Shown here: positions 1 through 48,164 of the stretch, piece after piece
Layout: each line of letters starts with the position of its first letter
Position numbering within the stretch: the first letter of the stretch is position 1
Assembly (NCBI GenBank): GCA_947448865.1
Contig: CANFOW010000011.1
Location: forward strand, 1 to 48,164
Length of the DNA stretch: 48,164 nt
Reading direction: 5' to 3'
From: Actinomycetota bacterium
GTDB lineage: Bacteria; Actinomycetota; Actinomycetes; S36-B12; UBA5976
Notes under the pieces: generated by a model
Told to the model about the DNA's origin: nothing
Databases searched by the model: none
The model's input: the letters and a program-made list of their open reading frames with translations, nothing else
Program-made: the position numbers and the translations under genes

Positions 1-1
1 C

Positions 2-214
2 GATAAACAGCATTTGCATCACCGACTTCTTGACCTCGGTCATGGGCAACAACGTGCAGTGCTCATCATGGCCACCTTCACTGCAGTTATTGCATTTGGT
101 GCTGTGAGCACCGCTTTTATACCGCTGTGGACCACGCTCATTTTGGTCATCGTCAGTCTGGTGGCTTTAGTCGGCTGGGTGTTCAACCCACCACGTGAGA
201 CAATTGCACAGTGA
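2..214 (+). CDS. wecA: WecA/MraY-family polyprenyl-phosphate sugar-1-phosphate transferase, C-terminal fragment
   Basis: The reading frame is open from base 2, so only the last 70 residues lie in the window. The fragment starts DKQHLHHRLL, the cytoplasmic histidine motif (HxHHRLL type) of WecA/Rfe/TagO transferases, followed by two hydrophobic stretches and a short tail. The family moves a sugar-1-phosphate (GlcNAc-1-P in WecA) from a UDP-sugar to undecaprenyl or decaprenyl phosphate in the membrane, the first step of cell-wall linker or polymer assembly. Its stop overlaps the GTG of the next gene by four bases (GTGA), so it may be co-transcribed with the ATP synthase genes. A wecA-like gene just before atp genes is familiar from mycobacteria (Rv1302). 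The family call is secure; the exact sugar substrate is not visible. Confidence 0.82.
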   Translation, partial: DKQHLHHRLLDLGHGQQRAVLIMATFTAVIAFGAVSTAFIPLWTTLILVIVSLVALVGWVFNPPRETIAQ

Positions 215-648
215 AAACTCGAAGCATTATCTTCAAAGCCGCACTTCCCACTGTGATCCTGGGATTGATCATTACGGTTGCAACCGGCGTGGTTATGGAT
301 ACCAAGGCTGCGCTTGGCGCGACAATCGGAACCGTTTTAGTAGTTGTGTTTTTCACAATTGGTCAGCTGGCACTTGATCGAGTCATTCGCACAAATCCTT
401 CAATGGCCACAAGCATGGCTTTGTTGATTTACTTACTGAAAATCGGTGTGCTTTTCGTTTTACTCTTGCTGTTCAAGGACACAACTGCCTTTAATACCAA
501 GGTTTTCGCGGCCACAATCATGGGCTGCACGATTCTGTGGCTGGTTGCTGAAGTCTGGGCATTTGCAACTGCCAAAACACTCTATGTGGAACCTGGTTCG
601 GGACCAGATGTGATGCCACTTGTCGAACCACCCCCGTTCAACCAGTAA
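211..648 (+). CDS. atpI: ATP synthase protein I-like membrane protein
   Basis: This 145-residue protein has four hydrophobic segments (about residues 9-28, 32-53, 68-88, 98-118) and a short proline-rich tail. Position, size and topology match the ATP synthase I family found first in many atp operons, where members are thought to help c-ring assembly or ion supply to the Fo sector. Sequence conservation in this family is weak, so the call rests mostly on context. It starts with GTG overlapping the stop of the upstream wecA-like gene, which suggests translational coupling. A second, shorter AtpZ/AtpI-type gene follows at 677. The order (larger gene first, AtpZ-like gene second) is the reverse of the atpZ-atpI order common elsewhere. 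Confidence 0.7.
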   Translation: MKTRSIIFKAALPTVILGLIITVATGVVMDTKAALGATIGTVLVVVFFTIGQLALDRVIRTNPSMATSMALLIYLLKIGVLFVLLLLFKDTTAFNTKVFAATIMGCTILWLVAEVWAFATAKTLYVEPGSGPDVMPLVEPPPFNQ

Positions 649-676
649 TGCCAAAACCTGCTAATCTGACTTTTCA

Positions 677-910
677 ATGAAGGCAAACGATGCTGAGTTC
701 CCCACCAGCGCAGATGGCCGACAAACCGACGATATGGCGTGGCGATCAGTAAGTACTCTGACCGCAGGAATGTTGCTGTACGGCGGGCTCGGGTGGCTGA
801 TCGGTAAACGATTCGGACACCAAAGCGCCTACATGGCAGCTGGGTTGATTCTTGGAATCTTCCTAGGACTGTATGTGACCTATAAGCGAGTAACTAGAGG
901 AAGTCGTTGA
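677..910 (+). CDS. AtpZ/AtpI-family small membrane protein
   Basis: This 77-residue protein has a hydrophilic N-terminus of about 24 residues, then two transmembrane helices (about 25-43 and 50-68) separated by a GKRFG turn, and a basic C-terminus. That hairpin with the LGWLIGKRFG motif is typical of the AtpZ/AtpI (ATPase gene 1) family. Members lie at the head of atp operons and have been linked to ion transport or assembly of the Fo motor. It ends one base before the GTG of atpB. No strong Shine-Dalgarno sequence is visible before its ATG. The family call is good; the precise role is not established. Confidence 0.75.
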   Translation: MKANDAEFPTSADGRQTDDMAWRSVSTLTAGMLLYGGLGWLIGKRFGHQSAYMAAGLILGIFLGLYVTYKRVTRGSR

Positions 911-911
911 C

Positions 912-1727
912 GTGAGTGTTGTGACAGTTGCCACTGAGAGTTGCCATCTCAACTCTGGCTGTGGTTTCCCAGCACCTAGCGCCGATATCTTTTTCTTGCA
1001 GCCCTATGCAACTCTGCACCTGGGCAGCATGGATTTCGTTATTTCCAAAGCCGTCATCTTGGTGACACTCGTTGCGATTGTGGTTATGGCTTTCTTCCTG
1101 TCAGCATTCCGCTCCCCAAAACTTGTACCAGGCAAACTTCAGTCACTGGGAGAACAGGCATACCTGTTTGTCCGTGATCAAATTGCTCGCGAAGTAATCG
1201 GTAAAGATGGAGATCGTTTCGTTCCATTTCTGACGACACTGTTTTTCTTCGTCTGGATGTCAAACCTCATGGGTGTCATACCGGGTGCGCAATACCCAGT
1301 TATGTCGAGCTTGGCTTTCCCAGTTGCGCTAACACTCATTGTGTATGTGACTTACTTAGTTCTTGGATTTAAACACCAAGGCGTTCACTTCGTCCTTGAT
1401 GCCGCATTCCCTCCTGGTGTTCCCAAAGCAATGTATGTATTGCTCACACCACTGGAACTTCTCCAACTTTTTGTGACGCGACCAGTAACGCAAGCGATTC
1501 GTTTGTTTGCCAACATGTTTGCGGGCCACTTACTTATTACGACTTTCACCGTCGGTGCGTGGTACCTGTTGTCGCCTTCACTTATTGGCGCATTAGGTTC
1601 TGCTACATCATTCGGTGTGACTGTTGTCTTGACTGGATTTGAAATGTTCATTCAAGGACTACAGGCATTTATCTTCACGCTGTTAACGGCTGTCTACATT
1701 GGCGGCTCGTTGCACGCGGAGCACTAA
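912..1727 (+). CDS. atpB: F1Fo ATP synthase subunit a
   Basis: Subunit a forms the two proton half-channels next to the c-ring in the membrane. The 271-residue protein has the actinobacterial N-terminal CHLNSGCGFPAP segment and several hydrophobic helices. It carries the hallmark TQAIRLFANM helix, whose Arg197 is the conserved arginine that separates the half-channels. A second conserved stretch, GLQAFIFTLLTAVY, lies near the C-terminus. I take the GTG at 912, one base after the preceding stop, because it keeps the conserved Cys-containing N-terminus. About 70 bases containing a stable hairpin separate it from atpE. Confidence 0.96.
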   Translation: MSVVTVATESCHLNSGCGFPAPSADIFFLQPYATLHLGSMDFVISKAVILVTLVAIVVMAFFLSAFRSPKLVPGKLQSLGEQAYLFVRDQIAREVIGKDGDRFVPFLTTLFFFVWMSNLMGVIPGAQYPVMSSLAFPVALTLIVYVTYLVLGFKHQGVHFVLDAAFPPGVPKAMYVLLTPLELLQLFVTRPVTQAIRLFANMFAGHLLITTFTVGAWYLLSPSLIGALGSATSFGVTVVLTGFEMFIQGLQAFIFTLLTAVYIGGSLHAEH

Positions 1728-1748
1728 AGAAGAACTACAACTAAATAA

Positions 1749-2027
<279 letters not shown>

Positions 2028-2046
2028 TCCTTAAGGACTTATTACT

Positions 2047-2586
2047 GTGATTCACTTTCTCGCCTCGGAAGCCGAGACTCAGAACATCTTGCGCGTGCCG
2101 CTTGATGAACTGATTATCGGAACTGTTGCCTTCGGCATCGTTTTCTTTGCGCTTGCTAAGTTCGCGTTTCCTGCGATCAACAAGACGCTAGAAGCACGTG
2201 CTGATGCAATTGAGGGCGGCCTTCGTCGTGCGGACGAATCTCAAGCAGAGGCAGCAGCCTTACTTGATGAGTACCGTGCACAACTGGCTGATGCCCGTAC
2301 CGAAGCGTCAAACATCCGTGCAGCAGCACAGGCTGAGAAGACCGCCATGATTGAGCAAGCTAAAGGCGAGGCATCTGCAGCAGCAGCTGTTGTCGCTGAG
2401 CGTGCTGCGGCGCAACTCGAAGCTGAACGTGCTCAGGCCATGACCTCGCTTCGTCGCGATGTCAGTGACTTAGCGCTCACGCTTGCAGGCAAAGTCGTTG
2501 GCGAAACGCTAAGCGATGATGCACGTGCGCGTGCCACGGTTGACCGCTTCATCTCAGAACTGGAAGCGCAGGCTGCAAGCAAATGA
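2047..2586 (+). CDS. atpF: F1Fo ATP synthase subunit b
   Basis: Subunit b is the peripheral stalk that links subunit a in the membrane to delta on top of F1. The 179-residue protein has one N-terminal transmembrane helix (about residues 22-42), then a long alanine- and charge-rich helix (about 48-160) of the expected coiled-coil type. It starts with GTG preceded by an AAGGA sequence. Its TGA overlaps the ATG of atpH (ATGA), so translation is coupled. Unlike Mycobacterium, where b and delta are fused in one long polypeptide, the two subunits are separate here. Confidence 0.94.
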   Translation: MIHFLASEAETQNILRVPLDELIIGTVAFGIVFFALAKFAFPAINKTLEARADAIEGGLRRADESQAEAAALLDEYRAQLADARTEASNIRAAAQAEKTAMIEQAKGEASAAAAVVAERAAAQLEAERAQAMTSLRRDVSDLALTLAGKVVGETLSDDARARATVDRFISELEAQAASK

Positions 2587-3386
2587 TTGGTGCATCCCGC
2601 GGTAGTTTGGCACGTGCTCAGGCATCCCTGAGCGCACGTCAGGGTGATCTGTCCACTCTGTCAGCTGAACTCTTTGCGGTTGTCGCTGCAATAGCAAACG
2701 AGAAGTCGCTTCGACAAACGCTTGCTGACAGCGGACAACCCGAAGGTGCCCGCAAGGCTTTGATTACCGACTTGCTCGGCAACAAAGTCAGTGCTGCAAC
2801 GCTTGACGTCTTAGGTGACATCGTCACAGGTCGTTGGTCCTCGGATCACGATCTTGTTGAAGCCATCGAGACCGTTGCATCGCAAGCCGCATTTGCTTCT
2901 GCAGACAAGGCCGGAACTCTTGATCGCGTTGAAGATGAGGTTTTCCTCTTTGGTCGCGCAATTGATGCTTCGCCTGAATTGCAGATGGCGCTTACTGACC
3001 CGTCTCTTGGATCCGATGCAAAGGCTGCCATTGTTGGCGACTTGCTCGGAGGCAAAGTTGATTCAGTAACGCTCTCAGTTTTGAAGTACTACGCATCAAA
3101 TCTTCGCGGTCGTCGCGTGGATGCAGTTGTTGCTGATTTATCGGATCTCGCTGGCGAGGCTCGCAATCAGTCAGTTGCAGAAGTGCGTAGCGTGGTTGCC
3201 CTTGATGAATCACAAACCCGACGTCTTGCTGCTGCGTTATCGGTAATTGCCGGTCGCGAAGTAAAAGTGAACGTTGCTATAGACCCAACAGTTCTTGGCG
3301 GAATCTCAGTAAAAATCGGTGACCAAATCATCGATGGCACTGTGGCCAGTCGACTGGAAAATGCCCGCAGATCACTGCTGGCCTAA
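2583..3386 (+). CDS. atpH: F1Fo ATP synthase subunit delta
   Basis: Delta (OSCP) caps the F1 alpha3beta3 head and binds subunit b. At 267 residues it is longer than the roughly 177-residue E. coli protein, as in other actinobacteria such as Streptomyces, which suggests a duplicated or extended N-terminal helical region. The conserved C-terminal part includes AALSVIAGREVKVN followed by DPTVLGGISVKIGD, the usual OSCP signature, and ends VASRLENARRSL. It begins inside the end of atpF (ATGA overlap) and is followed by a 36-base gap with a purine-rich ribosome-binding region for atpA. Confidence 0.94.
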   Translation: MIGASRGSLARAQASLSARQGDLSTLSAELFAVVAAIANEKSLRQTLADSGQPEGARKALITDLLGNKVSAATLDVLGDIVTGRWSSDHDLVEAIETVASQAAFASADKAGTLDRVEDEVFLFGRAIDASPELQMALTDPSLGSDAKAAIVGDLLGGKVDSVTLSVLKYYASNLRGRRVDAVVADLSDLAGEARNQSVAEVRSVVALDESQTRRLAAALSVIAGREVKVNVAIDPTVLGGISVKIGDQIIDGTVASRLENARRSLLA

Positions 3387-3422
3387 CTAGACCCTTTGTA
3401 AAAGAGAAGAAAGCAGGACACC

Positions 3423-5054
3423 ATGACGGAACTCTCGATCCGCCCGGAAGAGATCCGCGATGCAATTGCTCGCAATGTCGAGTCGTTTGCACCTGGAACG
3501 TCGCGTGAAGAAATCGGTCACGTAGTCGAGACCGGTGACGGTATCGCTCGCGTTGAAGGTCTGCACTCGGCAATGACAAACGAACTACTTGAGTTCGAAG
3601 GCGGCCTTCTTGGTCTGGCTTTGAACCTTGATGTTCGCGAAATCGGCGTGGTGCTTCTCGGCGATGGCTCAAAGATTGCTGAAGGCCAGTCCGTGAAGCG
3701 CACTGGTGAAATTCTTTCCGTACCTGTTGGTGACGGTTTCCTTGGTCGCGTTGTTGATCCACTGGGTAACCCAATCGATGGCAAGGGACCAATTGCTGCA
3801 GAAGGTCGTCGTGCTCTGGAACTTCAGGCACCAACTGTTGTTCAGCGCCAGCCAGTTAAGGAGCCAATGCTCACTGGCCTGAAGGCGATTGACGCTATGA
3901 CCGCTATCGGTCGTGGACAGCGTCAGCTGATCATTGGTGACCGCCAGACTGGTAAGACTGCCGTTGCTATCGACACAATCTTGAACCAAAAGCAGAACTG
4001 GGAATCGGGCGATCCCAAGAAGCAGGTTAAGTGTATTTATGTTGCTATCGGTCAAAAGGGTTCAACGATTGCTGCTGTCAAGGGCGCTCTCGAAGAATTC
4101 GGTGCGATGGAGTACACCACAATCGTGGCCGCTCCTGCATCTGACCCAGCGGGCTTCAAGTACCTCGCTCCTTACACCGGTTCGGCTATCGGTCAGCACT
4201 GGATGTACAACGGTCAGCATGTTCTGATCGTGTTTGATGACCTGTCCAAGCAAGCTGAGGCTTACCGTGCAGTGTCATTGCTCCTTCGTCGTCCGCCAGG
4301 CCGTGAAGCCTACCCAGGCGACGTGTTCTACTTACACAGCCGTTTGCTCGAACGTTGTGCAAAGCTTTCCGATGAACTCGGTGCTGGTTCAATGACTGGT
4401 CTACCAATCATTGAAACTAAGGCGAATGACGTGTCGGCATACATTCCGACAAACGTTATTTCAATCACCGATGGTCAGTGCTTCTTGGAATCTGATCTCT
4501 TCAACTCAGGCGTACGTCCTGCTATCAACGTTGGTATTTCGGTATCTCGCGTTGGTGGTTCGGCTCAGCCGAAGGCGATGAAGAAGGTTGCCGGTCGTCT
4601 GCGTCTTGACTTGGCACAGTTCCGCGAGCTCGAAGCGTTCGCTGCTTTCGGTTCCGACCTTGATGCTGCGTCCAAAGCTCAGCTTGAGCGTGGAGCACGT
4701 CTTGTTGAACTGTTGAAGCAGGGTCAGTATCTGCCACAGTCAATGGAGCGCGAAGCAGTTTCAGTGTGGGCTGGTACTTCAGGAAATCTTGACGATGTTC
4801 CTGTTGAAGATATTCGTCGTTTCGATACCGAGTTCCTTGATTACGTTGAACGCAACCACGGTGCTATTTTCGACACGATCCGTTCCACAACCGACCTCAA
4901 CGATGATTCCATCGAGAAGTTAACCAAGGCAATTGCTGAATACAAGAAGCAGTTCACAACAAAGGCAGGACACCTGCTTGTGAACGATGCTCCTGTGGCT
5001 GCTCTTGATGCTGACGAAATTGATCCAACCCAGATCGTGAAGGTCAAGGGCTAA
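3423..5054 (+). CDS. atpA: F1Fo ATP synthase subunit alpha
   Basis: Alpha forms the non-catalytic nucleotide sites of the F1 hexamer. The 543-residue protein has the beta-barrel N-terminal domain (about 28-95), then a P-loop GDRQTGKTA at 172-180, with the [11 protein letters not shown] segment around the Walker B region and the ATP synthase signature later ([14 protein letters not shown], containing the conserved arginine-finger region). The C-terminal helical domain is about 30 residues longer than in E. coli, a usual actinobacterial feature. A purine-rich AGAGAAGAAAGCAGGA precedes the ATG. atpG starts two bases after the stop. Confidence 0.98.
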
Positions 5055-5056
5055 CA

Positions 5057-7401
<2,345 letters not shown>

Positions 7402-7403
7402 TC

Positions 7404-7811
7404 ATGGCTGAACTCAATGTGTCTGTTGTAGCAGTCGATCGCAATGTGTGGTCGGGTGTTGCAAAGTCAATCGTTGCCAAGACACCAGATGGCGAGATTG
7501 GAATCTTGCCGGGTCACGAACCTGTGTTGTCGCTTTTGGTTAATGGTGTTGTGCGCATTGAACCAGTTGAAGGCCCTCGAGTTGTTGTTGCAGTCCACGG
7601 CGGATTTTTTGCCGTGGACTCAGACAATGTACGAGTGCTTGCCGAAGTTGCCGAGCTCGGCAGCGACATTGATTTGGATCGTGCCCAGGCAGCATTACAA
7701 CGCGCCAAGGCGACTGGTGAAGAGTCACCAGAAGACATTGAGGCAGCTCGTCGTGCTGAAACTCGCGTGAAGGCAGCAACATCAATCACTGCCGCTGGAC
7801 TGCACAGCTAG
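7404..7811 (+). CDS. atpC: F1Fo ATP synthase subunit epsilon
   Basis: Epsilon binds gamma and damps ATP hydrolysis. The 135-residue protein has the family N-terminal beta sandwich, with GEIGILPGHEPVLSLL as the recognisable signature (about 31-46) and HGGFFAVDSDNVRVLAE following. A C-terminal alpha-helical part rich in Ala, Arg and Glu makes up the rest. It closes the atp operon. No clear terminator follows: the 100-base gap to the Rieske gene has only weak stem potential. Confidence 0.94.
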   Translation: MAELNVSVVAVDRNVWSGVAKSIVAKTPDGEIGILPGHEPVLSLLVNGVVRIEPVEGPRVVVAVHGGFFAVDSDNVRVLAEVAELGSDIDLDRAQAALQRAKATGEESPEDIEAARRAETRVKAATSITAAGLHS

Positions 7812-7911
7812 TAATTCCTTACATAGTCTTAACCAGAGTCTGTGGATTAGTTTGCTAGCCTGATCACTTGGTTGCGTAACGTTATGAGAAATCGACTTTA
7901 AGGAATTTTTC

Positions 7912-8289
7912 ATGACATCTCGTCGCGCTGTACTACAAACTGGGCTCCTGGGAGCACTTGTCGCATTTTTACCAGGTATAGCTGAGGCAAAGGCACTTGG
8001 AACAAAAGCCTGCAAAGTGACTGACATTGCTGTTGGCCAAGGCAAAGTGGTGACGGTGTCAGGCAATCCAGTCTTGATCACCCGCACATCAAAAGGTTTC
8101 AAGGCTTTCTCGGCCAAGTGCACCCATCAAGGCTGCACGATTCCAGCGCCTGTAAATGGAACGTCCACGTGTCCATGTCATCGTGCGCAATTCAACGCGA
8201 CAACTGGCGCCGCAACACATGGTCCAGCGTCCAAGAGTCTGGCAAAGAAAACGGCCACAGTGTCGGCGGGCTACGTTTACATTAAGTAG
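7912..8289 (+). CDS. Small exported Rieske [2Fe-2S] protein
   Basis: The 125-residue protein starts MTSRRAVLQTG, a twin-arginine-like signal followed by a hydrophobic stretch and an AEA cleavage candidate near residue 26. It then consists of a single Rieske domain. The cluster motifs are complete: CTHQGC with ligands Cys70 and His72, and CPCH with ligands Cys87 and His90. Cys75 and Cys89 are placed to form the usual disulfide. It should bind a [2Fe-2S] cluster outside the membrane and carry electrons, but it lacks the extra helices of the cytochrome bc1 Rieske subunit QcrA. Such short proteins are common in actinobacteria and their partners are usually unknown. An AAGGA ribosome-binding site precedes the ATG. 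Confidence 0.87.
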   Translation: MTSRRAVLQTGLLGALVAFLPGIAEAKALGTKACKVTDIAVGQGKVVTVSGNPVLITRTSKGFKAFSAKCTHQGCTIPAPVNGTSTCPCHRAQFNATTGAATHGPASKSLAKKTATVSAGYVYIK

Positions 8290-8295
8290 CCACCG

Positions 8296-8301
8296 TAGGC
8301 T
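8296..8301 (+). promoter_or_regulatory. Predicted leaderless -10 element for the ribokinase gene
   Basis: TAGGCT is followed by exactly six bases and then the GTG start at 8308, and there is no Shine-Dalgarno sequence. Transcription would begin on the start codon. Confidence 0.55.
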
Positions 8302-8307
8302 TGCAGA

Positions 8308-9150
8308 GTGAGCCCACATATTGCAGTTGTTGGAAGTATAAACGCAGATCTTTTTGTACGCATGCCTCGCTTGCCAGGACGAGGTGAGACGGTAGCGGGC
8401 GGTGAACCTGAATGGTTTCCTGGTGGCAAAGGTGCAAATCAAGCCGTTGCTGCTGCGCGTCTCGGGGCTCGCGTGTCAATGCACGGCGCTGTGGGTAATG
8501 ACGCTCCAGGCGAAATGGTGTTACAAAATCTGGCAGCAGCACACGTTGATCTCACTCATGTGCGCAAAGTTGAAATTCCGACAAGTGTTGCGTTAGTGCT
8601 CGTCGAAGAAACGGGCGAAAACCAAATCGTTATTGCGCGCGGCGCTAATGATATGGTGCACGTTGATGATCAAGCGTTTGAACACATTGATGCTGTCATT
8701 ATTCAGCATGAAATTCCCGAGGCAGCATTACTTCAAGTTGCCGCAGCTTGTTCGTCTTTGTTGTGCCTCAATGGTGCGCCCGTTCGCGAGATTCCAGACG
8801 AACTGCGCAACCGCGTTGATGTACTCATTGTTAATGAGCACGAATTTGAATCCTACGGTCGACCTACACGTGGAGTTGTTGTTGTAACCGCTGGAGCAGG
8901 TGAGGCAGTTGCTTACCAAGATGGTGTCGCTATTGCACGTGCAACACCGCCACGAGTAAACGCAGTTGACACAGTTGGGGCAGGCGACACATTCGTTGGT
9001 GCATTTGTTGTTGCCCTTACATCTGGTCTCGATGTTCAGAGCTCATTGACCCGCGCAGTATTCGCGGCGTCATTGTCGACATTGTCACATGGCGCACAGT
9101 CAGGAATGCCAACAGCACAAGAAGTGGATGAATTTTTAGGCGTACAGTAA
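8308..9150 (+). CDS. rbsK: Ribokinase-like PfkB-family sugar kinase
   Basis: The 280-residue protein has the PfkB signature near the N-terminus (GGKGANQAVAAARLG, about 39-53) and the ATP-site signature DTVGAGDTFVGAF near the C-terminus, with Asp227 as catalytic base. The N-terminal IAVVGSINADLFVRMPRLPGRGET and the NQ pairing of the GGKGANQ motif are closest to ribokinases, which phosphorylate ribose at O5. A nucleoside hydrolase gene lies downstream at 9775, so ribose released from nucleosides is a sensible substrate. The enzyme is somewhat shorter than the usual 300 or more residues, and the sugar specificity is inferred from motif and context. It starts with GTG just after the Rieske gene. 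Confidence 0.82.
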   Translation: MSPHIAVVGSINADLFVRMPRLPGRGETVAGGEPEWFPGGKGANQAVAAARLGARVSMHGAVGNDAPGEMVLQNLAAAHVDLTHVRKVEIPTSVALVLVEETGENQIVIARGANDMVHVDDQAFEHIDAVIIQHEIPEAALLQVAAACSSLLCLNGAPVREIPDELRNRVDVLIVNEHEFESYGRPTRGVVVVTAGAGEAVAYQDGVAIARATPPRVNAVDTVGAGDTFVGAFVVALTSGLDVQSSLTRAVFAASLSTLSHGAQSGMPTAQEVDEFLGVQ

Positions 9151-9174
9151 AAGTGACAAAAGGTTGCTGACTGT

Positions 9175-9771
9175 ATGACTAAGAATTCTTCTTCCAAAAT
9201 ATTTCTTGCACTATCCGTAATGGGTTTGCTCGTTCTCACAGCGTGCTCGTTGAACACTGTAGCCACGCCTACCGCATCCGTTCCCGTATCGTCTGTGCCG
9301 ACTGTGACGCCGACTTCACCGGCACCAACACCTAGTGAGTCGGTTCAGTGTGCGAGCACGAATCTCACATTTACCTGGGGACAAGAGCAAGGCGCAGCTG
9401 GGACTGTGTATCGCACACTTGTGGCAACAAATAGCGGAACCGCTCCCTGTGTGCTGACGACAGCACCAACAGTTACCTTGTTTACACAATTCGCTAATTC
9501 GCCAGCAACGGTTGTCAATACTGTTGCGGTTCCGTCTGGTCTCGATCTTGGTTTACCTGTGACTCTGGCTGCCGGTGCGGCGCTAGATTTACCAATCGGA
9601 ACATCAAGCCCGGATAACTATTCGGATAAGGACTGCAAGAAGGCGATTGCTAATCATGTGGCGATTAGGATGATTCAAGATCCCACATCAGTGGAATTGC
9701 GCGTTGCTTCGTGGCCTGCTTGCACGACAGCAAATGCTGCACCATTTTTCTCGGCTTTCACCCTGGAGTAA
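9175..9771 (+). CDS. Lipoprotein with a DUF4232-like domain
   Basis: The 198-residue protein has a lipoprotein signal with lipobox L21-T-A-C24, then a Ser/Thr/Pro-rich linker (about 30-55) typical of surface-anchored actinobacterial lipoproteins. The rest contains LTFTWGQEQGAAGTVYRTLVATN and a following SGTAPC segment, the pattern I associate with DUF4232 domains (Gly-Ala-Ala-Gly then a beta sandwich with paired cysteines). Its function is unknown. It lies between ribokinase and nucleoside hydrolase with only three bases to the latter, so it is probably co-transcribed, but it does not look like a sugar-binding protein. AAAAGG lies about eleven bases upstream of the ATG. Confidence 0.75.
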   Translation: MTKNSSSKIFLALSVMGLLVLTACSLNTVATPTASVPVSSVPTVTPTSPAPTPSESVQCASTNLTFTWGQEQGAAGTVYRTLVATNSGTAPCVLTTAPTVTLFTQFANSPATVVNTVAVPSGLDLGLPVTLAAGAALDLPIGTSSPDNYSDKDCKKAIANHVAIRMIQDPTSVELRVASWPACTTANAAPFFSAFTLE

Positions 9772-9774
9772 CTC

Positions 9775-10725
9775 ATGCCAATCTCGCTGCTAATTGATAC
9801 TGACCCTGGTCTTGATGATGCAATTGCGATTGCGCTGGCGTTAGGAAGCCCCGAAGTAGATGTCATCGGCATTTCCACGGTGGGTGGCAACACTAATTTG
9901 GCCAACACGACGCGTAACGCTCTTCGTTTGTTGGAGTTTTTAAATCGCACTGACATTCCAGTGGCTTCTGGACATGATGAACCCTATGCACGGGCCAAGC
10001 AGGAAACGGGAAATCCACCAGTTCACGGAACTGACGGTTTCGCTAGCGTTGATCTCCCGGAACCTTCCACACAGGTCGTGTCAACAGATGCTCCTGCATT
10101 CCTTGCGCAAAAGATTAGGGAAGCAAAAGATCCTGTGACGTTAGTGGCGATTGGTCCACTAACAAACATCGCACATCTCGTTGACCGATTCCCAGAAGTA
10201 TTGCCGTTGGTAGATCGGTTCATCATCATGGGTGGAGCGGCTCAAACAGGAAATGTGACGCCAGTAGCTGAGTTCAATATTTGGCATGATCCAGAAGCAG
10301 CCAAAGTTGTTTTCAACAGTGCGTTGAAAACTGTGATGGTGGGACTTGACGTCACACATTCTGTAAAGACGTACGAAACAGAGTGGGAATGGATGAATGC
10401 TTTCGGAAAATTTGGTGAAGTGTTCGTCCAGATGATGACGTATTACACAGATTTTTATTCTCAGTTTTATGGCGAGCGAATGACTCATCAGCATGACGCA
10501 CTTGCGATGGCTGAAGCTATTTGGCCAGGAATCATGGTTTTGCAGGAAACCACAATTGACGTGGAAACTAAAGGCGAACTGACGGACGGCATGACTGTTG
10601 TTGATCAACGCGACCGCAAAGGTCGTGGCCGCAACTCGTGGGTTGCTTGGGAGATTGATGGAAATGAGTTCCATGCACGTCTTGGACAGGCACTTCGTCG
10701 TCTTGCTGCGCCGTTTGAGTCTTAA
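9775..10725 (+). CDS. Inosine-uridine preferring nucleoside hydrolase family protein
   Basis: The 316-residue protein begins with the calcium-binding DTDPGLDDAIAIALA motif (Asp8, Asp10, Asp14, Asp15), the mark of nucleoside N-ribohydrolases. It has the expected VAIGPLTNIAHLV segment, a MGGAA loop, an EFNIWHDPEAA segment, and a late HQHDALAMA motif with the conserved His-Asp. These enzymes split ribonucleosides to a base and ribose in the cytoplasm. With the ribokinase-like gene two positions upstream it would complete a nucleoside salvage step, base plus ribose-5-phosphate. The substrate range cannot be read from the sequence. Its ATG lies three bases after the lipoprotein stop. Confidence 0.9.
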   Translation: MPISLLIDTDPGLDDAIAIALALGSPEVDVIGISTVGGNTNLANTTRNALRLLEFLNRTDIPVASGHDEPYARAKQETGNPPVHGTDGFASVDLPEPSTQVVSTDAPAFLAQKIREAKDPVTLVAIGPLTNIAHLVDRFPEVLPLVDRFIIMGGAAQTGNVTPVAEFNIWHDPEAAKVVFNSALKTVMVGLDVTHSVKTYETEWEWMNAFGKFGEVFVQMMTYYTDFYSQFYGERMTHQHDALAMAEAIWPGIMVLQETTIDVETKGELTDGMTVVDQRDRKGRGRNSWVAWEIDGNEFHARLGQALRRLAAPFES

Positions 10726-10750
10726 CATTTCCTGAACCTAGGAAAGTGTT
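10724..10750 (+). terminator. Weak hairpin after the nucleoside hydrolase gene
   Basis: AACATTTCC and GGAAAGTGTT pair with one wobble and one bulged A around an eight-base loop, starting at the stop codon. GTTTG follows. A terminator is possible, but the T-tract is poor. Confidence 0.35.
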
Positions 10751-10759
10751 GTTTGCTAA

Positions 10760-10779
10760 CACAACGTGAATAGGTTGTG
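10760..10779 (+). promoter_or_regulatory. Inverted repeat overlapping a candidate -10 element
   Basis: CACAAC and GTTGTG form a perfect six-base inverted repeat spaced by eight bases. TAGGTT at 10771-10776 could be a -10 element, with a start near 10783 and a 40-base leader carrying the GGAGGAG site of the next gene. An operator role is inferred from placement only. Confidence 0.35.
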
Positions 10780-10822
10780 AATGTGGGTAGCCAAGCGGGG
10801 GACCCAAGGAGGAGCAAACACA

Positions 10823-11368
10823 ATGTCTGACGACTTAACACCAATTGCTGAAGTACCCAGTGACTTCGAAACTGCGTCTGTGGCTAATGCAGCCGGAGAG
10901 TCACCGAAAGCCGAAGCTCGCAAGCCGTACAAAGCGTCTTGGTTTGCAGGAGCATTCGCGGCAGTAGCGCTTGTATCTGGTCTTGGTGGCTATGCCATCG
11001 GCCAGCATGACAATACGAACATCATTATGCGACCTGATGCCAACGTTCGCCCGATGGGTGACAACGGCATGATGGGCGGCAAGGGTCCACACTGCAATGC
11101 TGCGAATGGACAAGATGTCCCGTTAGCTCAAGATGGCACGTGCCCGCCAGGGACAACGTTGAGCAAGCCAGGCATGATGGGTCCGGGAAACAACGGAATG
11201 ATGGGTCCGGGTGATCCGAATCGCGGACCAGATCCTGATGGCGACAATTGGACGGGTAGCAATGGTTGGGGTCCAAATGGACAACTTCCAAATCCATCTC
11301 AGAGCCCAAGTGGTCCTCAAGCTTCGCAACAGCCGAATGGCCAGCCATCACCGACTGTTCAAAATTAG
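10823..11368 (+). CDS. Single-pass membrane protein with Met/Gly/Asn/Pro-rich extracellular tail
   Basis: I do not recognise a family. The 181-residue product has an acidic cytoplasmic N-terminus of about 38 residues, one transmembrane helix (about 39-60) ending GGYAIG, and a low-complexity outer tail. The tail contains three GMMG units (82-85, 117-120, 125-128), two cysteines (91 and 107), and a Gly/Pro/Asn/Gln/Ser-rich end. The methionine clusters could bind a soft metal such as copper, but similar low-complexity tails are common in actinobacteria and this is only a guess. The ATG at 10823 is preferred over an in-frame upstream ATG at 10781 because GGAGGAG ends eight bases before it. Confidence 0.68.
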   Translation: MSDDLTPIAEVPSDFETASVANAAGESPKAEARKPYKASWFAGAFAAVALVSGLGGYAIGQHDNTNIIMRPDANVRPMGDNGMMGGKGPHCNAANGQDVPLAQDGTCPPGTTLSKPGMMGPGNNGMMGPGDPNRGPDPDGDNWTGSNGWGPNGQLPNPSQSPSGPQASQQPNGQPSPTVQN

Positions 11369-11383
11369 TTCACTGAACTAAAA

Positions 11384-11415
11384 AGGCTGTGACGTCACGC
11401 ATGACGTCACAGCCT
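11384..11415 (-). terminator. Strong intrinsic terminator for the cobalamin adenosyltransferase gene
   Basis: AGGCTGTGACGTCA and TGACGTCACAGCCT form a perfect 14-bp stem with a four-base loop (CGCA). Read on the minus strand the stem is followed by TTTTT, so it should end transcripts of the gene at 11426-12004. On the plus strand it lacks a T-tract but lies just after the stop of the gene ending at 11368. There a small stem, TAGTTC-ACT-GAACTA (11366-11380), precedes it. Confidence 0.88.
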
Positions 11416-11425
11416 CAAGTTAGAA

Positions 11426-12004
11426 CTACTGAGCGCGGTTGCGTCCTGGTTCCCACAGGACGTCGCCGCGTTCTTTATTTGCAACACGAGCAAGAATAAA
11501 CAACAGGTCGCTTAGTCGATTCAAATACGTGGCAGCTAGAACATTCACGCCACCGTGATACATGTCGATGGCTGCCCATGTGCTGCGCTCTGCGCGACGA
11601 GCGACAGTGCGTGCGACATGAAGATGCGCAGCTCCGATAGTGCCGCCAGGCAGGATAAACGAACGAAGGGCTTCGACCTCTTCGTTGAAAGTATCGCAAG
11701 CATTTTCAAGGCGCTCGACATATTCATTTGTTACGCGAAGTGGTTCGTGAACAGGATTGTCTACAACGGGCGTACATAGGTCAGCGCCAACGTCGAAAAG
11801 ATCATTCTGAATACCGATCAATAGTTCAACAATGTCTTGCCGAATGTTTCCGGCTGCAATCGCTAAACCAATGGATGAATTAGCTTCATCCACATCGGCA
11901 TAGGCCTTGAGTCTCGGGTCATTTTTACCAGTGCGGCTCATGTCACCAAGGCTGGTCGTGCCGTCATCACCAGTTCGCGTGTAAATACGCGTCAAATTCA
12001 CCAT
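11426..12004 (-). CDS. pduO: ATP:cob(I)alamin adenosyltransferase, PduO type
   Basis: The enzyme transfers the adenosyl group of ATP to reduced cobalamin, making coenzyme B12 for mutases such as methylmalonyl-CoA mutase. The 192-residue protein has the PduO-type N-terminal motif [14 protein letters not shown] (8-21, ATP binding), DLFDVGADL in the second helix, FILPGG, and the C-terminal RTVARRAER helix with conserved arginines. Length is normal for the family. A methylmalonyl-CoA epimerase gene at 19673 fits a B12-dependent propionate route. A TAGTCT element six bases from the ATG predicts a leaderless message. A perfect 14-bp terminator lies just beyond its stop. It is divergent from murA. 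Confidence 0.93.
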
Positions 12005-12010
12005 GGTCTA

Positions 12011-12016
12011 AGACTA
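12011..12016 (-). promoter_or_regulatory. Predicted leaderless -10 element for pduO
   Basis: Read on the minus strand, TAGTCT is followed by six bases (TAGACC) and the ATG. No ribosome-binding site is present, so the transcript should start on the start codon. Confidence 0.6.
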
Positions 12017-12073
12017 GGGTCAGCCCACGGTTTTCGCTTGATTGCGGTGCGAGACGGTAACCTAAGACTCGTC

Positions 12074-13351
12074 ATGGAAATCTTTCGGGTCACCGGTGGT
12101 GCACGTCTCGTAGGAGAAGTGCGGGTTTCAGGCGCGAAAAATAGCAGCTTAAAACTTATGGCTGTGGCACTTTTGGCAGTCGGTGAATCAACGATTCACA
12201 ATGTGCCGAACATCCTGGACGTGACGATTATGGCTCAGTTGTTGAGGCGACTTGGCTGCACGGTCGAATACTCACCCGAGACCGAAACCGTTGTGATTGA
12301 CGTTCCCGAGACTATCGAGCATCGTGCTGACTATGACTTGGTACGACGTATGCGTGCCTCCATTGCAGTGCTGGGCCCACTCATCGCCCGAACTGGTGCT
12401 GCTGATGTCGCATTACCCGGTGGCGACAACATAGGGTCGCGTGGTCTCGACATGCACATCGCAGGTTTGGAGCGCATGGGAGCCATAGTCACGAGCGAAC
12501 ACGGCTACCTCGTTGTCCAAGCACCGAGTACAGGCTTGGTGGGCACACATGTCTATTTAGATTTCCCAAGTGTTGGCGCAACTGAGACGTTGTTGATGGC
12601 CGCAGTAAACGCTCATGGAACAACTGTGATTGACAATGTGGCACGCGAGCCAGAGATTGTGGACATCTGTTCCATGCTTGTTGCCATGGGAGCACAGATT
12701 GAAGGCATTGGTTCTCCGATGCTGACCATCACGGGCGTTGATTCGTTGCATCCAGTTGAGTACACAACTGTCCCAGATCGAATTGTTGCAGGCACGTGGG
12801 CAGTTGCTGCCACGATGACTCAAGGTGACATTGTCGTGCGTAATGCGCGTGCTGAGCATTTAACTTTGCCGTTGGAGAAACTGTCGACAGCGGGCGCGGT
12901 AATAGAAACATTGGATGATGGCATTCGCATCACAATGGATCGTCGGCCACATGCGGTTGATGTGGTGACGTTGCCGTACCCAGGATTCCCGACAGATTTG
13001 CAACCACAGTTCATTGCGATGAATTCAATTGCAACAGGTTCGGCGTTAGTAACGGAAAATTTATTTGAAGCGCGGTTCCGCTTTGTTCAGGAACTCAGCC
13101 GACTCGGAGCAGAAGTCCGGACTGACGGGCATCACGCACTAGTTCGCGGAAAGTCACAATTATCCGGCGCACCAGTTGAGAGTACTGACATCCGCGCAGG
13201 CGCAGGATTAGTTCTGGCCGCACTTGTTGCCGAAGGCGAATCAACGGTTCATGGCGTAGAACACATTGATCGTGGATATGTGGGTTTTGAATCGCTGCTT
13301 GCTCAGCTTGGAGCCGACATTAAGCGCGAGACGCTCGAGGACCTCGGCTAA
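12074..13351 (+). CDS. murA: UDP-N-acetylglucosamine 1-carboxyvinyltransferase (MurA), Asp-type
   Basis: MurA transfers enolpyruvate from PEP to UDP-GlcNAc, the first committed step of peptidoglycan synthesis. The 425-residue protein has the substrate-site Lys-Asn in [10 protein letters not shown], the conserved [10 protein letters not shown] segment, and the late [13 protein letters not shown] motif. The active-site loop reads [15 protein letters not shown]. The usual cysteine (Cys115 in E. coli) is replaced by Asp118, as in Mycobacterium tuberculosis and Chlamydia MurA, where this change is known to prevent fosfomycin alkylation. I chose ATG 12074 because the family N-terminus starts near MEIFRVTGG. 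In-frame TTG (12038) and GTG (12047) codons upstream add non-conserved residues. The last 32 bases overlap the tail of the convergent gene at 13320. Confidence 0.94.
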
Positions 13352-13661
13352 GGATTTCTCGGGCTTTTGATTCGTCTGCAGGAAAGACCATCACTCGAGG
13401 ACCGTCGTTAGTTTGAGCGAGGTTTGCTCGAATTCCGTTGTCTTCTAGGGACTTGCGCAGAATTTCACCGTCAATGTAATTGCTCGGTGCTGCAACGGGA
13501 ACGAGCAACCCATACTGGTCGGGATTTCCCATCTGTGCTGGTTTAGCAACGACAGACCCGCCTCGAGAAAACGCCCAACGCAGGACCAGGATCATGACCC
13601 CTAGTCCAAAAAATGCAACGAGTGGTCCAAAGGCATAAGAAAAAGCACTCCAGGATGGCAC
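13320..13661 (-). CDS. Small membrane protein with a DUF2007-like cytoplasmic domain
   Basis: The 113-residue product has one N-terminal transmembrane helix (about 8-28), a short basic linker, and a C-terminal alpha/beta domain (about 52-105). The pattern of that domain, an acidic position before [11 protein letters not shown], then a [15 protein letters not shown] end, resembles the DUF2007 putative signal-transducing domain. The function is unknown and the domain match is by eye. It starts with GTG. A TAACGT element exactly six bases upstream suggests a leaderless transcript. Its 3' end overlaps the end of murA by 32 bases on the opposite strand. Confidence 0.7.
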
Positions 13662-13667
13662 GAAAAA

Positions 13668-13673
13668 ACGTTA
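13668..13673 (-). promoter_or_regulatory. Predicted leaderless -10 element for the gene at 13320-13661
   Basis: On the minus strand TAACGT is followed by TTTTTC and the GTG start, the same six-base spacing seen at other genes here. Confidence 0.5.
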
Positions 13674-13768
13674 CTTCATTTCGTGGACAACCGCAGTCTG
13701 GAAGGCTTCATCAGGAGATTCGAAATTGAACATTAGAACTCAAGATCCTTTCTCTAAACAGCTAGCGC

Positions 13769-13782
13769 ACGAATCGATTCGT
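13769..13782. promoter_or_regulatory. Perfect 14-bp palindrome, candidate operator
   Basis: ACGAATCGATTCGT is identical on both strands. It lies 45 bases upstream of the secreted-protein ATG at 13828, in the divergent region ahead of the gene at 13661. Placement suits a dimeric regulator. No regulator gene is adjacent. Confidence 0.4.
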
Positions 13783-13827
13783 AGTAATTTATGAAAATAG
13801 GGTCCAAGTGGGAAAAGGATTTGGGTT

Positions 13828-15222
13828 ATGACTCGCAGGTATTCAAGAGTAATTGCAACAATCGCATTGGTGTGCTCCGTGCTAATCGGCCAGGCGTCGG
13901 CATCCTTTGCAGGCATGTATGACCATGTCCAAAGGCAAAGCGAAGTAACTCTTGCAAATACCACCAGTAATGGCTCAGGTACGTGGGGTAACACAACTCT
14001 TAATCGCCCTGTCGTAACTTCCTTAACAATTGACGGTGTCCCGCAGTCTGCGGATGGTGATGCTGCGTCTGGCAGTTTTGGTGTGACTGTGGCGCCAACA
14101 AATGTCTGTCGCACTGACCAAACACCCTCTGCAGGATATTGCTACAGCACTCCAAATCGAGTGGCTGTGTCGGTGTATTACAACGATGCTGGCGATGCTC
14201 AAGCTGATCTTTCTGCACATGGGCTCACATCAGAGAGTGTGATTGAACTTGAAATTGCGCTAAATGATGCAGGCCCATTGTTGGGGTGGTCGTATGCAAC
14301 AGGCAATCCAAAGCATTGGAGTATTACCAACCCCGGAACAACATCTGCAGTTTTGTCCGTTGCCTTGGAGCCTCGCGAAGTTCCTGCTATCAATTGGCAA
14401 CTGCATCCCGGTGCACAAGGTTGCTCACGTATCCCAGTACAAGGTTGCGACTTAACAATTAGCGATGCCGCAGACACGCTTCAGGCTAATTTGCTATTGA
14501 GCCTTGATACGACACTCGATGAAGTTTTTAGGGGAACACTTTTCGCTGGTGATGACACTGTCATTGGATCTTTTGAATCGGGGCCAGTAGGCACACCGTC
14601 GTTTACCTATGGCGTGGCATCGGCACACAACGAATTTTCTGGAGAACAAAGAACAGGTGTGCTCTCCGCCGTTATAAGCGATGCCATGTTGACGAGTTAC
14701 TTTGGGCTTGATTCAAGTGCGATGACTCCGGAAGCAATTTCTACTGCACTTCCCATTGTCCGAACAACTGATCGTACGGATGCTTTGCCTACGACTGTGG
14801 TCTGGACACGTTGGACGTCAGGAACTGAGGGTACTGACGGTTGGTTAGTTACAATTTCAGGAATATCGTTTTCCGCTCCTAAATACAAAGTGGCTCAAGC
14901 AAAAACGCGGCCGTCCGGCTCAGCGAAACTCAAGGCAAGCGGGAAAGTGAACGTTGCGGTAGAAATTTCAGGAAGTGCGAAAACGGCCTGTAACAAGAAG
15001 AAAACAACCTGCACAGTTAACGTTTATAAAGTCGTTGGCGCAAATTTGACCACGTTGGGGGACCAAATCCGCGTTAGGTCGAACAAATCTGCCCTTGTTG
15101 TGAGCGCTGCGAATGCAACGAGTGCAGGACTTAGCAAGGGAAGCAAAATTGCAGTACAGGTATGGGCAACGAAATCAGGAGTTAAAACCTTGGTTTCTTC
15201 GAGCATCTTTAAAGTCAAATAG
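13828..15222 (+). CDS. Large secreted protein of unknown function
   Basis: I recognise no family. The 464-residue product has a clear Sec signal (basic MTRRYSR, hydrophobic 8-21, cleavage candidates after Ala25 or Ala28) and no later transmembrane segment, so it should be exported. The mature part is Ser/Thr/Gly/Ala-rich and probably mostly beta strand. Cysteines come in three close pairs (94/105, 199/207, 388/395), which suggests disulfide-closed loops. The last 105 residues form a separate lysine- and serine-rich segment with an IgG-like strand pattern (KVNVAVEISGSA, then SKGSKIAVQVWATKSGVK). AAAAGGA lies before the ATG, and a perfect palindrome lies upstream. It is single-gene and flanked by opposite-strand genes, so context gives no role. 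Confidence 0.72.
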   Translation: MTRRYSRVIATIALVCSVLIGQASASFAGMYDHVQRQSEVTLANTTSNGSGTWGNTTLNRPVVTSLTIDGVPQSADGDAASGSFGVTVAPTNVCRTDQTPSAGYCYSTPNRVAVSVYYNDAGDAQADLSAHGLTSESVIELEIALNDAGPLLGWSYATGNPKHWSITNPGTTSAVLSVALEPREVPAINWQLHPGAQGCSRIPVQGCDLTISDAADTLQANLLLSLDTTLDEVFRGTLFAGDDTVIGSFESGPVGTPSFTYGVASAHNEFSGEQRTGVLSAVISDAMLTSYFGLDSSAMTPEAISTALPIVRTTDRTDALPTTVVWTRWTSGTEGTDGWLVTISGISFSAPKYKVAQAKTRPSGSAKLKASGKVNVAVEISGSAKTACNKKKTTCTVNVYKVVGANLTTLGDQIRVRSNKSALVVSAANATSAGLSKGSKIAVQVWATKSGVKTLVSSSIFKVK

Positions 15223-15311
15223 AGGAAACAACAACACACCTATGTGAGCGCCCGAGGCCAATGGTGATAGCCGACGTTTGAGTTCGCTTAACTGCAACAG
15301 TTCGACTACTT

Positions 15312-15983
15312 CTAGAACAAGCGAAGACCAGGCTCATCAATTCCGCGAAGCGCATCGTAGTCCACGACAACGCACTCGATGCCGCGGTCTTCGGCAAGTG
15401 TGCGAGCTTGTGGCTTAATTTCTTGGGCGGCATAGATTCCACGCACTGGTGCAATGAGTGGATCACGATTGAGAAGATCAAGGTAGCGCGTGAGTTGCTC
15501 AACACCATCAATCTCGCCGCGCCGTTTGATCTCGATTGCGATTGTGCGTCCATTGGCATCTCGGCACACGATATCGACTGGACCAATGGGAGTAGGAAAT
15601 TCCCGACGTACCAAAGTTAAGTCAGGACCGAAGGTATCTAAATGAATTGCAAGCAGCTCTTGCAGATGTGCTTCAACTCCGTCTTTAACTAGACCTGGAT
15701 CAATACCTAGGTCATGGGAAGAATCATGGTGGACCTCATGCAACGTGATGATGAGTTGTTCGCCGGCCTTATTGACTACCGTCCAAATGTGTGTGTCATC
15801 GTCATGCGACTCCGTCAATGTACAAGGCGGACTCATCCAATTGAGGGGTTTGTACGCTCGGTCATCAGCATGAATCGACACCGAACCATCGGACTTTACG
15901 AGCAGCAGGCGAGTTGCCTGTGGTAAGTGCGCGCTCAGGCGTCCGGCGTAATCCACGGAACACGTGGCAATAACTAAGCGCAT
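15312..15983 (-). CDS. nucS: Endonuclease NucS/EndoMS, non-canonical mismatch repair
   Basis: NucS is the mismatch-specific endonuclease that replaces MutS-MutL in most actinobacteria and many archaea, cutting both strands at mispairs. The 223-residue protein has an N-terminal DNA-binding and dimerisation part and a C-terminal nuclease domain. The catalytic pattern is complete: Asp137 in GPVDIVCRD, Glu151 and Lys153 in [10 protein letters not shown], and Gln163 in GVEQLTRYL. The last residues, EPGLRLF, match the short C-terminal sliding-clamp contact described for actinobacterial NucS. A TATCGT element lies six bases before the ATG. It is divergent from the 3-hydroxyacyl-CoA dehydrogenase gene. 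Confidence 0.95.
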
Positions 15984-15989
15984 TACCCA

Positions 15990-15995
15990 ACGATA
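15990..15995 (-). promoter_or_regulatory. Predicted leaderless -10 element for nucS
   Basis: Read on the minus strand, TATCGT is followed by TGGGTA and ATG. No Shine-Dalgarno sequence is present. Confidence 0.55.
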
Positions 15996-16027
15996 GAGCC
16001 CCGCAATTGTGCTGACACACTAGGGGA

Positions 16028-17089
16028 ATGGAGAAGATTGGTGTTGTTGGCCTAGGCATTATGGGCGCTGGAATTGTTGAAGTTTTCGCCAAGTCCGGCT
16101 ACTCGGTCGTTGGTGTGGCGGAAAGCGATGCAGCTGTGTCACTTGGGCAAAGCAACCTCGCAAAGTCACTGAGTCGTGCTGTGTCACGTGGCAAGTTAAC
16201 TGATGAAGAGTCGTCTGGCATCACCTCATTAGTGACATGGGGAACTGACTTCTCGCTCATGTCGGATTGCGATCTCGTTGTTGAAGCAGCTCCGGAAATT
16301 ATGTCGCTGAAAGCGAAAATTTTTAGTGAGCTAGATAGTTGTGTTAAGTCGAGTGCCATTTTGGCTACGAACACCTCATCACTTTCTGTTACTTCCATTG
16401 CAGAAGTAACTTCCCGTCGTTCGCACGTCATCGGGTTGCATTTCTTCAACCCTGCACCAGTGCAAAAATTTGTTGAGGTTATCTCCACTGAGTTTTCTGA
16501 TTCAGATGTTGTTAAAAAAGTAGTTGACCTTGCTCGTGGATTAGGAAAAGAACCTGCCCAGATTGCGGATCAGCCGGGTTTTATCGTCAATAAACTCCTG
16601 CTTCGCTATTTGAATCATGCGGTGCGATTAATTGATGACGGAATTTCTACCCGTGACATTATTGATAGCGCAATGCGTGAAATCGCGCATTTCCCGATGG
16701 GGCCGCTCGAACTACTTGACCTCATTGGCCTAGACACGTCGGTCGAAGTTCTTAACACAATTTATGATGACACCGGTATAGATACTGATGGGCCAGCATC
16801 TGGTTTAACAGCACGCGTAAATATTGGTGAACTCGGGCGTAAGAGTGGCGAAGGTTTTTACACCTACGCCCAACCTCATGAACCTGCAACTTCGCAGGAC
16901 GACGAAGGCAAGCAACGGGTTTATGTCGAATTGATAAATGCCTACTTGGCGAGCGCATGCGAAATGCGCGACAGCGGCTACGCCACCGAACATGACATTA
17001 ACCAGGGAATGAAGCTTGGGTGTGGGTTACCTGAAGGACCATTCGAGACAATTGCTCGCGTTGGTTCTGACCAGTTGCCACTAAATTAG
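16028..17089 (+). CDS. 3-hydroxyacyl-CoA (3-hydroxybutyryl-CoA) dehydrogenase
   Basis: This NAD(P)-dependent enzyme interconverts 3-hydroxyacyl-CoA and 3-oxoacyl-CoA. The 353-residue protein has the Rossmann motif GLGIMGAGI (8-16), ATNTSSLSVT, and the catalytic dyad His138 (in GLHFFNPAP) and Glu150, spaced by 12 as in the mammalian enzyme. The C-terminal domain starts near residue 185 (PGFIVNKLLLRYLNHA). A second partial C-terminal repeat (about 295-340) makes it longer than the usual 285 residues, as in several actinobacterial members. Thiolase (20171), enoyl-CoA hydratase (29499) and etfBA lie nearby. Whether its main role is fatty-acid breakdown or butyryl-CoA metabolism is not visible. 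CACACT six bases upstream of ATG is a weak leaderless promoter candidate. Confidence 0.92.
   Translation: MEKIGVVGLGIMGAGIVEVFAKSGYSVVGVAESDAAVSLGQSNLAKSLSRAVSRGKLTDEESSGITSLVTWGTDFSLMSDCDLVVEAAPEIMSLKAKIFSELDSCVKSSAILATNTSSLSVTSIAEVTSRRSHVIGLHFFNPAPVQKFVEVISTEFSDSDVVKKVVDLARGLGKEPAQIADQPGFIVNKLLLRYLNHAVRLIDDGISTRDIIDSAMREIAHFPMGPLELLDLIGLDTSVEVLNTIYDDTGIDTDGPASGLTARVNIGELGRKSGEGFYTYAQPHEPATSQDDEGKQRVYVELINAYLASACEMRDSGYATEHDINQGMKLGCGLPEGPFETIARVGSDQLPLN
17082..17087 (+). promoter_or_regulatory. Predicted leaderless -10 element for the gene at 17094
   Basis: TAAATT overlaps the 3' end of the upstream gene and is followed by six bases and ATG. The next gene may therefore have its own start although it lies four bases after the previous stop. 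Confidence 0.45.
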
Positions 17090-17093
17090 TGAC

Positions 17094-17390
17094 ATGGCAC
17101 GCCGTAACCGTCGAGAACCGACCCCAGAACCAGGTGAATTCAAGCTGGGTGGCTTTCGCAAAATCGAGACTCACCCCGATGGCGATTGGGCTGTCACGCG
17201 GGTAACTGGTTCAGCGGCGACTAAGGCGTATCGATGCCCTGGATGTGACATGGAGATTAAGCCTGCGACCCCACACGTTGTGGCGTGGCCCTACTACGGC
17301 GATGACATTGAGTCATCACTTCCAGATCGTCGCCACTGGCATACGACGTGTTGGGCTAACCGACTCAATAGAAGGCCGCGGACGCGCTAA
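17094..17390 (+). CDS. Small zinc-ribbon-like protein conserved in actinobacteria
   Basis: The 98-residue product is basic at both ends and has a CPGCDMEI motif (49-52 CxxC region) followed 30 residues later by HWHTTCW. Together these supply Cys and His ligands for one zinc site, resembling a truncated treble-clef or HNH-type fold without an obvious nuclease motif. Similar short proteins are often annotated as ATP/GTP-binding proteins in actinobacteria without experimental support. It overlaps the start of the first alpha/beta hydrolase by one base (TAATG), so the two are probably made together. The function is unknown. Confidence 0.75.
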   Translation: MARRNRREPTPEPGEFKLGGFRKIETHPDGDWAVTRVTGSAATKAYRCPGCDMEIKPATPHVVAWPYYGDDIESSLPDRRHWHTTCWANRLNRRPRTR

Positions 17391-18142
17391 TGACTGAGCT
17401 TGCACCCAATAGTGTTCTGCCTGCTCGACGTGAGGCAATTACGTTGCACACGGCTGATGGACTTACTTTGGTTGGTGAGTTAGCGCTTCCGGAAACAGTC
17501 GCTCCCGTTGCCACCATCATCTGCGTTCACCCCAATCCCACTGGTGGCGGAATGATGGACAGTCACCTCTATCGCAAGGCTGCATGGAGATTGCCTGCCT
17601 TGGCGGACGTTGCAATCTTGCGATTCAACACGCGTGGAACAACGAGCGCAGCCGGAACGAGTCAGGGCGAATACGACCAAGGTCGGGCAGAGAAACTCGA
17701 TCTCGACGCAGCGATTGCATTTGCTGTGGAGCGCAACTTGCCTGAAATCTGGCTCGTCGGATGGTCGTTTGGAACTGATGTTGTGTTGCAGCACGGCAAC
17801 ATTGATCCAGTTAAGGGCGCAGTTTTATTCAGTCCGCCGTTGAAGTGGAGCGACGAACACGCCCTTTTAAGTTGGGCGCAATCGGGCCGACCACTTACTG
17901 CGTTGGTTCCCGAACTTGATGATTACTTACAGCCGCAAGAAGCTATTGAGCGGTTTGCCTGCATTCCTCAATGTGACGTCATTGGGATCGAAGGGTGCAA
18001 GCATTTGTGGGTCGGAGAAAAGTATGTGCGTATTGCATGGGATGAAGTGCTCAAGCGAATACGTCCTGACATGCCGACACTGTCATGGGACTGGGTTGGA
18101 CCAATGCGAAAGTGGGACGACTTAGCTGGACGGTTGGTATGA
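17390..18142 (+). CDS. Alpha/beta hydrolase
   Basis: The 250-residue protein has the alpha/beta hydrolase layout. An oxyanion region HPNPTGGGMMD (47-57) follows strand 3, an RFNTRGTTSAAGTSQG segment follows, the nucleophile elbow is GWSFG with Ser126, and the likely catalytic histidine is His205 in GCKHLW. The HPNPTGGGM pattern is typical of the dienelactone hydrolase/peptidase S15-like bacterial hydrolases with unknown substrates. Its start overlaps the stop of the small zinc protein, and its stop overlaps the start of a second hydrolase (ATGA), so the three form one translational unit. Confidence 0.85.
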   Translation: MTELAPNSVLPARREAITLHTADGLTLVGELALPETVAPVATIICVHPNPTGGGMMDSHLYRKAAWRLPALADVAILRFNTRGTTSAAGTSQGEYDQGRAEKLDLDAAIAFAVERNLPEIWLVGWSFGTDVVLQHGNIDPVKGAVLFSPPLKWSDEHALLSWAQSGRPLTALVPELDDYLQPQEAIERFACIPQCDVIGIEGCKHLWVGEKYVRIAWDEVLKRIRPDMPTLSWDWVGPMRKWDDLAGRLV

Positions 18143-18906
18143 GCGACGCTGTGGTGTTACTTCATCCATTCCCGTTTGATTCACGCATCTGGGACGAAGT
18201 AGCGTTCTGGATTGAAAAGTCGAATTGGAACGTTGTAACCCCAGACTTTCGCGGCTGTGGTTTACGCACCTTAGGAAACGAACCGCCTTCGCTTGAATTA
18301 CTTGCGCGTGACGTGTGGGATGAACTTGATGAACGAGAGATTGACCAACCGCTCATCATCGGTATTTCACTCGGTGGATACGTTGCCCAAGAAATGCTGC
18401 GGCAACGCCCTCAAGGTGTGCTTGCGCTCGGACTCGTTGATACCAAGGCCAGTGCAGATGACGAGACAGCTAAGTCGAACCGTGAGCGTCTAGCCCTCCA
18501 GATGGAACACCGCGGTGGCCTCGACAACTATGCAACCAATGCGTTGACTTCAATGTTGGGAACTGTGACTCATGACGAACGTCCGGACATCGTCGAACAC
18601 GTGCGTGAATGGATTATGCAAGCTCGACCAGAATCTGTGGCGTGGTTACTCCGAGCGATGGCTGCCCGTCCCGATAGTTTCGATGTCTTGCGCGGATTCG
18701 AAGGACCATCATTGTTACTACGTGGTAGCGATGATCAGGTGAGTTCGCAAGAAGATTTCAATCGCATGCAGGAAGTTTTGCCATACGCCATCTATAAAGA
18801 AATTCCGAATGTTGGTCATTTGCCGCCAATTGAGGCCCCATATGACACTGGGCAAGCCATCCTCGGATGGCTTGCCCAGATCAGACCAGTGTGTTACTTC
18901 GTGTAA
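18139..18906 (+). CDS. Alpha/beta hydrolase, second of a coupled pair
   Basis: This 255-residue protein belongs to a different alpha/beta hydrolase subgroup from its neighbour. It has LLHPFPFDSRIWDEV at the start, a DFRGCG turn, the nucleophile elbow GISLGGYVAQ (Ser about 77), a likely acid in LLLRGSDDQVS, and the histidine in NVGHLPPIEAP. The layout matches 3-oxoadipate enol-lactonase or esterase-like members, but the substrate is unknown. I chose ATG 18139 (ATGA overlap with the previous stop) over an in-frame upstream ATG at 18085 because the family starts right before the first strand. A perfect 15-bp hairpin lies inside the last codons. The end overlaps the convergent gene by 13 bases. 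Confidence 0.85.
   Translation: MSDAVVLLHPFPFDSRIWDEVAFWIEKSNWNVVTPDFRGCGLRTLGNEPPSLELLARDVWDELDEREIDQPLIIGISLGGYVAQEMLRQRPQGVLALGLVDTKASADDETAKSNRERLALQMEHRGGLDNYATNALTSMLGTVTHDERPDIVEHVREWIMQARPESVAWLLRAMAARPDSFDVLRGFEGPSLLLRGSDDQVSSQEDFNRMQEVLPYAIYKEIPNVGHLPPIEAPYDTGQAILGWLAQIRPVCYFV
18848..18879. terminator. Perfect 15-bp inverted repeat inside the hydrolase 3' end
   Basis: CTGGGCAAGCCATCC and GGATGGCTTGCCCAG are exact complements separated by two bases. The repeat ends 27 bases before the hydrolase stop and lies between two convergent genes. Neither strand has a T-tract after it, so it could be a bidirectional U-less terminator or an mRNA 3' stabiliser. Confidence 0.5.
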
Positions 18907-19652
18907 GTTTCGTAAGCGTTCTTCCAGGCAGTGATTGAAACGTCTGCTGCGCTACCAGTGCCGTGGTGGTCACCATACGCAAATGGGTTATCCAAATCGC
19001 GGATGAACAAAAACATGTAAACGTAAACGATGGAAATCGATGCGGGAACAAGTTCTTGAGCAAAACCTTGTGGGAAGTCAACAACAACCATCAAAACCAA
19101 AACCACAGCAATAAGGAATTCCATCAAGGCATAACCAGCCTTGATGTATGACGTATTTCGAATAACTGTGATGCGATCGATTGCGCCGGCGACGCCGTTG
19201 TTCGCGCCGTGGACTTGATTCAGATAAGGAATGGTCATGCCAGATTTTGCGAGCTCAACAACAACTTGATTGATGTCGTCATACTCTGCCCACATTTCGG
19301 CATCAGACTTGCGCCCGTAAAACCACTCATTAATTGTGTGCGCGACAGCTGCTATCCGCGCATGTACCCATGACGAATCTTTATCAATGACTTGGAGTCC
19401 ACGCGTGGCATAAAGTTCGAAACCAAGTAGGCCGCCACCGACTTCTGAAGGTAGGCGCTCCGCTTCGCGATAGTCGCCGATAACACCAGCGAGCATCAAA
19501 CCCATGATGAGCGCAGCTCCTGTAAGGACCGAGCTGGTATCTGAAAACTGCAGAATCTCTGACTTACCTGCGACATTGTGCAGAAGGTAGCGCAGGATCA
19601 GCACGACTATTGCGAGTGGAATGGACTGCAGGAGAATTCGCCACTTGTTCAT
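18894..19652 (-). CDS. Membrane protein resembling bestrophin/DUF4239 proteins
   Basis: The 252-residue product has two hydrophobic segments at the N-terminus (about 8-24 and 41-60), a cytoplasmic middle of about 110 residues, two more near 172-193 and 201-217, and a C-terminal IRDLDNPFAYG. A pair of helices at each end plus a late Asp-Asn-Pro-Phe motif resembles bestrophin-like or DUF4239 membrane proteins. I hold this assignment loosely, and an ion-channel role is not shown. GAAGGA lies nine bases before the ATG. It follows the methylmalonyl-CoA epimerase gene by 20 bases on the same strand and may be co-transcribed. Confidence 0.6.
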   Translation of the reverse strand: MNKWRILLQSIPLAIVVLILRYLLHNVAGKSEILQFSDTSSVLTGAALIMGLMLAGVIGDYREAERLPSEVGGGLLGFELYATRGLQVIDKDSSWVHARIAAVAHTINEWFYGRKSDAEMWAEYDDINQVVVELAKSGMTIPYLNQVHGANNGVAGAIDRITVIRNTSYIKAGYALMEFLIAVVLVLMVVVDFPQGFAQELVPASISIVYVYMFLFIRDLDNPFAYGDHHGTGSAADVSITAWKNAYETYTK

Positions 19653-19672
19653 GGATTTGTGTCCTTCGTGCC

Positions 19673-20107
19673 TTATGCGACGGGTTCAACTAACTCCACG
19701 AGTAGGCCGCCCATGTCGCTGGGATGGATAAAGTTTATCCGAGAACCACCTGTGCCTACACGGGGTTGCTCATAAATAAGACGCATTCCTGCGGCGGTCA
19801 CTTTGTCCATTGCGACAGTGATATCAGTGACGAGAAATGCCATTTGTTGCACGCCTTCACCATTTTTGGCGAGGAACCGGCCAATTGTGGTGTCCTGCGC
19901 CAGCGGAGCGAGCAACTGGATAAAACTGCCCCCGGGCACCGAAACCATGGCTTCATCAACGCCTTGTTCGACATTTGTCTCTCGGTGACTCAGTGTCAGA
20001 CCGAGTGATTCCCACATTGAAATGTCGTGGTCAATATCACGCACAGCTAGGCCAATGTGATCGAAACCAAGCAAGGTCTCGCCTAGGACTTCACGCAACG
20101 CTGTCAT
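19673..20107 (-). CDS. mce: Methylmalonyl-CoA epimerase
   Basis: This VOC-fold metalloenzyme interconverts the (S) and (R) forms of methylmalonyl-CoA, feeding the B12-dependent mutase. The 144-residue protein has [10 protein letters not shown] with ligand His17, a NVEQGV segment with the likely catalytic Glu47, FIQLLAP with Gln64, and the last ligand Glu139 in [10 protein letters not shown]. The motif usually written GxGxHHxA reads GEGVQQMA here, so the third metal ligand position holds a glutamine. I recall the same pair in other actinobacterial homologues. TACTGT lies six bases before the ATG. Cobalamin adenosyltransferase lies in the same window. Confidence 0.9.
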
Positions 20108-20113
20108 AGTGTG

Positions 20114-20119
20114 ACAGTA
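20114..20119 (-). promoter_or_regulatory. Predicted leaderless -10 element for the epimerase gene
   Basis: On the minus strand TACTGT is followed by CACACT and ATG, with no ribosome-binding site. Confidence 0.55.
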
Positions 20120-20170
20120 GGAGATTGCTGGCTAATCGGCAATTCGCATACCGAAAGGACTGCTCTGATC

Positions 20171-21346
20171 ATGGCAATTATTGTTGGCGGTGCCCGAACA
20201 GCTATTGGCAAGTTCATGGGATCCCTTAAGTCAGTCAGTGCTACCGACCTTGGATCAGTTGCTATTGCTGGCGCATTGACCAAGTCAGGTGTGAATGCCT
20301 CGGACGTTGATTACGTCATCATGGGCCAGGTTCTGCAAGCAGGTTCGGGCCAAAACCCTGCGCGCCAAGCAGCACTGGGTGCCGGCATCGGAATGGATGT
20401 TCCTGCTATCACGATCAATAAGTTGTGTTTGTCAGGAATTAACGCAATCGCATTAGCGCATCAAATGATTGAAGCCGGTGAGGCGGATGTTGTTGTTGCG
20501 GGTGGAATGGAAAGCATGTCCAACGTTCCGCACCTGATGATCGGTAGTCGTGAAGGAATGAAGTACGGCGACTGGGTTATGAAGGATTCGCTTGCATTCG
20601 ACGGTTTGTATTGCGCGATAGACAACCTTGGAATGGGTGAGGCAACTGAGCGTTACACAGCAAGTACGCCACTGACTCGCGCTGACCAAGATGAGTTCAG
20701 CGTCTCATCGCATGTGCGTGCGGCTGCTGCAATCGCATCAGGAATTTTTGACGATGAAATTGTCCCGGTCTTGGTTGCGCAACGCAAAGGTGATCCAATC
20801 GCAGTTGTTGTCGATGAAGGTGTCCGCGCTGACACCTCAGTTGAGTCATTGAGCGCTTTGCGTCCGGCATTTTCTAAAGACGGAACAATTACGGCCGGTT
20901 CCTCGTCGCAAATTTCTGACGGAGCGGCAGCAGTCATTGTGATGAGTGCAAAGAAGGCAGCCGAATTAGGTATTCGTGGACTCGCATCTATCGAAGCCCA
21001 CGGCATGGTCGCAGGACCTGATGCGTCGTTACTTGCTCAGCCAGCTCGGGCAATTGCCAAGGCATGTGAAAAGTCTGGGATTTCACCATCTGATCTTGAT
21101 GTGTTGGAAATTAATGAAGCCTTTGCATCAGTTGCGTTAGTGAGCATGCAACAACTAGGCGTTGATCCAGCGCGAGTCAATATCCATGGCGGCGCAGTTG
21201 CAGTTGGGCATCCGATTGGCATGTCCGGTGCGCGCATTGTTCTGCATCTTGCTCTCGAGCTTGCTCGACGAGGTGGCGGAATCGGCGCTGCAGCATTGTG
21301 CGGCGGCGGCGGTCAAGGCGACGCACTCATCATTCGTGCGATTTAG
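20171..21346 (+). CDS. Acetyl-CoA acetyltransferase (thiolase)
   Basis: The enzyme condenses two acetyl-CoA or cleaves 3-oxoacyl-CoA. The 391-residue protein has all thiolase landmarks: the acyl-accepting Cys86 in [19 protein letters not shown], His347 in [16 protein letters not shown], and Cys377 in [11 protein letters not shown]. Length and motifs fit the biosynthetic/degradative acetyl-CoA acetyltransferase group (FadA4 in M. tuberculosis, next to the epimerase there too). I chose ATG 20171, with GAAAGGA ten bases upstream, over the frame start at 20111, whose extra 20 residues are not conserved. It is divergent from the epimerase gene. Confidence 0.94.
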
Positions 21347-21371
21347 CGCTAACGATGCTCAGCTAATCTAG

Positions 21372-22139
21372 CTAGGCAACAGGTGCAGTGCGAAGTGAGA
21401 TTGCATGGTCGATGGCAGATTGGCCACGCAAACTTTCCACTTCGATCGCTGCGCCACCACCGTTGACACCAAAAAGATGTTTGGTCCACAGCAGCCACAG
21501 CACGGCAAGAATGTTGAGAACAAACGCACCAATTTTGAATAATGTAACGGTGTGCATCAGTTCGTAAATTTCATAGGGAATAAACGCACTTGTTGCGACA
21601 ACAGTCAGATATTCGGCCCAGCGCATTTGGTACCACAGTCCGATGCCTTCAGTCAGTTGCACACAACCGTAAGCCACCAGTCCAATAGCAATCAAAACTA
21701 ATGTGTGTGGCGTGGTCTCAACAATCACATTCAAAAGGTGAATGAATTTAGATTGGTTGATGTTCCAGCCGATTTGGTCAGCAAAGGGTTTGAGCAACGG
21801 GATTGATGTTGTCAATCGGTCCTGTAGTGAGTCCTGTGATCCTTGCAACTGATAGACAACAATTCCAAGCACGAGCACGATCAGCCCGCGAATGAATCGT
21901 TCGACAGCAAGAAATCGGATGATGACGCGGTCACGGATTTGATGGTCATGCAGGATTTCGGGGGCTTCACTTGCTGGTCCATGGGCAAACGGTTCACCGG
22001 GAACAAATACCCCGCAACGTAGGCATTTCCAGGCGGTTCCGACGGGTGTTGATACGCGGATTTGCTGCGCCAAATGATCTTCAGCAGGTGAAAAAGTTAC
22101 GTGTCCAGTGCGAGCGCAGGCTCGAGTACTCCAGTCCAT
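21372..22139 (-). CDS. DUF2127-like membrane protein with N-terminal zinc-ribbon motif
   Basis: The 255-residue product has a soluble N-terminal segment with Cys8, His13 and WKCLRCGVFVPG (a CxxC near residue 39), which could form a small zinc site. Several transmembrane helices follow (about 76-96, 146-165, 176-195, 200-220) with the late LTEGIGLWYQMRWAEYLTVVATSAFIPYE region. That region, with its Gly-Leu-Trp and Arg-Trp-Ala-Glu pattern, is what I associate with DUF2127. The function is unknown. It starts back-to-back with the thioredoxin/TPR gene, and only 33 bases lie between the two start codons. Confidence 0.75.
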   Translation of the reverse strand: MDWSTRACARTGHVTFSPAEDHLAQQIRVSTPVGTAWKCLRCGVFVPGEPFAHGPASEAPEILHDHQIRDRVIIRFLAVERFIRGLIVLVLGIVVYQLQGSQDSLQDRLTTSIPLLKPFADQIGWNINQSKFIHLLNVIVETTPHTLVLIAIGLVAYGCVQLTEGIGLWYQMRWAEYLTVVATSAFIPYEIYELMHTVTLFKIGAFVLNILAVLWLLWTKHLFGVNGGGAAIEVESLRGQSAIDHAISLRTAPVA

Positions 22140-22146
22140 ACCCAGC

Positions 22147-22152
22147 AGTCTA
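22147..22152 (-). promoter_or_regulatory. Candidate -10 element for the DUF2127-like gene
   Basis: TAGACT on the minus strand lies seven bases before the ATG. It is packed against the plus-strand element at 22161 in the same 33-base gap. Confidence 0.45.
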
Positions 22153-22160
22153 CGGTGAGG

Positions 22161-22166
22161 CAGAAT
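22161..22166 (+). promoter_or_regulatory. Candidate leaderless -10 element for the thioredoxin/TPR gene
   Basis: CAGAAT is followed by six bases and the GTG at 22173. This spacing supports that GTG as the true start. Confidence 0.45.
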
Positions 22167-22172
22167 AGAGCC

Positions 22173-23069
22173 GTGTCACAGATGAATTTACAAGGAGCGA
22201 TTGACCTCGGCGCATTAGCTAAGGCTCGCGAGGTTCAACAACAACGAGCCCAAAATCCGAAAGTGGATTACGTACTTGATGTAGTAACAGCCAACTTTGA
22301 AGTTGATGTTTTGCAACGCTCGCTGACTGTCCCTGTTGTGGTGCAATTGTGGTCGCCTCGTAGCGCAAAGTGCAACGCGCTCACTCCTGTACTTGAGAAA
22401 GTTGCGCTGGAATTCCAGGGAAAATTTATTTTGGCTCGCGTTAATGTTGACACTGATCCACAAATCGCCCAGGCATTTCAAGCCCAGACCGTACCCATGG
22501 TGTTCGCGTTTGTTGCATCGCAGCCACTTGGACTTTTCCAAGACGTCATCACGGATGTCCAATTTCGCGCGGTTGTTAATCAGGTACTTGAAGCAGCAAA
22601 TGCAGCCGGATTGGTCGCAGAAACTTCTGAAGAAAACGACACACCTCGTGAACCTGAAGATCCAAGCGATCCACGCTTTGATGCCGCCGAGGCTGCTTTA
22701 GAACTCGGTGATTGGGATACCGCGATTTCTGAATACAAAAATATTCTGAAAGCCACACCGAACGATGCCATAGCAAAAATTGCCGTACTCAATGTTGAGT
22801 TGATGAAGCGCACAGACGGCATGGACTTCGACGTAGTTCTCGCAAGCACGCAAACGGATCTTGACACCCAATTAGCGATGGCTGATGCACTGTTCATTCT
22901 GAATGATTATGAAACTGCGTTTGCACAATTAATTAACCTCATTCGGGAAACAGGCGGCGAAGAACGAAATCTCGTGCGTGAACGGTTGCTCAACTTCTTT
23001 GAGATTGTGGGTCCAGCTGATCCTGCAGTTGTTAAAGGTCGAGTCGCATTGAGTAACGCACTGTATTAG
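22173..23069 (+). CDS. Thioredoxin-fold/TPR co-chaperone of the CnoX (YbbN) type
   Basis: The 298-residue protein joins a thioredoxin-like domain (about 32-145) to an acidic linker and a C-terminal TPR-like helical region (about 165-290, with RFDAAEAALELGDWDTAISEYK as first repeat). The active-site stretch reads WSPRSAKCNAL. The first catalytic cysteine is replaced by Ser64 and only Cys67 remains, so it is not a dithiol reductase. E. coli CnoX has the same SxxC type and acts as a holdase protecting proteins from over-oxidation before handing them to chaperones. I chose GTG 22173 because of the promoter spacing; ATG 22182 is an alternative. Confidence 0.85.
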   Translation: MSQMNLQGAIDLGALAKAREVQQQRAQNPKVDYVLDVVTANFEVDVLQRSLTVPVVVQLWSPRSAKCNALTPVLEKVALEFQGKFILARVNVDTDPQIAQAFQAQTVPMVFAFVASQPLGLFQDVITDVQFRAVVNQVLEAANAAGLVAETSEENDTPREPEDPSDPRFDAAEAALELGDWDTAISEYKNILKATPNDAIAKIAVLNVELMKRTDGMDFDVVLASTQTDLDTQLAMADALFILNDYETAFAQLINLIRETGGEERNLVRERLLNFFEIVGPADPAVVKGRVALSNALY

Positions 23070-23088
23070 CCGCGTCTGCGGATGCCTC

Positions 23089-23145
23089 GCGAATCGTTAC
23101 GACACTAGACGCGTTACGATAAGCGAATCGTTACGACAAGCGAAG
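23089..23145. repeat. 17-bp tandem repeat at the 3' end of glgB
   Basis: CGTTACGA occurs at 23095, 23112 and 23129, exactly 17 bases apart. Units two and three (CGTTACGAtAAGCGAAt and CGTTACGAcAAGCGAAg) differ at two positions, unit one is more diverged, and GCGAAT before it is a partial copy. The last unit includes the glgB stop codon. A 7-bp inverted repeat, CGCGTCT (23071) and AGACGCG (23107), overlaps the region, which lies between two convergent genes. Confidence 0.75.
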
Positions 23146-25278
23146 CCAAATCGTGGCAAGTGGTGGCAGGGTGAGTTGTGTCCACGCTGGCATTCCATGT
23201 GAATCGCCAGAATGTGCAATGACACTTCCGAAGTTTCCTTGACCTGAACCGCCAAATTCTTGCGCATCAGTATTCAAAACCTCAGTCCATGTTCCAGGCT
23301 GTGGCATTCCTATTTGGTAATTTTCACGCACAACAGGCGAAAAGTTTGTGACGGATACCAATGCATGTCCTTGATGGTCATAGCGCGCCCAGGCGAACAC
23401 GTTGCCTTCTGCATCACCACCCACAATCCATTGGAATCCAGCTGGATCGTTATCGCGTTCCCACAGTGCATTCGTGTTTTGGTAGACCTCATTCAGCGCT
23501 TTCACGCTGCGAGCTACGCCGTGATGACCTGGTTGATCAAGAATCCACCAATCCAGTCCATGAGTCTCGGACCATTCTGCAGGCTGGGCGAATTCGCTTC
23601 CCATAAAAATAAGTTTCTTTCCTGGATGTGCCCACATGTATGCCAAGTAGGCACGTAAGTTCGCAAGCTTCTGCCACGTATCGCCTGGCATTCTTCCAAG
23701 GAGCGAACCCTTGCCATGCACAACTTCATCGTGGCTAATGGGCAAAACATAGTTTTCGCTCCATGCGTACATCAACGGGAAAGTCATTTCATTGTGGTGA
23801 TACTTGCGATGAACCGGCTCATGTTTGACGTAGGACAACGTGTCGTGCATCCAACCCATGTTCCACTTCATTCCGAAACCGAGGCCATTTTCGCTCGTTG
23901 GTTTTGAGACACCTGGCCACGCCGTTGATTCTTCGGCGATGGTCATCACTCCAGGAACTCGGCCATACACAGTGGCATTCATTTCTTGAAGAAACTTCAC
24001 TGCGTCTAAGTTTTCACGACCACCAAATTCATTCGGGAGCCACTGGCCGTCTTCGCGGGAGTAATCCAAATACAACATCGAAGCCACAGCATCAACGCGT
24101 AAGCCATCAATGTGAAACTCCTCGAGCATGTACAGCGCATTCGCAACAAGGAAATTGCGAACCTCGCGACGGCCGAAGTCAAAAACTAATGTTCCCCAAT
24201 CTGGATGTTCGCCGCGTCGCGGATCTGCATGTTCATAGAGAGGCGACCCATCAAACTGAGCAAGTGCCCATTCGTCTTTAGGGAAGTGCGCAGGAACCCA
24301 ATCCACAATCACGCCAATACCGGCTTGATGAAACGCATCGATGAGAAAACGAAATTCATCTGGATTGCCGAACCGCGATGTGGGTGCGTAGTACGAGGTG
24401 ACTTGATATCCCCATGATGGTGAATAGGGATGTTCTGCAATAGGCATGAGCTCAACATGGGTGAATCCGTGTTCAACAACGTAGGCCACAAGCTCGTGTG
24501 CTAGCTCGTTATATGTCTTCTCTTGGCGCCACGACCCAAGATGCACTTCATAGGTGGACATCGCACGATTATGTTGGTCGCGTTCTGCACGTTGCGTCAT
24601 CCAGGCGTCATCACGCCACTGGTAGGTCGAGTCAAAAACTATCGATGCAGTCTCGGGTGGCACTTGCGTGGCAAATGCCATCGGATCTGCTTTACTTCGC
24701 CATTGACCATCTCGACCTAAAATACTGAACTTGTATTTAGTTCCCGCGGCAATAAGCGGTACGAATAGTTCCCATACGCCACTGCTACCCATAGAGCGCA
24801 TGGGATGCCCAATGCCATCCCAATGATTGAAGTCACCTATGACACGAATACCTTGTGCGTTCGGTGCCCACACGGCAAATGAAATACCTGACACACCATC
24901 CATTGTGCGCACATGAGTACCAAGCACCGTCCACAACTTTTCGTGACGACCTTCGCCAATCAGATACAGATCCGTTTCGCCAAGCGTTGGCAAGAACCGG
25001 TAAGCATCATCAGCCGGAATTGCGCCCGTCCCATAGTCGACGTTTAAGGAGTACGTTGCGTCATTAGCCGAGGGAAGTTCAACGACCCACACACCACGAT
25101 GCTCGTGGGTTGTCGGGTAGACAACGCCGTCGATTACAACATCAACGCTGGTCGCCCATGGACGCAAAATGCGCACCGTCGTTGTTGCACCATCTGTGTG
25201 TGCGCCAAGGACACCATGCGGGTTGTGATGCCAACCATCAACAATCCGGTCAAGCTCGCTGGTGTCAATGTGGATCAT
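23131..25278 (-). CDS. glgB: 1,4-alpha-glucan branching enzyme
   Basis: GlgB makes alpha-1,6 branches in glycogen-like glucan. The 715-residue GH13 protein has an N-terminal beta-sandwich, a CBM48 domain (about 120-215) and the TIM barrel. Catalytic residues are Asp396 (GLRVDAVAS), Glu449 (IAEEST) and Asp517 ([12 protein letters not shown]), with the same spacing as E. coli Asp405, Glu458 and Asp526. The end carries the usual C-terminal beta domain. Its ATG shares one base with the glgE stop (TAATG), so translation is coupled. The 3' end lies inside a 17-bp tandem repeat. Confidence 0.97.
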
Positions 25279-27263
25279 TACTTTCCTTTACGAATCGTAA
25301 ATACATAGCCACATGCACCGTGTGGATCAAGTGTGAAGTGGTTGTGTTCGTGCAAAGTGAACGGCTTTCCAGAAAGTTCATCCTTGACTGTGATCGCTTC
25401 ATGCCAGTCAAAACCTAAAGCGGGCATATCGAGATGTACACCGCCGTCACGAGGTATTGCGGGGTCAACTGTGACAAGCACAATAACGAGGTCATCGCCA
25501 GATCGTTTCGAGTAGCAGACCATGGCGTCTGAGTCGGTGCGATGGAACGTAATGTTTCGAAGTTGCTGCAATGCTGGGTGAGCATTGCGCAGCGCGTTGA
25601 GCTTCGTAATAAACGGCGCCAATGTCGCACCCTTTTTAGCTGCCGTGTCCCAATCGCGTGGACGGTATTCGTATTTTTCTGAATCAAGATATTCTTCGGC
25701 GCCAGCACGAATCGCAACGTATTCAAACAATTCAAAACCTGCGTACACACCCCATGTTGGGCTTAGGGTCGCACCGAGTAATGCACGTATCGCAAAAGCA
25801 TTCGGTCCACCTAGTTGGAGATACTCCGGCAAAATGTCGGGCGTATTCACAAAGAAGTTTGGACGGAAATATGCAGATGCCTCTTTTGATAAAAACGTGA
25901 GGTACTCTTCGATTTCCCATTTTGAATTACGCCATGTGAAGTATGTGTAACTTTGTTGGAATCCAACTTCGGCTAGCGCACGTGTCATCGCGGGGCGTGT
26001 GAATGCCTCTGCGAGAAAAAAGACATCTGGATCCGTTACGTTGATTCCTGCAATCAGCCTTTCCCAAAAAGCAACAGGCTTGGTATGTGGGTTGTCGACT
26101 CGGAAAATCCGAACTCCAAGTGCCATCCAGTGACGCACGATGCGATCGACTTCGGAGAAAATTCCTTCAGGATCGTTATCGAAATTAATGGGATAGATAT
26201 CCTGATATTTCTTTGGAGGATTTTCGGCGTATGCGATTGTTCCATCAGCTCGCGTTGTGAACCATTCAGGATGTGTTGTCACCCATGGATGATCCGGGCT
26301 AGCTTGGAGGGCGAGGTCCATCGCAATTTCAATTCCCAGTTTGTTCGCTTCTTTCACAAACGAAACAAAATCTTTTTCGGTCCCAAGGTCCGGATGAATC
26401 GCATCATGACCACCATCGGCTGAACCGATTGCCCAAGGCGAACCTGGGTCATGCGGTCCTGGCGTCATCGTGTTGTTCGGACCTTTTCGAAATGCCTTGC
26501 CGATGGGATGAATGGGCGGCAAATATAAAACGTCGAAACCCATATCGGCCACGGCAGGAAGACGCTTAGTTGCCGTCTTGAAAGTACCGCTCTTCCAAGA
26601 TCCGTCCTTGTTCTTCACGGCGCCTTCAGAGCGTGGGAAGAACTCGTACCACGAGCCAAACAAAGCGCGTGTGCGTTCAACCTTGACTGGGTAAGGACCA
26701 TAGGTGCTTGTGAGCTCACGAATTGTGTTGCGAAGAAGAGCGTCCTGGACGGTTTGCGCTTCAACTCGTTCGAGACGATGACCCGGATCTAACTTGTCGT
26801 TCAGTATGTCTTTCTTTAATGCAGCAAAGAGTGCTCTATCTTGCGGACTCGCAGTTAACGACGCAGCATCGAGCAATAGTGCACCTTCGGCGAACTCCAA
26901 TTCTTGGTCAACACCAGCCGGAATCTTGACATGCACGTGATGTAACCAAGTGCCGATGACATCGCTCCATGCTTCAATCCGAAAGCTCCACGAACCGATT
27001 GTTGGAAAAACGACATCGGCTTCAAATCGATCCGTACCTTGACCTACTTGCTTCATGCGAATACGTGCAGAATCAACGCCAAGTGGGTCAATGAGAACGA
27101 CTTCCGCGGCCACTTCATCGTGACCCTCGCGAAATACGGTTGCAGATACCGTGATTGTTTCGTCAACTACCGCCTTGGCCAGACGGGTACCACCGCACAC
27201 AACAGGTGCGATGTCGAGAACCGGAATTCGGCCTATCGAGCTAGAGAAAGATTTATGCGCCAC
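25278..27263 (-). CDS. glgE: Alpha-1,4-glucan:maltose-1-phosphate maltosyltransferase
   Basis: GlgE extends alpha-1,4-glucan with maltosyl units from maltose-1-phosphate, the actinobacterial route to glycogen. The 661-residue GH13_3 protein starts near the family N-terminal motif [12 protein letters not shown]. It carries the nucleophile Asp390 ([10 protein letters not shown]) and the acid/base Glu419 (FLAEAFTRP), 29 residues apart as in the Streptomyces enzyme. The [12 protein letters not shown] loop of the donor site is present. It starts with GTG, and a TACGGT element six bases upstream may be an internal leaderless promoter in the glgX-glgE-glgB operon. treS and pep2, often next to glgE in Streptomyces, are not here. 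Confidence 0.97.
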
Positions 27264-27269
27264 GGTTCA

Positions 27270-27275
27270 ACCGTA
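27270..27275 (-). promoter_or_regulatory. Predicted leaderless -10 element for glgE
   Basis: On the minus strand TACGGT is followed by TGAACC and GTG. A TTGAACC sequence is repeated 14 bases upstream of that spacer copy. Confidence 0.45.
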
Positions 27276-27309
27276 TCGGTTCAACGATTATGTAATTACT
27301 GTAATGACG

Positions 27310-29421
27310 TCACACGTTGGCATCACGAAGAGAAACCATCCACAGCGCTGTGGACCACGGTTCAAGGGTGACCACCGTTCCTGCCGTAATTGCAACAGGT
27401 GAATGCCAATTCTGGGAGTGGGCTGTGTTGAACATCAACTGGTATTCCTGGCCGTATTCACCATTAGGCAACACAACGTCAACGGGCTTATCTGAGGAAT
27501 TGAGGAACCAGTAAAAGCCGTTATCGACCATGTCATGGCGGTCGAGTGTGCTGACCGCACCGGCAAGGTACATGCCAATACTGCGCGTGGCCGCTGAATC
27601 CCAATCTTCTTGTGCGAAGAGGTCACCGTCGGCATTCATCCATGCGATGTCTGGGACATTCACGAATTCGACTTTTTCACCTTTGAGGAAACTGTCGCGT
27701 TGGAAGACTCGATGTTCACGGCGAATACGGATGAGATGCGAGGTGAAGTCAAACATATTTTGTTGCCATGGTTGAACATCCCATGACATCCACGACAAGG
27801 CGTTGTCCTGGCAATAGGCATTGTTATTTCCATTTTGCGTTCGCGCTAACTCGTCACCAGCGAGAATCATGGGGATTCCGGCACTCAAAATCACTGTGGC
27901 CATCATGTTACGAAGTTGACGTTGACGATGTTCAATGATCTTTGGGTCTGTGGTTTCACCTTCAACACCGCAGTTCCACGAACGATTGTTGTCCGTGCCG
28001 TCGCGTCCTTGTTCACCATTGACCAAGTTGTGTTTTTGGTTATACGTCACAAGGTCGCGCATTGTGAAGCCATCATGGGCAGTGACGAAGTTGATAGACG
28101 CATGCGACCCACTCGAGTGATGCCAATACACATCACCTGAGCCAGTAAGTCTCCAACCGAGCTCTGCTACACCAAACCCTTGTCCTCGCCAAAAATCGCG
28201 AATGCAGTCTCGATACTGGTCATTCCATTCACTCCACGGTTCGGGGAAGTTTCCAAGTTGGTAGCCATCGTTGCCGACATCCCAAGGTTCAGAAATGAGT
28301 TTCACGTTTCTTAAAATCGGATCTTGCGCAATGGCTGAAATGAGATTGCCGTTGACATCTGGTGAATGATCGGCCCGACGTGTAAGCGCTGTTGCGAGGT
28401 CAAAACGGAATCCATCAACGTGCATCTCTTGAACCCAGTAGCGCAATGAATCCATGATCAGGCGCAACGACGTTGGGTGAGATGCTCGCACTGTGTTGCC
28501 GCATCCAGTCGAGTCCCAATATGTTCGACCATCATTGTCGAGGTGGTAGTACGACGCATTATCAAGACCGCGAAGCGAAAGCGTCGGACCAAATTCGTTT
28601 CCTTCTGGAGTGTGGTTGAACACGACATCCATGATGACTTCGATTCCCGCGCGATGAAACGCTTTGATCATGTCTTTGAATTCGCGCACTTGCTCGCCAT
28701 GTGAACCAGTCGATGAATATCCCGCATGCGGTGCGAAAAATGCCAAGGTGTTGTAACCCCAGTAGTTCGTTTTATTGCGGGTCAATAAAAAAGTTTCCGG
28801 AACAAATTGTTGAAGTGGCAAGAATTCCACAGCAGTCACACCTAGATGCTGCAGGTGTTCAATCATCACCGGATGTGCCATCCCTGAATATGTTCCACGA
28901 ATAGATTCTGGGACATCAGGGTGAGACTTAGACATTCCCGCGAGATGCGCTTCGTAAATCACCGTTTCATTGACTGAACGGACAGGGGACTTAACACCTT
29001 CCCAGTCGTAATGGTCATCCACGACAACGCTGTGTGGCACAAAGTCGGCGCTGTCCTTGTCGTTAAACACCGTGTCGTCGCTTCCCAGGTGACCGAAAAG
29101 TGACTCATCAAGAATCAGTTCTCCCGTAACCGCCTTCGCGTACGGGTCAATCAGTAGCTTTGCTGGATTAAACCGCAGGCCACGTTCTGGCTGCCAAGTC
29201 CCATGAACTCGAAACCCATACTCTTGGCCGGGACCTACTTGCGGCACAAAAGCGTGAAATACCCCTTTTGTAAACCCTGTCAGGTCAACATTGTGATGGC
29301 CACCTTCTGGAGTGAAGAGACATAACTCCACGCGGTCAGCCTCAGGAGCCCACACAGCAAAGTTTGTTCCGCCGTCGATGACCGTGGCACCAAGGGGCTC
29401 TGGTTGCCCGAGTTGATCCAC
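27310..29421 (-). CDS. glgX: Glycogen debranching enzyme GlgX
   Basis: GlgX hydrolyses alpha-1,6 branches of glycogen left by phosphorylase. The 703-residue GH13_11 protein has an N-terminal CBM48 domain (about 8-115) and a TIM barrel with Asp341 (GFRFDLATAL), Glu378 (ISEPWDVG) and Asp450 (VTAHDGFTMRDL). The NKTNYWGYNTLAFFAPH segment is typical of isoamylase/GlgX-type proteins. It starts with GTG preceded by CAGGTGA. Together with glgE and glgB downstream it forms a minus-strand operon, separated from glgE by 46 bases. TreX-like isoamylase activity is an alternative that sequence alone cannot exclude. Confidence 0.94.
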   Translation of the reverse strand: MDQLGQPEPLGATVIDGGTNFAVWAPEADRVELCLFTPEGGHHNVDLTGFTKGVFHAFVPQVGPGQEYGFRVHGTWQPERGLRFNPAKLLIDPYAKAVTGELILDESLFGHLGSDDTVFNDKDSADFVPHSVVVDDHYDWEGVKSPVRSVNETVIYEAHLAGMSKSHPDVPESIRGTYSGMAHPVMIEHLQHLGVTAVEFLPLQQFVPETFLLTRNKTNYWGYNTLAFFAPHAGYSSTGSHGEQVREFKDMIKAFHRAGIEVIMDVVFNHTPEGNEFGPTLSLRGLDNASYYHLDNDGRTYWDSTGCGNTVRASHPTSLRLIMDSLRYWVQEMHVDGFRFDLATALTRRADHSPDVNGNLISAIAQDPILRNVKLISEPWDVGNDGYQLGNFPEPWSEWNDQYRDCIRDFWRGQGFGVAELGWRLTGSGDVYWHHSSGSHASINFVTAHDGFTMRDLVTYNQKHNLVNGEQGRDGTDNNRSWNCGVEGETTDPKIIEHRQRQLRNMMATVILSAGIPMILAGDELARTQNGNNNAYCQDNALSWMSWDVQPWQQNMFDFTSHLIRIRREHRVFQRDSFLKGEKVEFVNVPDIAWMNADGDLFAQEDWDSAATRSIGMYLAGAVSTLDRHDMVDNGFYWFLNSSDKPVDVVLPNGEYGQEYQLMFNTAHSQNWHSPVAITAGTVVTLEPWSTALWMVSLRDANV

Positions 29422-29486
29422 GAATTCACCTGCTTTGCAATTGACGACTTATCTAGGGGACAACCTATTGTGGCGCATTCCCTCGC

Positions 29487-29492
29487 TAATCT
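29487..29492 (+). promoter_or_regulatory. Predicted leaderless -10 element for the enoyl-CoA hydratase gene
   Basis: TAATCT is followed by TGTCAG and the GTG start at 29499. Confidence 0.55.
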
Positions 29493-29498
29493 TGTCAG

Positions 29499-30272
29499 GT
29501 GAGTAACTTTTTGCACTTAGAGCGACATGGCTTGGTTCTTGTGGTCACACTTGATCGCCCAAAAATGAATGTCCTGTCTCGCGAGATGCAAAATGACCTC
29601 GCTGATGTGGCTCGTGATGTTGCAACGGATGACAGTGTGCGTGCGGTTGTGTTTTATGGCGGTGAACGTAACTTTGCCGCTGGCGCTGATGTAAAAGAAA
29701 TGGTGCATTGGGATAGCGACATCGCTCATCGTGAATCACCGGATTTACAATCAGCGTTTAACGCGGTGGCTTCAATTCCACAGCCGACCATTGCCGCCAT
29801 CACTGGGTACGCACTTGGTGGAGGACTCGAGCTTGCAATGAGTTGCGACTTACGTGTAACTGCAGACAATGCCACGTTGGGCCAGCCGGAAATTTTGCTT
29901 GGGATCATTCCTGGCGCAGGTGGCACGCAGCGCCTGACTCGACTCGTTGGTGTGTCACGCGCTAAAGATTTGATTATGACTGGCCGATTTGTTACGGCTG
30001 CCGAAGCGGCTGTGATGGGTTTGGTTAATGAGGTCGTTGCACCCGAGCAGGTATTCACCCGTGCCGTGGAGTTAGCCTCGACGCTAGCCGCAGGTCCACG
30101 CCTTGCACTGGCTGCAGCTAAACGGGCAATTGACCGCGGAATTGAAGTGCCTCTGAGTCAAGGCTTGGAAATCGAGACCGCTGAGTTTGCCGGTCTATTT
30201 GGAAGTGTGGACCAACAAACCGGAATGACGTCATTCGTGGAAAATGGGCCTGGAAAAGCCGTATTCGAGTAA
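29499..30272 (+). CDS. Enoyl-CoA hydratase
   Basis: Crotonase-fold enzyme that adds water to trans-2-enoyl-CoA. The 257-residue protein has an oxyanion-hole segment FAAGADVKEM (59-68) and GYALGGGLELAMSCD, with both catalytic glutamates at 111 and 131, spaced by 20 as in rat crotonase (144 and 164). The end, EGLEIET-like SQGLEIETAEFAGLF then GMTSFVENG, is typical for short-chain hydratases. It lies directly upstream of etfBA, and with the dehydrogenase (16028) and thiolase (20171) the window holds most of a beta-oxidation cycle. An acyl-CoA dehydrogenase is not in the window. The exact substrate is unknown. Confidence 0.93.
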   Translation: MSNFLHLERHGLVLVVTLDRPKMNVLSREMQNDLADVARDVATDDSVRAVVFYGGERNFAAGADVKEMVHWDSDIAHRESPDLQSAFNAVASIPQPTIAAITGYALGGGLELAMSCDLRVTADNATLGQPEILLGIIPGAGGTQRLTRLVGVSRAKDLIMTGRFVTAAEAAVMGLVNEVVAPEQVFTRAVELASTLAAGPRLALAAAKRAIDRGIEVPLSQGLEIETAEFAGLFGSVDQQTGMTSFVENGPGKAVFE

Positions 30273-30292
30273 GACCGACGGGTTAATTCCCG

Positions 30293-30337
30293 ATTGGATA
30301 CAATCTTCACGGTAGATTGGATCCAAAGTAATTGGAT
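30293..30337. repeat. Three ATTGGAT repeats ahead of etfB
   Basis: ATTGGAT occurs at 30293, 30316 and 30331 on the plus strand. The middle copy is part of a perfect palindrome, TTGGATCCAA (30317-30326). The copies surround the likely -10 element at 30299 and the leader, so a regulator site is plausible. Confidence 0.45.
30299..30304 (+). promoter_or_regulatory. Candidate -10 element for etfBA
   Basis: TACAAT is a near-consensus -10 hexamer. Transcription would start near 30311, giving a leader of about 37 bases with a TGGGAG ribosome-binding site before the GTG. No clear -35 box is seen. Confidence 0.5.
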
Positions 30338-30347
30338 GGGAGTCCTT

Positions 30348-31127
30348 GTGAATATCTGCGTTTGTGTCAAGCAGGTTCCAGATAGCTGGGCAGAAAAGAA
30401 GCTCACGAGCACCGACAGCACACTTGATCGTGATGCTGCAGAACGCGTTGTGAATGAGCTAGATGAGTACGCCGTAGAAGAAGCATTACGACTAGTTGAA
30501 GCACACGGTGGTGAAGTGACCATCTTGTCGATGGGTCCTGAACAAGCCGCTGACAGTATTCGTAAAGCAATTTCCATGGGTGCTCATGCTGGAATTCACG
30601 TCAGCGACCCAGCACTCCACGGCTCGGATGCCATTGCCACTTCTTTAGTTCTTGCCAAGGCCCTCGAAGGTCGCAACTTTGACCTCATCATGTTCGGTTG
30701 CGAATCTACAGACGCACGCATGAGCGTTGTTCCTGCAATGGTTGCTGCGCGTCTGGGACTGCCTCAAATGACCTTCGCAAACAAGGTCGAAGTAAGCGGA
30801 ACCGATCTAACAATCCATCGCGTCACAGATAGTGGGTACGACGAAGTGAAGTCTTCGCTACCTGCAGTTGTGTCTGTTGTTGAGAAAATCAATGAGCCTC
30901 GCTACCCATCGTTTAAGAACATCATGGCTGCCAAGAAGGCTCCTATGGAAACCCTGTCGCTTGCTGATGTGAATGTCAGTGGCGAAGTTGTTGGACTCGG
31001 TAGCGCATGGTCAGCAGTTGCTGATTTCGCAGACCGTCCAGCAAAGGCAGCCGGAACTATCGTGACTGACGATGGCACTGGCGCAGAAAAAATTGCTGAA
31101 TTCCTTGTCGCACAGAAATTTGTTTAG
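30348..31127 (+). CDS. etfB: Electron transfer flavoprotein subunit beta
   Basis: EtfB and EtfA form the soluble flavoprotein that takes electrons from acyl-CoA dehydrogenases and passes them to the ETF:quinone oxidoreductase. The 259-residue protein has the N-terminal NICVCVKQVPDSW, the Asp/Ala-rich NELDEYAVEEALRL segment, the AMP-binding FGCESTDARMSVVPAMVA motif and the LPAVVSVVEKINEPRYPSFKNIMAAKK signature, shortened here to its key part PRYPS. GTG 30348 is chosen over the upstream ATG at 30294 because TGGGAG lies six bases before it and homologues begin at this point. etfA follows after eight bases. Confidence 0.95.
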   Translation: MNICVCVKQVPDSWAEKKLTSTDSTLDRDAAERVVNELDEYAVEEALRLVEAHGGEVTILSMGPEQAADSIRKAISMGAHAGIHVSDPALHGSDAIATSLVLAKALEGRNFDLIMFGCESTDARMSVVPAMVAARLGLPQMTFANKVEVSGTDLTIHRVTDSGYDEVKSSLPAVVSVVEKINEPRYPSFKNIMAAKKAPMETLSLADVNVSGEVVGLGSAWSAVADFADRPAKAAGTIVTDDGTGAEKIAEFLVAQKFV

Positions 31128-31135
31128 GAGTAGTC

Positions 31136-32089
31136 ATGAATGAAGTACTAGTTCTTGTTGAACACACTCGCGGCGACATTAAGAAGGTATCGCTCGAACT
31201 TCTCGCTATGGCTGCACACCTGGGAACCCCAAGTGCAGTTGTCGTTGGCGAAGGCGCAGATTCCACGGTGTCGTCACTGGGTGAACACGGCGCAGCGACT
31301 GTGTATGTATGTGCAGATGCGAATATGACAAAGCATGTTGTCGCGCCAGTTGCGGAATTGCTAGCGCAACTTGTTTCTGAAAAGTCGCCAGTAGCTGTGT
31401 TGATTCCATCGTCCATTGACGGAAAAGAAATTGCAGGCCGTCTAGCCATTGCGACCAACTCTGGCGTTATTACCGATGCTGTTGCAGTTGCTGCTGATGG
31501 CACCGCAACGCAAAACGTTTTTGGTGGCGCAACAATCGTTCACTCCAAAGTCACAAGTGGAACTCCGATCATCACTGTGCGTCCAAACTCGATTGCCCCT
31601 GTTGTTTCGAATGCAGCTGGCACACGAGTTGATGTTGACATCACACTCAGTGCTGTTGCAAAGTCAACTTCTGTTGTGAGTTCGGTTGCTGTGCAAAAGA
31701 GTGGTCGCCCAGATCTTTCGGAAGCGTCAATTGTTGTTTCAGGCGGACGTGGCGTTGGTGGCGAAGAAGGTTTCGGAACCGTTATCGAGCCACTTGCCGA
31801 TGCACTCGGCGCAGCAGTCGGCGCATCGCGCGCTGCTACTGATGCGGGCTGGTACCCACATCAGTTCCAAGTCGGCCAAACCGGTAAAACCGTGTCGCCG
31901 CAGCTTTATGTGGCAAACGGAATTTCGGGAGCAATTCAGCATCGCGCCGGAATGCAAACGTCAAAGACGGTTGTTGTGGTGAACAAAGACCCAGAAGCAC
32001 CTATCTTTGACTTGGCAGATTTTGGTGTTGTTGGAGATTTGCACTCGGTTGTTCCCGCATTGACCACCGCGATTAATAACCGCAAGTAG
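31136..32089 (+). CDS. etfA: Electron transfer flavoprotein subunit alpha
   Basis: EtfA holds the FAD of the heterodimer. The 317-residue protein has an N-terminal alpha/beta domain and the C-terminal FAD domain with GAAVGASRAATDAGW, QVGQTGKTVSPQLYVA and GISGAIQHRAGM, all standard FAD contacts, then NKDPEAPIFDLADFGVVGD. Length is normal. It is preceded by GGAG seven bases before the ATG and lies eight bases after etfB. A weak hairpin follows the stop. Confidence 0.96.
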   Translation: MNEVLVLVEHTRGDIKKVSLELLAMAAHLGTPSAVVVGEGADSTVSSLGEHGAATVYVCADANMTKHVVAPVAELLAQLVSEKSPVAVLIPSSIDGKEIAGRLAIATNSGVITDAVAVAADGTATQNVFGGATIVHSKVTSGTPIITVRPNSIAPVVSNAAGTRVDVDITLSAVAKSTSVVSSVAVQKSGRPDLSEASIVVSGGRGVGGEEGFGTVIEPLADALGAAVGASRAATDAGWYPHQFQVGQTGKTVSPQLYVANGISGAIQHRAGMQTSKTVVVVNKDPEAPIFDLADFGVVGDLHSVVPALTTAINNRK

Positions 32090-32108
32090 TTACCTAAGAG
32101 TCCGCTAT

Positions 32109-32130
32109 AAACCTCACTGTTACGAGGTTT
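32109..32130 (+). terminator. Weak terminator candidate after etfA
   Basis: AAACCTC and GAGGTTT form a seven-bp stem with an eight-base loop, ending in four T. The stem is short, so termination may be partial. Confidence 0.4.
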
Positions 32131-32160
32131 TGGCGAAGTGAGTAGCACGCGAAACTCATC

Positions 32161-32166
32161 TAGACT
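32161..32166 (+). promoter_or_regulatory. Candidate -10 element for the cysteine desulfurase gene
   Basis: TAGACT lies nine bases before the ATG. The message would have a leader of only a few bases. No Shine-Dalgarno sequence is present. Confidence 0.45.
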
Positions 32167-32175
32167 TAGGGCATC

Positions 32176-33351
32176 ATGGCGTATTTAGATCACGCCGCTA
32201 CGACTCCGATGTTTCCCGAGGCGATTGCGGCAATGACCGAGTTACTGGCGATGCCCGGTAACCCGTCATCTCTGCATGCGTCTGGACGAGTAGCTCGCCG
32301 ACATGTTGAGGAAGCTCGCGAAGTTGTGGCCCGAGTTTTGGGCTGTCGACCTGCCGAAGTTGTATTTACTTCGGGTGGTACCGAAGCGAACAACATTGCG
32401 CTTAAGGGCATTGCGTGGTCAGAACGCGAACAAAACCCAGCCAAGCGTCGCATAGTTGTGAGCAGCGTTGAGCACCACGCCGTTCTGGATCCAACTCACT
32501 GGTTACAGGACTCCAATGAATTTGATGTCACGTGGGTGCCAGTCGATCACTTTGGTCGGGTAACTCCGCAAGCGTTGCGTGAAGCGCTTGGCGATGACCC
32601 ATCCGATGTAGCACTGGTCAGCGTCATGATGGCGAACAACGAAGTCGGTACGACTAACGACATTGCGGCGTTGACCGCAGTGACTCGTGAATTTGGAATT
32701 CGTTTTCATACGGATGCGGTCCAAGCGCCAGCCTGGCTTGATGTGAACTTTGCTGAGCTCGGTGTGTGTGCCATGACAGTTTCTGCACATAAAGTCGGCG
32801 GTCCACACGGAGTCGGTGCGCTCATAGTAAGTCGAGATTGCAAAATCACACCACTGGTTCATGGTGGTGGGCAAGAACGTGATATTCGTTCAGGCACGCT
32901 TGATGCTCCGGCTATTGTCGCATTTGCGGCTGCGCTGGATGTAGTGAGTGAACGTCGGACAACAGAAGTTGCTCGTATTCGCGCATTGCGTGATTCGTTG
33001 GTCGAACAAGTTTTTGCAGTAGCACCGGATGCAATCTTTAATGGTGATCCTGAAGGACGTCTAGCTAATAACGCGCACTTCACATTCCCAGGATGTCTTG
33101 GTGATTCACTCTTGATGTTGCTCGATGCCCAAGGTGTTGAATGCTCCGTTGGTAGCGCATGTTCTGCAGGCGTTCCGCAACCATCACATGTGTTACTTGC
33201 GATGGGTGAAACCGCAGACCATGCACGCAGCACTTTACGTTTTTCACTCGGATACTCATCAGGTGCAAGCGATGTCGATGAATTGATCACGGCTTTACCT
33301 GTTGCGCTTGAGCGTGGTCGTCGTGCGGGAATGCCGCGAGGTGCCGCATGA
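32176..33351 (+). CDS. Cysteine desulfurase (NifS/IscS family)
   Basis: This PLP enzyme removes sulfur from cysteine as a protein-bound persulfide. The 391-residue protein has the N-terminal YLDHAATTP, the PLP lysine Lys206 in SAHKVGGPHG, His100-101 stacking region EHHAV, and the active cysteine Cys329 in VGSACSAG. It belongs to the IscS-like group with a mobile catalytic loop. Its stop overlaps the start of mnmA (ATGA), so delivery of sulfur to MnmA for tRNA 2-thiouridine is the most direct inferred role. It corresponds by position to M. tuberculosis Rv3025c. Fe-S assembly is a possible second role. Confidence 0.94.
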   Translation: MAYLDHAATTPMFPEAIAAMTELLAMPGNPSSLHASGRVARRHVEEAREVVARVLGCRPAEVVFTSGGTEANNIALKGIAWSEREQNPAKRRIVVSSVEHHAVLDPTHWLQDSNEFDVTWVPVDHFGRVTPQALREALGDDPSDVALVSVMMANNEVGTTNDIAALTAVTREFGIRFHTDAVQAPAWLDVNFAELGVCAMTVSAHKVGGPHGVGALIVSRDCKITPLVHGGGQERDIRSGTLDAPAIVAFAAALDVVSERRTTEVARIRALRDSLVEQVFAVAPDAIFNGDPEGRLANNAHFTFPGCLGDSLLMLLDAQGVECSVGSACSAGVPQPSHVLLAMGETADHARSTLRFSLGYSSGASDVDELITALPVALERGRRAGMPRGAA

Positions 33352-34435
33352 GAGTTTTAGCCGCACTTTCTGGTGGCGTTGATTCCGCAGTTGCTGCAGC
33401 ACGTGCTGCCGAAGCGGGACACGATGTCACTGCTGTTCACTTAGCCCTGTCGCGCAATCCACAGTCTCATCGCACTGGTGCTCGTGGTTGTTGCACCATT
33501 GAAGATTCCAATGATGCATTCCGTGCTGCCGACATGATTGGTGCACCGTTTTATGTATGGGACATGTCTGCGGAGTTTCAAGAAAAAGTTATTGAGGATT
33601 TCATCTCGGAATATTCCGTGGGTCGCACACCTAATCCATGTTTGCGATGTAACGAAAGCATCAAGTTTGAAGCGGTACTAAACCGTGCCATTGCACTCGG
33701 TTTCGATGCGGTAGTCACAGGCCACTATGCCCAAATCGTTCATGGTAATCATGGTGCTGAATTACATCGCGCTGTTGACCCGACTAAAGATCAGTCCTAC
33801 GTACTCGGTGTGATGACGGCTGAACAGATTGCGCGATCCATGTTCCCGCTGGGCAATAGCACCAAAGTCGAAGTACGTGCTGAAGCCGAACGCCGCGGAA
33901 TTCTCGTCGCTCAAAAGCCAGACAGCCACGACATTTGTTTCATTCCAGATGGTGACACGGCTGGCTGGTTAGCTCGACAAATCGAAACCACACCTGGTGA
34001 TGTTATTGATGCTGAAACTGGCAACAAGGTCGGCACTCATAAAGGCGCTCAAGCTTTCACAGTCGGACAACGTCGCGGTCTTGCATTAGGCAATCCCACT
34101 GGTGATGGTGAACGGCGTTATGTCGTCGATGTGGATGTGAAAGCCAACACGGTCATGATCGGTCCTCCAACTCTGTTGGACGTGAACGTCATTGAGGCAG
34201 TGAATCCGCGCTGGGGTGGACCACTTCCAGTCAATGGTCAAGACATTGAAGTACAGGTGCGTGCCCATGGCGAGTCACTGCCTGCAGTTGTTGAACTGAC
34301 CAACGATGGAGTCATCATCACGTTGCGCGATCAGTTGCGCGGAGTCGCATCCGGCCAAGCTGCGGTGATGTATGAAGGAACCCGTGTGATTGGTTCTGCA
34401 ACTATTTCGCGTTCCCGGCGTTCGGTTACTGCGTA

Positions 34436-34436
<1 letters not shown>
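33348..34436 (+). CDS. mnmA: tRNA-specific 2-thiouridylase
   Basis: MnmA inserts sulfur at C2 of the wobble uridine in Lys, Glu and Gln tRNAs. The 362-residue protein has the PP-loop SGGVDSAVAA (8-17), the CCTIEDSNDA segment, the nucleophile Cys98 in TPNPCLRCN and the persulfide cysteine Cys197 in SHDICFIPDG. The C-terminal beta-barrel (about 210-355) is complete with KGAQAFTVGQRRGL. It is translationally coupled to the cysteine desulfurase upstream, a natural sulfur donor, and by TAGTG to the next gene. Confidence 0.95.
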
Positions 34437-37542
<3,106 letters not shown>

Positions 37543-37551
37543 CTAAGCCAA

Positions 37552-37557
37552 TAGAAT
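37552..37557 (+). promoter_or_regulatory. Predicted leaderless -10 element for gatC
   Basis: TAGAAT is followed by TGGGCC and ATG, exactly six bases. There is no good ribosome-binding site in the 21-base gap after ligA. Confidence 0.6.
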
Positions 37558-37563
37558 TGGGCC

Positions 37564-37860
37564 ATGGCTGCAATCTCACGCGATGATGTCGCGCATCTAG
37601 CGCGATTAGCGCGGATCGATATCCCCGAATCTGAACTTGACCACTATGCCTCGCAACTTGATGCAATCTTGGAGGCTGTTGACAAGGTTTCTGGTTTAGA
37701 CACCAGCGGCGTCGAGCCGATGAGTCACCCGGTCAAAATGGAAAACGTTTTTCGTGAGGACATTCCAGCACCCTCGCTTAATGCGCAGCAGGCACTTGCT
37801 GGAGCTCCGGCCGTCGAGGATAGCCGCTTCCGTGTGCCACGAATTTTGGATGAGGAATAG
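37564..37860 (+). CDS. gatC: Asp-tRNA(Asn)/Glu-tRNA(Gln) amidotransferase subunit C
   Basis: GatC is the small subunit that wraps between GatA and GatB in the transamidosome, which converts Glu-tRNA(Gln) and Asp-tRNA(Asn) to the amidated forms. The 98-residue protein has the family start [19 protein letters not shown], the [15 protein letters not shown] segment, and the C-terminal [10 protein letters not shown]. gatA begins two bases after its stop. Confidence 0.95.
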
Positions 37861-37862
37861 AG

Positions 37863-39356
37863 ATGTCTGAACTCATTCGCAAAGATGCCAGTGAACTTTC
37901 CGCATTACTACAAGCGGGAGATATTTCGTCTGTTGAATTAACCCAAGCGCATCTTGATCGCATTGATGCAGTCGATGGCAAAGTACATGCCTTTTTACAC
38001 GTGGATCACCAAGGCGCCATTGCCTCGGCTCGCGCAGTTGATGAACGACGCTCAAACGGAGATGCACTTGGTCCACTTGCTGGTGTTCCACTCGCGCTGA
38101 AAGATATTTTGGCGACCAAAGGATTACCGACAACGGTTGGCTCACGCATGCTCGAAGGTTGGATTCCGCCCTACGATGCGACTGTTGTAACGAAACTTCG
38201 TGAAGCAGGAATTGTCATTCTGGGTAAGACAAACATGGATGAATTCGCGATGGGTTCTTCGACAGAACATTCAGCCTATGGACCTACTCATAACCCATGG
38301 GACTTAGAACGCATTCCTGGCGGTTCAGGCGGCGGATCGTCTGCCTCACTTGCTGCGTTCGAAGCACCACTTGCCATTGGAACCGATACAGGCGGATCGA
38401 TTCGTCAGCCCGCAGCTGTAACTGGAACCGTTGGTGTTAAGCCAACGTATGGTGGCGTCAGTCGCTATGGCGTTGTTGCGTTGGCATCTTCCCTTGATCA
38501 AGTTGGACCATGTGGCCGCACTGTTCTCGATACTGCGTTATTGCACAGCGTTATTGCTGGACATGATCCGATGGATCAGACATCGATCAACTCTCCAGTA
38601 CCGGCAGTTGTGGAAGCAGCCAAGCGTGGCGACATCGCAGGAATGCGTATCGGCGTTGTGAAAGAACTTGGTGGGGATGGTTACCAATCTGGAGTCCGTC
38701 AACGATTCGACGAAGCAGTAGTTGTGTTGCAATCACTGGGCGCGCAAATTGTTGAAGTCTCATGCCCAAGCTTTGATTTCGCACTTGCTGCCTACTACTT
38801 AATTTTGCCAAGCGAATGTTCAAGCAACCTTGCAAAGTTTGATGGTATTCGTTTTGGACTACGTGCTGGAGATGACGGCACCCGTTCGGTTGAACAGGTG
38901 ATGAGTCAGACGCGCGCCGCAGGTTTCGGTGACGAAGTTATTCGCCGCATTATTTTGGGAACATACGCGCTGTCTGCTGGTTATTACGATGCGTACTACG
39001 GCCAAGCACAAAAGGTACGTGCTCTGATTGCTCAAGATTTCGCGAAAGCTTTCGCACAAGTTGATGTGTTGATTTCACCAACTGCGCCAACCACGGCATT
39101 CAAAATTGGCGAAAAGCTCGATGATCCACTGGCGATGTACCTCAACGACATTGCAACAATTCCAGTGAACCTTGCTGGCATCCCTGGAATGTCGCTTCCG
39201 ATTGGTCTAGCACCTGAGGACAACCTTCCAGTCGGTATTCAAATTATGGCGCCGGCAATGGCTGACGATCGTTTGTACAACGTGGGTGCGGCACTTGAGC
39301 GCGCATTGTTAGCGCAATGGGGCGCTCCGATTTTGAGTTCGATGGCAGGTGTGTAA
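37863..39356 (+). CDS. gatA: Asp-tRNA(Asn)/Glu-tRNA(Gln) amidotransferase subunit A
   Basis: GatA releases ammonia from glutamine for the transamidation. The 497-residue amidase-signature protein has the catalytic Lys80 ([12 protein letters not shown]), the glycine/serine-rich signature [12 protein letters not shown] (151-162), and the nucleophile Ser179 in [10 protein letters not shown]. Length is typical. Its stop shares bases with the gatB start (TAATG). A separate amidase gene of the same fold lies on the other strand after gatB (40860). Confidence 0.97.
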
Positions 39357-40870
39357 TGGCTGAACCAGTGATTGCTTTTGATCAAGCACTCAAGGAATTT
39401 GATCCAGTACTTGGACTTGAAGTTCACGTAGAACTTGGCACACGCACCAAGATGTTTTGTGGCTGCAGCACCGAATTCGGTGGCGAGCCCAATACGCATG
39501 TGTGTCCAGTGTGTTTAGGACTTCCTGGCTCACTTCCTGCGTTAAACCGCATTGGTGTCGAGTCTGCGATCCGTATCGGTCTTGCATTGAACTGCGAGAT
39601 TGCAACGTGGTGTCGATTTGCGCGAAAGAATTACTTCTATCCCGACATGCCTAAGAATTTTCAAACTTCTCAATATGATGAGCCGATTTGTTTCAATGGC
39701 TATCTTGATGTTGATGTTGACACCGATGAAGGTCGTAAGACATTCCGCGTCGAAATTGAACGTGCACACATGGAAGAAGACACGGGCAAGAACACGCACA
39801 TGGGTGGAGCAACAGGCCGCATTCATGGTGCTGACTACTCACTCGTTGATTACAACCGTGCAGGAATCCCGCTGATTGAAATTGTGACAAAACCAATTAC
39901 GGGCACTGGTAAGTATGCTCCCGAAGTTGCTAAAGCCTATGTGGCTGCATTACGCGATATTTTGCGTGGCCTCGGAGTTTCTGATGTGAAGATGGAACAA
40001 GGCTCACTTCGCTGTGACGTCAATCTGTCGCTACGTCCATCGCCAGAACATGAACTGGGTACTCGTTCAGAAACCAAGAATGTGAACTCGTTACGTTCAG
40101 TTGAACGATCAGTGCGCTACGAAGTAACACGCCAAGCTGCACGCTTGCTTGCTGGCCAGCGTGTTGTACAAGAAACTCGTCACTGGCACGAAGACACCGG
40201 CGTAACAACCTCAGGCCGTTCTAAAGAGCAAGCCGAGGATTATCGCTATTTCCCCGAGCCTGACTTAATTCCGATTGCTCCATCCCGCGAGTGGGTAGAA
40301 GAACTTCGTTCAACACTTCCTGAAAATCCAGCTGTGCGTCGAGCTCGCTTAACCAAGACCTGGAACATTTCCGAGTTGGAAATGGAAAATCTGATTAACG
40401 CAGGTGTTCTGGAATTGGTGGAGTCTGCAGTGAATGCAGGCATGAGTCCTGATGCTGCACGCAAGTGGTACACGGGCGAACTCGCTCGGGTGGCAAATGA
40501 ACGTGGTGTCGAAGTTGAAGAACTCGGCGTCACACATGTTGAACTCGCTCGAATTGAAGCATTGATTGCCACTGGTGCTTTGAATGACAAACTTGCTCGC
40601 CAAGTACTCGAAGGCGTCATTGCTCGTGAAGGTGATGTTGATTCGATTATTGCCAGCCGCGGCTTGGCTGTTGTGTCCGACGATGGACCATTACTCGAAG
40701 CGATTGTCGCTGCATTGGCCGCTGATCCTGAGGTAGCCGAGAAGATTGCCTCCGGCAAAGTTCAGGCCGCTGGTTCAGTTGTGGGTGCGGTTATGAAAGC
40801 TACACGTGGACAGGCTGATGCTGCGCGAGTTCGTGAATTGTTATTCGCGCACTTAGGCGTTAGCGAATAA
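39356..40870 (+). CDS. gatB: Asp-tRNA(Asn)/Glu-tRNA(Gln) amidotransferase subunit B
   Basis: GatB is the kinase and tRNA-binding subunit that activates the acyl group. The 504-residue protein has the N-terminal [20 protein letters not shown], the [15 protein letters not shown] zinc segment, [16 protein letters not shown], the [11 protein letters not shown] region, and a C-terminal YqeY-like tail that ends [18 protein letters not shown] 39356 is chosen over the upstream ATG at 39317 because it matches the family start and overlaps the gatA stop by one base. The last 11 bases overlap the convergent amidase gene. Confidence 0.97.
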
Positions 40871-42323
40871 AAGTTGGGCGAAGTACGCCTAAGTCAAGAA
40901 TCTTTTCAATTCGACTCATGGCTCGCACAAGTCCGTTTTCATCATGAGCCCGAGCAACGACGCCAAGTCCCACGGGTAAACCGCTGACGATTCCCATAGG
41001 TAAACAACCAATTGGCCATCCTGCAATTGCCGAAGGTGCAGTGATCCAACTTGATGATGAATGATCTTCACCGTGTCCGAGAGTTGACAGCCACGCCGGA
41101 GCATATGTTGCTCCTATGAGTACGTCAACATCGTGAAGTCCAGGCCCTAGCACTTTCGTTAAAGCCCATTCAAGATTGCGAGCTCGCGCTGCTCGGTAAA
41201 CCTCATTGCGTCCGCCCGAGGCAGCTGACTGTTCAAAAAATTCTTGACCAAAATGTGCCAGCTCAACGTCGCTATGTTCCTTATTAAATGCAACAACGTC
41301 TGCTACGGACTTCACTCCATGTCCAGGACGATTCGCTAGGTATGCAGAAAGATCTTCCATTTGCTCGTGTACTAGGACAGTTGTTTCGTCCATGCCTTCA
41401 GCATCGGTGGCATCGGCGACTCGAACATCAGTCAGAGTGATGCCATGACGAGCCAAGAGCGACACCGTATCGTGAAAGAGAGTGTTCGTTGCATCGTCGC
41501 TCGTAAGCCATTGGCCCACGACGCCAATTCGCAACGTGCTGTCATCATCAAGCCAGGATTGAGTATCAAGGCCACCGAGAACATCTAAGAGTAAAGCTGC
41601 GTCCGCAACACTTCGTGCCAGTGGACCGGGTGCATCTTGACTCGCGCTAATGGGAATGACGCCACTTGTCGACACAACACCGACTGTCGGCTTAATGCCA
41701 ACGCATCCATTCAACGATGCGGGACACACGATTGAACCGTCAGTTTCTGAGCCAACTGCAAATGGGACTAGACCAGCTGCAACTGCGGCGCCACTTCCCG
41801 AGGACGAACCGCCAGCGCTGTGTGCGTACTTCCAAGGATTCGCTGTGAGTCCGCCGACTGCTGACCAACCGCTTGTGGATTCGCTCGAGCGAAAATTGGC
41901 CCACTCGGACAAGTTGGTGCTGGCCATCACAACTGCGCCGGCAGCACGAAGTCGAGACACTAATGCAGCATCCTGAGTAACTGTGCGACCAGCAAGCGCT
42001 AGTGATCCTGCGGTTGCAGGTAAGCCGATAGCTTGGATGTTGTCTTTAATAGCTACGGGAAGACCCGCTAAAACATTACGACCGGATTGTGTGTCGGAGT
42101 CACTCTCGTCACTGAATTGTTGGATCTTGGCCTGATCAAAAACATCAACGCTAATTGCCAAGATGGATTGCAGTCCACCTTCGCTGTCATCAACATTGCT
42201 GATCCGTTCAATAAACGAAGCAGTCAAATCGTGGCTCGAAATGTCTTGGGCCCGTAACTCCTGAATCAGGTCTTGAGCACTCGTGAATCCGAGGTCAGCC
42301 GATTCGGGATGGGGGTCAGTCAT
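40860..42323 (-). CDS. Amidase-signature enzyme, not GatA
   Basis: The 487-residue protein has the amidase catalytic set: a lysine in [14 protein letters not shown], the [16 protein letters not shown] signature, and the nucleophile serine in [14 protein letters not shown]. It differs from GatA in ETDGSI (GatA has DTGGSI) and in its C-terminal half, and resembles stand-alone bacterial amidases that hydrolyse amides or peptide amides. The substrate is unknown. I take ATG 42323; the longer frame start at 42362 would overlap the divergent gene. AACGAT seven bases upstream is a possible -10 element. It is convergent with gatB, overlapping by 11 bases. Confidence 0.87.
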
Positions 42324-42348
42324 ACCGTTTATCGTTCCACATTGGTAG

Positions 42349-42354
42349 CACAAT
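42349..42354 (+). promoter_or_regulatory. Candidate leaderless -10 element for the 2-hydroxyacid dehydrogenase gene
   Basis: CACAAT is followed by AGGTAC and the ATG at 42361. The match to TANNNT is imperfect at the first base. Confidence 0.4.
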
Positions 42355-42360
42355 AGGTAC

Positions 42361-43287
42361 ATGACTCAGCAGAATTTGTCGCGCACAATTGTCACTCCTC
42401 AGTGGGTGGCAGACGGTTATTCGTTCCCCGGGGACGTTCGGGTAGTTATCGGCGATGACTTAGCCGATGTAACTCGAGATGATTTAGCAACCGCGGACTA
42501 TGTCGTTCTGCCATACATGGGCTCCTCAATTTCTATTGCTGAAGCAATTGAGCGCATGACTAATGTGTCTGTTATTCAAACCTTGACTGCTGGATTCGAC
42601 AACGTCGTGCACCTCGTGCCGCAAAACGTCACGCTATGTAATGCGGCTGGTGTTCACGATGCGAGCACATCCGAGATGGCTGTTCTGCTGACTTTGAGTT
42701 CCTTGCGTGATATTCCGCAGTCAGTGCACGCGCAAGATCGAAGTGAGTGGGTGCACTATTTCAGCCGGTCATTAGCGACCAAGACGGTTCTACTCATCGG
42801 CTATGGCGGCGTTGGCAAAGCGACTGAAAAGCGCCTGTTGCCATTTGAATGCACTGTTATCCCAGTTGCTTCACGTGCGCGAGATCATGTGCATTCACTC
42901 GATGAACTCGACGTATTAATTCCGCAGGCTGACATTGTGATTCTGACTGTTCCACTGAACGAAGGCACCGCACGATTAGTTGACTCGACATTCATTGCTC
43001 GCATGAAGCCAGGTGCATTGCTGGTCAACGTTGCTCGAGGACCAGTTGTCGACACTGATGCACTTGTGACTGCCTTACATGAAGGTCGCATTCACGCCGC
43101 GCTTGATGTCACAGACCCTGAACCACTTCCGAGCGACCATCCCTTGTGGTCTGCCCCTAACACCCTGATAGCGCCACACCTCGGCGGCGATACCGATGTT
43201 TTCGAGCCACGGGCTCGCAAGCGCGTGCATGACCAGTGGGATCGCTGGCTCTCCGGAAGGCCACTGGACTGCATCATCGAGCACTAG
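42361..43287 (+). CDS. D-isomer-specific 2-hydroxyacid dehydrogenase family protein
   Basis: The 308-residue NAD-dependent protein has the central Rossmann motif GYGGVGKATEKR (about 149-160), the substrate-binding Arg in VNVARGPVVDTDAL, the acidic partner in DVTDPEPLPSDHPLW, and the catalytic His in IAPHLGGDT. These are all the catalytic features of the family (glycerate, glyoxylate, lactate or phosphoglycerate dehydrogenases). It lacks the long C-terminal regulatory domains of SerA, so it is not full-length phosphoglycerate dehydrogenase. The substrate cannot be read. It lies between amidase and ilvD, 18 bases before the latter. Confidence 0.87.
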   Translation: MTQQNLSRTIVTPQWVADGYSFPGDVRVVIGDDLADVTRDDLATADYVVLPYMGSSISIAEAIERMTNVSVIQTLTAGFDNVVHLVPQNVTLCNAAGVHDASTSEMAVLLTLSSLRDIPQSVHAQDRSEWVHYFSRSLATKTVLLIGYGGVGKATEKRLLPFECTVIPVASRARDHVHSLDELDVLIPQADIVILTVPLNEGTARLVDSTFIARMKPGALLVNVARGPVVDTDALVTALHEGRIHAALDVTDPEPLPSDHPLWSAPNTLIAPHLGGDTDVFEPRARKRVHDQWDRWLSGRPLDCIIEH

Positions 43288-43293
43288 CAGGGA

Positions 43294-43299
43294 TAGATT
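43294..43299 (+). promoter_or_regulatory. Predicted leaderless -10 element for ilvD
   Basis: TAGATT is followed by TAACCC and the ATG at 43306. No Shine-Dalgarno sequence is seen. Confidence 0.6.
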
Positions 43300-43305
43300 T
43301 AACCC

Positions 43306-44994
43306 ATGGTTGACATGAAACCCCGTAGTCGAGTTGTAACCGAAGGCCTAGAACGAGCAGCTGCTCGCGGAATGCTGCGAGCCGTTGGAATGGGCGATGA
43401 TGATTGGGAAAAACCCCAAATCGGAATTGCATCGTCGTGGAATGAAATCACGCCATGTAACTTGTCGCTTGATCGTCTCGCCTTAGCTGCCAAAGAAGGC
43501 GTTCATGCTGCTGGCGGATATCCATTGCAGTTCGGAACTATTTCCGTTTCTGATGGAATCTCGATGGGCCATGACGGAATGCACTTCTCACTCGTTAGTC
43601 GCGAAATCATTGCTGACTCAGTGGAAACTGTGATGAGCGCAGAGCGCCTTGATGGCATGGTGAATTTCGCTGGGTGTGACAAGTCGTTGCCAGGCATGTT
43701 GATGGCAGCTGCCCGACTGGATTTAGCAAGTGTGTTTGTGTATGCAGGATCAATCCTTCCCGGACACGTCACGTTGACAGACGGCAGTAGTCGCGATGTC
43801 ACCATCATTGATGCGTTCGAAGCAGTTGGCGCATGTGCTCGCGGACTGATGAGTCAAGAAGATGTTGATCGTATTGAGCGAGCAATTTGTCCAGGCGAAG
43901 GTGCGTGTGGCGGTATGTACACCGCGAACACGATGGCCTCTGCTGCAGAAGCGATGGGTATGTCATTGCCAGGGTCAGCCGCGCCACCGTCAGTTGATCG
44001 TCGTCGCGATGGTTTCTCGAAGGCGTCGGGCGAAGCAGTTGTGAATCTCATTCGTCAAGGAATTACGACGCGCGACATCATTACAAAACAATCATTGGAA
44101 AACGCAATTGCAGTTGTGATGGCCTTCGGTGGCTCAACAAATGCAGTGTTGCATTTGCTGGCAATTGCTCACGAAGCTCGAGTTGAATTGCATCTTGATG
44201 ATTTCCACCGCATTGGCGCAAAGGTGCCATTGCTTGCTGACCTTAAACCGTTTGGCCGCTATGTCATGAGCGACGTTGATCGCATTGGTGGTGTACCTGT
44301 CATCATGCGTGCTTTGCTCGATGCAGGATTAATGCATGGCGATTGCATGACTGTCACTGGAAAAACTCTTGCAGAAAATCTCGTAGACATGAATTCGCCA
44401 GATCCTGATGGCGTTATTTTGCATGCGATTAATAATCCAGTGGGTGGCACGGGCGGTATCTCAATTTTGAGTGGCTCGCTTGCTCCCGAAGGTGCAGTCT
44501 GCAAGACCGCTGGAATCCCAGTCGATATTTTCGAAGGCCCTGCAAAGGTATTTGAACGCGAACGCTCAGCAATGGACGCTTTAGAAAGTGGCGACATTCA
44601 AGCTGGTGACGTTGTCATCATTCGTTATGAAGGACCTAAGGGTGGTCCTGGTATGCGCGAAATGCTGATGATTACCGGCGCAATTAAGGGTGCTGGACTG
44701 GGCAAAGACGTCATGTTGATTACTGATGGTCGTTTCAGTGGCGGAACAACTGGTTTGTGTATTGGACACGTTGCTCCGGAAGCCGTTGATGGTGGACCAA
44801 TCGCTTTTGTCCAACACGGTGATCGAATTCGCATCGACATCCCAAATCGCACAATTGATTTGCTCGTCGATGACAGTGAGCTACAAAAACGTCGCGAGAA
44901 CTTTGAGCCAGTACCGCACAAGTACACAACGGGCGTTTTGGCTAAGTACGCAAAGCTTGTTGGTAGTGCGTCCAAGGGCGCAGTCTGCGATTAG
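43306..44994 (+). CDS. ilvD: Dihydroxy-acid dehydratase
   Basis: IlvD dehydrates 2,3-dihydroxy acids in valine, leucine and isoleucine synthesis. The 562-residue protein has the Fe-S cysteines Cys51 (ITPCNLSL), Cys124 ([10 protein letters not shown]) and Cys201 ([13 protein letters not shown]), plus the late [16 protein letters not shown] motif with a conserved serine base. The cysteine pattern fits the ILVD/EDD family; dehydratase of branched-chain synthesis is more likely than 6-phosphogluconate dehydratase because of the length and the GMYTANTM motif. Other ilv genes are not in the window. The MFS gene begins eight bases after its stop. Confidence 0.95.
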
Positions 44995-45001
44995 TGCTGC
45001 T

Positions 45002-46180
45002 GTGACAAATGATGTGACATCGCAACAACTTTCAGGTGCTCGAATGGCAATCTATGTGTCATTCATTATCAACGGTATGGCATGGGGTTCTTTCATTCCA
45101 CGCATCCCTGATGTCAAAGCGATGTTCCACTTATCTAACGGTCAACTTGGCACGTCATTACTAGCTGGATCAGTTGGCGTATTAGTTGCGATGAAACCTG
45201 CAGGTGCCTTAACGGCGCGTTGGGGGAGTGCCCGGACGGTGATTGTGCTGACTGTTGTGATGTCGGGTGCGATGTTGCTAGTGAGTTCGCTTTTTAATTA
45301 CACGTGGTTTGTTGTCACCTTATTTTTTACGGGCATTGTGATGGCTACGCATGACATTGCGATGAACACCCACGGAACTACCGTGGAAAAACTCAGCGAA
45401 AAATCTCTCATGAACGGATTCCATGCGCGATTCAGTCTTGGTGGATTAGCGGGAGCTGCATATGGCGGAGTGTGTTCTCAACTCGAGGTCAAGCCGCTGT
45501 ATCAAATGACCGTTATCGCATTGGCGCTACTAGCGGCGGTGCCGTGGTTGAAGTCCGCGTTATTACCGACGGCGGCTGATCAGCACAGCATTGAGCGCAA
45601 ACCAAAGTCCGAGCGCGAACGGCAAGTAATTTTTTATGTCCTCGGGCTGTTGGGTTTCTTTTCGAGTGTCTGCGAAGGCTCAGCCTCAGATTGGGGCGGC
45701 GTATTGTTACGTGACACCTGGGGCGCTGCACCATTTATTTCAAGCGTCCCGTACATAGTTTTCTCGGCGACCATGCTTCTTGGACGTTTAGTCGGTGACA
45801 AAGTCACGGACCGGATGGGTCGCGAATGGATTGTTAAGTATGGCGGCGGCACAGCTGGCGTGGGTTTGCTTATTGGATTGATCATTGGAAAGCCGCTGGG
45901 TATTTCAATCGGGTGGGCGTTGCTTGGGCTAGGTGTATCGGTTGCGATTCCATCGGTTTTTAGTGCTTCCTCGGAACTAGCGGAAGCAAAATTCGCAGGT
46001 CACATTTCGCCATCTGCGGCCGTCGCCATTGTGGGCAGCGTGTCGTACGCCGGCTTCCTGCTCGGCCCACCGATCATTGGTTGGCTTGCAGACCAAGTCA
46101 CATTGCGTTGGGCAATGTTGCTACCAGCATCCTTGGCGATTGCGATGGCCGCGAGCGCTCGAATCGTTAGAGTACGCTGA
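45002..46180 (+). CDS. Major facilitator superfamily transporter
   Basis: The 392-residue protein has twelve predicted hydrophobic segments and a GMAWGSFIPRIPDVKAMF N-terminal loop that many sugar/drug-like MFS members share. The motif-A-like loop after helix 2 is weak (GALTARWGSART). The substrate is unknown. I take GTG 45002 just after ilvD; in-frame GTG 45014 and ATG 45044 are alternatives, and no good ribosome-binding site marks one. Co-transcription with ilvD is likely by spacing but does not prove a shared role. The 3' end overlaps the pyruvate phosphate dikinase gene by 14 bases. Confidence 0.82.
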   Translation: MTNDVTSQQLSGARMAIYVSFIINGMAWGSFIPRIPDVKAMFHLSNGQLGTSLLAGSVGVLVAMKPAGALTARWGSARTVIVLTVVMSGAMLLVSSLFNYTWFVVTLFFTGIVMATHDIAMNTHGTTVEKLSEKSLMNGFHARFSLGGLAGAAYGGVCSQLEVKPLYQMTVIALALLAAVPWLKSALLPTAADQHSIERKPKSERERQVIFYVLGLLGFFSSVCEGSASDWGGVLLRDTWGAAPFISSVPYIVFSATMLLGRLVGDKVTDRMGREWIVKYGGGTAGVGLLIGLIIGKPLGISIGWALLGLGVSVAIPSVFSASSELAEAKFAGHISPSAAVAIVGSVSYAGFLLGPPIIGWLADQVTLRWAMLLPASLAIAMAASARIVRVR

Positions 46181-48164
46181 CGCGTCCTGCTTCTAGTCGA
46201 GCAATCGGAACGCGAAACGGTGAACACGACACATAGTCAAGTCCAACTTCGTGGAAAAACTTAATTGATTCTGGATCGCCACCGTGTTCACCACACACAC
46301 CGAGTTTCAAATCAGGACGAGTTGCACGTCCTTTGTCGACCGCGATTTTCACAAGGGCGCCAACACCATCAATGTCGAGTGACTCAAATGGTGACACTGT
46401 GAAAATGCCTTTATCTAAGTAAGTCGCAAAGAATTCTGCTTCAACATCATCACGACTGAAACCCCACGTTGTTTGTGTGAGGTCATTAGTCCCGAATGAG
46501 AAAAATTCTGCGGGCTCCGCGATGCGCTGTGCAGTTAATGCCGCTCGCGGAAGTTCAATCATGGTTCCGATTTTGATATCAAGTGACACATTGTTCTCTT
46601 GAGCAATTGCAGCGAGCATCTCATCAATTTCATCCCGCATGAGGTGAAGCTCCATAACCGAGCCGACGAGTGGAACCATAATTTCGACAATTGGATTGCC
46701 GCCATTACGGATTCGTGCAATCGCCGCATGAGCAATCGCTCGTACCTGTAACCCATACAGTCCGGGCACCATGATTCCGAGTCGCACGCCACGAAGACCC
46801 AGCATCGGGTTTGACTCATGAAGCCGCATAACAGTTGTCAGCAACTGTTCCTTGGCAGTCACATCTTCACCGCGTTCTTTGCCGAGCGCGACCTCCACCA
46901 TGAGTTCGGCATGGTCAGGTAGGAATTCGTGCAACGGCGGATCAAGCAAACGAATTGTTACGGGTAGTCCGTCCATTGATTCGAGAATCTTTTCAAAGTC
47001 CAGTTGTTGCAGTGGCAGTAGTGCAGCCAATGCGTCGTCATGTTCCTGCGGTGTATCAGCCAAAATGACGCGCTCAATCAGGACGCGACGGTCACCGAGA
47101 AACATGTGCTCGGTGCGACACAGTCCGATGCCTTCGGCACCAAGGTTGCGTGCCCACGCAGCATCATCTGCAGTATCTGCATTGGTGCGCACACGCAGAC
47201 GGCGCACTGAGTCGGCGTGCTTCAAAATTCGGTCAACTGCCTTGATAAGAAAACTGGTGTCTTCGTCGCTGGTTTCGAGGGCTTTGTCGAGCCCATGCTC
47301 AAGGTAGTTCGTCACAGGAGATGCAACAACGGCAAGTTCTCCAAGGAAAACCTGTCCTGTGCTGCCGTCAATCGAAATCATGTCGCCTTCGTTAATGACA
47401 TGGCTTGCGATTGTGGCTGTCTTGTTTGTCACGTCGACTTCAATTGCATCCGCACCGCACACACAGGTCTTGCCCATGCCACGAGCGACAACGGCAGCAT
47501 GTGATGTTTTGCCACCGCGTGAAGTCAGAATTCCGTTAGACACAATCATGCCCTCGAGGTCATCTGGATTAGTTTCGCGCCGAACGAGAACTACTCGTTC
47601 GCCACGATCGGTCCATTCGACTGCAGTCTTTGAATCAAACACAACGCGACCAACAGCGGCTCCAGGAGAAGCGGCCATACCAACGGCAACAGGAGATACT
47701 TCGCTTTGGGCACTGAACTGCGGGAACATCAGTTGGGCAAGATGGCTTCCGGTCACACGCGTTAAGGCTTCATCCAGTGTGATCAGATGTTCATCAACAA
47801 GCTGTGTTGCGATTTGAAAGGCAGCTTTTGCAGTGCGCTTTCCCACGCGAGTCTGAAGCATCCACAGTTTGCCGCGTTCTACTGTGAACTCGATGTCGCA
47901 TAAGTCGCGGTAATGAGTTTCCAGTTTGCGCATGATTGCTTGTAACTCGTTGTAGGACTTAGCGTCCGTGCGCTGCAGTTCTTCAAGCGTGAAGGTATTG
48001 CGAATACCTGCAACAACATCTTCGCCTTGCGCGTTAGGCAAGTAGTCACCGTAAGAACCGATTTTCCCTGTTGCTGGGTCACGAGTGAATGCAACGCCGG
48101 TACCTGAGGTTTCGCCGAGGTTGCCAAAAACCATGCTGCATATGTTGACTGCGGTGCCTAAGTC
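46167..48164 (-). CDS. ppdK: Pyruvate, phosphate dikinase, C-terminal part
   Basis: PPDK interconverts pyruvate, ATP and phosphate with PEP, AMP and pyrophosphate. The frame is open to the window edge, so the gene starts outside it and the N-terminal part of the ATP-grasp domain is missing. The visible 665 residues include the end of the ATP-grasp region (GTAVN, then SGTGVAFTRDP), the phosphohistidine swivel motif GGKTSHAAVVARG, and the PEP/pyruvate barrel with ELPRAALTA, SFGTNDLTQTTWG and the catalytic cysteine in GVCGEHGGDP. This is PPDK rather than PEP synthase, judging by the SGTGVAFTRDP motif and layout. It overlaps the MFS gene end by 14 bases. Confidence 0.95.
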   Translation of the reverse strand, partial: DLGTAVNICSMVFGNLGETSGTGVAFTRDPATGKIGSYGDYLPNAQGEDVVAGIRNTFTLEELQRTDAKSYNELQAIMRKLETHYRDLCDIEFTVERGKLWMLQTRVGKRTAKAAFQIATQLVDEHLITLDEALTRVTGSHLAQLMFPQFSAQSEVSPVAVGMAASPGAAVGRVVFDSKTAVEWTDRGERVVLVRRETNPDDLEGMIVSNGILTSRGGKTSHAAVVARGMGKTCVCGADAIEVDVTNKTATIASHVINEGDMISIDGSTGQVFLGELAVVASPVTNYLEHGLDKALETSDEDTSFLIKAVDRILKHADSVRRLRVRTNADTADDAAWARNLGAEGIGLCRTEHMFLGDRRVLIERVILADTPQEHDDALAALLPLQQLDFEKILESMDGLPVTIRLLDPPLHEFLPDHAELMVEVALGKERGEDVTAKEQLLTTVMRLHESNPMLGLRGVRLGIMVPGLYGLQVRAIAHAAIARIRNGGNPIVEIMVPLVGSVMELHLMRDEIDEMLAAIAQENNVSLDIKIGTMIELPRAALTAQRIAEPAEFFSFGTNDLTQTTWGFSRDDVEAEFFATYLDKGIFTVSPFESLDIDGVGALVKIAVDKGRATRPDLKLGVCGEHGGDPESIKFFHEVGLDYVSCSPFRVPIARLEAGRVSVL

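Follow-up and report, generated by a model that had tools for sequence, protein, structure and literature searches.

In a stretch of 48,164 nucleotides from an actinobacterium of the UBA5976 family (GenBank assembly GCA_947448865.1, contig CANFOW010000011.1, positions 1 to 48,164; hereafter the window), ten genes carry a TANNNT hexamer followed by six bases and an ATG or GTG codon, which raises the question of whether their messages begin on the start codon itself. Leaderless initiation is common in actinobacteria and has been mapped mainly in well-studied genera. Among the literature matches listed (Nanopelagicales, freshwater actinobacteria), we found no report of leaderless genes for this lineage. 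A first-pass annotation of the window had proposed that the spacing is exactly six, that the hexamers are not there by chance and that the genes are leaderless. All ten hexamers, with their six-base spacers and their ATG or GTG codons, were verified in the window sequence. At the rate of one random match in 64 used in that annotation, their occurrence in 10 of 45 window genes had a probability of 2e-9, in agreement with its claim that chance is not the source.

We analyzed the spacing in a sample that joined the window to 35 stretches of 20 kb and covered 748,164 of the 1,748,746 bases of the genome (43%). A simple home-made coding model that took no account of upstream signals called 689 open reading frames; it missed the gene at 17094 and superseded an earlier model of only 513 genes. 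Before the first ATG or GTG of the frame (n = 674), TANNNT was observed 81 times at spacing six, 30 at seven, 11 at eight and 3 at five, with an average of 5.6 of 674 at the other spacings, which served as a control. When the choice of start was left free, any ATG or GTG within 90 nt of the called start being accepted, 84 of 672 genes had the hexamer at six and 51 at seven, compared to a control of 11.4. At that control rate per gene, the probability of ten hits among 45 window genes was 4e-9. These results argue strongly for the enrichment at offset six across the genome that the first-pass annotation led us to expect. Its main peak was confirmed; the exclusive spacing of six was too narrow, since seven forms a clear second peak. 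The excess over the control at six and seven together ranged from about 100 of 674 (first ATG or GTG) to 112 of 672 (any ATG or GTG), that is 15-17%. On these counts, about one gene in 6 or 7 of this bacterium appears to have a promoter box separated from its start codon by six or seven bases. The window was not significantly richer than the rest of the sample (9 of 44 called genes versus 80 of 645, P = 0.09), and deep internal in-frame ATG or GTG codons (n = 7435) exhibited no peak, the counts of 17 at six and 36 at seven lying inside the range from 14 to 52.

The signal was restricted to two start codons. We observed TANNNT at six before 57 and at seven before 31 of the 893 candidate ATG codons, and before 30 and 20 of the 809 candidate GTG codons, respectively, with no spacing peak before TTG, CTG, ATT, ATC or ATA in the genome sample. 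A Shine-Dalgarno 4-mer was present in 3 of 141 such genes (2 of the 89 with spacing six, 1 of the 52 with spacing seven) compared to 189 of 531 others. The base just before the start codon (-1) was a pyrimidine in 69 of the 89 and 48 of the 52, respectively, compared to 331 of 531. No -35 signal was detected in logos of 89 and 53 sites, where no position from -40 to -16 exceeded 0.11 bits. At the two positions before the box, C (0.44) then G (0.38) were preferred in the 89 spacing-six sites, less clearly in the 53 spacing-seven sites, and the middle of the hexamer was variable and G-rich in this 51%-GC genome, TAG.. being the commonest beginning. Divergent gene pairs with the signal on both sides were not in excess (10 of 91 versus 11.6 expected). 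Upstream stop codons as the supplier of the TA were considered and rejected, the TA belonging to the stop codon of the upstream gene in only 10 of 141 sites; because the TA is shared there, a few sites may be chance.

To describe conservation, orthologs were taken from the matches listed, up to 30 loci for each search, among which 16 of the 45 window genes had no ortholog row. Counts for glgE and for actinobacterial gatC leave out alignments starting past residue 15 and starts too near a contig end; the other counts also leave out identities below 42% or above 98.5%, short alignments and identical upstream sequences. Among the matches listed, eight of the ten sites were kept, at spacing six or seven, in most orthologs. 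On the forward strand, these are TAGGCT (8296..8301) before the GTG at 8308 of an rbsK-like PfkB kinase gene (8308-9150, PfkB Pfam match; kept in 14 of 14), TAAATT (17082..17087) before the ATG at 17094 of a gene for a conserved 98-aa protein without family match (17094-17390; kept in 26 of 36, the gene being present in 41 of 43 family genomes, own genome counted), TAATCT (29487..29492) before the GTG at 29499 of the enoyl-CoA hydratase gene echA (29499-30272, ECH_1; 19 of 21), TAGAAT (37552..37557) before the ATG at 37564 of gatC (37564-37860, TIGR00135; 26 of 26) and TAGATT (43294..43299) before the ATG at 43306 of ilvD (43306-44994, TIGR00110; 27 of 29), all among the matches listed. On the reverse strand, and with the same scope, they are TAGTCT (12011..12016) before the ATG at 12004 of a pduO-type cobalamin adenosyltransferase gene (11426-12004, TIGR00636; 36 of 36), TATCGT (15990..15995) before the ATG at 15983 of nucS (15312-15983, NucS models; TANNNT in 11 of 19 and CANNNT in 6 of 19; 7 of 23 for nucS in the genus, own genome included) and TACGGT (27270..27275) before the GTG at 27263 of glgE (25278-27263, GlgE_dom_N_S; 11 of 13 loci, own copy counted).

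The two other examples, both on the reverse strand, need qualifying. The hexamer TACTGT (20114..20119) before the ATG at 20107 of the methylmalonyl-CoA epimerase gene (19673-20107, TIGR03081) was kept in 0 of 22 orthologs, and 17 of the 22 had a Shine-Dalgarno-like 4-mer (among the matches listed); from this comparison, it is doubtful as a promoter. TAACGT (13668..13673) precedes the GTG at 13661 of a gene for a conserved 113-aa protein without family match (13320-13661), present in 37 of 43 family genomes, own genome counted. At six or seven, its orthologs had TANNNT in 1 of 32 and CANNNT in 21 of 32 (among the matches listed). A site that was not in the first-pass annotation, TAGACT (22147..22152, reverse strand), lies at spacing seven before the ATG at 22139 of a DUF2127 protein gene (21372-22139), for which the matches listed hold only 2 orthologs, one with TANNNT at six. 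In 24 of 35 cases among the matches listed, orthologs of the EPSP synthase gene (12074) carried the box eight bases from the start, outside the six/seven rule.

Conservation extended beyond the window. In a related genome taken alone, TANNNT was found at six in 42 of 361 genes and at seven in 13. With the window excluded, 30 of 222 ortholog pairs between the two genomes had TANNNT at six or seven in both, compared to 0 to 2 for six control spacing pairs; of the 42 genes of our own sample with the box and a comparable ortholog in the related genome, 12 had no TANNNT there. Over a longer distance, gatC rows from actinobacteria had the box at six or seven in 27 of 78 cases. For this gene the box occurs in the UBA5976 family as well as in several rows from Micrococcales and Nocardioides, and in 0 of 27 rows titled Streptomyces (all among the matches listed).

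The first-pass annotation had also described three weaker forms of the box, with C in place of T at -12, all on the forward strand and all present as claimed: CACACT (16016..16021) before the ATG at 16028 of a 3-hydroxyacyl-CoA dehydrogenase gene (16028-17089, Pfam), CAGAAT (22161..22166) before the GTG at 22173 of a thioredoxin/TPR protein gene (22173-23069, Pfam) and CACAAT (42349..42354) before the ATG at 42361 of a 2-hydroxyacid dehydrogenase gene (42361-43287, Pfam). CANNNT was conserved at six or seven in their orthologs too, with 14 of 16, 12 of 19 and 13 of 14, respectively, and TANNNT in 0, 1 and 0 (among the matches listed). An additional site, AACGAT (42331..42336, reverse strand), lies at spacing seven before the ATG at 42323 of an amidase gene (40860-42323, Pfam Amidase), whose orthologs have CANNNT in 14 of 14 and TANNNT in 0 (among the matches listed). 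These observations could mean that the -12C sites form a separate promoter class, depending on an alternative sigma factor or an extended -10 G, rather than weaker forms of the TANNNT box, which we consider possible but rather unlikely. Five families (16028, 42361, 22173, 13661 and 40860) each keep their own letter, with TANNNT in 0, 0, 1, 1 and 0 orthologs in the same order, and in families of at least 10 rows the second base ahead of the hexamer was a G in 80 of 91 C-class rows versus 53 of 173 T-class rows. However, the rows are related and not independent, and by family the G was found in 5 of 5 C-class versus 3 of 8 T-class families; rows with a purine at -12, which may be Shine-Dalgarno motifs, were left out of this count. 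The nucS orthologs alternate between T and C, which speaks for one class, and the own copies of 13661 (TAACGT) and 40860 (AACGAT) are not CANNNT. In the genome sample, CANNNT at six was only mildly in excess (37 versus 27, s.d. 7.6), and outside the window we observed 1 conserved C-C pair in 222, within the control range of 0 to 3. An extended -10 G compensating for the lost T was rejected: it looked strong in the window orthologs, and the one C-C pair outside the window was without it. A further proposal is that the leaderless genes of the family belong to two stable classes of promoter, which base -12 would separate: TANNNT on one side and, on the other, CANNNT preceded by a G at a distance of two bases. 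The -12C genes would then be a distinct and perhaps co-regulated set, as most genes keep their class across the family even though a single common mutation separates T from C. This proposal is unlikely. In the window, four of the five genes that the -12C class would comprise (16028, 22173, 40860 and 42361) are members of divergent pairs, the two starts being about 37 to 44 bases from each other.

We also considered that the hexamers are promoters whose proximal transcript is minor or conditional, the main transcripts coming with leaders from promoters further upstream. Some arrangements favor this possibility: in the ORF list, gatC, ilvD and the gene at 17094 follow a same-strand gene at 21, 18 and 4 nt, respectively, and 24 of 224 genes of the sample located at most 15 nt from an upstream same-strand gene carry the signal, so that read-through messages are likely there. 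Moreover, 47 genes of Mycobacterium tuberculosis are described as having a further start site as an alternative, with leadered or leaderless transcripts as the result (PMC3898074). Yet with a Shine-Dalgarno 4-mer in so few of the 141 signal-bearing genes, no ribosome site would be visible in a leadered message, and 65 of the 141 adjoin a divergent gene, a position that excludes read-through from a gene upstream as the source. Overall, we regard this explanation as quite unlikely.

That the set consists of chance matches, picked by a reader who could choose the start codons at will, has next to no plausibility: although the epimerase site may be such a match and the bare pattern TANNNT-N6-RTG was not enriched in the window (20 matches on both strands versus 29.6 expected from shuffles), nor TANNNT-N6-ATG in the genome (320 versus 428 for the reversed control pattern), most starts were placed by homology, the sites are conserved in relatives, and chance as the source of the whole set is refuted by the count with free start choice and by a sample of E. 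coli K-12, which in the identical pipeline exhibited no peak (2 at six and 0 at seven of 159). Ten of the 20 window matches to the bare pattern are the listed gene starts, and the enrichment is confined to gene starts.

The sites are very probably housekeeping (sigma-A type) promoters of leaderless genes with transcription starting on the start codon, a reading to which the spacing, the ATG/GTG restriction, the near-absence of Shine-Dalgarno 4-mers, the pyrimidine at -1 and the conservation all point. The TANNNT box would be the main recognition element, and the RNA polymerase would begin transcription at a purine located seven or eight bases past the box, this purine being the first letter (A or G) of the start codon. 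The resulting mRNA would have no 5' leader or Shine-Dalgarno site, and its start codon would be recognized at the 5' end by the leaderless route of translation. As one short element would set where transcription as well as reading begins, the distance from box to codon would be held to six or seven by selection. In this account the sigma factor, the 5' ends of the transcripts and the way they are translated are inferred. Points against this reading are the epimerase site, the rare TA form of gene 13661, the 11 of 19 in nucS and the unenriched bare pattern.

That leaderless mRNA is known in actinobacteria, as the first-pass annotation stated, is in print. Zheng et al. (2011, PMC3160421) describe genes with TANNNT about 12 bp before the start codon as TA-led leaderless genes, in a proportion of about 20% in 86 of 89 actinobacterial genomes, compared to 15-17% here; in both cases the hexamer lies about 12 bases before the codon above chance and the Shine-Dalgarno signal is missing. 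For medium-GC (40-60%) groups they give TAtaaT, unlike the variable G-rich middle of this genome. The mapped starts of M. tuberculosis (Cortes et al., 2013, PMC3898074) have TANNNT, no -35, a purine start, a pyrimidine at -1, CGN or TGN before part of the boxes and both ATG and GTG; TANNNT, the missing -35, the -1 pyrimidine and the two codons are alike, the starts being measured there and predicted here. In Mycobacterium smegmatis, 5'-RACE placed the transcription start of nucS on its start codon, a GTG there and an ATG here, both with a TANNNT box (PMC12649562), in agreement with the leaderless reading. The mapped leaderless cases described in these papers (PMC3898074, PMC12649562) are mycobacterial. 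GeneMarkS-2 (Lomsadze et al., 2018, as cited in PMC9581028), a general tool, relies on upstream sequence patterns when it assigns starts in genomes that have leaderless genes, like the first-pass remark that the spacing helps to choose starts.

This promoter grammar has already been published for actinobacteria (Zheng et al., 2011; Cortes et al., 2013), and the present case is one more lineage, with site-by-site conservation across the family. For such genomes, it provides a practical rule for calling starts: a spacing of six or seven, and ATG or GTG only. With its box in the UBA5976 family and not in the Streptomyces rows listed, gatC is a clean case for studying switches. Overall, judged from sequence alone, this lineage near Candidatus Nanopelagicales would use leaderless initiation for about one gene in 6 or 7.

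All ten TANNNT-N6-[AG]TG sites reported in the first-pass annotation, and its three weaker CANNNT forms, were found in the window as described. The ten gene starts account for half of the 20 matches of the pattern in the window, where 29.6 would be expected by chance. In the whole genome TANNNT-N6-ATG was likewise rarer than its control, the reversed pattern (320 occurrences against 428). The enrichment thus concerns the position of the pattern at gene starts, not the pattern as such. The source genome measures 1.75 Mb in 105 contigs and is 88% complete; the window is contig 11, at 51% GC. Among the matches listed for GatA, from which own or near records are possibly absent, the nearest were MAGs labelled Actinomycetota or Candidatus Nanopelagicales, at 76-79% identity, so the source is probably an actinobacterium belonging to that order or lying close to it.

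A genome-wide count of the hexamer at offset six had been proposed as a check. We made it on the window together with 35 sampled segments, each 20 kb long; these cover 748 kb, or 43% of the genome, and a coding model blind to upstream sequence called 689 genes in them. Before the first ATG or GTG (n = 674 starts), TANNNT stood at spacing six in 81 cases, seven in 30, eight in 11 and five in 3, the other spacings averaging 5.6. When the start was left free to be any ATG or GTG up to 90 nt from the called one (n = 672), we counted 84 at six and 51 at seven, against 11.4. Deep internal codons of the same sample had no comparable peak. The excess at six and seven corresponds to about 15-17% of genes. 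In G029, a relative of the same genus (98% complete; 400 kb counted, n = 361), 42 starts had TANNNT at six and 13 at seven; the same pipeline on 200 kb of E. coli K-12 gave 2/159 and 0/159. We also paired the sample, minus the window, with 800 kb of G029, obtaining 222 ortholog pairs (a comparable start being absent in 22). Both members had TANNNT at six or seven in 30 pairs, compared with 0 to 2 for six control spacing pairs, and 12 of 42 source genes with TANNNT at these spacings had none there in the G029 ortholog.

The peak was present for both ATG and GTG, and absent from the genome sample for TTG, CTG, ATT, ATC and ATA, as predicted if a purine start site lies on the codon or if leaderless translation needs ATG or GTG. 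A Shine-Dalgarno 4-mer preceded 2/89 spacing-six, 1/52 spacing-seven and 189/531 other genes, and no -35 signal was found upstream of the spacing-six and spacing-seven boxes. A pyrimidine directly preceded the codon in 69/89, 48/52 and 331/531 genes, respectively. Since it adjoins the codon at spacing seven too, the predicted transcription start appears to follow the codon rather than a fixed distance from the box. At spacing five, transcription would tend to start within the codon, which fits the near-emptiness of that spacing (3/674).

Orthologs of each gene were searched in 43 family genomes, the source genome included, keeping at most 30 loci per search. Most of the ten predicted promoter sites were conserved. 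Among the loci listed, TANNNT at six or seven was retained in 14/14 orthologs of rbsK, 36/36 of pduO, 26/26 of gatC, 27/29 of ilvD, 19/21 of echA, 26/36 of the gene at 17094 and 11/19 of nucS (CANNNT in 6 more); for glgE a box was present in 11/13, own copy counted. Spacings five and eight were nearly unused in these conserved families, with one row at five (ilvD) and none at eight among the loci listed. The site was not conserved for the epimerase (19673-20107), with TANNNT in 0/22 orthologs and a Shine-Dalgarno-like 4-mer in 17/22 among the loci listed; for the gene at 13661, 1/32 had TANNNT and 21/32 CANNNT. In the window, the epimerase gene has TACTGT at six but not the Shine-Dalgarno-like motif that most orthologs carry; it may have turned to leaderless expression recently, or the hexamer may be there by chance.

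Window genes without the signal mostly had orthologs without it too (gatA 0/27, gatB 0/26, thiolase 0/22, among the loci listed); 16 of 45 window genes had no ortholog row there. EPSP synthase (12074-13351) is an outlier to the six-or-seven rule: among the loci listed, TANNNT stood at eight in 24/35 orthologs, before GTG or ATG, and at six or seven in 11/35, and the window copy has TAACCT at spacing ten. The ilvD match G004:C9:12346-14007, in a relative, holds five internal stop codons (4 TGA, 1 TAA), reflecting either a decayed copy or sequence errors. The mismatch-repair endonuclease gene nucS (15312-15983) had a match in 21/43 family genomes and 7/23 of the genus, own included, and none in the relatives G025 and G029 (97-98% complete); repeated loss in the family is possible. 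The small proteins 17094-17390 and 13320-13661 occur in 41/43 and 37/43 family genomes and had no match in Pfam or NCBIfam.

The weaker forms, claimed as part of the same grammar, are real, since among the loci listed CANNNT was retained in 14/16 ortholog rows for CACACT (16016), 12/19 for CAGAAT (22161) and 13/14 for CACAAT (42349); the amidase (40860-42323) had CANNNT in 14/14 relatives. They may form a separate class: summed over families with at least 10 rows, a G two positions 5' of the hexamer was found in 80/91 C rows versus 53/173 T rows. However, these rows are related, and genes beyond the window lend the separate class no support. In the divergent pairs 42323-42361 and 15983-16028, start codons lie 37 and 44 bases apart and each gene has a -10-like box, so that two polymerases could hardly be bound there together.

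A wider gatC comparison (80 loci fetched, 78 actinobacterial rows) gave TANNNT at six or seven in 27/78 rows, and at six to eight in 0/27 rows titled Streptomyces, most of which had a GAGGA-like sequence instead. In these alignments, the signal ahead of gatC appears to be of two kinds, depending on the clade. The GAGGAT-type element is common to most Streptomyces gatC starts (within loci L003-L048), where other orders have the TA box.

Zheng et al. (2011; PMC3160421) describe TANNNT about 12 bp 5' of the start codon in genes that are most probably leaderless, some 20% of genes in actinobacteria. For M. tuberculosis, Cortes et al. (2013; PMC3898074) report a measured TANNNT, preceded in part by CGN or TGN and with no -35, and a purine start with a pyrimidine before it; that grammar was measured, whereas ours is predicted from sequence. 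M. smegmatis nucS is described as leaderless by 5'-RACE (PMC12649562), and start callers are reported to model leaderless genes already (PMC9581028). Because the rule is already in print for actinobacteria, the observation, though correct, is of a known kind, and the predicted leaderless expression of these genes is a well-supported new instance of it.
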